A stretch of DNA of 64,000 nucleotides from Vibrio casei (GTDB taxonomy: Bacteria; Pseudomonadota; Gammaproteobacteria; Enterobacterales; Vibrionaceae): contig NZ_AP018681.1 in assembly GCF_002218025.2 (NCBI RefSeq), positions 496,001 through 560,000 on the forward strand. Direction: 5' to 3'. The position numbers and the translations under genes are program-made. Below, in pieces: positions 1 to 64,000 of the stretch. The notes beneath the pieces were generated by a model. It was not told the DNA's origin, made no database searches, and saw only the letters and a program-made list of their open reading frames with translations. Within the stretch, counting starts at the first letter, position 1. Each line of letters opens with the position of its first letter.

Positions 1-1986
1 GACGCCGTCACAATTGGTGATGCCGATTTCAAAGTATCAGGCGAAGTATTACAAGAACCTGGGTTGGCGTTTAACCCATTCCAGCAAATGCCGAGTGTTT
101 ATATCCATCAAAGTGATGTAGAGAAAACCGGCGCGGTGCAAGTTGGTAGCCGGGTCAGTTTTCGCTTGTTTATTAACGGAACTCAAAACCAAATAAAACA
201 ATTAAAGCAATCTATTAGCCTCACTCCAAGTGATAGGTGGATAGATGAAGATTCGCAAAGCAGAACGTCGGAAGTGTTTGAGAAAACCAAGCAATATTTA
301 TCATTAACAGTGGCGATTGTGGTCGTTATGGCCGCTATTACATTAGTATTGACTTGTCAGCACTATGTCGCTAGCCGCCGACAAACCATTGCTATGTTAA
401 AAAGCTTAGGAGCACAAAAACCTTGGTTGATTCGTTGGCTCAGCCTTCAAATTGGTAGCTTGTTTGCCATTGGCATCGTATTCGGTTCACTGATTGGCGT
501 ATTACTTGAAATAGTATTGCGTATTCCGTTAACCGACGTTCTGCCAGATCCTCTACCTAGTTATGGTTTGATGCCGTTTTTGCTATCCGTTGGAACGTGT
601 TTAGCGATTGGTATTCCCGCGTTAGGCATTCCTTTGATTGGGTTGCTTAATACCTCTGCTGCATCAGTCATGCAACCTAGCCAAGGTAATATTCCAAACA
701 AAGCATGGTTGTTGATCATATTGCCATTTGGTTTGTTGATGTCAGTTTATGGCGGCAATATGCTGGTTTGGATAGTGCTCGCCAGTATTTTAGTGATATT
801 TGTGATCCTTGGTGTAATCAGCCTATTTATGGTTAAAGGTTTACTGCGTCTGCCTGCATCACCAGCATTGAAATTAGCGTTAAGCCGCATTAATCGCTCT
901 TCGATTGCTAGTGGCATTCAATTTGGCGCACTGTCTTTATCGCTAATGTTGATTGCCATTATTTGGTTAGTTCGAAGTGACTTGCTTAGTGATTGGCAAC
1001 AAACCTTACCAGAAGATGCTCCGAATGTTTTTGCATTGAATATAGCCTCTTATGAAAAAGACGACTATTTACAAGAAATCGATAATGCAAATCTCAATCG
1101 TTCGGAAGCTTACCCAATAATTCGTGGTCGTTTACATCAAATTAATGGGGTTGATGCCAAAGATTATGCTGATGGGGAAGATAAAAGTGATTCACTGCGC
1201 AGAGAACTAAACTTTACTTGGGCTAATACATTACCTGCTCGTAATGATTTATTAGAAGGTGAATGGGGTGAGCCCGGCAGTGTTTCGGTTGAATCCGATG
1301 TGGCAAGCGATCTTGGCCTTAACATTGGTGATACGTTATCTTTTGTTATTAGTAGTCAAACGGTTACAGCAAAAGTGAATACTATACGCAAAGTTCACTG
1401 GCGTGAAATGAAGCCTAATTTTTACTTCATTTTTTCTCCGGATGTATTAAAGGATATTCCTGGAACATGGTTGGTGAGCTTTAAAGCGCCAGCGGATAAC
1501 CAGAAAAAAACGGATGTATTTTTAAATAAAATGGCTCGTGATTTTCCTACAGTCAGTTTAATGGATATTCGTACCATGGCTGGCAAAATTCAAGTGTTAC
1601 TCACTCAGATTGTATGGTCTATTACTGTTTTGGCTGGCTTAGCGGTGATTGCTGGCTTGTTATTAATCTTTACGTTATTACGTTTAAGTCTCTCTCAACG
1701 TCAACAGGAAATTCGACTGTACCGCACTTTGGGAGCCAGTAAAAAAAGGATCAGCAAAACGGTGTGGTATGAATATGGCATCATGGCCTTTATTGCCGGT
1801 GTCGTTGCCAGCGTGGGAGCAGAAGCCAGTGTTGCGAGTTTAATGAAGTGGGGGTTTGAACTTGACCCTACTTGGCATATTGGCTTGTGGATTATTTTGC
1901 CACTTCTAGCATTTGTGACCTTGGCGCTTGTGCTTCGAACGCTAATTAAACAATTGTTAGTCCCTGTTAATAAGGCTGTATTTTAA
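1..1986 (+). CDS. FtsX-family ABC transporter permease, 3' part
   Basis: Inner-membrane permease of the FtsX/MacB (YbbP-like) class, which works with a partner ATPase on lipid or lipoprotein-type substrates. The frame is open from base 1 (it begins D-A-V-T-I-G-D and reaches EPGLAFNPF), so the true start lies upstream of the window. Visible are a hydrophobic cluster around residues 95-215, a second around 235-305, and a C-terminal FtsX domain with four membrane segments from about residue 530 to the end. The QRQQEIRLYRTLGASKKRI stretch is typical of the cytoplasmic loop in this family. The two-fold FtsX arrangement matches YbbP-like permeases of about 800 residues. The substrate cannot be told. 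The gene ends 23 bp before the left attachment repeat of the integrated element and looks intact at its 3' end. Confidence 0.85.
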   Translation, partial: DAVTIGDADFKVSGEVLQEPGLAFNPFQQMPSVYIHQSDVEKTGAVQVGSRVSFRLFINGTQNQIKQLKQSISLTPSDRWIDEDSQSRTSEVFEKTKQYLSLTVAIVVVMAAITLVLTCQHYVASRRQTIAMLKSLGAQKPWLIRWLSLQIGSLFAIGIVFGSLIGVLLEIVLRIPLTDVLPDPLPSYGLMPFLLSVGTCLAIGIPALGIPLIGLLNTSAASVMQPSQGNIPNKAWLLIILPFGLLMSVYGGNMLVWIVLASILVIFVILGVISLFMVKGLLRLPASPALKLALSRINRSSIASGIQFGALSLSLMLIAIIWLVRSDLLSDWQQTLPEDAPNVFALNIASYEKDDYLQEIDNANLNRSEAYPIIRGRLHQINGVDAKDYADGEDKSDSLRRELNFTWANTLPARNDLLEGEWGEPGSVSVESDVASDLGLNIGDTLSFVISSQTVTAKVNTIRKVHWREMKPNFYFIFSPDVLKDIPGTWLVSFKAPADNQKKTDVFLNKMARDFPTVSLMDIRTMAGKIQVLLTQIVWSITVLAGLAVIAGLLLIFTLLRLSLSQRQQEIRLYRTLGASKKRISKTVWYEYGIMAFIAGVVASVGAEASVASLMKWGFELDPTWHIGLWIILPLLAFVTLALVLRTLIKQLLVPVNKAVF

Positions 1987-2008
1987 TAAGCGGCTGAATA
2001 AAAGATGA

Positions 2009-2027
2009 GTTATCCACAAAATCGGTG
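2009..2027. repeat. putative left attachment site (attL)
   Basis: GTTATCCACAAAATCGGTG, matching 19501-19519 at 18 of 19 positions. It lies 23 bp after the FtsX permease stop and before the terminator of the leftward phage operon. Bases 2010-2018 also read TTATCCACA, the consensus DnaA box. The crossover may fall in the exact 11-bp CAAAATCGGTG. Confidence 0.6.
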
Positions 2028-2140
2028 ACTGATATTTACTAATATGTGTTGTTAATTCAATGGGTTATGTTTTTACTGTTACAAAGTACATTGTAAAAGT
2101 ATGCCAAATTGTAGCCCAAAATGTGTGACAATTCTAGGCA

Positions 2141-2175
2141 ATAAAAAGCCCCCAACCAATCAAGGCTAGGGGCTT
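2141..2175 (-). terminator. terminator of the leftward structural operon
   Basis: AAGCCCC (2146-2152) pairs with GGGGCTT (2169-2175). On the minus strand the stem is followed by a T run (plus-strand A run 2143-2147). It sits 24 bp after the tape-measure-like gene stop. Confidence 0.7.
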
Positions 2176-2198
2176 AGATTATCTAACTACTTTTAACT

Positions 2199-4268
2199 TT
2201 ACAGACCACCAACCATTATAGGTTGTATTGTTGTATATATGCCGTTGTGAAAAGCATCTGTTTTGCTTACAACATTACCGATTATCTCACCGTCCAGCTC
2301 TACAGTCGTATTAACTACAGGATTAACAGTAATATTATTCTGGTTATTAATAGATTGTTGCGTGCTTGCTGCGGTTGGCTGAGGTGGTACTACTTTTGCC
2401 ATAGTAGGTATAGTAGGAACAGTAGGCACAGTTGGCACTTGAGCATAAGGGTTATAAGTTGGCAATGTACTTGTACTATATCCGTGTGTTTGTACTTGCG
2501 GTTGTGGCTTAGTGTCATTAGAAGGTGTCGGCAATGTACCTAAGTTCATCTTATAGCTACCTAGCCCCGTTTGTGCATATGGATTATAATAATTTTCTAT
2601 AGACTCAGATTTGTTATTGATGACACTTTTATCAATATTATGAATTGAATTTGAGTTGTTAATATTATTGTTTACATCACTTGAATCACTATCATTTGAT
2701 TGTTTCTTATCATCATCAGATTGCATCCAACTTGGAAGCATGCCCACCAATGCCCCCTTGATTTTATCTGCTAAATTACTAAACATATTCAACACATTAG
2801 CACCAAATTCTCTAATTTTATTACTAACAGTATTAAATGCTTCAATAGCCCACTTCACACCATCAACAATTGCGCTTAATGCTTTAGTGAGTAATATTAA
2901 GCGATTTAAAAAAGGTTGGATTGCAAGCCCTAACATATAGCCTAACGGTTCGGCTAACTTCATTAATGTATCGAAAAACTCACTTAACTTACCTTGGGTA
3001 TCTTCACCAAAAGCTTTAGTAAAACCATTATAAAATTTTAAGGAGAAGTTACTCATACTTGTGGAAATGGTTGCAAACATCGAGTCAACTTTTTGTAAGC
3101 GTGTGATATCTTCATCAGTTAAGCCAATGTTGTTTTCCTCGTATGACTTAGTAAGTTGGTTTACTTTTTCTCTGTTTTGATTCATTGCATTGTTTAACTT
3201 GCCTAAATCACTAGCCAATGATTCAAGTACAAATCTACGCTTGCCTTGATCATGAATATTCTTGTTAACATCTGCAAAAATACGGTCAATCATTACACCC
3301 ATGTTTTTATCTGCATCAGCAAAATAGGCTTCAACACTCTGTTTATTGGCTTCTAATGCTCCACTGCGTACAAGTGCATTGATCAGATCGCCTGCACCGC
3401 CACCTCCAGTAAATTCACCTTCTTTATTAAAGCTACCTTCAGATAATGCTTCCCCGATTTTCTCCTGTGTATCGCTGAGCATGTCGATTTGCTTATCGAG
3501 ATTAAACTCTTCACTTACCCCCTGTGAAATGTAAGCACGCCGTTGCAAATCATCTACCGAAATTCCAGTCTGATCAGAACCTTGTTGAAGTCGTTCATAG
3601 CGTTGCTGACCTGAAGTTAACCCCTGTTTGACTGCCATGCCCCCCAAGGCTATACCTGCACCTGCCATTAGCGCGGGATTAAGCGCAATAGGTAACATAG
3701 TTCCGCTTTTAACGTCCTTACTACCTTTACCACCACCGTCATTTTTAGCACGTTCCTTAGCTTGTTGTTTACGTTCGTATGCACTGCGTTGCTTTAGCTC
3801 TCTAGCGTAATGGGAGGTTGTTTTTGCATATTCCTCACGGATCTCGGCCTCTGATTTCTTAGCTGATAAAACCCTTTTAAGTTCCATCTTCTGCTCAAGT
3901 GTTAATCGTGCGTAACTTGCCGAGCGGAATTGTCTAAGCTTCCAATCGTTGAACCTTTTTTGTTGTACACGTTGTTTTTCTAAGCGACGATTTTCTTCCC
4001 TTTGAGCCTTCTCATGTGCACGTTTTTCTGTTGCTAGAGATTTCTTGGTCTCTCGCTCTTCTTGTGCGTTGGTCTTTTTATCATCTCTCAGCCTCTTGTC
4101 GTTACTCTTTTTGTGTAAGTCTAAAAGCTCTTTCTGACGTTTCATTTCCTTTCGGTGAGCATCAGTATTAATTTTATTAAACTTCTTTTCAAAGTCTTGA
4201 AGTTCACGGAATAGCCTACGTTTGTTCTCGAATTCTATACTAATTCCATACTCTGCTATGTTATCCAT
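2199..4268 (-). CDS. tape-measure-like phage tail protein, 689 aa
   Basis: Resembles a tail tape measure protein, the rod that sets tail length and helps DNA passage. Evidence is architectural. Residues about 10-180 form a highly charged K/E/R-rich coiled coil, followed by a Gly/Ala-rich hydrophobic stretch near 190-215 (LPIALNPALMAGAGIALGG). A helical middle follows, then hydrophobic segments around 435-510 (LGYMLGLAIQPFLNRLILL), then an Asn/Ser-rich and Pro/Thr-rich low-complexity tail (repeats of PTVPT near 620). A GAGG-type ribosome site precedes the ATG. It is the last gene of the operon, 2 bp after the 123-aa gene, and closest to attL. At 689 aa it would fit a fairly short tail. No tail tube or tail tip gene accompanies it, which is odd. 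An alternative is a membrane-active coiled-coil protein used against a helper phage. Confidence 0.6.
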   Translation of the reverse strand: MDNIAEYGISIEFENKRRLFRELQDFEKKFNKINTDAHRKEMKRQKELLDLHKKSNDKRLRDDKKTNAQEERETKKSLATEKRAHEKAQREENRRLEKQRVQQKRFNDWKLRQFRSASYARLTLEQKMELKRVLSAKKSEAEIREEYAKTTSHYARELKQRSAYERKQQAKERAKNDGGGKGSKDVKSGTMLPIALNPALMAGAGIALGGMAVKQGLTSGQQRYERLQQGSDQTGISVDDLQRRAYISQGVSEEFNLDKQIDMLSDTQEKIGEALSEGSFNKEGEFTGGGGAGDLINALVRSGALEANKQSVEAYFADADKNMGVMIDRIFADVNKNIHDQGKRRFVLESLASDLGKLNNAMNQNREKVNQLTKSYEENNIGLTDEDITRLQKVDSMFATISTSMSNFSLKFYNGFTKAFGEDTQGKLSEFFDTLMKLAEPLGYMLGLAIQPFLNRLILLTKALSAIVDGVKWAIEAFNTVSNKIREFGANVLNMFSNLADKIKGALVGMLPSWMQSDDDKKQSNDSDSSDVNNNINNSNSIHNIDKSVINNKSESIENYYNPYAQTGLGSYKMNLGTLPTPSNDTKPQPQVQTHGYSTSTLPTYNPYAQVPTVPTVPTIPTMAKVVPPQPTAASTQQSINNQNNITVNPVVNTTVELDGEIIGNVVSKTDAFHNGIYTTIQPIMVGGL

Positions 4269-4270
4269 GT

Positions 4271-4642
4271 CTAACCCTCATTTTTATTATTATTCTGTTC
4301 AATCTCTGGATCGATAACACCCATGACAACTAACTGTAAATACAGGTCTTGAACCTCGGGATCTTCTGGGAATTCTTGGTACAGTTCGATGATATCTTTC
4401 TTGTATCTGTCACTGATAAATACTTGTTCAAGTTCATCAAGTTGTGATAATTCAAGAAACGCTGACCACTCTATTAATTCTTTCAAGTCATTGTTGAAAG
4501 GGCGGATTACCTTCATTAGTTCAATATCTTCACCCTCTACAGTTACTCTTTGCATAACAAGCTCAGGAAGGGGTTTAGATAGCTCATATAAGCGTGATTG
4601 TTGGGCAAGGCTATAGTTTATCGCGTAGTTTAATACATCCAT
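4271..4642 (-). CDS. small acidic protein upstream of the tape-measure-like gene, 123 aa
   Basis: No family recognised. It is acidic and helical, with an Asn-rich end (EQNNNKNEG). Its start overlaps the stop of the 47-aa membrane protein gene (TAATG), with AGGGG as ribosome site, and its stop is 2 bp from the tape-measure-like gene. In tailed phages the gene just before the tape measure is often a tail assembly chaperone. Position and acidity allow that reading, but no sequence motif proves it. No slippery site for a chaperone-type frameshift was recognised. Confidence 0.6.
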   Translation of the reverse strand: MDVLNYAINYSLAQQSRLYELSKPLPELVMQRVTVEGEDIELMKVIRPFNNDLKELIEWSAFLELSQLDELEQVFISDRYKKDIIELYQEFPEDPEVQDLYLQLVVMGVIDPEIEQNNNKNEG

Positions 4643-4785
4643 TATTTACCCCTATTTAATCCGTATTTGTAGGCACATAGTAAAATGATAAAGTTTAAAA
4701 TAATAACTGGTGTGTCGATTCCTAGCATTAGCCCTAATAAGTTCCAAAAGGTTGCTATTGTGAAAAGTTGTAAATGTTTAATCAT
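4642..4785 (-). CDS. two-TM microprotein, 47 aa
   Basis: Starts at the ATG complementary to 4783-4785 and ends in a TAA that shares a base with the next gene's ATG (TAATG). The product (MIKHLQLFTIATFWNLLGL... ending YGLNRGK) is mostly hydrophobic, with two candidate membrane helices (about residues 7-22 and 26-40) separated by GIDTP. Size and topology would suit a small holin-like or membrane-anchoring protein, but no lysis enzyme is nearby, so the function is open. The tight coupling to the 123-aa gene supports real translation. Confidence 0.6.
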   Translation of the reverse strand: MIKHLQLFTIATFWNLLGLMLGIDTPVIILNFIILLCAYKYGLNRGK

Positions 4786-4809
4786 AAAAAATCCTTGTCT
4801 GTTAATTGG

Positions 4810-5427
4810 TTATCGTCTACCTTGAGCTTGGCGGATTGCCTCTTGTTGTGCTTCCTTATTCTTCTCTTCCAAGTGATGACTGTACTCAATGTTGTTTTTT
4901 AGTACATTGATGTTGTATTCATCCACAAACTGCTTAAATGGGAGGTTTAAGGCACGTTCTAGAGGGATTTTGGAATAGATAACCCACTGCATTACCTGAG
5001 CGGTTTCTTCACCATATAAGGCGGTTAGGGCATCTGTTTGTTGTTGAATTAGCTCGTTTGGGCGATTTGCATTCTCAGCACTATTGATCGTATTCTTGAT
5101 TTCTAATCGTTTATCTTTATCCGTTTCTTCAGCTAGTTGAGCACGTAGATTATTCAATCGTTTATTGCTAATCTCAGTTTGTAGATCGGGTAACAATTGG
5201 CATTCATAAAGGGGTTTGATAAACTCGAAAAACTTGTGAATACTTTCAAACACTCCACCTTCAATTTGTACCGATTCCAAAAACTCAAGAATGCTTTGAT
5301 ATGTATCAGAACTAATATCTGTAAGCGGTTTACCTTCGATTTCATTCAAGATTTTGTAAACAGTGGGTAAATGTTTCACGCATAAAAAAGGAGGCATTGC
5401 GCCCCCTGATTGGTTTAAATTTTGCAT
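4810..5427 (-). CDS. helical phage-type protein, 205 aa
   Basis: Not assigned to a family. The ATG follows a GGAG ribosome site lying over the end of the preceding 149-aa gene, 6 bp away. The protein is helical, with charged segments around residues 85-120 (AEETDKDKRLEIKN), a region ALYGEETAQVMQWVIYSKI near 135-155, and a Lys/Gln-rich end (EAQQEAIRQAQGRR). Position before the tape-measure-like gene suggests tail assembly or a scaffold-like role, which is inference only. Confidence 0.6.
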   Translation of the reverse strand: MQNLNQSGGAMPPFLCVKHLPTVYKILNEIEGKPLTDISSDTYQSILEFLESVQIEGGVFESIHKFFEFIKPLYECQLLPDLQTEISNKRLNNLRAQLAEETDKDKRLEIKNTINSAENANRPNELIQQQTDALTALYGEETAQVMQWVIYSKIPLERALNLPFKQFVDEYNINVLKNNIEYSHHLEEKNKEAQQEAIRQAQGRR

Positions 5428-5433
5428 ATAGTC

Positions 5434-5883
5434 TTACTCCGTAGGGGAGGGAGTAGGCAAGTTCAAGCTTGGGAAAAACGTTTCCTTGATATCTTCAAAG
5501 TGACTCTGTAACACTTTAAAAGTTTGAGTGGTTTGCAAGGGTTGGATAAGTTGAGCTTGGAACAGCCACATGAAAACATCCAAACTGTTAATACCCTTAT
5601 CTTCAAGATAGCTATCTACATCTTTGATATGCTCTAAATCATCGTTCACTAGGGTGCTTAAAAGTAAATCTTGAAGTTGTTCAAAATGTTCTACACTAGC
5701 TTTCTGACTCACGACACTGAACAAAATAGTGTACAAATCTGGGCTGTCTTTTTGATCAGATAAGATGCCCACACAAGGAACAAGGATTTTACTTAGCTTA
5801 AATAACTCAATGTTTACGGTTGTTTGTTTCAGCTTTGAAGCTTGAAGGACAACACCATCAAATTCTTTTTTGATTAATTTCAT
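5434..5883 (-). CDS. phage-operon protein of unknown function, 149 aa
   Basis: Start overlaps the preceding gene's stop by ATGA (5880-5883), a sign of translational coupling. The protein starts with a basic MKLIKKEFDG and is then mostly helical (YTILFSVVSQKASVEHFEQL near 50-70; VFMWLFQAQLIQPLQ near 102-116), with a proline-rich end. The layout recalls small tail assembly chaperones, but the similarity is not strong enough to name it. Confidence 0.6.
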   Translation of the reverse strand: MKLIKKEFDGVVLQASKLKQTTVNIELFKLSKILVPCVGILSDQKDSPDLYTILFSVVSQKASVEHFEQLQDLLLSTLVNDDLEHIKDVDSYLEDKGINSLDVFMWLFQAQLIQPLQTTQTFKVLQSHFEDIKETFFPSLNLPTPSPTE

Positions 5884-6143
5884 TTAAGCATACCCTCCAA
5901 AATTGCTTGATCTGCAACAATATTACCTCGTAAGCACTCAAGGTACTCATCTCGCCAATTTAGCCAATACTCGTAATGTTCTTCTAGTGGTTTAAGCTGA
6001 GCGAATCGGTTGTTGTGCCAGTCATAAACAATCTGGTCGCTAAAAATCTGTTTATCCTCGAATTTCTTTAGTTCTCGTTGATTTTTCAAGATAGTATTTC
6101 TGAGAGAATTAATTTGGCTTAGCTTATATTCTGTAGTAATCAT
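5880..6143 (-). CDS. small hypothetical protein, 87 aa
   Basis: No family recognised. The product is helical, with W/Y-rich segments (YDWHNNRF; EHYEYWLNWRDEYLE). It sits 5 bp after the 54-aa gene and overlaps the next gene by 4 bp, so it belongs to the same coupled operon. A GAGG motif about 12 bp upstream could act as ribosome site. Confidence 0.55.
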   Translation of the reverse strand: MITTEYKLSQINSLRNTILKNQRELKKFEDKQIFSDQIVYDWHNNRFAQLKPLEEHYEYWLNWRDEYLECLRGNIVADQAILEGMLK

Positions 6144-6148
6144 TTTTA

Positions 6149-6313
6149 TTATGCCTCGTTGTAATGTTTAATTGAGTCTAAATTTTGAATCTCACCACTT
6201 ACTAATTTTTGATAAATATCCATCTCAAAACGGTACTGATCTGTTGAAGGGGTGAGTGTCTTTAGAAGTTCTGCTTGGGCGAGTTGTCGAGCGATGTTGT
6301 AATCAATAATCAT
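6149..6313 (-). CDS. small hypothetical protein, 54 aa
   Basis: The start chosen is MIIDYNIAR, because its ATG overlaps the upstream stop (ATGA) and a strong AAAGGAGGG lies just before it. A start six codons upstream would place the ribosome site inside the gene. The short helical protein resembles small head/tail accessory products only in size and place. No domain recognised. Confidence 0.55.
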   Translation of the reverse strand: MIIDYNIARQLAQAELLKTLTPSTDQYRFEMDIYQKLVSGEIQNLDSIKHYNEA

Positions 6314-7011
6314 ACACCCTCCTTTACCCATACGTTTTTTGTGCCTTTTTTAACTTTCGAGTAACCCAAGCTTTCCATTGCTGATACTAATAAGCTGTTA
6401 TCTTTAACACTGCACTTAGCTTTAATATCCTCGTAACTAAACTCTGTTACACCATCTAAAAGGGCGGTTAGCTCGTTCTTAACAGTAGCTAATTGCTTAA
6501 ATTGCTCCAAGTTGGGCTTATTGGCTTTCACGAGATCGGCTTCATATTTTGCTAATGCCTTACGTGCGGAGCTTAATGCTTTCTCTTCATCTGCTAACAA
6601 ATCAGCGTTTGCTTGGTCAACTTCTGCTTGATAAGTTTTCTTCACATATTCAATAATTTCTTTTTTATCTGCTTCTTGTTCAGCTTCACCTTTCTCAAAG
6701 ATCAACCAATTATGTTTAAAAAAGTGCAAGTGGAAGTTGTTATCGGATACCTTATGATCGGGGTTGTCGATTAAATAATTACTAAAAGTAATAAATTTGT
6801 CACGATCAAGCATTTGATGCAACTGCACGCTTACAAATCGATCTAGTTTTAATTCCTTGAAGCTCGGTGTAGGGCTTGTGTTAGCAATACCCACACCAAT
6901 GTCATAGCGACTAACATAATTACTAATGCGTTTATCAAGTTCGGCTTGGCTGCAAGTAGCTAATTCAAGGGCGTTGTAGTATTCGTTCAAAAAGTCGTTT
7001 AGTGTTTTCAT
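6310..7011 (-). CDS. coiled-coil protein with a winged-helix-like end, 233 aa
   Basis: No family recognised. Residues about 115-190 form an E/K/A-rich coiled coil (EQEADKKEIIEYVKKTYQ; KALSSARKALAKYEADLVKA). The last ~50 residues (LTALLDGVTEFSYEDIKAKC, then LVSAMESLGYSKVKKGTKN) look like a small winged helix. An AAGGAT ribosome site precedes the ATG. It directly follows the S49 peptidase, the slot of the scaffold or major capsid gene in many tailed phages, but the sequence does not resemble an HK97-type capsid. It could be a scaffold, a substrate of the peptidase, or a DNA-binding protein. Confidence 0.55.
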   Translation of the reverse strand: MKTLNDFLNEYYNALELATCSQAELDKRISNYVSRYDIGVGIANTSPTPSFKELKLDRFVSVQLHQMLDRDKFITFSNYLIDNPDHKVSDNNFHLHFFKHNWLIFEKGEAEQEADKKEIIEYVKKTYQAEVDQANADLLADEEKALSSARKALAKYEADLVKANKPNLEQFKQLATVKNELTALLDGVTEFSYEDIKAKCSVKDNSLLVSAMESLGYSKVKKGTKNVWVKEGV

Positions 7012-7031
7012 TTCGATTGTTATCCTTTATT

Positions 7032-8063
7032 TTATAAGTTATTTTGTTTTAGTTTGGCAATTGCTTGCTGCTTGATATCATCTTCAGATCGTTGAAGTCG
7101 CTTTTTAACAATACTCTGCAAATCCCTTAACTTCTCGGTAGCTTGTTCTACTTTGATGTTCGCCTTAACCTCAACTTTTGAAGCTGAAGGGGTAGCACTT
7201 GGGGCTGAGACTGGTTTACTTCCAATGATCGGCTTACCTAAATATTCGAAAAGTTCTTGCTCCGTCATCAAGTGGTCAACCAGCTTCAACGACATCGCCT
7301 TCTTGGCTGTATAAGTTTTCGCTTCAGTTTTAATCACATCGGCTTTACTCATCTTGCGGTTAGTGCTTACATGGGTAACAAAAGTCTGATATGTCTCATC
7401 CACTTTACTTTGAAGCTCTTGGATGAATTCCGCTTTGAAAGTGCCATCTTGCGCAAAAGGGATTTTCGAATTTCCACTGTAAACAAATGTGCGTTCATAC
7501 CCTTGCTTTTGTAATGCTTGAGAATCATTGAGTAGTGATAAGACAACACCAATCGACCCGATCGAATTTGACTCTGGATGTGAAATAATCTTGTCACAAA
7601 TAGAACCCCAAGCATATGCTGCACTGGCACAAGTTCCGTCCACATAACCAATTAACTCAATACCGTGTTTTTGTGCAAGTTGCTTAACCTCAGTACAACT
7701 ACTAAATACTTTATACGCTTCACCGCCACCGCTTTGAATGTGGAAAAGTACACGCTTAATACTTGAGTTTTGTGTATAAGCTTGCATTTGCTCAACAATA
7801 GATTGATAAGAAGTCATACCGCATAAAGCTTCCATTGGCATTTTATCCGCTACTAATGCACCGCTAATTTGAATCAGGCCAGTATTTGAGGGTAGGTTAC
7901 TCTTGATGCTTTTGAACTTTGCGCTGCGCTCGAATTCAGCCTCTAACTTCTGTGATTGAGTCGCAATTGTATGGTTAGCTAGAACAGAATTAACATTGCT
8001 AAGAAGAGTGGGTGTTGCTAAAAGTGGGGTGTTTGTAATCTTGCTGTTGTATAATGTAATCAT
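7032..8063 (-). CDS. S49-family (SppA-like) phage serine peptidase, 343 aa
   Basis: Serine peptidase of the SppA/S49 group. Phage members mature the prohead by cutting scaffold and capsid proteins. The nucleophile is the Ser in GTCASAAYAWGS (about residue 147) and the general base is the Lys in YSGNSKIPF (about residue 199), giving the Ser/Lys dyad of the family. FHIQSGGGEAYKVF is the oxyanion-region motif and SNSIGSIGVV follows the nucleophile, as in SppA. The Lys-rich C-terminal tail (residues 285-343) may be a linker or scaffold-like extension. No signal peptide is seen, so a cytoplasmic, virion-assembly role is likelier than membrane SppA. The absence of a recognisable capsid gene makes its substrate uncertain; it might act on a helper phage. 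Confidence 0.85.
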   Translation of the reverse strand: MITLYNSKITNTPLLATPTLLSNVNSVLANHTIATQSQKLEAEFERSAKFKSIKSNLPSNTGLIQISGALVADKMPMEALCGMTSYQSIVEQMQAYTQNSSIKRVLFHIQSGGGEAYKVFSSCTEVKQLAQKHGIELIGYVDGTCASAAYAWGSICDKIISHPESNSIGSIGVVLSLLNDSQALQKQGYERTFVYSGNSKIPFAQDGTFKAEFIQELQSKVDETYQTFVTHVSTNRKMSKADVIKTEAKTYTAKKAMSLKLVDHLMTEQELFEYLGKPIIGSKPVSAPSATPSASKVEVKANIKVEQATEKLRDLQSIVKKRLQRSEDDIKQQAIAKLKQNNL

Positions 8064-8075
8064 TATTTACCTTAT

Positions 8076-8561
8076 TTATAAAAAACTGACTTTAATAAAA
8101 TGATCTCCGATCATGATGGGTTTGTTTGCGTGTATTTTTCTATACATTGTCGAAAGTGTGAAATTAAACACTGATTTATTAATGTTGTAAAAGTTAATAA
8201 CACCATGATTAAACACTGTAGTTTTATTATTAAGTGAGTCGTAGATTTGAATTGGTTTGTTATGTGCCTCTCTTAAATTCTCTGACTTACTCAATAATCG
8301 GCAGTTCTTAGCACTGTAATTCCCCTCATCAAATAATCTAGCAATCTGAGGTTTATCTATTTTTGTGTAATCACGCCCTTGAGATTTTTCATATTCCAAA
8401 AAATCCATTACTTCGAAAATATTTTCAAACTCACACTTTACATTTAAATAGTTTGGATGCTTACTACACCGTGATTTTATGTTTGCGTACACATCTCTAA
8501 TTTTCTTTAAATGATGTTTGAAATGTGGATATTCTTGCTCGAGTTGTTGTGTTAGTGTCAT
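8076..8561 (-). CDS. HNH-like endonuclease, probably degenerate, 161 aa
   Basis: The start is set at MTLTQQLEQ, six bases after an AAGAGG ribosome site; a longer upstream reading would translate a trinucleotide repeat. Residues about 25-95 resemble phage HNH/homing-type proteins: YANIKSRCSKHPNY, an acidic/aromatic stretch, then DEGNYSAKNCRLLSKSENLR, the analogue of the usual D-x-(D/E)-GNYSPENCRW segment. The expected His residues of a full HNH site are not clear, so catalysis is doubtful. The rest (QIYDSLNNKTTVF...) looks like a DNA-binding repeat. It lies 12 bp before the S49 gene. Confidence 0.55.
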   Translation of the reverse strand: MTLTQQLEQEYPHFKHHLKKIRDVYANIKSRCSKHPNYLNVKCEFENIFEVMDFLEYEKSQGRDYTKIDKPQIARLFDEGNYSAKNCRLLSKSENLREAHNKPIQIYDSLNNKTTVFNHGVINFYNINKSVFNFTLSTMYRKIHANKPIMIGDHFIKVSFL

Positions 8562-8580
8562 TATTGACCTCTTATTTTCT

Positions 8581-8598
8581 AGTAGTAGTAGTAGTAGT
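8581..8598. repeat. trinucleotide repeat (AGT)6
   Basis: Six AGT units between the 68-aa gene and the HNH-like gene, 9 bp upstream of the latter's ribosome-binding site. Read on the minus strand the units are ACT. Slippage could change spacing of the intergenic leader. Confidence 0.9.
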
Positions 8599-8607
8599 AT
8601 TGTTGTG

Positions 8608-8814
8608 TTAAATTCTAATATTTTTGATATTATTGAAGCTATTATATAGTTTGATAGCATCTTGTATTAATTCGGCTTGTTTAAAATCTTTATAGAGATA
8701 TATACATCGATGTCGGTGGGTATATAAAGTCGAGAGTTTGATTTTACCATTTAATAGTAAACTAAGAATTTCCTCTGCTGACTCGTACACCTTGCGTTTG
8801 TGGCTTAGTGTCAT
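8608..8814 (-). CDS. small hypothetical protein, 68 aa
   Basis: Starts MTLSHKRKVYES after an AAGGAA site. A possible start 12 codons upstream has no such site. It is basic, with a helix-turn-helix-like stretch (SAEEILSLLLNGKIKLSTLYTH), so it may bind nucleic acid. It is the first gene after the 8959-8993 terminator-like hairpin and may open the structural operon. Confidence 0.5.
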   Translation of the reverse strand: MTLSHKRKVYESAEEILSLLLNGKIKLSTLYTHRHRCIYLYKDFKQAELIQDAIKLYNSFNNIKNIRI

Positions 8815-8958
8815 ATGTGTTTCCTTGAAAAAAGGGTGTAGCCTTGGCATTGGAAAGGAGAAGAAACCAACGTCAAAGCTACAAATAGATTTTAGAAATT
8901 AGGAGATAAAAAGGGGGATTAGGTGCTAAGTTTTTACTTGCAGTTAGTAATAAAAAAT

Positions 8959-8993
8959 AAACCCCAAACTTAAAAAGGAGAAGTCAGGGGTTT
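8959..8993 (-). terminator. terminator between the polymerase genes and the structural genes
   Basis: AAACCCC (8959-8965) pairs with GGGGTTT (8987-8993); on the minus strand GGGGTTT is followed by ATTTTTTATT. The rest of the 388-bp gap 8815-9202 is AT-rich and shows no gene. A promoter for the downstream operon would be expected near 8850-8950, but I could not fix one. Confidence 0.55.
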
Positions 8994-9202
8994 AATAACT
9001 GTTATCTAAAAAGAGGTAACTTTAAAAAATAACGTTTTTGGATAATACTACTACCAGAAATATAAGCTAAGCAACAACATAAAATGTCTAACCTATAATA
9101 CCTATTATACACTAAAATTGATTCAAATGCAATAGTTTTGCTTGCATTAATATAAAAAACCTGCTATGTAACTTCTATTTGATTATTATTTAACCTAAAT
9201 TC

Positions 9203-9448
9203 TTATGCTAAATTCTTTATTTTAGAAGGTAAGTGATTAGGGCTTGAGTTAATATAAATGCTGTATTTGAGAGTCTGATAGTTTTCGAGCCAGATCAAAA
9301 ATAATTCCTCTTTGATTGGGTTGTCTTTAATTTTATACTGATAGTATTTTTTGAGTTCAAACTTGTCGAGTACATATTCTTTTTCGTTGATTAGCACTGT
9401 ATTTAATGATCTAGTGTTATTTGGATTTAATATAAGTTGTCTTTTCAT
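9203..9448 (-). CDS. small hypothetical protein, 81 aa
   Basis: No family recognised. It follows an AGAGGA ribosome site and lies 135 bp downstream of the polymerase gene on the same strand. It is basic and rich in Tyr/Asn/Lys (KKYYQYKIKDNPIKEELFLIW). Strong A/T bias exceeds that of the flanking chromosome, as in the rest of the element. Confidence 0.5.
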   Translation of the reverse strand: MKRQLILNPNNTRSLNTVLINEKEYVLDKFELKKYYQYKIKDNPIKEELFLIWLENYQTLKYSIYINSSPNHLPSKIKNLA

Positions 9449-9466
9449 AATGTCCTCTTTTAATTA

Positions 9467-9520
9467 AGCCGTGAATTAAGGGTGTAGGAAGCCCAACACG
9501 GCTATTTACGTGAATTAAGG
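9467..9520. repeat. inverted plus direct repeats after the polymerase gene
   Basis: AGCCGTG (9467-9473) and CACGGCT (9497-9503) can form a 7-bp stem. GTGAATTAAGG occurs at 9471-9481 and again at 9510-9520. The place, between the polymerase stop and the next gene, suits an attenuator, RNA-processing site or protein-binding site. Confidence 0.45.
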
Positions 9521-9583
9521 TGTATTGGTATTGTTATTTGTTAAAACGCTTATATGTCCCCTGTGGGGCTTTACAGGGCGATT

Positions 9584-11320
9584 TTAGAAGGGTAGCCAGT
9601 TTTCACAGTTGCTATTTTCGCAAGCACTCCACTGGTTTAATGGGTGGTTACACTCTGAACATAAACCAAATTGATGATATGTATTTTGAACAGTATCAGC
9701 ACATATAAAACCCAATGATTCGAGTTCTTGATCGGCTTGTTCTTGTAGACTTTCACTCTTACTATGATCTTCTTCTAAGATTTGATCAGGTATAGCTTCC
9801 GCTTTGATTGATTCGTTAGTGACACGTTCAAGCGTTTCTTCTTCTGTCTCTGGTAAGTGGTCAGTAAAGTGTGTGCTATGCTCAGATTTAACAAAGTCGA
9901 ACTTCATAAACTCGGATTCAACAACACAATTTAAGCTTGTACCCATCACGATCTCATAAGCTTCTTTCATATCATTTTTTAATGTATTAGCTAAACGTGT
10001 AACCGTTACAGCTCCATCATGCCAGCTAAGAAGACATTCACCCCTATCAATGAATCTTTGAATTACAATATCCATCATGCGAGATTCAAGGTTTTGCAGT
10101 GTTTGCCAAAAAGTAGGGCGATAAAAGTAATCTGCAATTGCTTTGTTATGTTCTGATAAGTCTTCTATTAGCTTTGTGGCTACAGACTGAATAGCATCTA
10201 CACTATTGACTAGCCAAGCGTATTTTCTTGCCTGTAGCTTTTTACGACTATTCCCCAAGTCTTTTTGTAGTTCAATTTCGATTTCATTTAGCTTTTTTGG
10301 GTCAGTTGGTTTGATAACGTTGAACCATTTTGATCCAGCTTTTGCCTTGGGATATACAAGCAAATCTTCACGCAATGTTTGACGTACTGATCCCACTGCA
10401 CCTGCTTTAGACTTAGAAAATAACAAAGCTAATGTTTTAGACTTACATAGTTTACGATGATCTTCTTTATGATCGGGGTAGTCGTGCTTGATACTATAAC
10501 AATCGAAATGATCGGGAAGTTCAACACCTGCTAGGGTATAGCATAAGCGTACTTGAAGGTTTTTATAATCCATACCAGAACATGGTTGATCATTTAGTCG
10601 AATGCTAGAACGTTGTGATTTTGGCATTGTTTGGATACCACCACCTGCAACATAATTGCGCCCCTCACCATTTTGATCTAATCGATATTGTTTTTGATAA
10701 AATGGGGTAGCACATCTGATATTGTTTACTGTGATTTCTGTTTTACTAATAATATTGTGCCAATCTTCCATCATTCGCCATACATCAGAAGTACGACCAA
10801 CACCTTGCATATTTTTAGTGTTTATAAGATTTCCATTTGTATCTTTTACTACAACCAACGGCTGATCAATCTTGCTTACTTCATTTGCTAACTTTACATT
10901 ATCCACCATGTCAAAAAGAGATTTAGAAAAGATGATTTCAGATAATGCGCCACCGTCTAGATCAAAATGATCAGCACAGCCCATTCGAAAAGTTAGTAAA
11001 TTGTCTGTATCCATGTTCTTTAGTACAGCAATAAAACGTTCACGATTAAGGTTCTGACCTGCGATTGCTTTATTCTTTGAAGGGCTGAAGTAGTCACGTC
11101 CAACTGGAAGACGAACACCTATAGCATGATTCTTTGAAGCTTGAGCTAATGCAGTGAATACAATCCCGATTTCTTTCTCGAACTTCTTCCCGTAAATCTT
11201 AGTGAAATGTTGAATAATGACTTTAGTGTTTTTGTATTTTTTATAACAAATGTAGAATTTGATAAGGTGGGGTGAGTATTGCTCTACCTCATTTTTCGAT
11301 AGTGTCTCTAGATAAATCAT
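9584..11320 (-). CDS. minimal family-A polymerase with C-terminal zinc ribbon, 578 aa
   Basis: Contains the ordered core motifs of DNA polymerase I-type enzymes: GRNYVAGGGIQTMPKSQRSS (equivalent of the GR...LQNIP strand), motif A GMDYKNLQVRL, a finger motif B in HRKLCKSKTLALLFSKSKAG with Arg/Lys in the expected spacing, and motif C LSWHDGAV. This places the palm/fingers at about residues 220-460. No 3'-5' or 5'-3' exonuclease domain is seen. The ~200-residue N-terminus is unassigned, and residues about 555-575 carry CSEC...CENSNC, a zinc ribbon. The AAGGAG site and ATG overlap the preceding RHH-like gene. It probably replicates the element. T7-type RNA polymerase is a distant alternative because palm motifs are shared, but motif A (DYxxLxxR) favours DNA polymerase. 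Confidence 0.75.
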   Translation of the reverse strand: MIYLETLSKNEVEQYSPHLIKFYICYKKYKNTKVIIQHFTKIYGKKFEKEIGIVFTALAQASKNHAIGVRLPVGRDYFSPSKNKAIAGQNLNRERFIAVLKNMDTDNLLTFRMGCADHFDLDGGALSEIIFSKSLFDMVDNVKLANEVSKIDQPLVVVKDTNGNLINTKNMQGVGRTSDVWRMMEDWHNIISKTEITVNNIRCATPFYQKQYRLDQNGEGRNYVAGGGIQTMPKSQRSSIRLNDQPCSGMDYKNLQVRLCYTLAGVELPDHFDCYSIKHDYPDHKEDHRKLCKSKTLALLFSKSKAGAVGSVRQTLREDLLVYPKAKAGSKWFNVIKPTDPKKLNEIEIELQKDLGNSRKKLQARKYAWLVNSVDAIQSVATKLIEDLSEHNKAIADYFYRPTFWQTLQNLESRMMDIVIQRFIDRGECLLSWHDGAVTVTRLANTLKNDMKEAYEIVMGTSLNCVVESEFMKFDFVKSEHSTHFTDHLPETEEETLERVTNESIKAEAIPDQILEEDHSKSESLQEQADQELESLGFICADTVQNTYHQFGLCSECNHPLNQWSACENSNCENWLPF

Positions 11321-11477
11321 TAATGTTGTTCTCCTTGTCGTGAACGTCTTGTGTGTGTTGTGTGTCTTGTGTGTGTTGATTTAATAAGTTGCGTATGTGT
11401 GTCTTGACGGATACACCTTGAGCTTCCGCTTCATCCCAAAGTCTTTTGAATGTCTGATCTGGTAAGTCGATAATCAT
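11289..11477 (-). CDS. small ribbon-helix-helix-like protein, 62 aa
   Basis: MIIDLPDQTFKRLWDEAEAQ followed by GVSVKTHIRNLLN fits the strand-helix-helix pattern of small RHH DNA-binding proteins. The tail has a short QHTQD repeat. The gene overlaps the polymerase start by 32 bp, so the two are probably co-translated; it may be an autoregulator of the replication operon. The ribosome site is ACAGGAT. The fold call is from pattern only. Confidence 0.5.
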   Translation of the reverse strand: MIIDLPDQTFKRLWDEAEAQGVSVKTHIRNLLNQHTQDTQHTQDVHDKENNINDLSRDTIEK

Positions 11478-11579
11478 TTTTAATCCTGTTTTTTGTCGTG
11501 TTTTGAACGCAAGAATCCCTACCCATTGAAACCAAAGGGCAAAGAGAAAGTTTGTGCATTACACGATTGTTTAGAAGGG

Positions 11580-11759
11580 TTAAGCTAAGAAGATTTTTCT
11601 GTATAAACTTGGGGTGATGTTCTGACCAACGATTTGAGAGAATCTATTGAAGTCTTTCTTTGTCAATCTACCTTTTTGCTCCTTTTCTTCTATTTCCAGC
11701 ATTTCAATATGTAAGTTATCAAGTTCTGATTCATTCTGTGCTGTATATAATGTGATCAT
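11580..11759 (-). CDS. small hypothetical protein, 59 aa
   Basis: Start ATG overlaps the stop of the 74-aa gene (ATGA at 11756-11759). The product begins MITLYTAQNESEL, is helical and acidic in the middle (EMLEIEEKEQKG) and ends ITPSLYRKIFLA. No family recognised. It is supported by the coupling and by its place at the head of the leftward operon. Confidence 0.5.
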   Translation of the reverse strand: MITLYTAQNESELDNLHIEMLEIEEKEQKGRLTKKDFNRFSQIVGQNITPSLYRKIFLA

Positions 11760-11980
11760 TCAGTCTCCTTTAATTCTCTGTATGTATCCCACAAGAAAAG
11801 GGCAGTGGAATAGTAAAGTGATTCTTTGATTAGTCCTTTTTGTTTGCGTCTATGTCGTTTATTGAGTACGTTATTGCGTGTTGTAGCCCCAATTGAAAGC
11901 TGTTCTAGTGTTAGCTGTGTTACCAGTGGCAGTGCTTCCACATTAGTGATAAAAGCTAGTGTTTCTTGAATATGTTTCAT
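11756..11980 (-). CDS. small hypothetical protein, first gene of the leftward operon, 74 aa
   Basis: An AGGAAA site precedes the ATG. The protein has a helical N-terminus and a basic patch RNNVLNKRHRRKQKG that could bind nucleic acid. No family recognised. It heads a chain of overlapping genes leading to the polymerase, so the operon promoter should lie in the 11981-12100 leader. Confidence 0.5.
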   Translation of the reverse strand: MKHIQETLAFITNVEALPLVTQLTLEQLSIGATTRNNVLNKRHRRKQKGLIKESLYYSTALFLWDTYRELKETE

Positions 11981-12793
11981 TTAGTTTCCTATATAGCAGA
12001 CACACGAAAACCTACCGCTAGAACTCTAGAGTAAGTAAAAGTAAGTCAGATTTGATTTAATGATGAGGCGAGAGATTGAGTAGAAGTGAATTTTTTCTCA
12101 ATCCATAGAACCATTTTCGCATGTAATCGGGATCTTGTCAACAGTTGAGAATGATTATTATTTAGATTAAAGGTGTTTTCTGTGTGTTCTGCTATTAAAA
12201 ATCACTAAATAAGGTTTCATTGGTATTGGTTTGTGTTGTACTGGTTGTCTAGGGTGGAGTATTGTATGGTTATTTGTATAGTGTACAGGTTTATATTGTT
12301 TATTTAGGTTAATGGTGAGTAAGAGGGAATAAGAGGAGGAGGGAGGAATAAGGGGGAAGTGAGAGAGTAGGGGAGTATGTAGGACAGTATTTACTATATT
12401 ATTGCTATATATCAATCACTTAGAGTATGTTTGTCTAATTCACGATGCTATTAATGTGAGTATTTCCCCTCCAATAGTCACTATTACCCATTGAATGGGC
12501 AAGGGGGAAAGGGTTAGGTAAGGAGGAATGGAGGGAAGAGGGAGAGTAGGGGAGTATGTAGGACAATAAATACCAACAAACCTTTATATACCAATGCTTC
12601 CAAGAGGTTTTGTCTAATTCACGAGGTTGATTTAGTGTAGTATTTACTCTAAATCACATCCCACAGACACTTTACACTTTACCTGTACAATTGCATTAAG
12701 ATGATGCTAAAACGTCTGTGAGAGCCATACAAGCCGTTTTACGGTGAACTAGGTTCATTCCCATAGGGAACATATAGACGCCTTAACGGTGAA
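11981..12793. other. gene-poor interval with a 179-bp tandem duplication
   Basis: No convincing gene. A 24-nt block beginning GAGAGTAGGGGAGTATG occurs at 12363-12386 and 12542-12565, and TTGTCTAATTCACGA at 12431-12445 and 12610-12624; both pairs are exactly 179 bp apart. Purine-rich GGGA/GGAGG tracts precede each copy. Near 12690-12790 CGGTGAAYTAG occurs twice. This may be a regulatory, replication or packaging-type region. Confidence 0.6.
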
Positions 12794-13279
12794 TTAGCTT
12801 AGTGTATGATGACTACTCAAAGTTAGCAGTGAGTATAAGAGACTAAATTGTCCCCTAGGTATATAAGGGCTGAACATTAGAGAACCCAATTCGGGGGAGT
12901 CCGAATTATTGCGGATGAGGTATATCAAGGATGTGCAAAATTGCGTTTTGTATAGCTTGTAAGCACCGTGGTCACTGGGAAGGGATGAAAAATACGATCC
13001 CAAGGATTTACCAATATCTAGGTATGATAGTTTGTTATGTTTCCAACCAGAATCGAGTAGTTGGTTGAAAATCGGCTTGGAAGTCCCGTCCTTATTGGGA
13101 TACGGTGAATAAACGTTTTCCGATTTCTTTGCAATATCAAGATAGGATAAGGACTCCTTTTTAATACAATGTTGGTCAATTGCATCGTTGGGACGAATAT
13201 ATTCCAACACTTCAGCAACCATTTGTCCACGAAATAATGCTTCCTCTTCACCATCCACATTCTTGAAGTTGTTTAGCAA
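12794..13279 (-). pseudogene. frameshifted second half of a duplicated BRO-N/SYLDI-module gene
   Basis: Reads VDGEEEALFRGQMVAEVLEY, the same BRO-N-like stretch as in the gene just upstream, then two more SYLDIAK-type modules (about residues 43-80 and 83-120). It is out of frame with 13248-13790. Compared with the upstream copy, 56 nt are missing between two CAAGAA repeats, which explains the frame change. The last ~45 residues are unlike the repeat. It is probably not translated on its own; no ribosome site is seen at its first ATG-like codon. Confidence 0.6.
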
Positions 13280-13790
13280 TACTGTTTTCTCTATATACGT
13301 TTAAGTTGTTGTTTTTATTAAGATCCGTATAATGTACGGAACTTGTTTTAGCTATATCAAGGTAAGATAAACGTTTAGTTACCAATGGTGTTTGTTTCCA
13401 ACCTGAGTCTAACAATTGTTGAAATAATGACTTTTCTGGTTGTAAGCTGTTGTTTTTATTAAGATCGGATTTATTCACTGATCTTGATTTAGCAACATCT
13501 AGGTAAGACATCTTTCTGATATCAAGGCAATTATTTTGTACAGATTTAACTAGATCCTCATACCCCAACACTTCAGCAACCATTTGTCCACGAAACAGTG
13601 CTTCCTCTTTACCATCATCATTCTTGATAACAACTGTTTCAATTTGATGCCCATTGAAATCAAAAAGGCAAAGTTCTTCTTGAAGTTGTTTAGCAACACT
13701 GTTTTCTTTATATACGTTTATGTTGTTGTTTTCATTAAGAAGGCTATTCGATAGACTTCTTGAATTCTTAGAAATATCCAAATAAGACAT
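13248..13790 (-). CDS. BRO-N-like protein built of repeated SYLDIAK modules, truncated
   Basis: The start at MSYLDISKN directly follows the upstream stop (TAA-ATG), implying coupling; an upstream start 22 codons earlier is possible. The product has module A (SYLDISK...VAKQLQE), a BRO-N-like piece (LCLFDFNGHQIETVVIKND, then EEALFRGQMVAEVLGYE) as in phage antirepressor-type proteins, module B (SYLDVAK...LLDSGWKQ), then a second module A. The A-BRO-B unit recurs with a 420-nt period, so the locus is an in-frame tandem duplication later broken by a 56-nt deletion. The protein stops at ECGW, just past the deletion point. Function unknown; BRO-N suggests DNA binding. Confidence 0.55.
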   Translation of the reverse strand: MSYLDISKNSRSLSNSLLNENNNINVYKENSVAKQLQEELCLFDFNGHQIETVVIKNDDGKEEALFRGQMVAEVLGYEDLVKSVQNNCLDIRKMSYLDVAKSRSVNKSDLNKNNSLQPEKSLFQQLLDSGWKQTPLVTKRLSYLDIAKTSSVHYTDLNKNNNLNVYRENSIAKQLQECGW

Positions 13791-13791
13791 T

Positions 13792-13980
13792 TTACAAATA
13801 AGTTCGACAGTATTGATTCTTAGATTGCTCCACTTGCTTAGTGTTACCTTGACCATCTACATAAACACATACTTGGCGAGTATCAGAAATTTGTTGAGAG
13901 TGGGATAGTTTCCATTGAGAGGCATTGGCTAGACTAGATACAGATAGCATTAAGATTGCAGGTAGAGTGAGTTTGATCAT
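13792..13980 (-). CDS. small exported protein with signal peptide, 62 aa
   Basis: MIKLTLPAILMLSVSSLANA is a classic signal peptide with an ALANAS-type cleavage site. The mature part is about 42 residues with two Cys (QVCVYVDG; QYCRTYL) that could form a periplasmic disulfide. It is unusual in a phage-like element and might be a morphon-type periplasmic or superinfection-exclusion factor, which is inference. It lies directly upstream of the BRO-like gene. Confidence 0.6.
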   Translation of the reverse strand: MIKLTLPAILMLSVSSLANASQWKLSHSQQISDTRQVCVYVDGQGNTKQVEQSKNQYCRTYL

Positions 13981-15563
13981 AGTAGTCCCTTATTCAGTAT
14001 TCTTTCTTCAATTCTACTTCATTCTATCAATGGGGGTAATACAGTTAACCAAGATACCATTCTACAAGGGATTGTTCACACGATAACCCCTAAAAACAAT
14101 TTTAATGTGTTGGATGATGGTCACAGTGTTGTCATGCTTGGGGTGGTATTGTTAGAGTAAATAACAGGGGGTAAAGTGTACTGTATGGATGAACAGTGAT
14201 TTAACAACATTCACTTGCACATTACCCCTTAAAACCTGACTCATAAGTCAAGAAATTGTAACATTACAACACCCTTGTACTATCTAGCTAGTACACTAAC
14301 CTAGGGTTACAATAAAACCTACACTAAAACACCACACTCTGGCACAATAAACCCTCATATAAGCCCCTGATAGCCTCTATACAGTGTTTTAAGTATATAT
14401 TAGTGCAGTTATAACCATATACACCAATAACGCCTACAAGGGGACATATAGAAAGGATTTATACACCACAAGATACAATTGTTATAATATAACATTACAG
14501 GATATATACGATTTACCATATATGAATAAAATTTCACTCTAATATGATTATGTGTATAAGTAATAATAAACTCATTAAACATGAATAAAATTAATGATTG
14601 TAAATTACAGCAACAATACACCATTTCCCCTAAATTCCTCTTGTTTTTACAGTGCATCATTTTGGTGCGTTTTATTAACATAATTCAAATTCAAATTTCC
14701 ACTATAAACACCAACATTTACCCCACAATATGCAGACTTCAGGAAGATTTATTGATAAGCCTGTTTTCGAATTTTACATAATGGGTGTAATGCGTAGTAG
14801 TAACCATAATACGCACTAGCTAATTCGCCTGTAACCATTGATACATAAGGGTTTGCTATGATTATACCAAGTGCGCTTATGCTAAAACTTTGTACAAAAA
14901 GGTACTTATGGGGAAGTGTGGAAAGGTGAGGGCATCGCCCTAAAGGGTGCATATTATGATGAATGATTATGTAGTTTTGGTGAGTAGATATTTTGAGGTT
15001 CTATGGGGTACAGGGTGGGCTAATATGGGTAAGCTAAGCCAGTCAATCTAAATTTCCCCCAAAATTCCCAACTTCACACTACAGATATTTTCCCCCAAAA
15101 TTCCCAACCTCATACCCCCGAAATTTCACCCTAATTTTAAAATTTTTAGTAAATTCTCAGATATTGGGGGTTAGCCTTTATGGGTATTAGAACAATTGTC
15201 TTACATCCATATTTTAGATATTCAACAATACAACTCACAATAATAAATAACTGTCAATAGATAATCTGAAATTTATTGAATTTAACTGTCATTCATGGTA
15301 TAATTGATAATAAGACGCATTAAGATTAAGAGCCTTATCTCTTAAATCTACCTTTTTAGCGATAACAGGGGTAGGCGTCAAACTCTCAACACCCCAAGAT
15401 CCTTTTACTTTCCCTATTCAACACCAATTTCACCTTAGAATTTATGATTTTAGGGTGTTACCTGCGTGTTTGTAACCTATTGATTAATAACAAATTGACA
15501 GTTAGATAACAGGGGGTTAAGAGGTCACTATATAACACAATAACGAGGTATAAATTTGTATCC
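13981..15563. other. 1.6-kb region without a convincing gene
   Basis: AT-rich, with many short repeats and only weak open frames (for example on the minus strand at 14749-14952) lacking ribosome sites. It lies between the divergent leftward and rightward modules, so it probably holds promoters, an origin or a packaging site. A TTGACA hexamer at 15495-15500 is a possible -35 for the rightward module, without a good -10 at normal spacing. Confidence 0.5.
15053..15108. repeat. two 20-bp direct repeats
   Basis: TTTCCCCCAAAATTCCCAAC occurs at 15053-15072 and again at 15089-15108, 36 bp apart. A partial third C-rich motif (TACCCCCGAAATTTC) follows near 15112. Iteron-like spacing makes an origin or operator plausible. 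Confidence 0.75.
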
Positions 15564-15845
15564 ATGATCGAACAAGACCAACTAAACAAGATCGCTATAC
15601 ATATTCAAGATGAAACCATGAAATTGGCTTACTTTTTGTGTAGTGATTACACACGAATGAGCGAGCAAACTAAGCAAGTGATCGCTTTACTATCCATCAA
15701 TCAAAGCTATGACCAAGTGATTGAGCACACAGGTTTTAACTTAAAGCCCGACACAATAAAACGCTATGCCTACCGCTATCGAGAAGTGATCGATTGTTGT
15801 AGTAATTACGCTATAGCCGAATATAAAAAACATCATCTAATCTAA
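15564..15845 (+). CDS. small hypothetical protein, first gene of the rightward module, 93 aa
   Basis: No family recognised. The helical protein ends with a possible DNA-binding HTH (SYDQVIEHTGFNLKPDTIKR). A GAGG lies about 14 bp before the ATG, rather far. The next gene follows after 16 bp, so the three small genes 15564-16639 are probably one transcript. Confidence 0.55.
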   Translation: MIEQDQLNKIAIHIQDETMKLAYFLCSDYTRMSEQTKQVIALLSINQSYDQVIEHTGFNLKPDTIKRYAYRYREVIDCCSNYAIAEYKKHHLI

Positions 15846-15861
15846 TATAAGAGACTATAAA

Positions 15862-16245
15862 ATGACCAACACCGCATACGATACAAAACAAATCCCTTTC
15901 CCTATTCAAGACCGTATTAACAACCGTGTAGATACTTCTGATCCGACAAATAAAGCCATTATCGAGAAGAATAAGGTACTCAAAAAGATCAATGCTAAGT
16001 ACGGAATGATGGTGGATTACTTGATTCGTGTTATCGAGTCAGAAGAAGAAAAGACAGGTGAGCGCATGAAAGCTATTAGTACGCTCATGAGCTTACAAGA
16101 GAAGATTTTGAAAGAGTTTGGTACTGAAGACCAGAAAACAAAACAAGTTTTAGAAGGTGAGAAAGTGAAAACTCCAGAACAACCAGAAGAAGCTCCTCAA
16201 CAAAGCTTAACATTAGCGCAACTTCTAGAACGAGATGGGAAATAA
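15862..16245 (+). CDS. charged hypothetical protein, 127 aa
   Basis: No family recognised. Highly charged, with a helical core (NKVLKKINAKYGMMVDYLIR; MKAISTLMSLQEKILKEF) and a Glu/Pro/Gln-rich C-terminal linker ending in LTLAQLLERDGK. It weakly recalls small DNA-packaging or terminase-small-type proteins in size and layout, but no diagnostic motif is present. The next gene starts 1 bp after its stop. Confidence 0.5.
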   Translation: MTNTAYDTKQIPFPIQDRINNRVDTSDPTNKAIIEKNKVLKKINAKYGMMVDYLIRVIESEEEKTGERMKAISTLMSLQEKILKEFGTEDQKTKQVLEGEKVKTPEQPEEAPQQSLTLAQLLERDGK

Positions 16246-16246
16246 T

Positions 16247-16639
16247 ATGGCGAGAGAAATTAGATACAACGGCACTCATGCGGAGTTAGCTTTCACAACT
16301 TTATCAAATTTTGGTTATACAGAAAGCGATCTCTCTTCAGTCCATATTTACCGCCCACTTGTAACATTAACAAGTGCGGAATGCTCAGAAGTTTTACAAA
16401 GTTTTGTTTCTGGAAAGGCTGAATATATTCATGCACTGTTCAAAGAATACGGCACAGACGGTGTTTACATGGTATTGCAAACATTCGTGGAGAATATCGA
16501 ATCTAACTTTAGAAATGGGGTATTGTACGAGGTTGATATCATGGATGCACAACTTTGTTCAGCTTGGGACTATGCTCTTGCTAATGTTATCCCTGAGTTG
16601 GTAGCACCGAAAGAAATCTTAACCTTACATTACCGTTAA
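16247..16639 (+). CDS. hypothetical protein, 130 aa
   Basis: The start is taken at ATG 16247 (MAREIRYNG), 1 bp after the preceding TAA; an ATG 12 bp upstream in the same frame is possible. The acidic alpha/beta-looking protein (TSAECSEVLQSFVSGKAEYI; YGTDGVYMVLQTFVENIESN) has no recognised family. It closes a three-gene run of small proteins. Confidence 0.5.
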   Translation: MAREIRYNGTHAELAFTTLSNFGYTESDLSSVHIYRPLVTLTSAECSEVLQSFVSGKAEYIHALFKEYGTDGVYMVLQTFVENIESNFRNGVLYEVDIMDAQLCSAWDYALANVIPELVAPKEILTLHYR

Positions 16640-16905
16640 TCATGAGGCTATGACTTAGTGTTGTAGCCTTTTTTGTGCTCATAATATGCCTGTGCATAAA
16701 GGTGTGTAGGTATGTAACACCAAGTTACTTGTGTATGTCGCCTAGCGTTACAAGAACACGCTTTCAGCTAAGAGTATATTAACAATACGTTTTATTTTTA
16801 ATTTTCTTCTCTAAACACTTGCATTGCTTGGTGTTGCTAGGCTAAGATCTATCTTGTGAGATTAAGAACCTCACTTCCTGACAGTGTAAGAAGCTGAAAG
16901 GGGAA

Positions 16906-17061
16906 CACAAAAAGTAAACAAAACAATTTTATATCATATCCTTTCCCCAAGGGTGTGATTCCCTAATATGGGCACTGGTTACAGGTCAAGTTTTTGTGCC
17001 TATATCCTTTCATACTGTTTTACTTTTTGTGTCAGTGTGGAGGGCTTTGCAGCCTGTAACC
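16906..17061. repeat. nested inverted repeats upstream of the HTH_36 gene
   Basis: CACAAAAAGTAAA (16906-16918) is the exact reverse complement of TTTACTTTTTGTG (17019-17031). GGTTACAGG (16977-16985) is the exact reverse complement of CCTGTAACC (17053-17061). The two pairs interlock rather than nest cleanly. They occupy the 475-bp gap before the HTH_36 gene and could be an operator, origin or structured RNA. Confidence 0.7.
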
Positions 17062-17115
17062 GCTTTTGCCCCCCAAGTTTCTTCATTGTCCTTAACACAA
17101 AAAGGACGATAGAAC

Positions 17116-17649
17116 ATGAAGCAAATAAAACACCACTCTCAACTTGTTAACGCTATTATTGCGTCAAACCTTCCGATCTCATCTACTGATAAGCTTGTAC
17201 TTAGTACATTGGTGACACACCTCAATTTAGTAAAGAATGAATCTTTTCCTTCACAAAGTCGCATAGCCTCAATTTGTGGTTTATGTCGTGCCACTGTAAA
17301 CCGTTCTATTCAAAAACTTGCTGAACTTGGTTACATATCAATCAAGAAAATCGAGCGCATTAATGGCATTGGATTACGTAACCTATACACGCTCAAATCA
17401 AGCCTTATCAAAGCGTTATCAGTGGTTATCCCTAAACTTGGTACATTAGCATCAAGAGTATTCAAACAAGCTCACAGCAAGCCTACAAGCCCAAATACAG
17501 GTACTAATCAAACATCATCAATATTAGATAAAGCCAATAAAGACTTTGAAGAACATTATACACAAATTTCTAATACTAGACGTGCTGATCTGAGTGTTGT
17601 ACAAGCCCTGAAAGCGTCTCTACGTTGTACTTCTAAAGGAGGGCTTTAA
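17116..17649 (+). CDS. HTH_36-type winged-helix protein, 177 aa
   Basis: Residues about 20-90 match the HTH_36 pattern seen in phage and plasmid replication or regulatory proteins: STDKLVLSTLVTHLNLVKN, FPSQSRIASICGLCRATVNR, IQKLAELGYISIKKIERING, LRNLYTL. The C-terminal half is low complexity (Ser/Thr/Lys-rich). It may start replication from the adjacent inverted repeats or control the element's switch. A helper role for the polymerase is plausible. The start ATG follows a weak AGGACGATAG site. Confidence 0.7.
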   Translation: MKQIKHHSQLVNAIIASNLPISSTDKLVLSTLVTHLNLVKNESFPSQSRIASICGLCRATVNRSIQKLAELGYISIKKIERINGIGLRNLYTLKSSLIKALSVVIPKLGTLASRVFKQAHSKPTSPNTGTNQTSSILDKANKDFEEHYTQISNTRRADLSVVQALKASLRCTSKGGL

Positions 17650-17650
17650 T

Positions 17651-17779
17651 ATGTCATATTCTAACCTTCAGGCTTTATCTAATGCTATACAGCAAGCTTT
17701 CACAACTGGCAAACCTTGTCGGATGCCTAAGCTATCAAAGCAAGAATTGGATCTGTTGCTGTGGTTATTAAGTGATTGA
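17651..17779 (+). CDS. microprotein following the HTH_36 gene, 42 aa
   Basis: The ATG is 1 bp after the HTH_36 stop, and AAAGGAGGG just upstream is a strong ribosome site. The product begins MSYSNLQALSNAIQQAF and ends in KQELDLLLWLLSD. The convergent integrase gene ends 22 bp further on. Function unknown. Coupling and ribosome site support expression. Confidence 0.55.
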   Translation: MSYSNLQALSNAIQQAFTTGKPCRMPKLSKQELDLLLWLLSD

Positions 17780-17800
17780 GTAGTGGGGTATTGTGCCCCT

Positions 17801-19450
17801 TTAACTTGGTATAGCTTGTACAACATTATCGAGTTGCTTTAAGTCGATTAAGTGTGTACTTATGTAATCTTTCTTAGTGCCTTTTTGGGTGTGCCCAACA
17901 ATAGCGTTGATCATAGTATCCGTAGCACCATAGCTTACTAATGAAGTCATAAAATTATGGCGTAGACTATAAAATGATAATAGTTCGCCTTGTTCGTTTA
18001 AGTTGTCTATATCAAGCTTTCTGAGTAGTTTTGTAAACATCATACTTAATGCCTCTGACGATATATTAAAGCCATTGTTAGCTTTGATGTAGTCCACTAC
18101 GCCACGATCAATAAGATACTTATGTATTGGTACTCTGCGTTGTGCGTTGTCGGTTTTAGTACCTTTGATGTAAAAATACAATACACCTGTATCATCATCA
18201 GTGCGTATATCTTCGAGGGTAATAGCTAGGATTTCCTTGTTGCGCATACCACCAAACAACTGCATATAGAAGCAAGCCCCATGATCATCTAAGTCTAAAC
18301 TATCATAGTATGCTCTTAACTTATTCAACTCACTTTTGTTAAATGCACCACGGCTAGAAAGGTCAGTAAATCGCTTGAATCGGGATTTTGTGATCGGGTT
18401 TTCTTCTAGAATATTCGTATCGTATAACCACGTAAAAAACCTATTAAACTTACTCTTAACACGTCCTAGTTGCTTATCTTGTCGTGCATCTTCTGGAGTA
18501 TCACCACTTCTAGCAAGATCTAAACATTCTTCCATAGACATTTTTTTATAATGTTCCTTACGCTTCGGGAAGGCTGTTAATGTAACAAGCATTTCATCGA
18601 ATTGACTGTAATCAATATCATGTATATTCGTAGATCCGAAATATGGTGATCCCAATCCCTCAATCCATGTCAGGCTTTCAGTTATTGTTTTTGTGGCAAT
18701 TTCTTTACCTTTTTCATTCTTGTATAAGTAACTGTTTTTATCCTTTTTGTACTTCTCTAGAGCATGGTTATAGCTTAAAAATGATTTCTTCTGTAGTTGT
18801 TGAGATTGGGTAGTATAAACTTGTGATTGCGTTACGGTGTCGCGATTAAATGAGTGCTTGAGATTATCAACTACGGGTTTTAGTTGTGTTGTATCCGTAG
18901 TTTTCAATGCTTGTACGTACTTATTCAGTAATGTGATCAAGGCTTCTTGTTCTACAAATTCTTTCTCGTAGACAAGCGTTGGATCTTCATACATCAAGTA
19001 TTCTTTCAAGCTCTGAGGTATATCAACATCCTTGAGTTGTTGCTTAATCCAATCATCTAAGTTCAAGATCGGTTTTCTGTCGGGTAAGCCTTCGACAAAA
19101 GGCACATTATCCAGTTGGTTATTGTGTAAGCTGTTGGGTGTGAAGTGGCTATGAAAGTACCTTGTTAACTCACTTTTAGCTTGCTTGCTTTGTGGTTGCA
19201 ATATTGCTGTAACTTTATCTATAACCCTGTCAATCTCTTCCTGAACAACTGCCTTAATAATTTCTATAGTCACTCTCGCCCCCTCAATCCTTTGTTTTAT
19301 AGCTTTGATTATACTTTTTGCTGTCCAAATGTCTCTTGTTTGTAAACTCAATCGAAACACTTTATTACCAATCCGCTTATTAAAATAAAACCAATCCGAC
19401 CTACGTATTAAATATTTGTGTGCCATAATGTGTGCCAAAAAGTGTGACAC
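17801..19450 (-). CDS. tyrosine-recombinase integrase, 549 aa
   Basis: Site-specific recombinase that would integrate and excise the element. C-terminal catalytic residues are visible: Arg in FGGMRNKEIL (about 413), the RH pair in SLRHNFMTSL (about 497), His in IVGHTQKGTKKDYI and Tyr in DYIS (about 529). Residues about 215-320 form the SAM-like core-binding domain, preceded by a long N-terminal helical region. Its length is at the upper end for the family. The start may be this ATG or the in-frame ATG at 19426 (MAHKYLIRR). It reads into the element with its start 51 bp from the right repeat, the usual int/att layout. Confidence 0.9.
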   Translation of the reverse strand: MSHFLAHIMAHKYLIRRSDWFYFNKRIGNKVFRLSLQTRDIWTAKSIIKAIKQRIEGARVTIEIIKAVVQEEIDRVIDKVTAILQPQSKQAKSELTRYFHSHFTPNSLHNNQLDNVPFVEGLPDRKPILNLDDWIKQQLKDVDIPQSLKEYLMYEDPTLVYEKEFVEQEALITLLNKYVQALKTTDTTQLKPVVDNLKHSFNRDTVTQSQVYTTQSQQLQKKSFLSYNHALEKYKKDKNSYLYKNEKGKEIATKTITESLTWIEGLGSPYFGSTNIHDIDYSQFDEMLVTLTAFPKRKEHYKKMSMEECLDLARSGDTPEDARQDKQLGRVKSKFNRFFTWLYDTNILEENPITKSRFKRFTDLSSRGAFNKSELNKLRAYYDSLDLDDHGACFYMQLFGGMRNKEILAITLEDIRTDDDTGVLYFYIKGTKTDNAQRRVPIHKYLIDRGVVDYIKANNGFNISSEALSMMFTKLLRKLDIDNLNEQGELLSFYSLRHNFMTSLVSYGATDTMINAIVGHTQKGTKKDYISTHLIDLKQLDNVVQAIPS

Positions 19451-19500
19451 ATACCAGTAAATACTGTACAGATAGACTCAAAGCACCGTATAGCTAAAAA

Positions 19501-19519
19501 GTTATCCCCAAAATCGGTG
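19501..19519. repeat. putative right attachment site (attR)
   Basis: GTTATCCCCAAAATCGGTG, 18/19 identical to 2009-2027, 51 bp upstream of the integrase start codon. GTTATCCC (19501-19508) is also inverted as GGGATAAC (19530-19537), giving an arm-like palindrome absent at the left copy. Confidence 0.6.
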
Positions 19520-19921
19520 GATAAATATTGGGATAACTCAGAAGGCTGAAAGTGCTCATCAGCTTGCAGACCATAACAGGGATTGCTTACAGCAATTAGG
19601 TTATTCACAAAGGGCACTTTTTTTTAAATTGAATAGAAACGGTCAAGTGATTTTTTAGATTTTTTTCAGATTTATGACTAAGCCGTTAGAACGAAATCTT
19701 TGAACTAAAAGAGTGCATAGAAAGGCTGAGTTTGCTGCCTTTTTGCGCACTTAAATTCGATTTTGGTTTCATATAGATAAAGATATAAAATATTGCTCGA
19801 AATATCTGACTGAAATGGTAGGGTATTGACACTAAAGTGCTGTGTTAAATGAATTTGGATTAGTATATCTAGCATTTATACACATTGACTCATTAATCGT
19901 TGTAGGAATTATCGATTACTC
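19520..19921. other. intergenic region right of the element
   Basis: No gene seen. It holds a DnaA-box-like TTATTCACA (19601-19609), T-rich tracts and a weak AAAGGC/GCCTTT hairpin with T run (19721-19744). A GTAGGAATTA some 10-20 bp before the next ATG may be the ribosome site of the oxidoreductase. Confidence 0.4.
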
Positions 19922-21385
19922 ATGGCTTCTCCTCATATTGGTATTATTGGTGGTGGGATTGCTGGCTCGACAGCGGCATTGCATTTCGCTGAACAAGGGC
20001 TTCAAGTTTCTATTTTTGAGCAAGGACCTAGCTTAGTCGATGGCCCTCCAATTTGCCATTTGCACGCGGGTGGGAATTTATATCGTGAAATTTCAGAGCA
20101 ACAATGTATTCAACTGCTCAAAGAATCGATTGATACGGTAAAACTATACCGACATACATTGAATGTGCGACCAACCGTAATCGCAGTACCCATTCAAGAC
20201 CAAGGCCAGCCAGAAGAACTTTTCCCTCGTTTACAAGTGATTAAAAAAGCTTATAAAACCTTAGTGGAAAAAGATCCTACCAATCAAGTATTAGGATCTC
20301 CTGAGCACTACTTTAAGTTGTATTCAAAAGAAGCCTTGCTTAAATTAGCGCAGCAAGAGACCCCTGAGCTTGATTCTCTGTCGGGAAAAAGTCTCGATGA
20401 ATGGATGATTCCATTTGCCCAACATACCGATCTTGAAAAACTTAAATACCCAGTAATGTTAGTGCAAGAATATGGGCTAAGTGTTTTTCGATTATCAGCG
20501 ACTGTAAACCTTGCTTTGGAACAATTGCCAAATTGCCAAGTGTATACACAAACACAAGTAACGGCCGTTGAGGCTCAAGATAAGAAGTGGACAATTCGCT
20601 ACCAGCCATATGACATTAATCAACTCGTCAATTTGCACCAGCAAGCTACCACCGTTGATTATTTAATTAATGCCTCAGGTTATAAAACTGGTGTTGTCGA
20701 TGATTGGGTGGATAAACCGCGTTCAAGGTTGGTTGAGTTTAAAGCGGCCTATGTGACTCATTGGGATACAGGGTCTGCAATGTGGCCAGAAGTCATTTTT
20801 CATGGTGAAAGAGGCACACCACAAGGCATGGCGCAGTTAACGCCGTATCCTGATGGTTATTTCCAATTACATGGCATGACAGAAGATATCACATTATTTG
20901 AAGACGGAGTGGCTCATTCTACAGAAGAAAGCTCTCAACCCAAGTTACCTGTTCATTTGGTTAATAAGATCATTCATGGATGGAACGAAGAGCAGCAAAC
21001 GATTAGAACGGATAAAGCCATTAACCATATGGCACAATTCATCCCCAGTTTTGCCAGTGCGACCATTGGTGGTAAGCCGTTATTTGGCGCTCAACAAGTT
21101 CCCGGTACTGATATTACTTTACGCGCGGCCAGTGTGTCATTTGCGGGCGACAACTACGCTCGTATGGAAATCGTTAAGGCTTCATCAGCATTAGAAGCCG
21201 CGAGGCAAATTGAAGATCAGATGCGAGAATGCGGTGTTTATGATGACTTCTCACTAGCGCCTAAAAATGTTTCATCTGAATTGAAAATAGAACAAATATT
21301 AGCTACAGCATGCACGTTAGCCGAGCAAAGACATTACCCAATCGCACTCGCGAAAGTGGGTGGAGTGAAGCAAGATTCTGACTAA
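19922..21385 (+). CDS. FAD-dependent oxidoreductase, 487 aa
   Basis: N-terminal Rossmann FAD-binding motif GIIGGGIAGSTAALHFAEQG (residues 7-26) followed by VSIFEQGPS, as in DadA/MnmC-type and related amine oxidoreductases. LINASGYKTG near residue 257 and LRAASVSFAGDNYAR near 400 look like later flavin-contact segments. No signal peptide or membrane span. The substrate is unknown. First chromosomal gene right of the element, separated by 77 bp from the toxin-antitoxin pair downstream; it looks independent. Confidence 0.75.
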   Translation: MASPHIGIIGGGIAGSTAALHFAEQGLQVSIFEQGPSLVDGPPICHLHAGGNLYREISEQQCIQLLKESIDTVKLYRHTLNVRPTVIAVPIQDQGQPEELFPRLQVIKKAYKTLVEKDPTNQVLGSPEHYFKLYSKEALLKLAQQETPELDSLSGKSLDEWMIPFAQHTDLEKLKYPVMLVQEYGLSVFRLSATVNLALEQLPNCQVYTQTQVTAVEAQDKKWTIRYQPYDINQLVNLHQQATTVDYLINASGYKTGVVDDWVDKPRSRLVEFKAAYVTHWDTGSAMWPEVIFHGERGTPQGMAQLTPYPDGYFQLHGMTEDITLFEDGVAHSTEESSQPKLPVHLVNKIIHGWNEEQQTIRTDKAINHMAQFIPSFASATIGGKPLFGAQQVPGTDITLRAASVSFAGDNYARMEIVKASSALEAARQIEDQMRECGVYDDFSLAPKNVSSELKIEQILATACTLAEQRHYPIALAKVGGVKQDSD

Positions 21386-21463
21386 AAGATTAACAGTCTA
21401 CAAATAGACACTAAGGTTAAAGTTGTCTATAATAAGATTATTCAATTTGTTGTAGGAGGCAAA

Positions 21464-21868
21464 ATGAATAATCATCAAGTCGAAAAGAAACCAGATACCA
21501 AAGTAATGGCAAAAGCCGGTTTTAAAGCTGCAAATCAAATCATGGACGGTTGGGGGTGCAGTACAAAAGACAAGCAAAAAATCATGCGAATTGCACCTTC
21601 GACATATCACAAATTTAAGGTTAATCCTGAAACCATTTCATTAGACAGTGATCAGCTTGAGCGATTAAGTTACATTGTTAATATTCATGCAAGTTTACGT
21701 ATCGTGTTTGATAACCCAGAGAACGTTAAAGGTTTTATGGCGTTAGAAAATCATAATCCATATTTCAATGGTAGAACGCCACTTTCAATTATCCGTGATG
21801 GTAAGTTTTCGCATATTTATGAGGTCTTTTGTCGCATAGATTCGTTGCGTTCAGGACTGTGGGGGTAG
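21464..21868 (+). CDS. Xre/MbcA/ParS-type antitoxin, 134 aa
   Basis: Small antitoxin of the Xre-MbcA-ParS (DUF2384) family, paired with RES toxins. N-terminal helical DNA-binding part (AGFKAANQIMDGWGCSTKDK), then the toxin-binding domain: RLSYIVNIHASLRIVFDNPE and MALENHNPYFNGRTPLSIIR (the NPYF-x-G-x-(T/S)P signature). TAGGAGGC before the ATG is a strong ribosome site. The stop lies 5 bp before the toxin start. Probably autoregulates through an upstream palindrome such as the repeated TAGAC around 21400. Confidence 0.9.
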   Translation: MNNHQVEKKPDTKVMAKAGFKAANQIMDGWGCSTKDKQKIMRIAPSTYHKFKVNPETISLDSDQLERLSYIVNIHASLRIVFDNPENVKGFMALENHNPYFNGRTPLSIIRDGKFSHIYEVFCRIDSLRSGLWG

Positions 21869-21873
21869 GAGAC

Positions 21874-22554
21874 ATGCCTTCAATTGTTCAAGGCTTTCGC
21901 CTTATACCGTCTAAGTACCCAACCATTGATATTTTTGATGATGTTTCCAATCAAGAAGAATTTGAAGCCTTATATCAACTTCAGGCTTTAACTAACCCTC
22001 GTCTTGCCAATGAAGTGGGTGATATGTCTCTTCTAGATCATAAAGAAATTCCATTTCATTGTGAAAGAGGGCGCAGTTATGCAATTGCAGCTTTTACTCA
22101 CATTAATCGTGATGGTTCACGCTTTGCTGACGGTGATCACGGTATGCTCTATATTGGCAATAGTGAGAAAACTGCCACCAAAGAAGTACAATTTCATCAA
22201 GCCAAGTACTGGTGTAATGTCACTGGTCTTAAATATGACCGCATAATTTTTAGAACCTTAAAGTTTACCTTTAATGATTCAAGTTGTGTCGATATCACCG
22301 ACAAGCTAATGTCAGACTCAATATACGATCCCGATAATTATCTAACCGCTCAAAAGTTTGGCTTAAAAGTCTATATGAATCGGGCTGAAACGACCGGTAT
22401 TAAATACAATTCTGTTCGATCGGACAATGGGGTTTGTTGGGCGTTATCGACTCCTTATGTGGTGCACGATGTGATCCAATGCTCACATACTGAAATGGTA
22501 TGGAATGGCAATGAGATTAAACACGTAGATAAAATTAAGCGCATGAAACTTTAG
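21874..22554 (+). CDS. RES-domain toxin, 226 aa
   Basis: RES-domain toxins degrade NAD+ and halt growth. The start is at MPSIVQGFRLIPSKYPTIDI with a TAGGAGAC site; an earlier in-frame start would overlap the antitoxin by 40 bp. The family pattern is visible: FRLIPSKYP, FEALYQLQALTNPRL, then the C-terminal CWALSTPYVVHDVIQ. Length fits the family. Tightly coupled to the antitoxin. The pair sits 2 kb from the integrated element but outside its repeats. Confidence 0.88.
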   Translation: MPSIVQGFRLIPSKYPTIDIFDDVSNQEEFEALYQLQALTNPRLANEVGDMSLLDHKEIPFHCERGRSYAIAAFTHINRDGSRFADGDHGMLYIGNSEKTATKEVQFHQAKYWCNVTGLKYDRIIFRTLKFTFNDSSCVDITDKLMSDSIYDPDNYLTAQKFGLKVYMNRAETTGIKYNSVRSDNGVCWALSTPYVVHDVIQCSHTEMVWNGNEIKHVDKIKRMKL

Positions 22555-22746
22555 GCTATGGTGTCGTAAGGTATATGAATACTTTACTTGAAAGTTGATG
22601 TGACTAATTAATTCCTAGTGTTGAATATAAATACCGAGCAATTCAAATTCACCGTCATCCTAGAAATGATGAATGAATTACCAGGGAGTAGATTAGGTAC
22701 TTGGTAAAGGCTTATTGGGTTTTTATGTATATACGAAGCACTTTTA

Positions 22747-23706
22747 CTATCTTATATCTACATCACTCACAACCGGGCAGTGATCACTTAAATTGTGATA
22801 TAAAGATTCTTCACGAGTAAACAATATTTGTTTCGCTTCTTTCCCTAGACTTGGTTTACTAATTATAATGTGATCGATGAGTTGAGGGTAACGATATAGC
22901 GCCGTTGGATCTAGCTTCGACTCGACTTGGCATAATGTTGGTGTCGTTTTTGTAATCAATTCAATTTGTTTTTCAATGCCTTTGTTTAAGGTGCGCCATA
23001 ACCAGTCGCTGTGAAATGAAAGGTTATGATTGAAGTCTCCCATCACAATAAAAGCATCGTTATTTTTTAAACGTTTTGCCATCCATTGGTTTAACACCTT
23101 TCCTTGTTGTAATACTTGAGCACAAGCCGACTTCTTGCTTTTCTTTCCGATGCACCCCTGCTTTAAGTGTACGGAAAGTAAATGAACATCAGGCTCCCCA
23201 ATTTGGTTTAATATCACATAACTAGCAAAACGTAATTTTGAATTCTTGGTTAGCTCTATATCACGAGGATCAGTTACGGTAAATTGGCTTGAGATGGCAA
23301 AACCTGTGTATTGATTAATATTGCTAAACTGCTGTCCTTTATAACGGAAAAGGGAACGATCTGATAAGTAAACACGGTAAAAAGGCCCAACTACTTTTTG
23401 AATAGCCGCTTTAGAGTCGACTTCTTGAAATGCCAAAACATCAGGGTTAATTTGTTGGAACTTGTTGGCTAATAAAGTGAAGTCTTGAGAATTTCTTCGG
23501 CTCTCTGAAATAGAGGAAACAGGCTGAGTGGTTAACCATTCTAAGTTCCATGTAGAGACTTTTAGGCTGTTAGCCAATGACTGTGGGACTGTTAATAATG
23601 TTAATAACAAAGCGAAAGTAATGTGATAAGCGAATGTATAATAAGACGTATTCTGAGCCAGTCTTTGATTAAATAATAAGCATTTAATGTTCAGTTTTTT
23701 CGACAT
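22747..23706 (-). CDS. exported endonuclease/exonuclease/phosphatase-family protein, 319 aa
   Basis: EEP-superfamily metal-dependent hydrolase (DNase I / sphingomyelinase-like fold). Motifs in order: STWNLEWLT, AFQEVDSKA (metal Glu), LLSVHLKQGC, VMGDFNHNL, and the final SDHCPVV with the catalytic His. A hydrophobic signal segment precedes ANSLKVSTWN, but the N-terminus is long (about 45 residues), so a later start is possible. Probably periplasmic or secreted; nuclease versus phosphodiesterase activity cannot be told. Transcribed divergently from nrdD. Confidence 0.8.
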   Translation of the reverse strand: MSKKLNIKCLLFNQRLAQNTSYYTFAYHITFALLLTLLTVPQSLANSLKVSTWNLEWLTTQPVSSISESRRNSQDFTLLANKFQQINPDVLAFQEVDSKAAIQKVVGPFYRVYLSDRSLFRYKGQQFSNINQYTGFAISSQFTVTDPRDIELTKNSKLRFASYVILNQIGEPDVHLLSVHLKQGCIGKKSKKSACAQVLQQGKVLNQWMAKRLKNNDAFIVMGDFNHNLSFHSDWLWRTLNKGIEKQIELITKTTPTLCQVESKLDPTALYRYPQLIDHIIISKPSLGKEAKQILFTREESLYHNLSDHCPVVSDVDIR

Positions 23707-23869
23707 TTGAAGGTTAATATCCTTTACATTTTGATCACGGACAGATGTTAAATCATAGCTTTTTGGTAACAGAACAAGTAGGTGAAAAGTATAAATTTCA
23801 AGTTTTATTTGTATTTATGCGACATAAAACTCTTGCCTCTTACAATCTTTATTTTTGCTAGAAGATTTA

Positions 23870-23883
23870 TTGATTTAGATCAA
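23870..23883. promoter_or_regulatory. FNR box
   Basis: TTGATTTAGATCAA is a perfect match to the FNR consensus TTGAT-N4-ATCAA. It lies 168 bp before the nrdD start, in a 344-bp gap between divergent genes, and suggests induction under low oxygen. Confidence 0.85.
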
Positions 23884-23910
23884 CATCGCCAGAAAATTTA
23901 AAATGATAAT

Positions 23911-23957
23911 ACACAACATATTGTATTTTAAATTTGTTTACTACCTATATATGCGGT
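23911..23957. promoter_or_regulatory. paired NrdR-box-like sites
   Basis: ACACAACATATTGTAT (23911-23926) matches 14 of 16 positions of the NrdR box ACACWATATATWGTGT. A weaker partner lies at 23942-23957 around CTATATAT. The two start 31 bp apart, the three-turn spacing normal for NrdR pairs. Confidence 0.65.
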
Positions 23958-24050
23958 TGTGGTTTGAGTTTATGCATAAGACTAATGCACTAGATAATCG
24001 CGCCTAGGAATAAAATTAGGGTAGAAAATTGTCTTAGGAGGCAAGGTTAG

Positions 24051-26189
24051 ATGACGACGTTAATCGTAATAAAAAGAGATGGCTCAAAGGTGTTATTTCA
24101 GCAAGATCGTATCGTTTCTGCGGTATTGAGCGCAGCTGAACATCCAGAGACCGGATTAACCGATTACACCCATCAACTTGCTAGCTGTGTGGAGCAGTTG
24201 ATAATGGACCGTTACCATGACTATCCAGATGGCATTCACATTCAAGATATTCAAACCATGGTTGAAAATATTTTAATGCAAGGTGAGTACAAGGGGCTTG
24301 CACGGCATTATATTGAATATCGCCATGACAGAGATATTGCTCGTGAGAAAACCAGTTCGCTGAATAAAGAAATTGAAGGTTTAATTGAGCAGAACAATAC
24401 AGACTTGCTCAATGAAAATGCCAATAAAGATGGCAAAGTGATCCCAACTCAGCGTGACTTGTTGGCGGGTATAGTGGCTAAACACTATGCGAAACAACAC
24501 ATTTTGCCACGCGATATCGTTCATGCTCACGAGTCTGGTGACATTCATTATCACGATCTAGACTACGCGCCATTTTTCCCAATGTTTAACTGCATGTTGA
24601 TTGACCTTGAAGGTATGTTAACGCGTGGTTTTAAAATGGGTAATGCTGAAATTGATACCCCGAAATCAATCTCTACTGCCACGGCGGTGACCGCGCAAAT
24701 TATCGCGCAAGTTGCTAGCCATATTTATGGTGGTACTACGATTAACCGTATTGATGAGATTCTTGAACCGTATGTGCTCGCCAGTCATCAAAAGCAGCTG
24801 AAATTAGCACACGAGTGGGAAATTCCAAATCCTCAAGAGTTTGCGCTTACCCAAACCGAAAAAGAGTGTTATGACGCGTTCCAATCTTTGGAATATGAAG
24901 TGAACACACTGCATACCGCCAACGGGCAAACCCCATTTGTTACCTTTGGTTTCGGTCTAGGCGAGTCGTGGGCAAGTAAACTCATTCAACAGTCAATTTT
25001 ACGTAACCGTATTTCCGGCCTGGGTAAGAACCGTAAAACAGCCGTATTCCCTAAATTAGTATTCGCGATTCGTGATGGTTTAAACCATAAGCCAAGCGAT
25101 CCTAACTACGACATTAAGCAACTGGCGCTGGAGTGTGCAACCAAGCGCATGTATCCTGATATTCTTAACTACGACAAAGTCGTCGAAGTGACAGGGTCAT
25201 TTAAAACCCCAATGGGTTGCCGTAGCTTCTTAAATCCTTATGAAGAAGACGGTCAGTTGATTCATGATGGTCGTAACAACCTTGGAGTGGTGAGCTTAAA
25301 CTTGCCGCGTATTGCGATTGAAGCTCAAGGTGACGAAGCTCTTTTTTATGAAATATTAAAAACCAAGCTGCACCTTGCTAAACGTGCTCTTGATACTCGT
25401 ATTCATCGTTTAGAAAATGTGAAAGCTAGAGTGGCACCGATCCTCTATATGGAAGGAGCGTGTGGTGTACGATTAAACGCGGATGATTATATTACCGATA
25501 TATTTAAACATGGTCGGGCTTCTATTTCTTTAGGTTATATAGGGGTTTATGAAACCGTAGCGGCATTATTTGGAAGTGCGACTCATGTTTATGATGATGA
25601 AGTCTTACGATTAAAAGCTATTAAAATCGTTGAATTTATGAAAACCTATGTTGATAAATGGACACGAGAAACGGGGTATGCATTCAGTTTATATGCTACG
25701 CCAAGTGAAAATTTATGTAATCGTTTCTGCCGCCTAGATGCCAAGCAATTTGGTGTGATTGAGGGCGTAACGGACAAAGGCTACTACACCAATAGCTTTC
25801 ACTTAGATGTACAGAAAAAAGCAACGCCATACGATAAAATTGATTTTGAAATGCCATATCCTGAAATCTCAAGTGGTGGCTTTATTTGTTATGGTGAATT
25901 TCCAAACATGCAGCACAACATTGAAGCGTTAGAAAATGTTTGGGATTACAGCTACAGCCGAGTGCCATATTACGGTACCAATACGCCGATTGATGAATGC
26001 TATGAATGTGGTTATACCGGTGAGTTTGAATGTACTAGCAAAGGTTTCACTTGTCCTAAATGTGGCAATCACGATTCAAGCAAAGTGTCAGTAACGCGTC
26101 GCGTATGTGGTTATTTAGGTAGCCCTGATGCACGGCCGTTTAATGACGGTAAGCAAGAAGAAGTTAAGCGCCGCGTTAAGCATTTATAA
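24051..26189 (+). CDS. nrdD: anaerobic ribonucleoside-triphosphate reductase
   Basis: Glycyl-radical enzyme making dNTPs without oxygen. An ATP-cone domain occupies about residues 1-95 (VIKRDGSKVLFQQDRIVSAV). The radical glycine is Gly687 in RRVCGYLG near the C-terminus, preceded by a zinc site of two CxxC pairs (CYECG and CPKCG). At 712 aa it has the normal length. An AGGAGG site precedes the ATG. nrdG follows after 26 bp. FNR and NrdR sites upstream fit anaerobic and dNTP-linked control. Confidence 0.97.
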   Translation: MTTLIVIKRDGSKVLFQQDRIVSAVLSAAEHPETGLTDYTHQLASCVEQLIMDRYHDYPDGIHIQDIQTMVENILMQGEYKGLARHYIEYRHDRDIAREKTSSLNKEIEGLIEQNNTDLLNENANKDGKVIPTQRDLLAGIVAKHYAKQHILPRDIVHAHESGDIHYHDLDYAPFFPMFNCMLIDLEGMLTRGFKMGNAEIDTPKSISTATAVTAQIIAQVASHIYGGTTINRIDEILEPYVLASHQKQLKLAHEWEIPNPQEFALTQTEKECYDAFQSLEYEVNTLHTANGQTPFVTFGFGLGESWASKLIQQSILRNRISGLGKNRKTAVFPKLVFAIRDGLNHKPSDPNYDIKQLALECATKRMYPDILNYDKVVEVTGSFKTPMGCRSFLNPYEEDGQLIHDGRNNLGVVSLNLPRIAIEAQGDEALFYEILKTKLHLAKRALDTRIHRLENVKARVAPILYMEGACGVRLNADDYITDIFKHGRASISLGYIGVYETVAALFGSATHVYDDEVLRLKAIKIVEFMKTYVDKWTRETGYAFSLYATPSENLCNRFCRLDAKQFGVIEGVTDKGYYTNSFHLDVQKKATPYDKIDFEMPYPEISSGGFICYGEFPNMQHNIEALENVWDYSYSRVPYYGTNTPIDECYECGYTGEFECTSKGFTCPKCGNHDSSKVSVTRRVCGYLGSPDARPFNDGKQEEVKRRVKHL

Positions 26190-26215
26190 GCTATAGCAAC
26201 TTAAACAGAGCTGAT

Positions 26216-26686
26216 ATGAATATTTCTCAATATTATCCAGTCGATGTGATTAATGGCCCAGGAACACGCTGTACCTTGTTTGTGTCTGGTTGCGTGCATC
26301 AATGTAAAGGCTGTTATAACCAAAGTACTTGGTCGTTGAACTCTGGAGTGGCGTTTACCCAAGAAAATGAAGATGAGATTATTCGTGACTTGCAAGATAC
26401 TCGAATATTCCGCCGGGGTTTGTCGTTATCTGGCGGCGATCCTCTGCATCCACAGAATTTATCGGCGGTATTAAAGCTGGTTAAGCGAGTGAAGCTTGAA
26501 TGCCCAGAGAAAGATATTTGGATGTGGACAGGGTATATCTTGGCAGATTTAACAGAATCACAAAAAGAAGTCGTGAATTATGTTGATGTGCTGGTGGATG
26601 GTAAGTTTGAAAAGGAACTGGCCGATCCGAGCTTGCAATGGCGAGGCAGTAGTAATCAGGTTGTGCATTATTTGACGGAAAAATAA
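26216..26686 (+). CDS. nrdG: anaerobic NTP reductase-activating radical SAM protein
   Basis: Activase that creates the glycyl radical on NrdD using SAM and a 4Fe-4S cluster. The cluster motif CVHQCKGC (residues about 22-29, CX3CX2C) and the SAM-region SLSGGDPLHP are present. 156 aa, normal for the family. Same operon as nrdD; a strong terminator follows within 40 bp. Confidence 0.97.
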   Translation: MNISQYYPVDVINGPGTRCTLFVSGCVHQCKGCYNQSTWSLNSGVAFTQENEDEIIRDLQDTRIFRRGLSLSGGDPLHPQNLSAVLKLVKRVKLECPEKDIWMWTGYILADLTESQKEVVNYVDVLVDGKFEKELADPSLQWRGSSNQVVHYLTEK

Positions 26687-26723
26687 GCATTTCTTAATGT
26701 TTAAGTGATACCACGATTAGAAT

Positions 26724-26760
26724 ATCGACGAGAACTTTAAAATCTCGTCGATTTTTTTTT
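26724..26760 (+). terminator. terminator of nrdDG
   Basis: ATCGACGAGA (26724-26733) and TCTCGTCGAT (26743-26752) form a perfect 10-bp stem with a 9-nt loop, followed by eight T. Confidence 0.95.
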
Positions 26761-26814
26761 GTGTGGGTGGTAATTTAAATTTTTATTAACTGATTAGCAC
26801 AGGGTTGTGTATTC

Positions 26815-27999
26815 ATGCTTTCTCATCTAACCGCTCCGCAGCAAGATCCTATATTGTCATTATCTGTGGCATACCGTAACGATCCTCGTCCAGAAAAAGT
26901 CGATCTAGGCATTGGTGTTTATAAAAATAGCCAAGGCCAAACCCCAATTATGGCGGCGATCAAGCAGGCTCAAACTCAACAGGCTCAAGAACAAACCACC
27001 AAAGCGTATGTTGGCTTAGCCGGTTGTGAAGAATTTAATCAATGTATGGTCGATCTACTGCTTAAAGATACTTCAGCTTATTCTCGTGTTTCGGCGATTC
27101 AAACGCCAGGTGCGAGTGGTGCATTGAGAATGCTGGGTGATTTATTGAAAATTGCAGAGCCAGAAACCACGGTGTGGATAAGTAATCCTAGTTATGTCAA
27201 TCATCGTCCAGTAATGGAAGCGGCAGGATTAAAGGTTCGTTATTACCATTACTTTAATCCAGAAACACGCCAAGTTGATTCATCTAGAATGTTAGACGAC
27301 TTATCGCAAGCAGGACCAACAGATGTGGTCTTACTCCATGGTTGTTGTCATAACCCAACGGGCGCCGACATCAGCATTGATGATTGGAAAGCGATTACAG
27401 AATTGTCCCAAAAAAATGGATTCACGCCGTTTATTGATATTGCTTATCAAGGTTTTGGTGACGGTTTAGAGCAAGACATCGTTGGCTTACAACACATGGC
27501 CAATAATGTAGAAGAACTGCTGATCACCACTTCATGTTCAAAGAATTTTGGTTTATATCGTGAGCGTACGGGGGCGGCTATTGTGATTGGTAAAAACTTA
27601 CAAGAGGCCAATAATGCCAAAGGTAAATTACTGACGTTGGCGCGTTCGACTTATACCATGCCACCCGATCATGGGGCAGCATTAGTGAAAACTGTATTGC
27701 AAAGCGAGCACTTAACCCAGCAATGGAAGGCAGAATTAGTCGAAATGCAGCAACGATTAGTCGGTTTAAGGCAAGCTCTATGTCAAGAGTTGGTTAATAG
27801 CCATAAAAATGACCAATTTGAGTTTATAAAGTCGCACAAAGGCATGTTTACTGTGTTAGGGTTTTCAAGTGACCAGATGATGCAATTACGTGAAGAATAT
27901 GGCATTTATGGTGTTGGTGATGGTCGTATTAACATCGCAGGCTTGCAAGAAAAAGACATTCAATATGTCGCAAATGCAATCCATACGCTTGCTCGATAA
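26815..27999 (+). CDS. aromatic/aspartate aminotransferase, class I
   Basis: PLP-dependent transaminase of the AspC/TyrB group. The PLP lysine is in TSCSKNFGLYRERTGA (about residue 243). Other marks are TPGASGALRM, LHGCCHNPTGADIS and DGRINIAGL (the terminal substrate-binding Arg region). The 394-aa length fits AspC/TyrB. The usual substrates are aromatic amino acids or aspartate with 2-oxoglutarate; the sequence alone does not separate them. Single gene with its own leader after the nrdDG terminator. Confidence 0.9.
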   Translation: MLSHLTAPQQDPILSLSVAYRNDPRPEKVDLGIGVYKNSQGQTPIMAAIKQAQTQQAQEQTTKAYVGLAGCEEFNQCMVDLLLKDTSAYSRVSAIQTPGASGALRMLGDLLKIAEPETTVWISNPSYVNHRPVMEAAGLKVRYYHYFNPETRQVDSSRMLDDLSQAGPTDVVLLHGCCHNPTGADISIDDWKAITELSQKNGFTPFIDIAYQGFGDGLEQDIVGLQHMANNVEELLITTSCSKNFGLYRERTGAAIVIGKNLQEANNAKGKLLTLARSTYTMPPDHGAALVKTVLQSEHLTQQWKAELVEMQQRLVGLRQALCQELVNSHKNDQFEFIKSHKGMFTVLGFSSDQMMQLREEYGIYGVGDGRINIAGLQEKDIQYVANAIHTLAR

Positions 28000-28086
28000 A
28001 TTTGTTCACGCTTATAGAGCATCGGACAGTCACAGCATATTTGAATTAAATACACTATTTATCCAAACGAATAAAAGGTAGAAAAC

Positions 28087-28797
28087 ATGAAGAAATGGGG
28101 TTTTTTCCTTCCAGCGATTATGTCTGTTGTTATGGTCGGTTGTGCGACATCGCCAGAAGGCACTTCAACTGATGATAAAGCAACAGAAACAAGTAACACT
28201 ACGACAAGCAAGGATAATGCGGGTCAAAAAGAAAACACGGATGGAAAAGAGTCAACAACCCTTTCACCAATGGAAAAGCATCCTAATGTGAAGCCTAAAC
28301 CAATGCCGACGGTAAAACCAAAGGTGGCTCCTTCGGCGACAAAGGGTGAAAAAAATTCGGATGGCAAATTGATTTTAGGCCAAAAAGAGTGGGTTCACCT
28401 TGAGGGGTTGGATGTTAATGTGGTCTCTCGTGTTGATACAGGAGCAACCACATCTTCTATTAGTGCCATTGATATTGTTCCTTTTGAACGCGATGGTAAA
28501 AAATGGGTGAAATTTAAGCTTGCTCATGATGGTCGCCAATCTAAAGATATTGAATTACCAGTGTCTTCAACCAAATTCATACGTCAGTCGAATTCAGATG
28601 AAACCTTTGAGCGTTATGCAATAGAAGCTTGGATTACTGTGGGTGATTTAAAAGTAAAAACACCATTTACACTGGCAGATCGTACTCATATGGATTATGG
28701 ACTATTACTTGGGCGTAGCTTCTTCCGAGATGTGGCGATAGTGGATGTAAGTCGTGAATTTGTTCAACCTAAAGTGGTATTAGGTAAGAAGAAGTAG
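28087..28797 (+). CDS. retropepsin-like (RimK-linked 'zinc protease' family) lipoprotein, 236 aa
   Basis: The N-terminal lipobox segment MSVVMVGCATSPEG marks lipidation at Cys19 or so. A Thr/Lys/Pro-rich linker covers about residues 25-90. The domain from about 95 is the retropepsin-like family annotated as ATP-dependent zinc protease, with RVDTGATTSSISA as the D-T-G-A catalytic-type motif and MDYGLLLGRSFFRDVAIVDV near the end. Envelope protein, likely outer-membrane anchored. Substrate unknown. A hairpin terminator follows. Confidence 0.85.
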   Translation: MKKWGFFLPAIMSVVMVGCATSPEGTSTDDKATETSNTTTSKDNAGQKENTDGKESTTLSPMEKHPNVKPKPMPTVKPKVAPSATKGEKNSDGKLILGQKEWVHLEGLDVNVVSRVDTGATTSSISAIDIVPFERDGKKWVKFKLAHDGRQSKDIELPVSSTKFIRQSNSDETFERYAIEAWITVGDLKVKTPFTLADRTHMDYGLLLGRSFFRDVAIVDVSREFVQPKVVLGKKK

Positions 28798-28813
28798 CCA
28801 ATATTTATAGAAG

Positions 28814-28836
28814 GCCTCCTAAATAGGGGGCTTTTT
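28814..28836 (+). terminator. terminator of the lipoprotein gene
   Basis: GCCTCCT (28814-28820) pairs with AGGGGGC (28825-28831, one wobble), 4-nt loop, then TTTTT. Confidence 0.8.
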
Positions 28837-28867
28837 AAAATGGCAAGACGAAAGGTAGCGTTTTATT

Positions 28868-29251
28868 ATGTTTAAAGCTATACACCATATCGCGATCATT
28901 TGTTCGGATTATCAACGGTCAAAAATCTTCTATACAAAAACTCTTGGCTTTAAAATTATTCACGAGGTTTACCGCGCAGAACGTGATTCTTACAAATTAG
29001 ATTTAGCTGTTTCTGAACATAGCCAAATTGAGTTGTTTTCTTTTCCTAACCCCCCAACAAGAGTTAGCCAGCCTGAAGCCTGTGGCTTGCGTCATTTAGC
29101 TTTTGCCGTGGATGATATAGAGCAATGTATTGCCTACCTTGAATCTCATAATGTGGTGTGTGAACCGATCCGAATTGATGAACTGACCGGTAAACAATTT
29201 ACCTTCTTTAAAGATCCAGATGGTCTGCCCCTCGAACTTTATCAATCTTAA
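28868..29251 (+). CDS. VOC-family metalloprotein, YaeR/GloA2-like
   Basis: Small glyoxalase-fold protein of the VOC superfamily. [17 protein letters not shown] and [14 protein letters not shown] supply the paired His metal ligands and [12 protein letters not shown] the C-terminal Glu. 127 aa is typical for YaeR-type proteins, whose substrate is not settled. The next gene, cobQ, starts 17 bp later, so the two may be co-transcribed. Confidence 0.88.
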
Positions 29252-29268
29252 TCACTGGCGAGTTGACG

Positions 29269-30750
29269 ATGTTAAAACCAATTCAAGCGTTAATGGTGCA
29301 GGGGACAACTTCCGATGCAGGCAAAAGTGTGCTGGTGGCAGGTCTATGCCGCGTGTTAATGCGTAAAGGCGTTTCGGTCGCGCCGTTTAAATCTCAAAAT
29401 ATGGCACTCAATAGCGCTGTGACCAAAGATGGCGGTGAGATTGGTCGAGCGCAAGCATTGCAAGCCTTTGCCTGTGGCGTTGAGCCTAGTGTTCACATGA
29501 ATCCAATTCTCTTAAAACCGAATACCGATATGAAAGCGCAGATTATCGTACAAGGTAAAGCGCTGCCGACAGAAGCTACTTTGGGGAATATTTCTTATAA
29601 GAACTACACCATGCCTTATGTGTTGGACTCTTTCGCTCAGCTGAATCAGAAGTTTGATTGTGTAGTCATTGAAGGCGCGGGTAGCCCTGCAGAAATTAAC
29701 CTGCGAGAAAACGATATTGCTAACATGGGTTTTGCAGAAGAAGCCGATGTGCCTGTGATCATTGTGGCAGATATTGATCGTGGTGGGGTGTTTGCGCATT
29801 TGTATGGCACGCTCGCGCTATTATCTCAACCAGAGCAAGACCGAGTGATTGGTTTTGTCATCAACCGTTTTCGTGGCGATATTGAGCTATTAAACCCCGG
29901 ATTAGACTGGCTAGAACAAAAAACAGGTAAGCCTGTAATCGGCGTATTGCCGTATTTGCATGGTTTAGAGTTGGATGCTGAAGACGCCGTTGATAGTCAA
30001 CAAACCAAAAATGAGAAGACCAAACTCACGGTATGTGTGCCGGTTTTACCTCGCATGAGTAACCATACTGATTTCGATATGTTTAAACATCATCCGGAGA
30101 TCGATTTTCAATTTCGTTATCAAGGGCAAAGCCTAACGGGTGCTGATTTGATTATTCTACCGGGGAGTAAATCTGTTCGTGCCGATCTGGCCTTTTTGCA
30201 GCAACAAGGTTGGCATAAAGATATTGAAAAGCACTTACGCTACGGCGGAAAATTGATTGGTATTTGTGGCGGTTATCAAATGCTGGGTAAAACCATCGCT
30301 GATCCTGATGGTATTGAAGGACCGGCTGGGGTTGCAGATGGACTAGGCTATTTAGAGTTAACAACAGAACTTAAACCGCATAAATCATTAACTCAAGTAA
30401 CAGGCACACTATCTTTAGTCACAGGAAAAGTGGCCAGCATCATTGGCTATGAAATTCATGCAGGTGAGACACTTGTTGATTTACAACAACCTATATCAAT
30501 AAACACGGACTCACACGATAAAAAATATGATGGTGCCTTATCGGATGATGGTATGATCTTTGGAACATATTGCCACGGTATCTTTGACTCGCCACAAGCC
30601 TTTGAACATATTCTTGAATGGGCAGGGGGGAGTGACTTACAACAAATTAATAGCCGTGAGCAACAGCAAATCAAATCACTGGATCGTTTAGCCGATAGTA
30701 TCGAGCAAGATTTAAATCTAGCCTTACTTTGGCCAGAACTATTTAGCTGA
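29269..30750 (+). CDS. cobQ: cobyric acid synthase
   Basis: Glutamine-dependent amidation of adenosylcobyrinic acid a,c-diamide in cobalamin synthesis or salvage. The P-loop-like [14 protein letters not shown] is at about residues 12-25. The glutaminase nucleophile Cys is in [10 protein letters not shown] (near 330) and the His in [10 protein letters not shown] (near 430). The start is taken at ATG 29269 (MLKPIQALM); a TTG two codons upstream is possible. About 493 aa, normal. No other cobalamin gene is in the window, so it serves a pathway encoded elsewhere. Confidence 0.95.
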
Positions 30751-30785
30751 GATTAGCTCCTGACATCTTATATCAAGGTACTTCA

Positions 30786-31580
30786 ATGGAATTAGAAGCA
30801 TTACTAACATTAAATACCAATCAGAAATTATTCGCTAACCCTAAGCGAATTGCTTTGCTTGAACAAATTGGTGTATCTGGTTCTATTTCACAAGGTGCGA
30901 AGTTAGCAGGATTGAGTTATCGGGCGGCTTGGAATGCAATTAATGATATGAATCTAGCATCACCTCATTTAGTTGTTTCTAGTGAAACCGGTGGGAAAGG
31001 GGGCGGAGGTGCAAAGTTAACTGAATTTGGCATTCGTTTGATCAAGGTTTATAGCCTGATGAATGAGATGCAGTCGATGGTGATGAAAGCCTTGATGGAT
31101 ACCAATGTCACGACTGAAAGCTTATTAGATATACTGGGGCATTTTAGCTTAAAAACCAGTGCAAGAAACCAGTTGAAAGGACGGATCACACGAATTGAAT
31201 CTCAAGATGTGAAAGACCGTATTGTGGTCGCGCTTAACCAAGGCAGTGAAATTTCAGCTATTATCACCCGTGTTAGCACAGAGCAGCTTCAACTTGAGAT
31301 TGGCAAAGAGGTGTTGTTGCTGTTTAAAGCGCCGTCGGTGACAATTTCACAAACATCTCAAAAAACCGATAAAAATCAATTAAAAGGGAAGCTCATCCAT
31401 CTCACGCAAGGTGACGCGAGCAGTGAAGTATTTTTAGATATTGGTGATGGCACATTGTTATATGCTTCTGTGACACACCAATCATTAGAAGAAAATACAT
31501 TAAAAAATAACACCTTACAGCTCGATAATACTTACTACGCATCTTTTGAACCAAGCCAGATCTTAGTGACCTGTTTATAA
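30786..31580 (+). CDS. modE: molybdate-responsive regulator ModE
   Basis: Winged-helix N-domain (about residues 20-110: ISQGAKLAGLSYRAAWNAIN; SETGGKGGGGAKLTEFG) followed by two MOP/TOBE domains (about 120-190 and 197-262; SARNQLKGRITRI and KNQLKGKLIHL) that bind molybdate. 264 aa, full length. It sits just upstream of modA in the same direction and a ModE-like palindrome lies between them, so it likely represses modABC when molybdate is plentiful. Confidence 0.95.
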   Translation: MELEALLTLNTNQKLFANPKRIALLEQIGVSGSISQGAKLAGLSYRAAWNAINDMNLASPHLVVSSETGGKGGGGAKLTEFGIRLIKVYSLMNEMQSMVMKALMDTNVTTESLLDILGHFSLKTSARNQLKGRITRIESQDVKDRIVVALNQGSEISAIITRVSTEQLQLEIGKEVLLLFKAPSVTISQTSQKTDKNQLKGKLIHLTQGDASSEVFLDIGDGTLLYASVTHQSLEENTLKNNTLQLDNTYYASFEPSQILVTCL

Positions 31581-31633
31581 TCCTACTTATTTTATTTTGC
31601 TTATAGAGCCAGTTTTGCGTATGATTCACCCAT

Positions 31634-31657
31634 CGCTATGCATTTAAGTATACAGCG
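31634..31657. promoter_or_regulatory. ModE-box-like operator of modABC
   Basis: CGCTAT (31634-31639) and ATACAGCG (31650-31657) form an imperfect palindrome similar in arm sequence and spacing to ModE operators (CGnTATA...TATAnCG). It lies 20-43 bp before the modA start. Confidence 0.5.
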
Positions 31658-31676
31658 TTTGTTTTTAGAGGATTCC

Positions 31677-32471
31677 ATGAAAAAACTATTCACCAAAAAG
31701 CCATACATGAAAAAGTTAGCACTTTATACGTTAGGCTTATCGGCTTTATGCTCATCACTTCAAGTATTTGCGGCTGACATTCATGTTTATGCGGCATCAT
31801 CAATGACAGATGTCATGAAAGAATTAGGGCAAAAGTATCAAGCTGAAACCGGTGATACCTTGGTGCCTGTATTTGCTGGATCGTCTACTCTAGCGCGTCA
31901 AATTGAACAAGGTGCACCAGCCGATGTGTTTATTTCAGCGAATCCGAAATGGATGACTTACCTGGAAGATAAAGGCATGACGACCAAAGATCAGGTCACG
32001 GATCTAGTAGGCAATAGCCTGGTTTTGATTGGTTCTGACGAGGTGAAAAATGCACATGTCGATGCGGGTACATTTAAAGAATTACCTAATTTATTGGCTG
32101 AGAATCGTTTAGCGGTAGGTGAACCTCAAAGCGTTCCAGCGGGCATGTATGCCAAAGAAAGCCTTGAAAACATGGGACTTTGGTCGGAACTATCGTCTAA
32201 AACCGCACCAAGCAGTAATGTTCGTTTAACCATGTCACTTGTTGAGCGTGGTGAAGCACCATTTGGCGTGGTTTATAAAACCGATGCATTGATGAGTAAA
32301 AAGGTTTCAATTATTCAAACGTTCCCAGAAAGTACCCATTCGCCAATCATTTATCCAGCGGTTGCGTTGAACGACAAAGCGACAAGCCAAGCTTTCTTCA
32401 ACTTTTTGAAAAGCCAGCAAGCGAGCGATACTTTTATTAAATACGGATTTACACCGCTTGTGGCTCATTAA
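31677..32471 (+). CDS. modA: molybdate ABC transporter substrate-binding protein
   Basis: Periplasmic molybdate-binding protein. The start at MKKLFTKK is chosen for its AGAGGA site; an upstream start 13 codons earlier would overlap the ModE-like box. A signal peptide ends near LQVFAADIHVYAA. Binding-site motifs are YAASSMTDVM, FAGSSTLARQIEQGAP and VPAGMYAKESLE, as in the ModA family. modB follows after 81 bp. Confidence 0.96.
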   Translation: MKKLFTKKPYMKKLALYTLGLSALCSSLQVFAADIHVYAASSMTDVMKELGQKYQAETGDTLVPVFAGSSTLARQIEQGAPADVFISANPKWMTYLEDKGMTTKDQVTDLVGNSLVLIGSDEVKNAHVDAGTFKELPNLLAENRLAVGEPQSVPAGMYAKESLENMGLWSELSSKTAPSSNVRLTMSLVERGEAPFGVVYKTDALMSKKVSIIQTFPESTHSPIIYPAVALNDKATSQAFFNFLKSQQASDTFIKYGFTPLVAH

Positions 32472-32552
32472 GTCCTGATTTAATAAGCCCTATAGCGGTG
32501 AACTAACCATTTATCAGAATGAATAAAAACAGAATCAATAAAAGGATAACCA

Positions 32553-33302
32553 GTGATCTTGTCTGATTACGAAATTAGCGCCTTACTACTTAGCTTAAAA
32601 GTGTCCTCAATCGCAGTCCTTTGGTTACTGCCGGTTGGGGTTTTCTTTTCTTGGCTGCTTGTGACTAAAGAGTTTTGGGGTAAAAAGCTATTAGATAGTT
32701 TAATTCACCTTCCTTTAGTGCTTCCTCCGGTGGTGATTGGCTATATGCTCCTTCTAACCATGGGTAGAAAGGGCGTTGTTGGTGAATGGCTGTTTGATAC
32801 CTTTGGTCTAGTGTTTAGTTTTAACTGGAAAGGCGCAGCATTGGCATCGGCAGTTGTGGCTTTACCGTTAATGGTGCGCTCGATTCGATTAAGCTTAATG
32901 AATGTCGATCCAAAACTCGAACAAGCGGCGAGAACGCTTGGCGCATCACCATTTCGTGTCTTTATGACAATCACCTTGCCGTTGGTCTTACCGGGCGTGA
33001 TAACTGGTGCCATGCTGTCATTTGCCCGTAGTCTAGGGGAGTTTGGCGCAACCATCAGCTTTGTGGCAAACATTCCCAATCAAACACAAACGCTGCCATT
33101 GGCGATGTACAACTTTATCCAAACGCCCGGTGCGGAGTTTGAAGCCGCGCGTCTGTGCGTGATTTCGATAGTGATTGCACTGTTATCTTTACTTTGTTCT
33201 GAATGGTTAACTCAAAAAACCCAGAAAAGACTCGGCGTTTCTAGTGCTTCCAAGGCTAGCTCTTTCAAGAGCAGTTCTTCCAAGCATGGAGGCCAAGCAT
33301 GA
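32553..33302 (+). CDS. modB: molybdate ABC transporter permease
   Basis: Inner-membrane channel subunit with about five or six membrane spans. The EAA loop for contact with the ATPase is EQAARTLGASPFRVFMTITL, about residues 130-149, and SFARSLGEFGATISF is the ModB/CysT-type signature. 249 aa; the C-terminal Ser/Lys-rich tail is longer than in E. coli. Its stop overlaps the modC start by 4 bp. Confidence 0.96.
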   Translation: MILSDYEISALLLSLKVSSIAVLWLLPVGVFFSWLLVTKEFWGKKLLDSLIHLPLVLPPVVIGYMLLLTMGRKGVVGEWLFDTFGLVFSFNWKGAALASAVVALPLMVRSIRLSLMNVDPKLEQAARTLGASPFRVFMTITLPLVLPGVITGAMLSFARSLGEFGATISFVANIPNQTQTLPLAMYNFIQTPGAEFEAARLCVISIVIALLSLLCSEWLTQKTQKRLGVSSASKASSFKSSSSKHGGQA

Positions 33303-34441
33303 TTGATTTAAATTTTAAGCAGCGTTTCATGGATTTTGATTTAGATATTCAAGCTCAGATACCGAGCTCAGGCATTACCGCGATTTTTGGCCGTTCAGGT
33401 GCAGGAAAAACCAGTATCATTAATGCCGTTAGTGGCTTAAAAAATCCCGACTCTGGCTCGATAAATATCAATCAACGAGTACTGTTTGACTCCCAACAAG
33501 GTATTAATCTAGCGGTTGAAAAACGAGATATAGGTTATGTATTTCAAGAGTCTCGATTATTCCCACACTATAAAGTGAAAGGCAACTTACTCTATGGTGT
33601 GAAAAATAAAAGTTATTTCAGTAAAGACCAGCTTATTGGTAAAAAAAAGCTACCCGGTAACTTTAATCAAGTGGTTGATCTACTAGGATTATCTGAATTA
33701 TTAGATCGTTATCCGGCCGATTTGTCTGGTGGTGAGAAACAACGCTGTGCGATCGCAAGAGCCTTGTTGTCAGAGCCAAAAGTATTGCTGATGGATGAGC
33801 CATTAGCGTCTTTAGATCTGCCGAGAAAAAAAGAAGTCATGCCGTTTTTAGAATCGTTAGCGCAAGAGATTCAAATTCCAATTTTGTATGTTACCCATAG
33901 TCTGGATGAGATTCTGCACCTAGCCGATCACATGCTATTAATGGATTCAGGAAGAGTCGTGGCTTCTGGCGATATTGAGACCATGTGGGCATCAAGTGCC
34001 TTTAAACCTTGGCATGATGAAGTGGATTTGAGCACGATATTTAAAGGAGTCATCAAGCAACATCACCAACGTTATGCGCTGACCTATGTAGAAATTGCGC
34101 CGAGTTGTGGTGTTTGGATGTCGGCTATTGATGCCAATATCGATGAATCGGTTAGAATTCGTATTCATGCCAGCGACGTATCGTTAACCTTATCCGAATC
34201 TACAGACACGTCGATTCGAAATATCTTGCCTGCAAAAGTCGTAGAACTCGCGCCAGTGACGGATCCTGCGCAGCCGGTTTCAATTTGTTTAGCGATAGGT
34301 GAAGGTGAGGTTGAACATTACCTTTGGGCCAATATCACCGCTTGGGCCTATGAAGATTTACAGCTTGAAATTGGACAGAAGGTATTTGCACAAATCAAGG
34401 GCGTGAAAATGACCAACAAAGACATGGCAATTCGAAAATAA
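33299..34441 (+). CDS. modC: molybdate ABC transporter ATP-binding protein
   Basis: ATPase of the molybdate importer. Walker A GRSGAGKTS (about residues 30-38), Q-loop VFQESRLFPH, signature LSGGEKQRCA, Walker B VLLMDEPLASLD, H-loop YVTHS. A C-terminal MOP domain (about 295-375) may bind molybdate and give trans-inhibition. 380 aa. Overlaps modB by 4 bp, as expected for coupled subunits. A strong terminator follows. Confidence 0.97.
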   Translation: MIDLNFKQRFMDFDLDIQAQIPSSGITAIFGRSGAGKTSIINAVSGLKNPDSGSININQRVLFDSQQGINLAVEKRDIGYVFQESRLFPHYKVKGNLLYGVKNKSYFSKDQLIGKKKLPGNFNQVVDLLGLSELLDRYPADLSGGEKQRCAIARALLSEPKVLLMDEPLASLDLPRKKEVMPFLESLAQEIQIPILYVTHSLDEILHLADHMLLMDSGRVVASGDIETMWASSAFKPWHDEVDLSTIFKGVIKQHHQRYALTYVEIAPSCGVWMSAIDANIDESVRIRIHASDVSLTLSESTDTSIRNILPAKVVELAPVTDPAQPVSICLAIGEGEVEHYLWANITAWAYEDLQLEIGQKVFAQIKGVKMTNKDMAIRK

Positions 34442-34462
34442 ACATCACTGCACAAAAACCTT

Positions 34463-34495
34463 AATGGCCTGAATGGAAACGTTCAGGCCATTTTT
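34463..34495 (+). terminator. terminator of the mod operon
   Basis: AATGGCCTGAA (34463-34473) and TTCAGGCCATT (34482-34492) make an 11-bp stem with an 8-nt loop and a T run. Confidence 0.95.
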
Positions 34496-34573
34496 GTATC
34501 TGGAAAGCCAAAAGCCCAGTGGCACGCTTCTTGAATTACTTTTATTAAGTGTTTAACACAAGGAGCAACAACT

Positions 34574-34744
34574 ATGTGGTTATCATTATATTTTCCATCA
34601 TTGAACGCGGCAATGGACGAACATAAGGTCATTTATAGTGCAAGTCCTTATGGTATGCCGGTTGTTGTGCACCATATTGATGCAATCAGTCAAGCAGGGG
34701 CTAAAGTTGACTCACTAGCAAAGTCAGAGACCTTTAATGCTTAA
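34574..34744 (+). CDS. 56-aa leader gene of the glucosylglycerate operon
   Basis: ATG 34574 follows an AAGGAGC site. The product begins MWLSLYFPSLNAAMDEHKV and ends DSLAKSETFNA. Its last 8 bases overlap the phosphatase gene start (34737), so translation of the two is coupled. The sequence is not low complexity and has an ordered look (VIYSASPYGMPVVVHHIDA). No family recognised. It may be a small subunit or regulatory peptide of the operon. Confidence 0.6.
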   Translation: MWLSLYFPSLNAAMDEHKVIYSASPYGMPVVVHHIDAISQAGAKVDSLAKSETFNA

Positions 34745-35594
34745 ACTCAGTCAGCGGCCAATCATCTTCAGCGATTTAGACGGCACTTTACTTGATCATA
34801 ATGATTACAGTATTGATGCCGTTGAGCCGGTACTCAAAAAGTTAGCGCTTCTTAGTGTGGATGTTATTCCAACGACTAGTAAAACCTTTGCTGAACTGCA
34901 ATTCATCATGCCGCAGTTAGGTTTAAAGACACCTTTCATTGTTGAGAATGGCGCCGCGGTATTTATTCCTAAACCGAAAACAGCAACAACGGTAATGAAT
35001 CAGCCAGAAGGCACAGTATCGATTCAAGATTATTGGTGCAAATCCTTTACCCAACCTCGTAGTTACTGGCAACCATATATTGAGCAAGCTAAACGCCAAT
35101 TTGAAGGATGCTTTAGTTTGATGACCGAGATGTCTGCAACAGAAGTAGCGGAACTCACGGGCTTAACTGAGGAAGAAGCGCAACGTGCATTGCAACGTGA
35201 CTATAGTGAGCCGATTAGCTGGCATGGCAGCGTTGAACAAGAACAGTGCTTTATCGAGTTTATGCAGCAGTGTGGTGCAACGGTACTAAAAGGTGGGCGT
35301 TTTCTACATATCGGTGGTTGTGCTCAAAAGGGCATCGCAATGGAGTGGCTTATGAATGTTTATCAGAGAGATCTTTTACAGCAAACAGGACAACAGAAAG
35401 ATTGGTTCAGTATCGCGCTAGGAGACAGCGGTAATGATATCAGCATGCTCGAATTAGCGGATATCGCGGTGCGAATTCGTTCAGAGCATCATGATTTTCC
35501 GATTCTTTCTCGTGAAGAAGGGGTAATTGATAGTGATAGTTATGGCCCAACGGGCTGGGCAGAGTGTATACAGCTGATTTTATCCCTTGAGTAA
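34737..35594 (+). CDS. HAD phosphatase, mannosyl/glucosyl-3-phosphoglycerate phosphatase-like
   Basis: HAD superfamily, Cof/MPGP type. FSDLDGTLLDHNDY holds the two catalytic Asp (about 14 and 16), VIPTTSKTF motif II, and GDSGNDISML motif IV. WHGSVEQEQCFIEF and KGGRFLHIGG are typical of the mannosyl-3-phosphoglycerate phosphatase branch. Next to a glycosyltransferase with the matching role, it most likely dephosphorylates glucosyl-3-phosphoglycerate to glucosylglycerate. 285 aa. First large gene of a three-gene operon. Confidence 0.8.
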   Translation: MLKLSQRPIIFSDLDGTLLDHNDYSIDAVEPVLKKLALLSVDVIPTTSKTFAELQFIMPQLGLKTPFIVENGAAVFIPKPKTATTVMNQPEGTVSIQDYWCKSFTQPRSYWQPYIEQAKRQFEGCFSLMTEMSATEVAELTGLTEEEAQRALQRDYSEPISWHGSVEQEQCFIEFMQQCGATVLKGGRFLHIGGCAQKGIAMEWLMNVYQRDLLQQTGQQKDWFSIALGDSGNDISMLELADIAVRIRSEHHDFPILSREEGVIDSDSYGPTGWAECIQLILSLE

Positions 35595-35643
35595 GATCTT
35601 GAATTAGAAATTTTCATTTTTAGCATGGAATGCAGGAGGCATC

Positions 35644-36867
35644 ATGGCTGACTTTTATCAAAACGGTATCGTGACAACATTACACAACTTGTCTGAACGG
35701 CCAGTGGAGGAATTGGAAGCAGAGTTAATGTCGTTTGCTGACCAGCGTTCCATGGGGTTGATTCTACCTTCTTTATTTTCGGAATTAGAAGGCGAAGCAT
35801 TGCCTAAAATTGTCGAAGAATTAAAGAGTGTCCCTTACTTATCTCAGATCGTAATAGGCCTAGATAGAGCCGATGAAGCGCAATATAAACATGCTTTATC
35901 TTTCTTTAAAGACTTACCTCAGCATCACCGCGTTTTGTGGAATGATGGCCCTCGTTTACAAGCTTTAGATAAAGAATTAGCGGCGTTAGGTTTAGCCCCT
36001 AAAGAGCTCGGCAAAGGCCGTAATGTCTGGTATTGCATGGGTTACGTCCTAGCTACCGGTAAAGCTGAATCGGTAGCATTACATGACTGTGACATTGTCA
36101 CTTATGAGCGTGATTTATTAGCACGTTTGATCTACCCAGTCGCCAATCCGCGCTTTAATTATGAATTCTGTAAAGGCTACTACGCACGAGTTGCCAATGG
36201 CAAAATGAATGGCCGAGTGGCACGTTTATTGGTCACGCCATTATTAAAAGCGCTTAAACGAGTGACCGATCAGAATGCCTACTTAGATTATATGGATAGC
36301 TTCAAATATTCATTAGCTGGCGAGTTTTCATTCCGCCGCGATGTGCTGAGTGATATTCGTATTCCAAGCGATTGGGGATTAGAAATCGGTGTGCTGTCGG
36401 AAATGCATCGCAACTATGCCAGTAATCGCCTGTGTCAGGTTGATATCGCTAAAACCTACGATCATAAACATCAAGATTTATCGTTAGATTGCACCGATGG
36501 TGGGCTATCTAAAATGTCGATCGATATTACCAAGTCTCTGTTTCGTAAACTGGCGACTCAAGGTGAAACTTTTAATATCGAAGGCTTTCGCTCGCTTAAA
36601 GCTACTTACTACCGTATTGCGCTCGATTTTGTTGAAGCCTACCACAACGATGCCTTAATGAATGGCCTAACCTTGGATGTTCATCTAGAAGAAAAAGCGG
36701 TCGAAATGTTTGCCCAAAATATAATGACCGCTGGCCAAAGCTTCCTAGATAACCCGATGGAAACGCCATTTATTCCAAGTTGGAACCGTGTAGTGAGTGC
36801 CATGCCTGATGTGATGGAACGATTAAAAGAGGCGGTAGAATTAGATCAACAAGAATTCGGGGGCTAA
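35644..36867 (+). CDS. glucosyl-3-phosphoglycerate synthase-like glycosyltransferase
   Basis: GT-A glycosyltransferase (GT81/GpgS-like). The nucleotide/metal motif is in [20 protein letters not shown] (about residue 140) and substrate motifs follow in [20 protein letters not shown] and [10 protein letters not shown]. The usual reaction joins glucose from NDP-glucose to 3-phosphoglycerate. 407 aa. A GGAGGC site precedes the ATG; its stop is 2 bp before the GH13 gene. With the phosphatase upstream it gives a complete route to the osmolyte glucosylglycerate. Confidence 0.82.
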
Positions 36868-36869
36868 GT

Positions 36870-38627
36870 ATGACGTCATCAAATTTATTAGTGGATAAAA
36901 TTTGTCACCATTTGGATGTGATCTACCAAGGTATTGAACTATCAATTGAGCATAAAGAATTAGCCAATCAACTAATCAGTACTATGCGTCTATCTCCCAA
37001 TTTAGAGACTTCTATGCCGATGTCAGTATCGCAATCTCTGTGGACTGAGAAAGATACCATCATGATCACCTACGGCGATAGCTTGCTGCAAAGCGGTGAA
37101 ACACCTCTGAAAACCTTAAAGTCCTTTCTCAATCAATATTGTCAGCCTCATATCAACGGCGTGCATATTCTGCCTTTTTTCCCGTATAGCTCAGATGATG
37201 GTTTCTCAGTGATTGATTATTCGAGTGTCAATGAAGGCTTGGGTGACTGGCCAGATATTGAAGCGATTTCCAGTGAGTTTAATTTGATGTCGGATCTGGT
37301 AATCAATCATTGTTCAGCAAGGAGTGCTTGGTTTCAAAACTTTATTAAGAGCGAAGGCGTAGGGCATGATTACTTCTATACCGCTGCGTCAGATATTGAT
37401 ACCAAACAAGTGGTGCGTCCTAGAACTTCTGATTTACTCAAAGAAGTCGAAACCGCACAAGGCACTCAATATGTTTGGTGTACCTTTAGCCACGACCAGG
37501 TCGATTTTGATTTCCGTAACCCAGAAGTATTAAAAGCCTTTGTCGAGATCATACGTCAATATATCGACCATGGCATTCGTACCTTTAGGCTCGATGCGGT
37601 GGCGTTTCTGTGGAAAGAACTCGGCACCAGTTGCATCAATCTCGATCAAACCCATGAAGTGATTCGTCTATTACGTAGTTTGATTGAACAAGCCTGCCCG
37701 CAAGCCATTATCATTACCGAAACCAACATTCCCAACCATGAAAACCTGACTTATTTTGGCAATGCCAATGAAGCGCACGCCATATATAACTTCTCGCTGC
37801 CGCCGCTACTGGTGAATACGTTAATTACCGGCAATGGTGATCATCTGAAACGTTGGATGATGGGGATGCCTCCGGCGCAACAGGGCACGACTTACTTTAA
37901 CTTTATTGCTTCACACGACGGCATTGGTTTGCGGCCAGCGGAAGGTTTACTCCAAGAAAACGAAATCAATGTATTGGTAAATACCATGCAATCGTTCGGT
38001 GGCTTAGTGTCATGGCGCGCGACGGAAAATGGAGACCGCAAGCCTTATGAAATCAATATCGCCTTATTTGATGCTTTACAAGGCACGCAAGCAGGGCCCG
38101 ATAAATATGGTATCGACCGCTTTATTTGCGCCCATGCGATTATGCTTGCGATGGAGGGCATTCCGGGGATTTATATTCACAGTTTGCTTGGTACGGGGAA
38201 TGATTACGATAAAGTTGAAAACACCAATCAAAATCGCTCGATTAACCGCCATCGCTGGGAGTTCTCACAACTGCAAGATTTGTTGTCTCAACCGCACACC
38301 CAACATCATCAAGTATTAAAACGTTTGATGCATTTAATTGAACTGCGAACAGGGCAATCCGCTTTCCATCCTAATGCAGTGCAATTTACGCTGCACCTAG
38401 GTGGACAGTTATTTGGTTTTTGGCGTCAAAGTATGGATAGAAGACAAAGTATTTTCTGTGTCAGTAATATCAGCCTTGAAGAGCAAACCTTGAACCTAGC
38501 CGATATGAATCTGATCCAAACGGATCATTGGAAAGATCTGATCAGCGATACTGAACTGACAGGCTCAACGGAAAGCATCCAATTAAAGCCGTATCAAACC
38601 GTCTGGATCACGAATAGGTTCAACTAA
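36870..38627 (+). CDS. GH13_18 phosphorylase, glucosylglycerate or sucrose phosphorylase-like
   Basis: Retaining GH13 enzyme of the sucrose-phosphorylase branch. Motifs: [16 protein letters not shown] (region I), [13 protein letters not shown] with the nucleophile Asp (region II), [13 protein letters not shown] with the acid/base Glu (region III), [12 protein letters not shown] (region IV). 585 aa, longer than sucrose phosphorylase (about 490) and in the size of glucosylglycerate phosphorylase. Its place behind the synthase and phosphatase suggests it recycles glucosylglycerate with phosphate to glucose-1-phosphate and glycerate. Sucrose is an alternative substrate. Confidence 0.8.
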
Positions 38628-38768
38628 CAGTAAAAAGCTCGAATAAAATAGGGTTTCAAAGCAATAGGCTATGTTCATTTCTACCTTGAAACGGTATCTT
38701 AGCGGGGTTAAAAATTTTGAAATACTTCGCTTATGATCGAGGTAAAAACTTTGGTAGAGGAACAAGCA

Positions 38769-39302
38769 ATGAGCAAAGCAAAAATCGGTATTGTGACGGT
38801 AAGTGATCGTGCTAGCCAAGGTGTGTATGAAGATTTATCTGGCCAAGCCATCATTGATACGCTCAACGAGTACTTAACATCAGAGTGGGAACCGGTTTAT
38901 CAAATCATCCCCGATGAGCAAGACCAAATCGAAACCATGCTTGCAAAAATGGTGGATGAAGATGGCTGTAGTCTAGTAGTGACCACTGGCGGTACTGGCC
39001 CGGCAAAGCGCGATGTGACGCCAGAAGCCACAGAAGCGGTGTGTGATCGAATGATGCCAGGTTTCGGTGAGTTAATGCGCGCGGAGTCATTAAAGTTTGT
39101 TCCAACTGCGATTTTGTCTCGTCAAACAGCTGGCTTACGTGGTAGCAGCCTGATTGTAAACTTACCGGGTAAACCAAAATCAATCCGCGAATGTTTAGAC
39201 GCCGTCTTCCCAGCAATTCCTTACTGCATCGACTTAATGGAAGGCCCATTCCTAGAGTGTGATGAAAGCGTGATTAAGCCGTTTAGACCGAAAGCGAAGT
39301 AA
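38769..39302 (+). CDS. mogA: molybdopterin adenylyltransferase
   Basis: Adenylates molybdopterin before molybdenum insertion. The start is at MSKAKIGIVTVSDRASQG, with AGAGGA as ribosome site; an in-frame ATG 12 codons upstream lacks one. Family motifs: VTTGGTGPAKRDVTPEAT, MMPGFGELMRAESL, AILSRQTAGLRG, LIVNLPGKPKSIRE. IPDEQDQIE and SRQTAGLRG match MogA better than MoaB. 177 aa, normal. Functionally linked with the mod operon 4 kb upstream, but transcribed alone. Confidence 0.93.
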   Translation: MSKAKIGIVTVSDRASQGVYEDLSGQAIIDTLNEYLTSEWEPVYQIIPDEQDQIETMLAKMVDEDGCSLVVTTGGTGPAKRDVTPEATEAVCDRMMPGFGELMRAESLKFVPTAILSRQTAGLRGSSLIVNLPGKPKSIRECLDAVFPAIPYCIDLMEGPFLECDESVIKPFRPKAK

Positions 39303-39320
39303 CACCACATAATAAAATTA

Positions 39321-39366
39321 CCCTTTGGATTAATAGTGGAAAATCTATTAGTCCAAAGGGCTTTTG
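39321..39366 (+). terminator. terminator of mogA
   Basis: CCCTTTGGATTAATAG (39321-39336) pairs with CTATTAGTCCAAAGGG (39345-39360), followed by CTTTT. The rest of the 409-bp gap to 39711 is AT-rich, with no gene; TTAAGGAGAG at its end is the next gene's ribosome site. Confidence 0.85.
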
Positions 39367-39711
39367 GTAAAACCAAATTTACTACCTATCACATGCATAT
39401 ATAGCTCTTTTTTACCCCTCATCTTAATTGCCTCCTAAACGCAATTTCATGTAAATATTGTAACTTAACTCACTGATTTAAAATTAAAGTATGTAATAAT
39501 TTCAATTTTGGGATTGTGATAATTAGTTCACTAAACCCAATTCTTGCTTTCTATATCGCATAAAATTTTCCAAATGCTTTTAAAAATTTATCATTAGAGT
39601 ATCTTATTGATAATAAATGAATTGATTAATAGTGAACGTGTATAAAGTCCATTCGGGTTTATCCGAGTTTCTTGCTAATACACAGTTATATTTTAAGGAG
39701 AGTTTTGAGCA

Positions 39712-40431
39712 ATGATCGACGCCATCCTATATAAGGACATAGTAAAAGTAGTCAATAGTCAATTTTTAGGTAAGTCTAAGCGGATAGCATTTTTTGACGG
39801 TGTTAGTCCTGCATCATCCAAAGCGATGGCTGATGTTAATTCAAAAATAAAAAAGAAAAGTCTTGTGGCGATTCTATTTTGCAATCCTAATTCACAGTTT
39901 TGTAAGAATGAAATTCTAGAATCACTTAGTTATTTTCATCATCGATCAAAGGAACACATAAATATATTTTGTTGTGGTTATGGAGCTTACTGGCCAAAAG
40001 ATAAATACCCTGACCTGAAGAAAGTAACAAGTATAGATGGCGTGGATTGGAGTTATAGTGATAACTCATTTGTAGCGGCGTTGGAAGATTTTGAGAGCAA
40101 AACTAAATGGCGCTATAGTGGAGAGAATGAACTTTTACTTTTAGAGGTAAGTCCTTCTAGTGAACCTAATGAGCTTAATATAAATAGCACTCTTGTTTGC
40201 AATCTAGAGCAAATGAAAAAAGACGGTGCTTTTAGTTCTGTTCGTGCATTATTTGAAAGTATTATTCGCTATTCAGTTAATAATGATGAAGGTGGTACTT
40301 GGGGGTTTAGTGATCAAAAAGGCTGTGAGGTTGCTACCTCATTTTTAAAAGATGCTATTTTAGGCTTGTTACCAAAACCTCTTCAGAATAGTTATCGCAA
40401 AGCTGAAAGCTATGCTGTCAGACAAATATAA
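39712..40431 (+). CDS. hypothetical accessory protein, 239 aa
   Basis: No family recognised. A strong AAGGAGAG site precedes the ATG. The soluble-looking alpha/beta protein has hydrophobic strands (KKSLVAILFCNPNSQF; EHINIFCCGYGAYW; ENELLLLEVS), which recalls a Rossmann-type or nucleotide-linked fold; this is pattern only. The TAA lies inside an attC-like hairpin (40427-40496), so the gene may be an integron-type cassette. GC is lower than the backbone. Confidence 0.6.
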   Translation: MIDAILYKDIVKVVNSQFLGKSKRIAFFDGVSPASSKAMADVNSKIKKKSLVAILFCNPNSQFCKNEILESLSYFHHRSKEHINIFCCGYGAYWPKDKYPDLKKVTSIDGVDWSYSDNSFVAALEDFESKTKWRYSGENELLLLEVSPSSEPNELNINSTLVCNLEQMKKDGAFSSVRALFESIIRYSVNNDEGGTWGFSDQKGCEVATSFLKDAILGLLPKPLQNSYRKAESYAVRQI

Positions 40432-40496
40432 CAATCGCAAGCGCGTGGAACAATTTTCAGCTGAACTAACAATTGTCTGGTGTTGTGCATGTTATA
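40427..40496. repeat. attC-like hairpin between two orphan genes
   Basis: Outer arms TATAACA (40427-40433) and TGTTATA (40490-40496); inner arms ACAATT (40450-40455) and AATTGT (40471-40476). It starts at the stop of one gene, and the next gene starts 20 bp after it, as in integron cassettes. The site is only 70 bp, and the R''/R' boxes are imperfect, so this is tentative. Confidence 0.35.
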
Positions 40497-40674
40497 ACTT
40501 ATAAGGAATGTCGAAGTGCATATATATTTACAAGCTATAGTATTAATCCTCTCGCTTGGTACAACATCAGTACTAGCATCTAGTCCTAAAGGAGATAATT
40601 CAATACTGAATCTATCACTTGCAAGCGTGGCTTGTGCGGCTGTTTGATCTGCTCCAGCCAGACTGGACACTTCA

Positions 40675-41526
40675 TTAAGCGACATTTTGCTGTTCAAAGT
40701 TAACAGGGCTTAGATACCCAAGAGCACTGTGCCTTCTTGTCCGATTATAATCAACCTCTATGTACTCGAAGATCGTTTGACGCATCTGGTCTCTCGTCAT
40801 AATCGGCTCATATTGGATCGCTTCAACTTTCATCGAATGGAAGAAGCTCTCAACACAAGCATTGTCCCAGCAGTTTCCTTTCCTACTCATACTTTGCTTT
40901 AGATTATAAACAGTTATGAGGTCTCGATAATCTTTTGAGCAGTACTGACTACCTCGATCACTATGAACGATAACCTGCTCAGGAAATTCGCGACGGAACA
41001 AAGCCATTGATAGAGCATCACAGACCAGCGTAGCCGTCATTCTGGTATCCATAGACCATCCGATTACTTGTCTTGAGTAAAGGTCAATAATTACTGCCAA
41101 GTACAACCAGCCTTCGCTTGTCGCAACATAGGTGATGTCTCCCGCCCATTTTTCATTCGGAGCCGCTGCGTTAAAGTTCTGAGCCAGCAAGTTTGGAGCA
41201 ACTGGCATTTGATGCTTGCTGTCTGTCGTGCACTTAAATTTACGTGCCGCTTTCGGCGTTAAATCTTGACGCTTCATACTGGCCGCAATGGTTTTCACAT
41301 TGTGGTTATCACCGCTCTCAGACAGTTCTTTTTGGATTCGCCTTGAGCCATCTCGGCCTTTGCTGTTATCAAAAGCTTCTTTGACCTTTGTATCAAGCTC
41401 TTGGCGAACTGCCTCGCGTTGGCTAGCCTTATGGCGATGTTTAACCCAGTAATAAAACCCACTTCGGGATACCCCGAATACCTTAGCCATACGTACAATA
41501 TTGAAGTACATCAGGTGTTCGAGCAT
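40675..41526 (-). CDS. IS3-family transposase OrfB, copy 1
   Basis: Retroviral-integrase-type catalytic domain with the DDE triad: Asp in KWAGDITYVATSEG, Asp in IVHSDRGSQYCS, Glu in NACVESFFHSMK. An HTH_21-type segment (SRSGFYYWVKHRH) sits near the start. 283 aa are counted from the first ATG, but the natural product is probably the OrfAB fusion made by -1 frameshifting upstream, in which case this frame extends to the slippery site. Confidence 0.95.
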   Translation of the reverse strand: MLEHLMYFNIVRMAKVFGVSRSGFYYWVKHRHKASQREAVRQELDTKVKEAFDNSKGRDGSRRIQKELSESGDNHNVKTIAASMKRQDLTPKAARKFKCTTDSKHQMPVAPNLLAQNFNAAAPNEKWAGDITYVATSEGWLYLAVIIDLYSRQVIGWSMDTRMTATLVCDALSMALFRREFPEQVIVHSDRGSQYCSKDYRDLITVYNLKQSMSRKGNCWDNACVESFFHSMKVEAIQYEPIMTRDQMRQTIFEYIEVDYNRTRRHSALGYLSPVNFEQQNVA

Positions 41527-41540
41527 AAATTCGTAGCAAT

Positions 41541-41825
41541 TTACTTTAGATTTTTCGCGAAGTAGGTGGCGGCCTTTTTTACAATTTCTAGCTCTTCTGC
41601 TTGCTCAGCCAACTGCCTTTTGAGCTTGGCAACCTCTGCGGCTAGCTCTTGTTCTCGCTGACTAGTATTGGTGTCTTTCTTCGAGTTCTTCCGCCACCCG
41701 TAGATTTGAGATTCATGTAAAGAAAGCTGCCTTGCAGCCGCAGCTACTCCCACTCTCTCTGCTAGTTTTAGGGCTTCTGCTTTAAATTCAGGGGAATGTT
41801 TAATTCTAGTTTTCTTAGTTGTCAT
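41541..41825 (-). CDS. IS3-family transposase OrfA, copy 1
   Basis: 94-aa helix-turn-helix protein (RIKHSPEFKAEALKLAERVG; AARQLSLHESQIYGWRKN) with a C-terminal leucine zipper-like coil (EVAKLKRQLAEQAEELEI). An AAAAAAG run on the minus strand (41574-41580) in the EIVKKAA codons is the likely -1 frameshift site to OrfB. Confidence 0.95.
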   Translation of the reverse strand: MTTKKTRIKHSPEFKAEALKLAERVGVAAAARQLSLHESQIYGWRKNSKKDTNTSQREQELAAEVAKLKRQLAEQAEELEIVKKAATYFAKNLK

Positions 41826-42401
41826 TGTTCACCTCGTTAGTGATTGTACTCACTTAACTCAGTGTCCAAAACAGCTGGAGCGGATCAGTTCAAAAAGTTA
41901 ATCCAGATGTGGTTAGTTCTGCTTATGAAGGCTACTTACAAGATTCAATCACACTTTACTCTCACTATCACAACTTCTCTATTGAAAAGTCACGACTGCA
42001 TCAAGAGGGAATTTTTGACATTATTACAGGAGAGCCCGCAGTCAAAGCTCAGGCTTTAAACTCAAATGTTGGTGCAACCGCATATTTATCAAAATATCTA
42101 TCAAAAACAGATGCAGAAAGCTGTAGTGAAATTCGAGAGTATTCCGATAAAATATTGGACAAGTATGGCTTAGGGTTATCAGAATCCGCTTAAGCGAAGC
42201 CAAACACACCAGTTGCTTTGTGGCTTGTTTAGCTTAATTTTTACCACAGTAACTTCCGTATTTGCCTCGGCTTAGCAAAGCGTTACTCAATTAACCTAAT
42301 AATGTCTATACGAACTTTTCCCCACCATTCATTCCTACACAGTGTGATGAGTGTGACAAAACAGACTAGGTAAGGCTCTGATTGTATGTAGCAGCTAACA
42401 A

Positions 42402-42438
42402 AATACTAAATCTTGGCTTTCAAGGTTTAGTATTTTTT
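42402..42438 (+). terminator. terminator downstream of the split gene
   Basis: AATACTAAA-TCTTG (42402-42415) pairs with CAAG-GTTTAGTATT (42421-42434), followed by TTTTG. The preceding 200 bp show no gene. Confidence 0.75.
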
Positions 42439-42491
42439 GTTTTATAGTAGATGTTTGACGATGGTTTAGCTTTAACTTTAGGTATAGATAC

Positions 42492-43610
42492 TTGGGATAC
42501 TTGGGATATTTGGATATAGTGATTTATATAGTGACAGGATTGATTGTTGGAGCGACTCTGTTGCCTATATCCCGTCATCCACATTGGATTGTGAGGGGAA
42601 TGGACTTTCCTCGGATCCAGCTCGTTATCTGTGCCTCGTTACTGCTCTTGCTACAACTGAGCATTCTTAACCTTTCTGAGCCTCAAACCTGGTTTATTGT
42701 TATCACCACAACACTATGCTTGGTTTGGCAGCTTTGGTGGATTTTGCCCTATACCAAACTATGGCGAGTCGAAGTGCGTGCAAACCAAAATGTCGATGAG
42801 ACTCGTCAACTTAGTATCTTAACTGCCAATGTGCTGACTCCGAATCGAGATGCATATAAACTGATTGAGCTGGTTAATAAATATCAGCCAGATGTACTGG
42901 TTACACTTGAATCGGATCAATGGTGGGAAAACCAATTAGAATGCCTTGAAGTGGATATGCCTGAAACCATGAAGTGTCCGTTAGATAATCTTTATGGCAT
43001 GCATGTGTATTCGCGACTTCCGTTGCACGAGAAAGAAATTGCTTACCTAGTTGAAGATGATATTCCATCTATGCATACGCTTGTCGAGTTACCGACTGGT
43101 GACTTGGTGCGAATGCACTTTTTACATCCTGCGCCACCAAGCCCTACAGAAAATCCAGAATCAGCCGAACGTGATGCCGAATTAATTATTGTCGCGCGTA
43201 GTGTGGGAGAGAGCGATCAGCCCATCATAGTTACCGGTGACTTAAATGATGTCGCATGGTCTCGAACCACTCGTTTATTTCGCAAATTGAGTGGTTTACT
43301 GGATCCTAGGGTAGGTAGAGGGATGTTTAATACTTTCCATGTTGATTATCGCTTACTACGTTGGCCACTAGATCATCTTTTCCACAGTGAGCACTTTACC
43401 GTTCAGAGTATCCAACGATTACCATCCATTGGCTCCGATCACTTCCCGCTATTTTCTCGTTTGGCCTTCACTCCCGTAAAAGGCAAAGGGCAAGATGGCT
43501 TGGTTGCCGATCAAGATGATAAGGCATTCGCGGCTTCTATTACTCGCTCACAGAATGTTAGCAAGGAAGATGTACCACTAAAAACTAACCTCCCTCAGTC
43601 ATTAATTTGA
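42492..43610 (+). CDS. membrane-anchored endonuclease/exonuclease/phosphatase-family protein, 372 aa
   Basis: Three N-terminal membrane segments (about residues 8-22, 45-62 and 70-87) followed by an EEP domain: LTANVLTPNRD, VTLESDQWW, PIIVTGDLNDVAWSRT, and a terminal SIGSDHFPLFSRL with the catalytic Asp-His. The layout is that of YafD-like proteins, with the catalytic part in the periplasm. The start is uncertain: TTG 42492 lies in a small GATACTTGG repeat, and GTG 42519 is another choice. A ~40-residue charged tail is extra. Confidence 0.8.
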   Translation: MGYLGYLDIVIYIVTGLIVGATLLPISRHPHWIVRGMDFPRIQLVICASLLLLLQLSILNLSEPQTWFIVITTTLCLVWQLWWILPYTKLWRVEVRANQNVDETRQLSILTANVLTPNRDAYKLIELVNKYQPDVLVTLESDQWWENQLECLEVDMPETMKCPLDNLYGMHVYSRLPLHEKEIAYLVEDDIPSMHTLVELPTGDLVRMHFLHPAPPSPTENPESAERDAELIIVARSVGESDQPIIVTGDLNDVAWSRTTRLFRKLSGLLDPRVGRGMFNTFHVDYRLLRWPLDHLFHSEHFTVQSIQRLPSIGSDHFPLFSRLAFTPVKGKGQDGLVADQDDKAFAASITRSQNVSKEDVPLKTNLPQSLI

Positions 43611-43703
43611 CATATCAATCTTTATAAACAGGCAATTTATCGCATCTAACTTATCCCACTAATAAAGATGGGAATGTTGTATTTCATAATAAAAGGATAG
43701 TTT

Positions 43704-43877
43704 GTGAATAAATTGATTGTAGTCTTGGGTGCGTTGTTCATATTAAGTGGTTGTCAACTTACTCGCGTAGAGGGCGAACTGCATAATGTCGATGTTAAAG
43801 TCGGTACGAGAGACGATAGCCGTAACAATAGCGGTAAATTTTGCCCGCCAGGACAGGCTAAGAAAGTGAACTGCTAA
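43704..43877 (+). CDS. small lipoprotein, 57 aa
   Basis: GTG start after AAAGGATAG. The signal LIVVLGALFILSGCQL ends in the lipobox LSGC, so it should be lipidated at about Cys18. The mature part is about 40 residues, with two more Cys near the end (KFCPPGQAKKVNC). No family recognised. It lies between the YafD-like gene and the left RND-gene remnant. Confidence 0.7.
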   Translation: MNKLIVVLGALFILSGCQLTRVEGELHNVDVKVGTRDDSRNNSGKFCPPGQAKKVNC

Positions 43878-43955
43878 TGTTGAGCACTAGGCAAGTCTTG
43901 TTTGCCTAGTGCTGGTTAAATCTATTCTCCAAATCAAATTTTAACTTTTTACACC

Positions 43956-44091
43956 TTTCTTCACGCTAACCCCTTTTCTTTGTACTAAACAGCTTTCTTT
44001 GTACTAAACAGCAAGGCGGGTAGAACCGTTAGGCTGTAAACCAACAAGAAGCCAATCGCAATAGTAAGTAAGAAACCAATGCTGAACATAC
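43956..44091 (-). pseudogene. 3'-end remnant of an RND transporter gene (left cassette flank)
   Basis: About 90% identical to 47723-47855, which is the 3' end of the RND gene at 47749-48522 plus its trailing sequence. Runs such as CTTTGTACTAAACAGCAA and GGTAGAACCGTTAGGCTGTA are shared. The homology stops sharply after GAACATAC. The differences show that it is not a fresh duplication. CTTTCTTTGTACTAAACAG-type units also occur twice in this copy. Confidence 0.8.
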
Positions 44092-44356
44092 CTCACGAAA
44101 TATCGTTTATTTAAAATTCATTAAAAATAAAGCTAATTCTTTTTATATCAAAGTCATATTTCTTTCATTATTGTGGCGCGGTAATTGCTTTGTCAGTAAG
44201 TAGTGTGAAAAGCAATGCGTTATAGCTAGGTTATTTATAAATATAACAAGCGCTTGCACTATGATATGACAAAGGTAGTCATTTTTGCACTATTGATAAA
44301 TAAATGGACTGCAATGCTAAATGTCTATGCAGAATTAAAATAATTAAGGAAAGATT

Positions 44357-44797
44357 ATGAATAAATTAGAATTAACTGAAACTATTTTTGCCATTAAAAA
44401 AGAAAAGCAATTAAGTTGGCAAGCTATTGCTGATGGTATTGATATGTCCATAGTATGGACTACATCAGCTTGTTTAGGTATGAACAGTTTTCCGAAAGAG
44501 CAGGCAGAAAAATTAATGGAATTTCTAGGTTTACCAGAAGAAAGTCTACCGGTTTTAATGGAATACCCTACAAAGGAGTGGGATAAATCGGTACCGCAAG
44601 ATCCATTAGTTTATAGGTTATATGAAGTGGTTGGCGTATATGGCGACACCTTAAAAGAAGTTATTCAGGAAAAATTTGGTGACGGCATCATGAGTGCGAT
44701 AGATTTTGAAATGGATATTCAAAAAGAAGAAAACCCTAAAGGTGATAGAGTTATTCTCACTTTAAATGGTAAATTTTTGCCGTACAAATCATGGTGA
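44357..44797 (+). CDS. cynS: cyanate hydratase (cyanase)
   Basis: Converts cyanate and bicarbonate to carbamate, and so to ammonia and CO2. The N-terminal helical domain (about 1-75) is followed by the catalytic domain with the family triad Arg87 and Glu90 (PLVYRLYEVVGVYG) and Ser113 (KFGDGIMSAIDFEMD). 146 aa, slightly shorter than the E. coli enzyme. AAGGAAAG precedes the ATG. Acts in the cytoplasm as a decamer in known cases. It heads the cassette with a channel gene, which points to cyanate detoxification and nitrogen scavenging. Confidence 0.96.
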   Translation: MNKLELTETIFAIKKEKQLSWQAIADGIDMSIVWTTSACLGMNSFPKEQAEKLMEFLGLPEESLPVLMEYPTKEWDKSVPQDPLVYRLYEVVGVYGDTLKEVIQEKFGDGIMSAIDFEMDIQKEENPKGDRVILTLNGKFLPYKSW

Positions 44798-44806
44798 TTA
44801 ATTTTA

Positions 44807-44822
44807 GTGCAAAGGATTGCAC
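44807..44822. promoter_or_regulatory. NtrC-like enhancer palindrome
   Basis: GTGCA-AAGGAT-TGCAC is a perfect inverted repeat with the arm sequence of NtrC sites (TGCAC...GTGCA type). It lies about 95 bp upstream of the sigma-54 type promoter at 44916-44930, a usual enhancer distance. Confidence 0.5.
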
Positions 44823-44915
44823 CTATCATAACATTTTGCACTACTACTGTTCATAATAGCTTGTTAAATAGCTATAAAATCAAATTAATGTCATTAAATC
44901 AATGAGTTGTAATTT

Positions 44916-44930
44916 TGGCACTTTTTGTGC
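44916..44930 (+). promoter_or_regulatory. sigma-54 type promoter before the FocA-like gene
   Basis: TGGCACTTTTTGTGC has the -24 GG (44917-44918) and -12 GC (44929-44930) exactly ten bases apart, and TGGCAC is the consensus -24 element. It lies 48 bp before the channel gene start. Confidence 0.7.
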
Positions 44931-44978
44931 TTAACAATATTGTAACAACCATGAATTTAACGATAACAGAGAGAACCT

Positions 44979-45791
44979 ATGGCCTATATAGAACCAAGTG
45001 AATTTGTCACTAAAATGGTAGATGCCGGCGAGCAAAAAGTTTACATGTCTACTAAAGATACTTTAATTCGTGCTTTTATGGCGGGGGCCATTCTAGGTTT
45101 AGCAGCAGTTTTTGCTATTACCGTAGCAATGAAAACGGGCAGTCCTATTCTAGGTGCTTGCTTATTTCCTGTTGGCTTTATCATGCTTTATTTAATGAAG
45201 TTTGACTTATTAACGGGTGTATTTACCTTAGTACCGTTATCTTGGTTGGATAAGCGTCCAGGCGTTACCTTTGGTGGCGTTATGCGTAACTGGGGTTTAG
45301 TCTTTATCGGTAATTTTGCCGGTGCAATGGCTACTGCATTCTTCATGTCCTTTATTTTAACTTATGGTTACGCAACCGATGGTGGGGAACTAGCAGCTAA
45401 AGTAGCGCATATTGGGGAATCACGAACCGTTGGTTACCAAGAACACGGTATTGGTGGTTGGTTTACCATTTTTATTCGCGGTATGTTATGTAACTGGATG
45501 GTTTCTATGGGGGTTGTTGGCGCAATGATTTCAACATCTGCTGGTGCGAAAATGGCAGCAATGTGGATGCCAGTAATGTTGTTCTTTTTTATGGGTTTTG
45601 AACATTCTATTGTAAATATGTTTTTATTCCCATTCTCTATGATTATGGGGGGGGAGTTTACTGTTTATGATTACCTTTTATGGAATGAGATCCCAACGGT
45701 ATTAGGTAACTTAGCCGGTGGTTTATTACTCGTTGGATTACCATTATATTTCACTCATGTGCGTACGTCTCCAGTACGAACTATTGGCTAA
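44979..45791 (+). CDS. formate/nitrite-family (FocA/NirC) channel, 270 aa
   Basis: Inner-membrane anion channel of the FNT family with six membrane spans. KDTLIRAFMAGAILGLAAVF (TM1), FPVGFIMLYLMKFDLLTGVF and RGMLCNWMVSMGVVGAMIS are typical FNT segments, the last being the conserved (L/C)N-W region of the second half. AGAGAACC precedes the ATG. Placed behind cynS, it may carry cyanate, bicarbonate or nitrite; the substrate is inference. A 12-bp perfect hairpin and a terminator separate it from the kinase gene. Confidence 0.88.
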   Translation: MAYIEPSEFVTKMVDAGEQKVYMSTKDTLIRAFMAGAILGLAAVFAITVAMKTGSPILGACLFPVGFIMLYLMKFDLLTGVFTLVPLSWLDKRPGVTFGGVMRNWGLVFIGNFAGAMATAFFMSFILTYGYATDGGELAAKVAHIGESRTVGYQEHGIGGWFTIFIRGMLCNWMVSMGVVGAMISTSAGAKMAAMWMPVMLFFFMGFEHSIVNMFLFPFSMIMGGEFTVYDYLLWNEIPTVLGNLAGGLLLVGLPLYFTHVRTSPVRTIG

Positions 45792-45801
45792 GTTAGCTGT
45801 A

Positions 45802-45897
45802 TACAAAGTATTGTTATTACAATACTTTGTACGAATAATACTGACATAACAATTGATATTATAAAGGTTTCTTAATTTAGGTTTTGAAACCTTTTTT
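45802..45897 (+). terminator. hairpin pair and terminator after the FocA-like gene
   Basis: TACAAAGTATTG (45802-45813) and CAATACTTTGTA (45820-45831) form a perfect 12-bp stem without a T run. Then AAAGGTTTC (45863-45871) pairs with GAAACCTTT (45886-45894), followed by a T run, as a rho-independent terminator. The kinase gene downstream probably has its own promoter or lives on read-through. Confidence 0.8.
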
Positions 45898-45949
45898 ATT
45901 GAAGTTCATTTGTCGAGATGAATCTTGAAAAGTAAGTTAAAGGTATTTT

Positions 45950-47653
45950 ATGGATAAATCGTTAAGTGTCAGTATTGGTAGTTCAACTAATAAAGGAATT
46001 AAAGCCATTAACCAGGATGCTTTAGGGCATGTTATTCCTAAAGAGCCTCTATCTAGTAGTAAAGGTATTGTGTTAGCCATGGCCGATGGCATCAGCTCTA
46101 GCGAAGTTAGCCAAATAGCGAGTGAAACAGCCATTGCTAGTTTTTTAGAAGACTACTACTGCACCTCCGATTCATGGTCAGTTAAAACCTCAGCACAAAA
46201 AGTTATTCAGTCCATTAACTCATGGCTTTATGCACAAACCCGAAATAGTCCATACCGCTTCAATAAAGATAAAGGCTATGTGTGTACTTTCAGTGCTTTG
46301 ATATTAAAGTCAAATACAGCACATCTTTTCCATTCTGGTGACACCCGCATTTACCGTGTTTCAGACGGTAATTTAGAACAGTTAACAGAAGATCATCGTC
46401 GAATTATTTCAGAAGATACCAGTTATTTAAGTCGTGCTTTAGGTATTGAGCATAACTTTGAGGTTGATTACAGCCAACAAGCTCTTGAAGAAGGTGATAC
46501 TTATGTAATTAGCACCGACGGTGTTTACGAGTTCCTAGCTGATCAAGAAGTTGCTGCTGCTATTGAAGCTTCCACTGATTTGAACGAAACAGCAGATAAG
46601 CTGATTGAACAAGCTATCAAATTAGGCAGTAATGATAACTTAAGCATTCAAATAGTCCGAGTGGATCAAGTAGCGACTTACCAACTTGATGAAGTTCATC
46701 AACTGACACAATTACCGCTACCAGCAACATTATCACCTAGAATGATTTTTGATGGTTACGAAATTTTACGCGATATTTATATTAGTAGTCGTAGTCATGT
46801 TTATTTAGCTCGCGATACCGACACCGATAAAACCGTTGTTATCAAAGTCCCGTCCGTTGAACTAAGAAGTGACAAAGAATACCTTGAACATTTTATGTTA
46901 GAAGAATGGATTGCGAAGCGTATTAATAATCCTAATGTTGCTAAAGCTATTACCTCTAACCGTAAGCGAAATTATCTATACTTAGTCACAGAATATATTG
47001 ACGGGATTTCTTTAAATCAATGGATGATAGACAATCCTAAACCTAAATTAGAACAAGTTAGAGACATAATTAAACAAGTCGCTAAAGGTTTACAAGGATT
47101 TCATCGACAAGAAATGATCCACCAAGATTTACGCCCAGCTAATATTATGATTGATAGCACTAATACCGTTAAAATTATCGATTTTGGCTCAACATATATT
47201 GCTGGTGTTACCGACATGTACAAAGAAGCGGCAGTACGTGGCACCATTCGATATAGCGCACCAGAATATTTTTTAGGTAAACCTGGTACTAAGCGTTCTG
47301 ATTTATACGCATTAGCGGTAATCACTTATCAAATGTTATCAGGGAAATTTCCTTATTCACCTAAACTAGCCCAAGCGAACAGTATTTCAGCACAAAATAA
47401 GCTAGCCTACCGTAGTATTCTTGATGAGAATTGCCAATTTCCGGCCTGGATAGATGACACTTTAGAGCATGCATTAAAGCTAAATCCGCAAAAGCGTTAC
47501 ACGGAGATCAGCGAATTTATTCACGACCTACATCAACCAAATAAACAATTTTTAGCTAAAACTAAACCGCCGTTAATGCAACGAGACCCCGTCAAATTTT
47601 GGCAAAGTATTTGTGTTATCTTGATGATCTTACTAATAATACAAAGTGTATAA
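45950..47653 (+). CDS. fused PP2C phosphatase / Ser-Thr protein kinase, 567 aa
   Basis: Bifunctional signalling protein. Residues about 5-235 are a PP2C phosphatase (NQDALGHV, VLAMADGISSSEVS, HSGDTRIYRVSDG, ISTDGVYEFLAD, NDNLSIQIVRVD) with its metal Asp residues. Residues about 265-530 are a Hanks kinase: VVIKVPSVEL (Lys), MIHQDLRPANIMI (HRD loop with HQD), KIIDFGS (DFG), GTIRYSAPEYF (APE). A final hydrophobic segment (SICVILMILLIIQSV) anchors it to the membrane. Such fusions often neighbour nitrate/nitrite/FNT transport genes. Its target may be the channel or a nitrogen regulator. An AAAGG site is near the ATG. Confidence 0.9.
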   Translation: MDKSLSVSIGSSTNKGIKAINQDALGHVIPKEPLSSSKGIVLAMADGISSSEVSQIASETAIASFLEDYYCTSDSWSVKTSAQKVIQSINSWLYAQTRNSPYRFNKDKGYVCTFSALILKSNTAHLFHSGDTRIYRVSDGNLEQLTEDHRRIISEDTSYLSRALGIEHNFEVDYSQQALEEGDTYVISTDGVYEFLADQEVAAAIEASTDLNETADKLIEQAIKLGSNDNLSIQIVRVDQVATYQLDEVHQLTQLPLPATLSPRMIFDGYEILRDIYISSRSHVYLARDTDTDKTVVIKVPSVELRSDKEYLEHFMLEEWIAKRINNPNVAKAITSNRKRNYLYLVTEYIDGISLNQWMIDNPKPKLEQVRDIIKQVAKGLQGFHRQEMIHQDLRPANIMIDSTNTVKIIDFGSTYIAGVTDMYKEAAVRGTIRYSAPEYFLGKPGTKRSDLYALAVITYQMLSGKFPYSPKLAQANSISAQNKLAYRSILDENCQFPAWIDDTLEHALKLNPQKRYTEISEFIHDLHQPNKQFLAKTKPPLMQRDPVKFWQSICVILMILLIIQSV

Positions 47654-47656
47654 CTG

Positions 47657-47707
47657 GAATTTGAAAATGCTGATATATTTTCAGGAATACACACAGCATT
47701 CAAATTC
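47657..47707. repeat. inverted repeat after the kinase gene
   Basis: GAATTTGAAAATGCTG (47657-47672) pairs with CAGCATTCAAATTC (47694-47707) with a small bulge. No T run. It sits just inside the right end of the cassette (right flank homology begins at 47723). Confidence 0.6.
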
Positions 47708-47748
47708 GGTATATAAACTCGTTTTCTTCGCGCTAAACTGTTTTTTTA

Positions 47749-48522
47749 CTAAGTAGTTTTCTTTGTACTAAACAGCAAAGCGGGTAGAACCGTTAGGCTG
47801 TAAACTAGCAAGAAGCCAATTGCGATAGTCAGTAAGAAGCCAATGCTGAACATACCGCGGTGATCGGCCAGTAATAATGAACCGAAAGTTACTATGGTCG
47901 TGAGCGAACTTAATATGGCTGCTTTTGGTGTCGAAGATTGGTAGAAGGCTTTTACTGAACCTACCTCGCGGAAACGTTCCACAATATGAATACCGTTATC
48001 TACCCCTAATCCAAAGATCAATGGGATCACGATGATATTCGCCATGTTAAGTGAAAAGCCACTCCAATGGGCGACTGCCATGGTTGATAGGGTTGTCAGC
48101 AGAAGCGGAATAAAACTCAGTACCACATCTCTCTTATGCTTTAGAGCAAACAATAACACTAGCGCGATTAAGGCTAATGAATAGCAGATGGCTTGAATGA
48201 AGGCTTGAGTAATAATCTTGCCAACTTGTTGCTCGGCGACTGGGCGTCCGGTGGCATTAGGCGCAATCGCCTGTACCGCATCAATAAACTCATTTAACTG
48301 TTTTACATCTCGCATATCACCAGATGGATAAGCAACCACCAATGCGTAATCTTGATTGTAATAACGTTGTGCAAGTTGCGTTGGAATGTCATCAAAAGTA
48401 GCGGGTGGCGCTTGCATCATTTGCGTAAAGTTCTGCTGCATTTGAGCTAAAGGTTGCAGGGCTTGAAGTGAAATAGCCTGATAAATCTCAGGTTGATCAG
48501 CGGTTTTTAACCAATGCAACAC
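47749..48522 (-). pseudogene. C-terminal fragment of an RND/MMPL-type transporter
   Basis: Only the last ~257 residues of a protein that is normally about 750-800 aa. The preserved part has the second-half periplasmic piece (YNQDYALVVAYPSGDMRDV) and the C-terminal membrane bundle (ALKHKRDVVLSFIPLLLTTL; IIVIPLIFGLGVDNGIHIVE with the family's GLGVDNGIH; TVLPALLF). The 5' part is missing; near 48510-48525 the sequence passes directly into a racemase fragment on the opposite strand. The 3' end is repeated, diverged, at 43956-44091. Probably non-functional. Confidence 0.85.
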
Positions 48523-48524
48523 CA

Positions 48525-49055
48525 GGGAAATGGGATGAAACGGCGGTGATTTTGTCTCAGGCCGCTCAATCGGTAGAAGCTGGTGGTGCGGATTGCCTAC
48601 TTATTTGTACCAATGCTATGCATAAAGTTGCGCCTCAAATTGAAGCTAACATTACGATTCCAATTTTGCATATTGCGGATGCGACCGCTGAACAATTACT
48701 GAGCGATGGCGTTACTAAAGTAGGCTTGCTTGGAACTCGCTTTACCATGGAGCAGGATTTTTATAAGCGTCGCTTAGTTGATAAGTTCGGTATTGAAGTC
48801 TTGGTACCAAACGAAGACGATCGCGACGTGATCCACACGGTGATCTATGAAGAACTATGCCAAGGTGTGGTTAATGCTGAATCGAGAGAACGCTATCTTG
48901 ATGTGGTTGATCGTTTAGCATCACAAGGTGCGCAAGCTGTCATACTAGGCTGTACTGAAATTGCATTGCTCATTAATCAAAGCCACACAAATGTGCCGTT
49001 ATACGATACGACTAAAATTCATGCTGACTATGCCGTGAAGTGGGCGATTAGCTAA
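48525..49055 (+). pseudogene. aspartate/glutamate racemase fragment, N-terminus missing
   Basis: Matches the Asp/Glu racemase family from about residue 60 onward: WDETAVILSQAAQSVEAGGA, LLICTNAMHK with the first catalytic Cys, KVGLLGTRFTMEQDFYKRRL, VILGCTEIALLI with the second Cys. The N-terminal strand with the GGMSW-type motif is absent and the sequence joins the RND remnant head to head. A GTG at 48546 could start a product of about 169 aa, but it lacks part of the active site. Confidence 0.8.
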
Positions 49056-49120
49056 TTTATACCTAGGTGGCTTCAAGATGCAGAATTCAGATCTATCATC
49101 CAAACCTTTAGGCAATAAAA

Positions 49121-49142
49121 AACGCTGACATCAGTCAGCGTT
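49121..49142. terminator. bidirectional terminator
   Basis: AACGCTGAC (49121-49129) and GTCAGCGTT (49134-49142) form a 9-bp stem with a 4-nt loop, flanked by A-rich and T-rich runs, between convergent genes. Confidence 0.9.
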
Positions 49143-49188
49143 ATTTTTATTCATTTACTTATACTGGAATACTTGGCTCTAGCGGCGA

Positions 49189-49665
49189 TTAAGCTTGCTC
49201 TGCAAAGATTTCCATAAAGTCTTTTTTCAAGATAGGGTCACGGCGTGCTTTTTTAAGCTGCTTAACCATATCTTTTACGCAGTTCTGTAGCACTTTGTCT
49301 AGTAGGCTTGCGCGATATTCTTGTTGCTCTTCTTCGCTCATATCGTCACGCATTTTTAGCGTTTCGAACTCTTGCATGAAATCGATAGCGGCAAAAGTTT
49401 GGCCTACTGAGATCAAAGCATGGAATTGTTCGAAGTTATCTAAAATATTTTGCGCGCTGCCTGGTAGATCATCCCATACATCGCGAACAGGCTCTTCTGA
49501 AACTTCATGTATTGAGGTCACCATTGGAATTGCTTGTTCAGGGACTTGTTCAAATTCGATTAAATGACGTAACTCTGGAGAGTATGTACTTAAATCAACA
49601 CTTTCTGGAGTATGGTTTTCTGTCTCGATTTCTTCCACTGAAACGGGTTCTTGTTGTTCTGACAT
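49189..49665 (-). CDS. DUF3069-like Vibrio protein, 158 aa
   Basis: Soluble acidic protein with an N-terminal Glu/Ser-rich tail (about 1-35) and a helical core (VWDDLPGSAQNILDNFEQFH; VGQTFAAIDFMQEFETLKMR; LQNCVKDMVKQLKKARRDP). This fits DUF3069, found in Vibrionaceae and relatives, with no known function. AAGGAAACC-type ribosome site. Transcribed toward the bidirectional terminator. Confidence 0.65.
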   Translation of the reverse strand: MSEQQEPVSVEEIETENHTPESVDLSTYSPELRHLIEFEQVPEQAIPMVTSIHEVSEEPVRDVWDDLPGSAQNILDNFEQFHALISVGQTFAAIDFMQEFETLKMRDDMSEEEQQEYRASLLDKVLQNCVKDMVKQLKKARRDPILKKDFMEIFAEQA

Positions 49666-49739
49666 AAGGAAACCTCAATTTATCCTGTACACAAATAAGC
49701 GTGTACTTCTATTCGTCTTCGCCATTATGTATAAGCTGG

Positions 49740-51191
49740 TCATGAAGAGCAACTGATCTCAAGCTCATGTGCCCAAGAAGGCGGCAGATTTGAATATTGA
49801 TCATACTCTGGCTGCTCATCATAAGGGTTTTGTAGCAAGTTAAATAATGTTTCTACTTCAGAGTAGTCTCCATCTTCCGCTTTATCGATAGCAATTTGAG
49901 CAAGGTGATTACGCAGAATGTATTTAGGGTTGTGAGTTCTCATTGCTTCACAACGTTCAGCATAGCTTTGTGCTTCTAAAGTTAGCCGTTGTTGGTATTG
50001 ATCTAGCCAGATTTTCGCGGCTTCACGATCTAAGACTAAATCGATAACAGGCTGAATGCCTTGGCTATCGAGCATAGAAAGCTGACGGAAAAAGCGAGTG
50101 TAGTCGACTTTGTTTTTGGCTAGTAGAGCGAACATTTCACCAAATAACTCAGGATCTTGCTCTTGCTTGGTTTGCAATCCAATTTTCTGACGCATCAAAC
50201 GGCTGAATTCACGGTTAAGCTCAGGTTCGTAGAGTGCGAGAGCCTCATCTAAATCACTACGCTCAATCAATGTTGACAAAGAGTGAGCGAGGGCGGTTAA
50301 GTTCCATAATCCAATATTCGGCTGATTGGCGAAGGAGTAACGGCCTTGGTAATCAGAATGGTTGCAGATAAAGTTTGGATCGTAGTTATCTAAAAAGCCA
50401 AATGGCCCAAAATCGAAGGTTTGTCCTAGTATCGACATGTTATCGGTATTGAGAACTCCGTGAGCAAAACCAAAGGCATTCCATTTGGCAAATAATTGAG
50501 CGGTAGAAATGACCACTTGCTGTAGCATGGCAGCGTAAGGTTTTTCTTGTTGTTGGCACTCAGGAAAGTGATTTCTTAAGGTATGCTCAACCAGTTCTTT
50601 AAGTTGTTCGTGTTGACCTGTATAAAAGCAGTGCTCGAAATGACCAAAGCGGATATGGCTTTCTGCTAGGCGAATACAAATTGCGCCCGTTTCGGTTTTT
50701 TCACGATAAACCAGAGTCTCGCTATTGATTAATCCTAGTGCGCGAGTAGTGGGAATACCTAAGTGATGCAAGGCTTCAGAGCATAGATATTCACGGATGC
50801 TAGAACGAAGAACCGCGCGACCATCACCTTGGCGAGAAAAGGGCGTTAAGCCAGCACCTTTAACATGAATGTCGTAACGTCGCCCATCGTTTGCTTTGAT
50901 CTCTGCCATCAATAAGCCGCGACCATCACCTAAGTCTGGGTTGTAATAACCAAACTGATGGCCAGCGTATTTCATGGCGAGCGGTTTAAATTCTTCAGGT
51001 AGAGTAATACCAGAAAAAGCATTGAGCATTTCTGTATTATGTTCTGTTGGGAGTTGGAGTGATTCAGCAAATTCACGGTTCCAATGAACCCAATGAGGAT
51101 GGCTTAATGGTGACGGCGTAACACCTCGGTAGAAGGATTCTGATAATCCATGAAAATGATAGCTAAATTGTGCGCTAGACCAAGATGACAT
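49740..51191 (-). CDS. selO: protein adenylyltransferase SelO (YdiU)
   Basis: Pseudokinase-fold enzyme that transfers AMP to Ser/Thr/Tyr of proteins. Diagnostic segments: [40 protein letters not shown] (ATP-binding Lys), [40 protein letters not shown] (metal Asn/Asp). 483 aa, normal; a C-terminal Cys (EISCSS) fits the family, which often ends in a Cys or Sec. No neighbouring partner. Mitochondrial and E. coli relatives act in oxidative stress. Confidence 0.96.
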
Positions 51192-51954
51192 AACGGAATC
51201 CCCTTTATTTTGTCTAGATAAATTAGCATACTTACTTGGGTATATAACACCGAGAGAAATTAAGGTTAAGCAATACTCTTCACCTCAGTGCCCATTTTGA
51301 TTGAAATGGGAGTCATTAATTTATTATAAGGGTAGTCAGTGGCGTCAGTTGTTACGGCATGGTTTGCTGGTTGTATTATTTATTTTGCCGTGATTTTATC
51401 TGCACAAACTGATGAGGAGATCCGATCTCGGGCCCAGCAAAACTTTGCCACCGCTGTGGTACTCACCGATAGTGATGCGATTCAATTTGGGGTGCAGAAT
51501 TTTAACCCTAACTCCATTACACCATTTAAAAATGACGATATGGGGAACGATGATTCTCTTGATTTGAGGAACAAAGTTGCCGTCACTAGTTTTCCTTATT
51601 CTTGGCAGCTAAATAGCCTAAGCCCACAAGTTAAACATGAAATTGCCGTTCGTGCTTCTTATGTTCACTTTGAAAATAAAGTCTCGCTAGACAGCCGACC
51701 TGATTTACCCGCAGATACAGATAGTAATGAAGTCTATGATGCTTTCTTTGAGTATCGCCTTATCTACAACATTACCGATTCTTGGAATATTAAGTATGGT
51801 TTAGGTAATCATTTTATGTATTTCAAAAATAAGCATTCTTATAACAGTCGAGAAAGTGAGCAGTTAAAACCTTTTTTAGATGGTTATGCCTATAATACAT
51901 CAAGCCGTTCTTATATTGCTGAGCTGATCTGCTCCAGCCAGACTGGACACTTCA

Positions 51955-52806
51955 TTAAGCGACATTTTGCTGTTCAAAGTTAACAGGGCTTAGATACCCA
52001 AGAGCACTGTGCCTTCTTGTCCGATTATAATCAACCTCTATGTACTCGAAGATCGTTTGACGCATCTGGTCTCTCGTCATAATCGGCTCATATTGGATCG
52101 CTTCAACTTTCATCGAATGGAAGAAGCTCTCAACACAAGCATTGTCCCAGCAGTTTCCTTTCCTACTCATACTTTGCTTTAGATTATAAACAGTTATGAG
52201 GTCTCGATAATCTTTTGAGCAGTACTGACTACCTCGATCACTATGAACGATAACCTGCTCAGGAAATTCGCGACGGAACAAAGCCATTGATAGAGCATCA
52301 CAGACCAGCGTAGCCGTCATTCTGGTATCCATAGACCATCCGATTACTTGTCTTGAGTAAAGGTCAATAATTACTGCCAAGTACAACCAGCCTTCGCTTG
52401 TCGCAACATAGGTGATGTCTCCCGCCCATTTTTCATTCGGAGCCGCTGCGTTAAAGTTCTGAGCCAGCAAGTTTGGAGCAACTGGCATTTGATGCTTGCT
52501 GTCTGTCGTGCACTTAAATTTACGTGCCGCTTTCGGCGTTAAATCTTGACGCTTCATACTGGCCGCAATGGTTTTCACATTGTGGTTATCACCGCTCTCA
52601 GACAGTTCTTTTTGGATTCGCCTTGAGCCATCTCGGCCTTTGCTGTTATCAAAAGCTTCTTTGACCTTTGTATCAAGCTCTTGGCGAACTGCCTCGCGTT
52701 GGCTAGCCTTATGGCGATGTTTAACCCAGTAATAAAACCCACTTCGGGATACCCCGAATACCTTAGCCATACGTACAATATTGAAGTACATCAGGTGTTC
52801 GAGCAT
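51955..52806 (-). CDS. IS3-family transposase OrfB, copy 2
   Basis: Protein identical to OrfB of copy 1, with the same DDE triad (GDITYV, HSDRGSQY, CVESFFHS). Expected to be expressed as an OrfAB fusion. Confidence 0.95.
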   Translation of the reverse strand: MLEHLMYFNIVRMAKVFGVSRSGFYYWVKHRHKASQREAVRQELDTKVKEAFDNSKGRDGSRRIQKELSESGDNHNVKTIAASMKRQDLTPKAARKFKCTTDSKHQMPVAPNLLAQNFNAAAPNEKWAGDITYVATSEGWLYLAVIIDLYSRQVIGWSMDTRMTATLVCDALSMALFRREFPEQVIVHSDRGSQYCSKDYRDLITVYNLKQSMSRKGNCWDNACVESFFHSMKVEAIQYEPIMTRDQMRQTIFEYIEVDYNRTRRHSALGYLSPVNFEQQNVA

Positions 52807-52820
52807 AAATTCGTAGCAAT

Positions 52821-53105
52821 TTACTTTAGATTTTTCGCGAAGTAGGTGGCGGCCTTTTTTACAATTTCTAGCTCTTCTGCTTGCTCAGCCAACTGCCTTT
52901 TGAGCTTGGCAACCTCTGCGGCTAGCTCTTGTTCTCGCTGACTAGTATTGGTGTCTTTCTTCGAGTTCTTCCGCCACCCGTAGATTTGAGATTCATGTAA
53001 AGAAAGCTGCCTTGCAGCCGCAGCTACTCCCACTCTCTCTGCTAGTTTTAGGGCTTCTGCTTTAAATTCAGGGGAATGTTTAATTCTAGTTTTCTTAGTT
53101 GTCAT
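52821..53105 (-). CDS. IS3-family transposase OrfA, copy 2
   Basis: Identical to OrfA of copy 1: helix-turn-helix plus coiled coil, with the A6G slippery run at 52854-52860. Confidence 0.95.
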   Translation of the reverse strand: MTTKKTRIKHSPEFKAEALKLAERVGVAAAARQLSLHESQIYGWRKNSKKDTNTSQREQELAAEVAKLKRQLAEQAEELEIVKKAATYFAKNLK

Positions 53106-53680
53106 TGTTCACCTCGTTAGTGATTGTACTCACTTAACTCAGTGTCCAAAACAGCTGGAGCGGATCAAGCCTAACATTGAGTTGAATTACGAATTGAACC
53201 GAAAATGGGGCTATTGGAAATACACATCATCCTTTAACTACTTTTATGGCAAAGTTTGGGATAAAAAACGTGAGTATGATTTTGGTAACCCCAAAGGTTG
53301 GTACATGGTTAACGGCTTAAAGGCCAATTACAACTTGACCAATTGGGATGGATTTATCCCTTCGGCTTACACCAGCTTTAAGCGTATTGATTTAAAGGGA
53401 GATCCTGAGGCTTCTTTTGGTACAGATAACTATTACGAGTTTTCAGTTGGGCTATTGCTGACGCCGCCCATTTTTAAAGACTATATCGATAATGTCGGAA
53501 TAGGTATTAATATGAACTACGGTAGTGCACTGAAAGGCGGAAGTATCGTTTTATTTTTTAATGAGTAAAAAACCGTACACCTAGTAAGTTTGAATTATAC
53601 AGTTTGATCGCTTAGCGTGGCGGTAGCGCTAAGAAAGTTAAAGCAAATATTGAATTGAGAATTATAAAGAGGATAGAGCA

Positions 53681-53956
53681 TTGGGATTTTTGTCGAAGTT
53701 ATTTGGCGGTAGCAAAACGTCAGCAAAGAAAGAAGTAGAACCAATTGAGTACAATGGCTTTTTAATTTACCCAGAACCTATCGCAGAAGGTGGGCAATTT
53801 CGAATTGCTGGACAAATAACCAAAGAAATTGATGGTGAAGTTAAAAGTCATCGGTTTATACGCTCAGATGTATTGTCTTCTGAATCAGATGCTTGTGAAT
53901 TAATGGTCAAGAAATCAAAGATGTTTATTGACCAATCATCCGGCAAGATTTTTTGA
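53681..53956 (+). CDS. HlyU-family transcriptional activator-like protein, 91 aa
   Basis: TTG start, preceded by an AGAGGATAG site. MGFLSKLFGGSK is a short basic/hydrophobic leader, then the HlyU domain: EPIEYNGFLIYPEPIAEGGQ, FRIAGQITKEIDGEVKSHRF, IRSDVLSSESDACELMV. This is the small HlyU family (PF10115-type) common in Vibrio, distinct from the ArsR-type HlyU of V. cholerae. Role in gene control is presumed. Confidence 0.75.
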   Translation: MGFLSKLFGGSKTSAKKEVEPIEYNGFLIYPEPIAEGGQFRIAGQITKEIDGEVKSHRFIRSDVLSSESDACELMVKKSKMFIDQSSGKIF

Positions 53957-54266
53957 TTCAATTGAATGTTTAATCAGCATTTTATGACTTATCACATGGA
54001 GATTTTCTACACAAATGCATGGCGTGCATATCAGGTATGACCTGTTATTGTGATCAATCTGTTGTTTTTTTACGTCATAAGAGTGAGAATCGTCAAACTT
54101 AGAGTTATATGTCATATAAAAATGTTTTTTTATTACATTGAACTTACGGTTACTATATTTAACTGTTATCTCTTAGGTTAAGTTGATCTTAATTAAAGGG
54201 CGATGCCCAGAGATGAGTTTAAATAGTGGACTACAAATTTATTGTGCCAATGTTCAAGGAATAGCT
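53957..54266. other. leader region of pntAB
   Basis: 310 bp with no gene. T-rich tracts around 54060-54180. A promoter for pntAB must lie here or in the preceding gene; I could not fix -35/-10 boxes. Confidence 0.4.
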
Positions 54267-55823
54267 ATGCAGATTGGTGTACCAAAAGAAATACTCGCGG
54301 GTGAAGCGCGAGTTGCTGCCACGCCGAAAACGGTTGAGCAGCTTTTAAAACTAGGCTTTACCGTCGCCGTTGAGTCAGGAGCGGGTGCTCTTGCCAGCTT
54401 TGACGATACTGCCTTTGAAGCGGCAGGTGCTTCAATTGTTAATACTGAAGAAGTGTGGAAGTCAGGTTTGATCCTGAAAGTAAATGCGCCTCGTATTAAC
54501 GATGAAACAGGTGTGGATGAGTTTGAGCTTATTCAAGAAGGTGCGAGCCTAGTGAGCTTTATTTGGCCAGCTCAAAATGAAGAGCTACTGAATAAACTGG
54601 CGACCAAAAACATTAATGTTATGGCGATGGATTCTGTGCCGCGTATTTCTCGCGCGCAATCGCTAGACGCATTGAGTTCAATGGCTAACATTGCAGGTTA
54701 CCGCGCGGTAGTTGAAGCAGCTCATCAGTTTGGTCGTTTTTTTACTGGTCAAATTACCGCTGCAGGTAAAGTGCCACCAGCGAAAGTATTAGTTGCAGGT
54801 GCGGGCGTTGCCGGTCTTGCTGCAATCGGTGCTGCCGGTAGCCTAGGCGCTATCGTTCGTGCATTCGATGTACGCCCTGAAGTAAAAGAGCAAGTCCAGT
54901 CAATGGGCGCAGAATTCTTAGAAGTTGATTTCAAAGAAGAGTCTGGCTCTGGCGATGGTTACGCGAAAGAAATGTCTGAAGCATTCAACAAAAAGGCTGA
55001 AGAGCTTTATGCTGAGCAAGCTAAAGATGTTGATATCATCATCACAACCGCATTGATCCCAGGCCGCCCAGCGCCGAAGCTTATCACCAAAGAAATGGTT
55101 GATAGCATGAAAGCGGGTAGCGTGATTGTTGACCTTGCTGCTGCGAATGGCGGTAACTGTGCATACACTGAAGCCGATAAAGTAATTACCACACCAAATG
55201 GTGTAACGATTATTGGTTACACTGACATGGTAGGTCGTTTGCCGACTCAATCTTCTCAGTTGTACGGTACAAACCTTGTAAACCTTCTTAAACTGCTTTG
55301 CAAAGAGAAAGATGGAAACATCAATATCGATTTTGATGATGTAGTACTTCGTGGCGTGACAGTGGTAAAAGAAGGCGAAGTAACATGGCCTGCGCCACCA
55401 ATTAAGGTATCAGCGCAACCACAAGCCGCTGCAAAACCTCAAGCTGCACCAGCGCCTAAAGTGGAAGAAGAACCAAAATCACCAACGAAGAAATTGGTTG
55501 GTATGGCTGTCGCTGCCGGTGTATTTGCTTGGATTGCAAGTGTTGCCCCTGCTGCATTCTTGACTCACTTAACCGTGTTTGTTTTAGCCTGTGTTGTCGG
55601 TTACTACGTAGTTTGGAATGTTTCACATTCACTGCATACTCCATTGATGTCGGTAACCAATGCTATTTCTGGCATTATCGTTGTCGGTGCATTGTTGCAA
55701 ATTGGGCAAGATAATACGTTGGTATCTGTCTTGTCTTTCATCGCTATATTAATTGCGAGCATTAACATTTTTGGTGGCTTTACCGTGACCAAACGTATGC
55801 TTGAAATGTTCCGTAAGAAATAG
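54267..55823 (+). CDS. pntA: NAD(P) transhydrogenase subunit alpha
   Basis: Proton-translocating transhydrogenase, NAD(H)-binding domain I plus first membrane part. The start at [20 protein letters not shown] is chosen from the family and an AAGGA site; an in-frame start 28 codons upstream is unlikely. The NAD-binding motif is [20 protein letters not shown] and the mobile-loop region [17 protein letters not shown] Pro/Ala linker occupies about residues 402-425, then four membrane spans. 518 aa. pntB follows after 9 bp. Confidence 0.97.
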
Positions 55824-55832
55824 GAGTAACAT

Positions 55833-57215
55833 ATGTCTGCAGGATTAGTACAAGCGGCATACCTTGTTGCTGCTGTTCTTTTTATCATGAGCCTTGCTGG
55901 TCTATCTAAGCAAGATTCTGCTCGTGCTGGTAACTACTACGGTATTACTGGTATGGCGATCGCATTGATCGCAACGATCTTTGGCCCTGAAACCGGTAGT
56001 ATTACTTGGATCATCATTGCGATGGTGATTGGTGGTTCGATTGGTATCTTCTACGCTAAGAAAGTAGAAATGACGGAAATGCCGGAGCTAGTGGCGATGC
56101 TACATAGCTTTGTGGGTGCAGCGGCCGTTTTGGTTGGCTATAACAGCTACTTAGATATGGGCACAATGGTTTTAAACCATGCTGAACACGTGATTCACCT
56201 GGTAGAAGTATTCTTAGGTGTATTCATCGGTACAGTAACCTTTAGTGGTTCGATTGTTGCTTTCTGTAAGCTACGTGGTCTAGTTTCATCTTCTGCGATG
56301 AACATTCCTCATAAGCACAAGTGGAACCTATTAGCATTAGTGACTTCAACTTTGTTGATGATCTACTTCGTGAACAACGATGGCAGTATGTTTGCTCTAT
56401 TAGTGATGACGGGCATTGCCTTAGTATTTGGTTATCACCTTGTATCATCAATCGGTGGTGCAGATATGCCAGTGGTTGTTTCTATGCTGAACTCATACTC
56501 TGGTTGGGCAGCGGCAGCAGCAGGTTTCATGCTAGCAAATGATCTACTTATCGTAACCGGTGCTCTAGTGGGTTCTTCTGGTGCGATTCTGTCTTACATC
56601 ATGTGTAAAGCCATGAACCGCTCTTTCATCAGTGTTATTGCTGGTGGTTTCGGCGCGGCTCCAACTTCTACATCAAGCGATGAAGAGCAAGGTGAGCACC
56701 GTGAAACAACCGCTGAAGATGTGGCTGAAATGCTGAAAGACTCTAAGTCAGTTATCATCACTCCGGGATACGGAATGGCGGTTGCACAAGCACAGTACCC
56801 AGTTTACGAAATCACTGAAAAGTTACGTGCACAAGGTATTGAAGTTCGCTTTGGTATTCACCCTGTAGCAGGACGTCTACCAGGTCACATGAACGTATTA
56901 CTCGCTGAAGCGAAAGTACCATACGATATCGTATTAGAAATGGATGAGATTAACGACGATTTCTCTGAAACAGATACGGTTCTGGTTATCGGTGCTAACG
57001 ATACAGTTAACCCAGCAGCTCAAGAAGATCCAAACAGCCCAATCGCAGGTATGCCTGTACTGGAAGTTTGGAATGCTAAAAACGTGATTGTCTTTAAACG
57101 TTCAATGAACACAGGTTATGCCGGTGTACAAAACCCATTGTTCTTTAAAGAAAACACGCAAATGCTGTTTGGTGATGCTAAAGCCAGCGTTGATGCTATA
57201 TCTAAAGCGCTTTAA
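55833..57215 (+). CDS. pntB: NAD(P) transhydrogenase subunit beta
   Basis: Second subunit: about eight or nine membrane spans (1-270) with the proton path, and a C-terminal NADP(H)-binding domain (about 285-460). Marks are [40 protein letters not shown] and [22 protein letters not shown] before the ATG. 460 aa, normal. PntAB makes NADPH using the proton gradient. Confidence 0.97.
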
Positions 57216-57234
57216 TTTCTTGTTATAATTAATA

Positions 57235-57261
57235 AAAACCAGTCTTCGGGCTGGTTTTTTT
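57235..57261 (+). terminator. terminator of pntAB
   Basis: AAAACCAGTC-TTCG-GGCTGGTTTT: a stem closed by the very stable C(UUCG)G tetraloop, followed by a T run. Confidence 0.95.
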
Positions 57262-57471
57262 ATGCTCACCTTCGTCGTTCTAAAAAAGTAATCCTCATTT
57301 TTAATGTTCACAATCCTAATTTTTACGTATAACCAATCCTGTTTACTTTAATGATTAAAAGTTATCCAAACGTTAATTAATGACTCAAAAATGACATGTA
57401 TTCTACTCAGTGCAGTTTTTTTATGTAGTATGATGTACCATTATTTTCATATAAACATGGATTGTTAGCCC

Positions 57472-58917
57472 TTGAAAGCATCAAAATTTTTATTTTTGTT
57501 GACAGTATTGATGGTAGGGCAAGCGTATGCTGATACATTACCAGAGCGTATTGATCAATTTAAAGGATCATTTGATCACTCTAAGGCAAGTGCAATTTAT
57601 GATTTACGTGTCGTTCAAACTGATTTTCCTACTAGCCTATTATCACCAGAATCGTTGCTCCCACAAACATCTAAATACCCTTTAAAGGACTTGCAACTGG
57701 TTTATCTTCTTGCAACGACTTGTAAAGGTAAATATCCGCTAAGCCCTGCGGTTACTGAGCCTTTAGTGTTTACTCGGGCTATTTGTAAAGGGACATCATT
57801 ACCAATTAAATGGTTTATCCGTTCAGGACTCATTCACCCTGGCGGTGGAACCTATGCAGCTCGATATGCAGCACTTCATCCAGAAAAATACAAACAACTC
57901 GTTAATTTCATGCATATTGAAGAGAGGCCAAAAGCACCAGAAAATACTTTATTAGGTCGATTGCAATTAATGCCTTATGATTCTATCAGTGCGCTAATTG
58001 CTGGCTCTGAAACTATCATTGCAAATAATGAATTATGGCTAAGGCGAGGAACACAATATTATGTGTTCACTGAGTCTATTTGGAACCGTGCATTAAGTGA
58101 TGCGAATTTAATTGCGAGACCGTTGTCTCAAACAGATCATTGCTATGTAAGAAGTGGTAATGTTTGTTGGGATACAAAAAATGATTCAGATATTTTATTC
58201 TACAGCATACTCGCACTTGGTATTGTTAATATTACTCTTATATGCAGTTGGGGGTATTCTCGCTGGTTAAATAAGAGAAAGGAATTACGTAGCCGAATGT
58301 TAGTTCTGCAGATTCTAACACATGAACTACGTACTCCAATCGCAAGCTTATCGTTAACAGTGGAAGGTTTTAGAAGAGAATTTGAACATTTACCGAATAC
58401 TGTGTATGACGAATTCAGGCGTTTATGTGAAGATACAAGGCGTTTAAGGCAACTAGCTGAAGCAAGTAAAGATTATTTGCAGTCTGATACACAGACTTTA
58501 GCAACTGAATGGATTCCTTCGGTTGAAGAGTGGTTAGAATACCGATATGTACAGGGAGAATTTAATATCGGTATGGAGATTAATCAAGATCAAGCTGTAA
58601 AAGTAAACGTATATTGGCTTGGAACTTGTGTTGATAATTTAGTGAGAAATGCCTGTAAGTATGGTGAAGCCCCCGTACTCCTAAAGGTAACAACACATTC
58701 AAAGAAATTAGTTCTTGAGGTTATTGATCAAGGACAACTAACTAAAAAGGATTGGGCTAGACTTCGTAAGCCATTTGTAAGTAAAAGTGGTTTAGGTTTA
58801 GGCCTCACTATCGTTGAATCGATGGTTGCGCGAATGGGCGGTACAATGAGCCTTAGTGGTCCACCAACAACTTTTAAATTGGAGATTCCCTGTGAAACAG
58901 ACATTGCTACTCGTTGA
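57472..58917 (+). CDS. vxrA: VxrA-type sensor histidine kinase with DUF3404 sensor
   Basis: Membrane sensor kinase. Signal/TM segment at 1-20 (FLFLLTVLMVGQAYA), DUF3404-type periplasmic sensor to about 235, TM near 240-262 (FYSILALGIVNITLICSWGY), then HisKA with His284 in LTHELRTPIASL, and an HATPase with DNLVRNACKYGEAPV (N box) and KSGLGLGLTIVESM (G box). In V. cholerae VxrA controls cell-wall homeostasis and type VI secretion. 481 aa. Overlaps the regulator gene by 26 bp. Confidence 0.88.
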   Translation: MKASKFLFLLTVLMVGQAYADTLPERIDQFKGSFDHSKASAIYDLRVVQTDFPTSLLSPESLLPQTSKYPLKDLQLVYLLATTCKGKYPLSPAVTEPLVFTRAICKGTSLPIKWFIRSGLIHPGGGTYAARYAALHPEKYKQLVNFMHIEERPKAPENTLLGRLQLMPYDSISALIAGSETIIANNELWLRRGTQYYVFTESIWNRALSDANLIARPLSQTDHCYVRSGNVCWDTKNDSDILFYSILALGIVNITLICSWGYSRWLNKRKELRSRMLVLQILTHELRTPIASLSLTVEGFRREFEHLPNTVYDEFRRLCEDTRRLRQLAEASKDYLQSDTQTLATEWIPSVEEWLEYRYVQGEFNIGMEINQDQAVKVNVYWLGTCVDNLVRNACKYGEAPVLLKVTTHSKKLVLEVIDQGQLTKKDWARLRKPFVSKSGLGLGLTIVESMVARMGGTMSLSGPPTTFKLEIPCETDIATR

Positions 58918-59548
58918 AGATGATCGAAATCTAGCAGATGGCCTATTAGTCAGTTTAGAACAAGCAGGTTATGAGTGTTTGCACGTTGAACGCGCGGCTG
59001 ATGTTGCCTCTGTATGGGATAAAGCAGATTTAGTGATATTAGACCGTCAGCTGCCTGATGGTGATTCCGTTACATTTTTAAATGATTGGAAAAATATAAA
59101 ATCAGTACCTGTTATTTTGTTAACCGCTCTTGTTTCTGTTAAAGATAAAGTGTCGGGGCTTGATGCAGGTGCTAATGATTATTTAACTAAGCCTTTTGCT
59201 GAAGCGGAGCTCTTTGCTCGTATTCGAGCACAACTTCGTTCTCCAGATGCAGAAGATGATGGTAATACAGTTACCGTAGGGGATATCTTTATTGATAAAA
59301 CTACACGCGAAGTGAAGTTTGGAGAAGAGTTTGTAACGATGACTCGCACAGAGTTTGATTTATTGGTGTTTTTAGCGAGTAACTTAGGCCGAGTATTTAC
59401 TCGAGATGAGCTTCTTGATCATGTTTGGGGCTACAACCATTTCCCAACGACACGAACGGTTGATACTCATATTCTTCAACTTCGTCAAAAAATCCCAACA
59501 ATTAAAATAGAAACACTTCGCGGTGTTGGCTACAAAATGAAAGCCTAA
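58892..59548 (+). CDS. vxrB: VxrB-type OmpR-family response regulator
   Basis: GTG start with GGAG upstream, inside the end of vxrA. Receiver domain: Asp-Asp pair at 10-11, phosphorylation site Asp51 (VILDRQLPDG), Thr79, Lys100 (YLTKPF). OmpR/PhoB winged helix about 125-218 (VTMTRTEFDLLVFLASNLG; TRTVDTHILQLRQKI; ETLRGVGYKM). 218 aa. Confidence 0.88.
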   Translation: MKQTLLLVEDDRNLADGLLVSLEQAGYECLHVERAADVASVWDKADLVILDRQLPDGDSVTFLNDWKNIKSVPVILLTALVSVKDKVSGLDAGANDYLTKPFAEAELFARIRAQLRSPDAEDDGNTVTVGDIFIDKTTREVKFGEEFVTMTRTEFDLLVFLASNLGRVFTRDELLDHVWGYNHFPTTRTVDTHILQLRQKIPTIKIETLRGVGYKMKA

Positions 59549-59554
59549 TTTTAA

Positions 59555-60436
59555 ATGTCTCACTTAAAGTTAAGTTTTACATTTGTAACGTTGTCACTTT
59601 TTGCCGTTTCAGCGTCCAGTTGGGCGGCAAAACCTAATGATTGGTTTACAGAGAAGTCATCACTAACGAATGCTCATAAAACTCTTTTAGAGGGAGATTT
59701 AGAGCAAAGTTTTCATTCTATGATCCAAACTTGGCAAAAAGAGCCGAAAGAACATATCAAAAATCATCTTGACAACTTATTAACTAAAGCCTTGGATAAA
59801 GATTGTGGCCGTTCTTTTGATGGCTCTGGTTTCCCTAGTTGGTTGGAAAAGGTCACCATTCAAAGGCAAACTATTCAAAGTCCAGGAAGATTAAATTATC
59901 GACTGAGAATATTAGTTCAATCGAACCATAGACTCGATGATGTAACCTTTACAAAATGGCCAGATCTTACGCTTATAAACAAAGTAGGATTAGTTGAGAA
60001 CAAAGAGAGAAATCATTGGTTGTATAGCAATCGTATTGATATGAATGCTCAAATAGATAGCGGTTTATATAAGTTTAAATTGATAGATGAAGCTGGTGAG
60101 GAGTGGGAAAACTGGGTGATCTTATCAAAGCCAAATAATAAGCAAACGGTACGCTGGAATTCAAAAGACACTTGGGTTGTTGATAAAATAGGTTTATTGA
60201 ATCGTTTTTGTCCACTGCCAGTGCTTGAGGTTTCTTTATATGGAAATGTGAGTGGAGAATACACCGAAGTCTGGAAAAAAGAGTATGAAACCGATTATCC
60301 AGAATCAGTTTCGAATGTAGCACTACCACCAAATCGATATTTATTAGGTGTTTCCATTACCCATAAACGCTGGCAAGGTTTAATGACAATTGAAGATAAG
60401 CAAATAATTAATAAAGCTTATGATATATCAGATTAG
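59555..60436 (+). CDS. vxrC: VxrC-like exported protein (DUF2861-like), 293 aa
   Basis: Signal peptide SFTFVTLSLFAVSASSWAA, mature periplasmic protein rich in beta-strand patterns (RLNYRLRILVQSNHRLDDVT; SGLYKFKLIDEAGEEWENW). Six bases after vxrB, as in the vxrABC operon of V. cholerae, where the third gene is of unknown function. The symbol rests on position and general likeness. Confidence 0.7.
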   Translation: MSHLKLSFTFVTLSLFAVSASSWAAKPNDWFTEKSSLTNAHKTLLEGDLEQSFHSMIQTWQKEPKEHIKNHLDNLLTKALDKDCGRSFDGSGFPSWLEKVTIQRQTIQSPGRLNYRLRILVQSNHRLDDVTFTKWPDLTLINKVGLVENKERNHWLYSNRIDMNAQIDSGLYKFKLIDEAGEEWENWVILSKPNNKQTVRWNSKDTWVVDKIGLLNRFCPLPVLEVSLYGNVSGEYTEVWKKEYETDYPESVSNVALPPNRYLLGVSITHKRWQGLMTIEDKQIINKAYDISD

Positions 60437-60448
60437 ATAAGGTTGAGT

Positions 60449-60610
60449 ATGTTTGATGATCTACCTACGCTCTCTCACGAAGAGCAGCAAGATGCAGTAG
60501 AAGAAATACAGAAGTTAATGCAAGAAGGAATGAGTACAGGCCAAGCTATTCAGTTAGTAGCTCAAAAAATTCGAGCACAAAAAGCTAAAGAAAATAAGAG
60601 CAAGAAATAA
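60449..60610 (+). CDS. yoaH: YoaH/UPF0181-family protein, 53 aa
   Basis: ATG 60449 after [27 protein letters not shown], then [19 protein letters not shown], gives the full UPF0181 pattern of E. coli YoaH, with a Lys-rich end. Thirteen bases after vxrC, in the operon position where V. cholerae has a UPF0181 gene (last vxr gene). Function unknown. Confidence 0.88.
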
Positions 60611-60660
60611 CTGATCAGATTAATATTATGCACTATAACTAAATATATATACTAAATTAA

Positions 60661-60680
60661 AAGGGGAGTACAACTCCCCT
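60661..60680. terminator. hairpin between convergent yoaH and the DUF3545 gene
   Basis: AGGGGAGT (60662-60669) and ACTCCCCT (60673-60680), loop of 3. T-rich on the minus side (TTTTAATTTAG), so it best serves the leftward DUF3545 gene. Confidence 0.75.
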
Positions 60681-60683
60681 CAA

Positions 60684-60860
60684 TTAGTATAAACGGTCTT
60701 CAAAATCCTCAGAGCGTTGATGCGTCCTTTCTCTATGAGTTTTACGTTTTGATTTGCTTTTTTCTACTAATTCACCGTCATAGTCATCAAAATCACGTTT
60801 GTTTTTTTTGTTACCATTACGAGGTGTATCATTTTTCAACCACTTATCCAAGTTGCTCAT
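60684..60860 (-). CDS. DUF3545-like small basic protein, 58 aa
   Basis: The start is at MSNLDKWLKND, after a GGACAGGA site; four residues further upstream is a weaker choice. The protein is very charged (DFDDYDGELVEKSKSKRKTH; RERTHQRSEDFEDRLY), with a conserved-looking WLKND start. This fits DUF3545, a Vibrionales family of unknown function. Confidence 0.65.
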   Translation of the reverse strand: MSNLDKWLKNDTPRNGNKKNKRDFDDYDGELVEKSKSKRKTHRERTHQRSEDFEDRLY

Positions 60861-60962
60861 TGTCCTGTCCAAACATCATTATCATTTATGAGTCGCAAGT
60901 AAGATTATGCAAATACAATGTGACAGTAAAACGAACTTTTTTTGACGTTATCATGAAATATA

Positions 60963-61826
60963 TTAATCGTAAGTTAGCGTTCTTAATTCAAAAGGAACAT
61001 CACTTAACTGATTAATATAATCTATCTTTTCATTGTTTTCATTCCAGCATAAGTACAAAGATTGTTCCATAATAGGAGCACCTTCAACAATAAACAGTTG
61101 CTCCTTATCTAAGCTTTTACTTACAACCGGTTCTGGTAAATAAGCCATCCCCGTATTCGCTATTAAATACTTCATAATGACATTACTTGATGAAGCATGC
61201 ATGATTGGTGTTTTTTGCAATTCTACAATACGAGCATGTTCAATAGAAAATCGAGTACTCCAGTCTAAATAGGCTAATGGGATAGATGGTAAATCTGAAA
61301 AAGTAGAATTTGACTGTGTTGATACTAACTTAAACTCAAAACTCGCGACTTGCTTTAAATTAAAACCTTCAACTTTGGGAGGATCACCAAGAAGAGCCAT
61401 ATCTATGCTTTTTTCCAGCAACGCTCGGACAATATCTTGCCTGCTAACTGATTCCATCCGAAAAGCAACTTCAGGAAGGGAATTATGGCTATCATTAATC
61501 CAATCAGAAATACCACTTAGTTCCCATACACTAGACGAAGCACCAATAGAAATTTGTTCCATATAATTATCACTAAGCAGTACATCTTGGCGAGCACGGC
61601 CCCATGTCTGTAATATGGACTCAGCATAAGGAAGCAATCTTTCACCTGCAGGTGTTAAATGGACATTACCTCGTTGACGAGAAAAAAGAGGGCTTCCTAA
61701 TTGAGACTCAAGCTGCCTAATACGAAAGCTCACTGCGGACTGCGTTAGATATAGACTTTCTGCTGCACGACCGAAATGACGGGTTTTACCGACCTCTAAA
61801 AATGTGCGTAATAGCTCAGTATCCAA
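60963..61826 (-). CDS. hdfR: LysR-type regulator HdfR
   Basis: The start is taken at TTG 61826 (reads DTELLRTFLEVGKTRHFGRA), with GAGGTG four bases before it; this matches the start of HdfR. HTH at about 18-40 (GRAAESLYLTQSAVSFRIRQ), then the LysR effector domain to residue 287. E. coli HdfR represses flhDC and is divergent from maoP (yifE); the same arrangement is seen here with 62000-62347. Confidence 0.85.
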   Translation of the reverse strand: MDTELLRTFLEVGKTRHFGRAAESLYLTQSAVSFRIRQLESQLGSPLFSRQRGNVHLTPAGERLLPYAESILQTWGRARQDVLLSDNYMEQISIGASSSVWELSGISDWINDSHNSLPEVAFRMESVSRQDIVRALLEKSIDMALLGDPPKVEGFNLKQVASFEFKLVSTQSNSTFSDLPSIPLAYLDWSTRFSIEHARIVELQKTPIMHASSSNVIMKYLIANTGMAYLPEPVVSKSLDKEQLFIVEGAPIMEQSLYLCWNENNEKIDYINQLSDVPFELRTLTYD

Positions 61827-61999
61827 TTTACACCTCAAAGCATTTGATAAAGATTAGATTTTCTAAAAACCATAATGACAAGAATAACCTAAAATGATAA
61901 AAATTTTTTATTAAATTGAACAAAATCTTTTGTTGTACAGAAACACAATAAACACCTATTTTCGCAGAAATACAAGTAACACAAGAAAAGAGTAAAAGA

Positions 62000-62347
62000 A
62001 TGAGAAATCTAGGAAAGTTTTTTGATAATAAACATTTTGCTCGAGGCTTTAATCGCTCAGGAGAATTCACTATTAATGAAGCGCAAGTACTTGAAAACTT
62101 CGGACGAACAATGAAAGGTTTGTATGAAGGAAGCCTTACACCTGAGAATTCAGACGAACATGAATTCATTTCTGCATTTCAGGAAGGAGGGGAGTATGTT
62201 AAAAGTCAATATGCCAATTGTTGGAAAAAATACTTAAATAAAACTCAAAGAAAAAGAACCTATACACTTTGCAGTACAGTGAAATCTACTGGTTCATCAT
62301 ATGACGACGATGATTCGGATAATGATGATATTGTTATTGAAGATTAA
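62000..62347 (+). CDS. maoP: MaoP (YifE) macrodomain Ori protein
   Basis: MaoP helps organise the Ori macrodomain in E. coli through its site maoS. The sequence carries the family pattern GKFFDNKHFARGFNRSGEFT, then TINEAQVLENFGRTMKGL and WKKYLNKTQRKRTYTLCS. The acidic end (YDDDDSDNDDIVIED) is typical. 115 aa. Divergent from hdfR as in E. coli, with a 173-bp shared promoter region. It hints that this replicon part may lie near an origin, but only by analogy. Confidence 0.9.
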   Translation: MRNLGKFFDNKHFARGFNRSGEFTINEAQVLENFGRTMKGLYEGSLTPENSDEHEFISAFQEGGEYVKSQYANCWKKYLNKTQRKRTYTLCSTVKSTGSSYDDDDSDNDDIVIED

Positions 62348-62364
62348 TAACTTCGAATTCAGCT

Positions 62365-62397
62365 AAGCCCGCTAATAAATAGCGGGCTTTTTTTTGT
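62365..62397 (+). terminator. terminator of maoP
   Basis: AAGCCCGCT (62365-62373) pairs with AGCGGGCTT (62381-62389), then eight T. The rest of 62398-62649 is AT-rich, with no gene seen. Confidence 0.95.
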
Positions 62398-62649
62398 TTA
62401 TTATTCACACTAAACATTGCAATGTGAGTTGATCTTCATGGCTTTAATTAAGTATTTGAATTTAAATGCTTATATTTTTTTGTTTAAAATCTCAATGTTT
62501 TCACGGCAAACACTTCATACTTACAAACAGGTTATTCACAAAGTGTAAGTAAATTACAAAACTGTATCCTTAATATTTTTGCTGGTTTGAGTGTCTATTC
62601 ATCAAGGTGTTAAGTAAGAGTGTTGTCACACTGTCACTTATTGTGGGCT

Positions 62650-62680
62650 AAAAAAAGCACAACCGATATGGTTGTGCTTA
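62650..62680 (-). terminator. terminator of the DsbA-family gene
   Basis: AAGCACAACC (62655-62664) pairs with GGTTGTGCTT (62670-62679), T run on the minus strand from plus-strand AAAAAA. Confidence 0.9.
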
Positions 62681-62703
62681 AGTGTTGCCTTAATTAGCTA
62701 TAT

Positions 62704-63459
62704 TTAATTCATTAAGCTATTAATGGCTTTATTTAAACTAGCGACATCTGCGCCATTAATAATATAAGTATTATCAATTGAAGCACCAGAGGTAGGCATG
62801 ACAACTAAAGCTGGTGTTCCTTTAAACCCTAATTGTGAAAATAATTGGAGGTTTTTCTGATAATTTTCTGTCGGTTTAAACTTATTCAAATCAACACCTG
62901 CCAACTTTGCATTGGCATCAACCACGTCTTTGGTCAGCTGCCCTTCGTTTAATCCACTGTCATAAATACCATTATGATATTTTTCATATGCAGAGGAACC
63001 TTTCTGTGTAAATGTTTCAAGTCCTATTTGTGCCGCATATTTCGATGGCTCCCATCGGTTACCAAATATAGGAGTTTCTTTAAAAATAAACCTTACATTA
63101 GGATATTTTTTTTGAAGTTTCTCAATAGTCGGAGAGAGACGAGCACAATATATACACTGATAATCAAAGAACTCAACTACGTTTACTTTTGCATCCTTGG
63201 GCCCAGTAAATGGCGTATTTTTATCATTTAACAATGCATCTTTATTAGATAGAACCGCTGATTTTTGAATATCAGCTTGCTGCTCTAATTGTTGTTGCTG
63301 TAATTTTTGGCTAGCTTTAACCAAAAACTCCGGGTTATCAACCAGATACTGGGCTGCAATTTCACCTATCTTAGCCTCTTGTTCAGGGGTAAATGTTGTA
63401 TCTGCGAATGCACTATGTGAACCAAAGGCAATAATAATAGGTAAAGCGAGTTTTTTCAT
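62704..63459 (-). CDS. periplasmic DsbA-family thiol oxidoreductase, 251 aa
   Basis: Starts at MKKLALPIIIAFGSHSAFA, a signal peptide, after a GGTAGGATAT site. A Gln-rich coil (about 45-65: QKLQQQQLEQQAD) is followed by the thioredoxin fold: VVEFFDYQCIYCARLSP with the CxxC Cys-Ile-Tyr-Cys at about 103-106, and the cis-Pro loop GFKGTPALVV. The arrangement resembles ScsC/Com1-type DsbA-like proteins. Probably oxidises or isomerises envelope disulfides. The partner (DsbB/D) is not in the window. Confidence 0.88.
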   Translation of the reverse strand: MKKLALPIIIAFGSHSAFADTTFTPEQEAKIGEIAAQYLVDNPEFLVKASQKLQQQQLEQQADIQKSAVLSNKDALLNDKNTPFTGPKDAKVNVVEFFDYQCIYCARLSPTIEKLQKKYPNVRFIFKETPIFGNRWEPSKYAAQIGLETFTQKGSSAYEKYHNGIYDSGLNEGQLTKDVVDANAKLAGVDLNKFKPTENYQKNLQLFSQLGFKGTPALVVMPTSGASIDNTYIINGADVASLNKAINSLMN

Positions 63460-63687
63460 ACATATCCTACCAGGTCTTATTTTAAACAATTAAAATAGCT
63501 TAATTAATTATGAGTTACCTCATTTAAATTAGTTCAATTAACTTGCTTACATTGATCGTATATTTTTATGTAGTAATGAAACTTGTAGTATTTATGAGCT
63601 TGACGGATTTATACATTAACTGTGCTCTAGTCCAGCAACATGTTTCATGGGATGTTGATAACAAGATGAAAATTTAAGGTTTACTAC

Positions 63688-64000
63688 ATGAGAACAATGA
63701 TAATTTTACTTTTACTCATAGCTAGCCATTCCGCTTATGCCTATGATGATAGCAAGCGATATAAAGCGGCAAAGTTTTATAAAAATAAAGCGCAATCAGC
63801 AGTAAGTAACTCAAAAGCAAACCTAAAGGGTGAATGCCAACTTATGTTAACGATGCAACACATAGACAGAAAATACGCTCAACTAAAAAGGATTACTCAC
63901 ATAGGAAGCCCAAAGATATGTAAAATTGCGAAAAATAAATTAAAATCGTATTTAAATAAATCAACTCGTTACGATGTCACAGAAAAATACCTTAGGATTG
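63688..64000 (+). CDS. small exported protein, 5' part only
   Basis: ATG 63688 begins a signal peptide (MIILLLLIASHSAYA) followed by a basic, Lys-rich mature part (KFYKNKAQSAVSNSKANLKG; HIDRKYAQLKRI) with Cys near residues 51 and 78. The frame is open to the window's end. No family recognised. An AAGGT lies about 10 bp before the ATG. Confidence 0.6.
   Translation, partial: MRTMIILLLLIASHSAYAYDDSKRYKAAKFYKNKAQSAVSNSKANLKGECQLMLTMQHIDRKYAQLKRITHIGSPKICKIAKNKLKSYLNKSTRYDVTEKYLRI

Follow-up and report, generated by a model that had tools for sequence, protein, structure and literature searches.

Which kind of mobile element occupies a 17.5-kb block on the chromosome of Vibrio casei that combines an integrase, a peptidase and a tape-measure-like protein with many small genes? 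The window, i.e., the whole stretch of DNA analyzed here, comprises 64,000 nucleotides, and an earlier note on it had read the block as a phage satellite of a layout not known to its author or, alternatively, as a phage with very diverged head genes. No paper on satellites or prophages in V. casei was found. The satellite reading is well supported by the gene content, the bounded site, a second copy with equal layout, the helper-type genes and purifying selection; the layout proved not to be a new one, as the PLE satellites of ICP1 have the same layout and the same type of tail assembly chaperone. We consider it likely that the element is an integrated PLE-like phage satellite with an ICP1-related phage as its helper.

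Bounds, gene content and second copy

The block is flanked by 19-bp direct repeats that are identical at 18 of 19 positions and represent the sole two matches to the repeat pattern on both strands of the 64-kb window, and an empty insertion site is present in a relative (G245). The repeats and the empty site bear out the bounded block, and the tyrosine integrase was likewise recovered, with additional XerA/XerD-type NCBIfam matches below the cut-off.

2009..2027, no strand: left attachment core GTTATCCACAAAATCGGTG, direct repeat sharing 18 of 19 bases with the copy at 19501
19501..19519, no strand: right attachment core GTTATCCCCAAAATCGGTG, direct repeat partner of 2009..2027
17801..19450, minus strand: tyrosine integrase, 549 aa (phrog_1, 1.9e-21)

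The S49 peptidase, the tape-measure-like protein and the many small genes named in the earlier note all held up, as did the lack of a recognizable terminase, portal or capsid in the Pfam and PHROGs scans. Each scan covered 20 products (the two sets differ by one product), and within them no tail tube, sheath, baseplate or lysis genes were recognized either. The description of many genes as overlapping by ATGA was overstated: this overlap occurs in two neighboring pairs only (5880-5883 and 11756-11759), and the remaining overlaps measure 1, 11, 22, 32 or 53 bases with mechanically assigned ORF starts. All four frames longer than 240 codons are already assigned and no unassigned frame exceeds 238 codons, so that there is no space for a portal or large terminase of the usual size, which disfavors a phage with very diverged head genes. 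A complete tailed prophage was rejected, as terminase, portal, major capsid, tail tube and lysis genes are missing. The DNA of the element did not match phages, even at E<=10, in a search seeded by exact shared 28-base words.

A second copy (copy B) lies approximately 74 kb away on the same chromosome and is interrupted by insertion sequences. Its polymerase-like gene has diverged, and its recombinase is of another type, namely serine-type according to XisF and CcrC matches below threshold. In 12 of the 13 segments compared between the copies dN/dS is 0.09-0.36 (the remaining one is saturated), and by these ratios the element is under purifying selection. The earlier note had asked for the same gene order in other Vibrio genomes; it is found in copy B and, without the protease, in L018, a relative from another genus. 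This bears on the view that the block is what deletions have left of an ordinary tailed prophage, with protease, chaperone and tape measure kept by chance. Genuine phage-type structural genes are indeed present, and copy B is visibly decaying. However, this partial set, with its gene order, persists in copy B despite the different recombinase and diverged polymerase-like gene, as well as in the other genus, and the purifying selection and the PLE layout and chaperone also argue against a remnant. In addition, two prophages of the genus (L020 and L021) show, by eye in their ORF lists, terminase-, portal- and capsid-like ORFs beside the tape measure. We regard a prophage remnant as highly improbable.

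The element could also be mainly a defense island that no longer moves, with protease, chaperone and tape measure inhibiting phage assembly in a dominant-negative manner. Such assembly could be poisoned by structural proteins that do not fit, and the available part of a 2026 paper describes that PLEs restrict ICP1 and that tail-targeting defenses exist (PMC12987554). Against this stand the uninterrupted integrase, the attachment repeats, the replication-type genes and the second copy at another site, together with PADLOC defense models that gave no strong match among the 10 products scanned (best E 0.0088), which makes this explanation very unlikely. Defense and satellite roles are not mutually exclusive.

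Tail and head genes of the late block

The tail module consists of a chaperone and a tape measure protein (TMP), with small genes between and around them.

2199..4268, minus strand: tape measure protein, 689 aa (phrog_2854, 1.2e-10)
4271..4642, minus strand: 123-aa protein encoded between the chaperone and TMP genes, conserved in copy B (89% identity, dN/dS 0.16)
4642..4785, minus strand: 47-aa small protein, 89% identical to copy B (dN/dS 0.36)
4810..5427, minus strand: 205-aa protein, gene downstream of that for the chaperone; L018 has a relative at the equivalent place (5e-5)
5434..5883, minus strand: tail assembly chaperone, PLE type, 149 aa (PDB 5IR0, PLE1 ORF19)
5880..6143, minus strand: 87-aa protein, 95% identical to copy B; 85-aa gene at the equivalent place in L018
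6149..6331, minus strand: 60-aa ORF (ORF only), no BLAST partner in copy B at E<=0.01

PLE1 ORF19 is the only PDB match of the chaperone at E<=10 (phmmer 1.8e-9, profile 5.1e-23). The chaperone also matches the tail assembly chaperone (TAC) of 11895-B1, an ICP1-like phage (3.2e-6), and its relatives, eight records from five phages with weak scores (E 8e-4 to 4e-3), are all Vibrio or Shewanella phages of 126-149 kb; among 394 genomes of the order its profile matched its own genome only. The tape measure protein has 12 database relatives. On its own it found no match among phage records by tblastn, and its family profile (A5) reached ICP1 gp79, a TMP part (4.1e-7), and 11895-B1 gp102 (2.2e-5). 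Satellite TMPs measure 582-689 aa in the full-length rows read, and the ICP1 TMP parts 342 + 325 aa from coordinates. As these lengths do not differ clearly, tail shortening was rejected as the purpose of the TMP, and no altered tail length is predicted. For the 205-aa protein, dN/dS is 0.19 on the N-terminal 92 codons.

Upstream in the same block lie a head protease and several further genes.

6310..7011, minus strand: 233-aa protein with coiled coil and C-terminal winged helix (single-sequence model), candidate small terminase or regulator
7032..8063, minus strand: S49 head-maturation protease with shortened scaffold region, 343 aa (phrog_53, 7.1e-71)
8076..8660, minus strand: HNH endonuclease-like protein (phrog_374, 2.2e-5), equivalent place in copy B and L018
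8608..8850, minus strand: 80-aa protein, 79% identical in copy B; L018 relative (1e-5)
9203..9448, minus strand: 81-aa protein, 86% identical in copy B (dN/dS 0.12)

The protease, also supported by Pfam (5.4e-25), has a domain 43-50% identical to those of 127-139-kb Vibrio phages, which account for the best 12 of the 20 matches listed (1041 phage records matched). It is nearest to 277E43-1/PS17B-2-type phages, and no match was found in 11895-B1 or in the part of ICP1 searched. In L018 no protease was detected (BLAST E<=0.01, profile E<=1) on a contig that starts inside the element, so the protease seems not to be general to the family. The protein lacks the long coiled C-terminal region present in all seven phage relatives examined, while its C-terminal tail resembles that of the nearest ones. 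In a shuffle test of this likeness, 6 of 5000 shuffles reached the score for 277E43-1, 93 for S4-7, 609 for VnaP, 1844-2436 for three remote phages and 121 for the sum over five phages; the likeness thus passes for the nearest phages only. The missing long coil and the helper-like tail suggest a putative protease-fused mini-scaffold for small capsids.

A tentative extension, which we put forward as possible, is that PLE-like satellites may set capsid size from inside: a copy of a helper-type S49 protease-scaffold that lost its long coiled ruler and kept a coat-binding C-terminal tail would, as a single protein, nucleate small procapsids and excise itself, taking the place of the external scaffold TcaP of PLE1. 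If true, the capsid module of the PLE-like family would be exchangeable, and the tail module (chaperone and tape measure) conserved.

The 233-aa model has a mean pLDDT of 54.6, and only approximately residues 171-230 at the C-terminus are reliable (80-88). In Foldseek the best E was 0.38, none reaching 0.001, with winged-helix proteins frequent in the list; PDB searches with its family and with the 267-aa protein of L018 gave nothing significant. Its dN/dS is 0.09 on 156 codons.

Protease, chaperone, tape measure, polymerase-like protein and a decayed antirepressor all have relatives in ICP1-related myoviruses of approximately 126-149 kb, and we infer from these sequence relations that such phages are the likely helpers. 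Chaperone and tape measure are nearest to 11895-B1/ICP1 and the protease is nearest elsewhere, so that no single phage examined is the best match to all shared genes. 11895-B1, 277E43-1 and PS17B-2 all encode relatives of the ICP1 coat, portal and large terminase; the sheath and hub of ICP1/11895-B1 gave no match at 1e-5 in the searched parts of 277E43-1 and PS17B-2. This lack of one best phage, and an L018 tape measure that also weakly matches phages of ~33-47 kb, would fit a helper other than an ICP1-related virulent myovirus, such as a temperate siphophage or a resident prophage of the same genome. Nevertheless, the protease, chaperone, phrog_4756 protein, antirepressor and L018 tail completion protein (7.5e-12 to 11895-B1, 6.2e-8 to ICP1) point to the wider ICP1-related group. 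Moreover, the genome carrying the element contains neither a match to the 277E43-1 coat protein, in a search run without positive control, nor a TerL_ATPase Pfam match, a model matched in 3 of 14 control genomes. A helper outside the ICP1-related group is unlikely.

Replication-type genes and the central region

Two gene groups, one on each strand, border a central region with few ORFs.

9584..11320, minus strand: phrog_4756 protein (7.1e-68) with PolA/single-subunit-RNAP-like motifs and a C-terminal Cys-rich tail, putative replication protein
11289..11477, minus strand: 62-aa ribbon-helix-helix (RHH)-like protein overlapping the start of the polymerase-like gene (weak: Pfam 0.011, phrog_11622 0.0018)
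11580..11759, minus strand: 59-aa ORF (ORF only)
11756..11980, minus strand: 74-aa protein, first gene of the minus-strand block; short genes at the equivalent place in copy B and L018
11981..15563, no strand: central region in PLE-like position, ~3.6 kb with few convincing genes
12794..13856, minus strand: decayed BRO-N/antirepressor fragments, related to Ant of 11895-B1
15564..15845, plus strand: 93-aa protein of the opposite-strand cluster, 99% identical in copy B
15862..16245, plus strand: 127-aa protein (ORF); copy B keeps a remnant (28 aa, 100%)
16235..16639, plus strand: 134-aa protein (weak phrog_30968, 1.7e-4)
17116..17649, plus strand: 177-aa winged-helix protein, replication-initiation-like (Pfam HTH_36 4.7e-13; phrog_270 4.5e-10)

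The PolA-like polymerase of the earlier note could not be confirmed as stated, since it shows motifs only and no Pfam model, solved structure or usable fold supports it. The phrog_4756 family has no annotated function in PHROGs, its profile found no supporting structure in the PDB, and an AlphaFold model from two sequences is not usable (mean pLDDT 33.5). Relatives occur in 51 phage records, the first seven among the matches listed being Vibrio phages of 127-142 kb, and in phages they are also preceded by a small ORF at the place of the 62-aa gene. ICP1 gp100 was reached by the relative in copy B (1e-11) and by the family profile, but not by the phrog_4756 protein alone. In L018 a phrog_270 initiator is found at the place held here by the phrog_4756 protein. 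Scans of genome contigs with the polymerase-like and 233-aa proteins, and of viral contigs with the protease, A1, A2, A5 and the 277E43-1 relative, were uninformative, as was a search of a plasmid collection with P0003; a homolog search with A6 returned only itself.

The central region contains two repeat blocks 179 bp apart (12354/12533) and a 36-bp tandem pair (15053-15124). Over 1798 alignment columns (14153-15945) the sequence shares 95% identity with copy B, in which 12943-13790 has no DNA match. The antirepressor pieces match Ant of 11895-B1 at 13251-13856 (3.3e-13) and 12794-13279 (2.8e-4), with a Pfam Bro-N match at 0.036. No MarR-like gene adjoining this region was found.

Proposed mechanism and comparison with known satellites

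As it has its own head protease and tail-core proteins and no recognized shell or DNA-packing motor, the element most likely takes the remaining virion parts from an infecting ICP1-like phage, as the cholera PLE satellites do. Upon infection by an ICP1-related virulent phage, the tyrosine integrase would excise the element, probably with a phage-supplied cue, and the RHH/phrog_4756 cassette, perhaps with the 177-aa initiator-like protein, would replicate it from the ~12-15.5 kb region. The late minus-strand block would then intervene twice in helper assembly. In head formation, the shortened protease-scaffold with its helper-like tail may compete for coat protein with the protease-scaffold of the helper, resulting in small capsids that match the 17.5 kb of the element; in tail formation, the chaperone would load the element's own tape measure, with other tail parts supplied by the helper. 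The heads would be filled through helper terminase and portal, which the 233-aa winged-helix protein may redirect, and lysis would spread the satellite and lower helper yield.

To our knowledge, detailed accounts of the PLE strategy come only from Vibrio cholerae and ICP1; LeGault et al. reportedly described PLE-like elements in further Vibrio species in 2022. The present element would place this strategy in another Vibrio that has two copies on one chromosome, and a relative occurs in a different genus of the family. Between copies or relatives the recombinase, the replication protein and the putative capsid module vary and the chaperone and tape measure are retained, which suggests that tail takeover is the core of the PLE-like family. 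The mini-scaffold is a concrete idea for a further route to smaller stolen capsids, in addition to external scaffolds and separate internal ones.

Two other satellite classes were rejected: a capsid-forming satellite (cf-PICI), as the element has no capsid, portal or terminase of its own in the Pfam/PHROGs scans, and a P4-like satellite, as the P4 set (Psu, Delta, Sid, alpha primase) gave no Pfam/PHROGs match among the products scanned. Like the PLEs, which are approximately 18 kb in size, the element is integrated and carries its recombinase beside the attachment site. The PLE1 recombinase is a large serine recombinase, whereas the window copy has a tyrosine integrase, and for this reason we class the element as PLE-like and not as a PLE; copy B carries a serine-type enzyme by its sub-threshold matches. 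Shared with PLEs are also the homologous tail assembly chaperone, a tape measure protein, the absence of a portal and the relation to ICP1-type phages, the sequence comparison having covered one PLE protein, the PDB chain of PLE1 ORF19.

Read on the minus strand, the gene order corresponds to that given in the accessible text on PLEs: integrase, a single opposite-strand cluster, approximately 3 kb of noncoding DNA, which in PLEs holds the origin at the matching position, a replication cluster and a late cluster (PMC7567579). According to the same text, PLE3 likewise has no MarR-like gene (PMC7567579). In contrast to PLEs, the place of RepA, their replication initiator encoded in the first rightward cluster, is taken by the phrog_4756 protein, with no Pfam replication match, and the initiator-like winged-helix protein sits in the opposite-strand cluster. 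In PLE1, TcaP (ORF17) stands two ORF numbers before the chaperone (ORF19), whereas here a head protease lies in the late block, closest to 277E43-1/PS17B-2-type phages rather than ICP1. The available part of the 2026 paper reports tmp/tac genes in PLEs, whose TMP/TAC form chimeric tails, and the legend of its Extended Data Fig. 10 lists satellites of further Vibrio species with putative tmp genes, a likeness to the present element as putative satellites outside V. cholerae (PMC12987554).

Further satellites share single aspects. Those of E. coli, as far as the available text describes them, resemble the element in their partial tail set, tyrosine and serine recombinases and modular replication proteins; they carry a major capsid protein (MCP), a TMP and a baseplate component and no prohead serine protease in that text, the reverse of the element with regard to capsid protein and protease (PMC10448857). 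The plasmid satellites TG93/TG54 of Vibrio crassostreae also have a head maturation protease, but are presented in the accessible part of their description as episomal and encoding capsid proteins and terminase subunits, unlike the element (PMC13230959). The closest analogy to the mini-scaffold idea is CpmB of SaPI1, described in the text available as a short satellite scaffold with the same coat-binding motif at its C-terminus as the helper scaffold; CpmB is small and free, whereas here the tail, with putative coat binding, is fused to an S49 protease domain (PMC5644958).

Boundaries and gene content of the element

The block at 2009-19519 is bounded by 19-bp direct repeats, GTTATCCACAAAATCGGTG at 2009 and GTTATCCCCAAAATCGGTG at 19501, and the pattern of this repeat has only these two matches in the window. 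In G245, a relative with an empty site and the best match among 31 genomes searched with the right flank, both flanks are contiguous around one GTTATCCACAAAAACGGTGGATAA. The element is therefore a site-specific insertion of about 17.49 kb, which bears out the bounded block described in the earlier note. By our reading of the products, it is flanked by an ABC-permease-like gene and a FAD-dependent oxidoreductase-like gene. The attachment core (2009-2027) includes TTATCCACA, which we take to be the DnaA-box consensus, and the integrase may target a DnaA-box-like intergenic site. At the empty site (L048), TTATCCACA is followed by GGTGGATAA.

Comparison of 20 products with Pfam and 20 with PHROGs recognized a tyrosine integrase, an S49 head maturation protease (phrog_53, 7.1e-71), a tape measure protein (phrog_2854, 1.2e-10), a tail assembly chaperone (phrog_29715, 5.1e-4), an HNH-like protein, a replication-initiation-like winged-helix protein and a polymerase-like protein from a family of unassigned function (phrog_4756, 7.1e-68). 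No capsid, portal, terminase, tube, sheath, baseplate or lysis protein was recognized among these products, and all four frames longer than 240 codons (stop to stop) were assigned, to the tape measure, polymerase-like protein, integrase and protease. The earlier claim that no capsid, portal or terminase is visible thus holds.

The interval 12794-13856 holds repeats of BRO-N/antirepressor fragments in which (M/L)SYLDIAK-like peptides recur. These decayed pieces (12.8-13.9 kb) are related to Ant, the antirepressor of Vibrio phage 11895-B1 (3.3e-13), and no DNA counterpart of 12943-13790 was found in a second copy of the element on the same chromosome.

The head protease and the candidate helper phage

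The protease relatives from seven phages (277E43-1, PS17B-2, VnaP, S4-7, AbaM_P1, D'Alembert and Barba9A) are 455-482 aa long, and all seven carry a long C-terminal region after the protease domain, coiled-coil-like by eye. In six of these phages the annotation names the second gene downstream as a major capsid or head protein; in S4-7 it is called hypothetical. The satellite proteases, of 343 and 345 aa, retain the protease domain, and the long C-terminal region is gone. Their Ser147 falls on the SppA Ser in the alignment, and their Lys200 on a position occupied by Ala in the aligned chains, presumably the catalytic Lys199, changed in those crystals. The end of the satellite protease, SEDDIKQQAIAKLKQNNL, resembles that of the 277E43-1 protein: among 5000 shuffles, the C-terminal score was reached by 6 for 277E43-1, 93 for S4-7, 609 for VnaP and 1844-2436 for three remote phages, and by 121 when summed over five of six phages. 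In SaPI1, CpmB and the helper scaffold are reported to have in common a 16-residue C-terminal helix and hook with which they bind the coat protein (PMC5644958). By analogy, we infer that the S49 protein may be a protease-fused mini-scaffold. Other kinds of head protease have already been published for Vibrio satellites (PMC13230959); a literature search of titles and abstract openings found no description of a PLE-like satellite with a head protease.

The best 12 of the 20 protease relatives listed (1041 records match) are from Vibrio phages of 127-139 kb, with 43-50% identity in the protease domain. The polymerase-like family phrog_4756 occurs in 51 phage records (34 Vibrio), and the chaperone matched eight records from five phages (E 8e-4 to 4e-3), each of them a Vibrio or Shewanella phage of 126-149 kb. 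Family profiles of the chaperone and tape measure matched both 11895-B1 (2.7e-10, and gp102 at 2.2e-5) and ICP1, the helper of PLE satellites (1.8e-4, and gp79 at 4.1e-7). An ICP1 review treats 11895-B1 under the relations of ICP1 to other phages (PMC9040626). Among 93 ORFs of at least 100 aa from part of ICP1, 48 matched 11895-B1, 21 the compared parts of 277E43-1 and 12 the compared part of PS17B-2 (threshold 1e-5). The ICP1 coat, portal and large terminase had matches in all three phages, and sheath and hub in 11895-B1 only, 277E43-1 and PS17B-2 being compared in part. Together with the matches of the protease, phrog_4756, chaperone, tape measure and antirepressor, this comparison points to an ICP1-related virulent myovirus as the likely helper. 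The protease itself has no match in 11895-B1 or in the part of ICP1 searched, and the helper may be a mosaic that combines an S49 head protease of the 277E43-1 type with a tail of the 11895-B1 type. The host genome gave no match to the 277E43-1 coat protein, in a search without positive control, nor to the TerL_ATPase model, which was positive in 3 of 14 control genomes.

In the inferred helpers the tape measure gene is split by an HNH homing endonuclease (L027 27580-30647; NC_015157 39191-42994), as in ICP1, for which splicing is reported to take part in TMP production (PMC12987554); the window gene, in contrast, is uninterrupted.

A second copy and relatives in other genomes

Second copy and Cys-rich tail coding regions
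G000:C2:589774-612429 (about 589.8-612.4 kb; L003, L004): second PLE-like copy, same chromosome
Window 9587-9784: Cys-rich tail of the polymerase-like protein, window copy
G000:C2:599586-599771: Cys-rich tail of the polymerase-like protein, second copy

The nearest ends of the two elements are ~74 kb apart. The second copy splits an M48-type peptidase gene (our reading of the product), and its recombinase is serine-type by sub-threshold XisF/CcrC matches. The order is otherwise as in the window: 93-aa gene, central region, 62-aa gene, polymerase-like gene, 81, 80, HNH, S49, 233, 87, chaperone, 205, 47, 123 and tape measure. Because of its insertion sequences and three interrupted genes (233-aa, 205-aa and tape measure), the second copy looks decayed; it contains five IS3-like two-ORF pairs and one IS66-like transposase ORF, families again being read from the products. 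Between the copies, dN/dS is 0.09-0.36 in 12 of 13 segments compared, the HNH gene being saturated and the 93-aa gene showing very few changes. The mostly non-coding stretch at 14153-15945 is 95% identical to the second copy, and the polymerase-like genes are 28% identical over 352 residues. Against that figure, their C-terminal Cys-rich tails reach 53% over 66 residues, as if exchanged or specially constrained.

The tape measure family (E<=1e-12) was found in 3 of 329 family genomes, namely this genome, G023 and G043; the last two are of one genus, in which they are the two positives among eight genomes. The chaperone profile, run against 394 genomes of the order, matched in this genome only. 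With the tape measure as query, a broader protein search gave 12 proteins, of which P0010 is taken to be that of the second copy; the four that carry a name, from Vibrio litoralis (MAG), V. casei, V. diazotrophicus and V. metoecus, are all called 'hypothetical protein'. The gene order that the earlier note proposed to seek in other Vibrio genomes is present in the second copy and, in large part, in G023 (locus L018), from another genus. There BLAST links the chaperone, 205-aa, 80-aa, HNH, tape measure and integrase genes, the remainder being paired by place only. The place of the polymerase is taken by a replication-initiation-like protein, the gene after the tape measure encodes a tail-completion protein (phrog_222, 8e-30), and the S49 protease was not found in this contig, which starts inside the element. 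In this other genus (L018 1-16000 and L019) the integrase sits at the end that carries the tape measure and converges with the late genes, and is not found beyond the central region. Weaker tape measure matches in G225 and G226 lie in loci that resemble ordinary prophages, judged from ORF lists.

The polymerase-like cassette and the likeness to PLEs

Seven aligned relatives of the polymerase-like protein have in common an invariant Asp, an Arg...Lys pair and a His-Asp, which we take to resemble motifs A, B and C of the PolA/single-subunit RNA polymerase superfamily. The earlier label of PolA-like polymerase agrees with these motifs and found no support from a profile search or predicted fold. 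In both satellite copies and for all five phage genes examined (two in 277E43-1, two in 11895-B1 and gp99-gp100 in ICP1), the polymerase-like gene is overlapped or immediately preceded by a small ORF that often looks RHH-like by eye; in L018 a similar one stands before a replication protein of another kind. Most simply read, the RHH/polymerase-like pair would be a replication cassette common to satellites and helpers. The phage copies could be decoys or nuclease-linked anti-satellite devices. In 11895-B1 each of the two phrog_4756 genes has such an RHH-like ORF overlapping it or directly ahead of it (L025 26613-26813; L024 33214-33342), and these ORFs are missing from the record annotation.

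The window chaperone alone matched one PDB chain at E<=10, 5IR0, named ORF19 (1.8e-9), and a four-sequence chaperone profile matched it at 5.1e-23. According to a 2026 paper, this chain is the PLE1 tail assembly chaperone, and PLEs place their own TMP in tails built of ICP1 parts (PMC12987554). The PLE layout is described as an int cluster, the only cluster on the minus strand, about 3 kb of noncoding DNA whose rightmost quarter holds the origin, and two rightward clusters, with repA in the first (PMC7567579, 2020). Along the window minus strand, int comes first in the element, followed by four genes on the opposite strand, some 3.6 kb in which ORFs are few, a block that includes the RHH/polymerase-like pair, and a late block with protease, chaperone and tape measure. 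This layout, the PLE1-type chaperone and the bounded site support the earlier suggestion of a phage satellite well. The recombinase of the window copy, in contrast, is of the tyrosine type, and the ORF19 chain is the one PLE protein compared; for these reasons we file the element as PLE-like rather than as a PLE. It is a real, bounded PLE-like satellite, a new element within an already known family, with the protease and the replication cassette as variant features worth testing.
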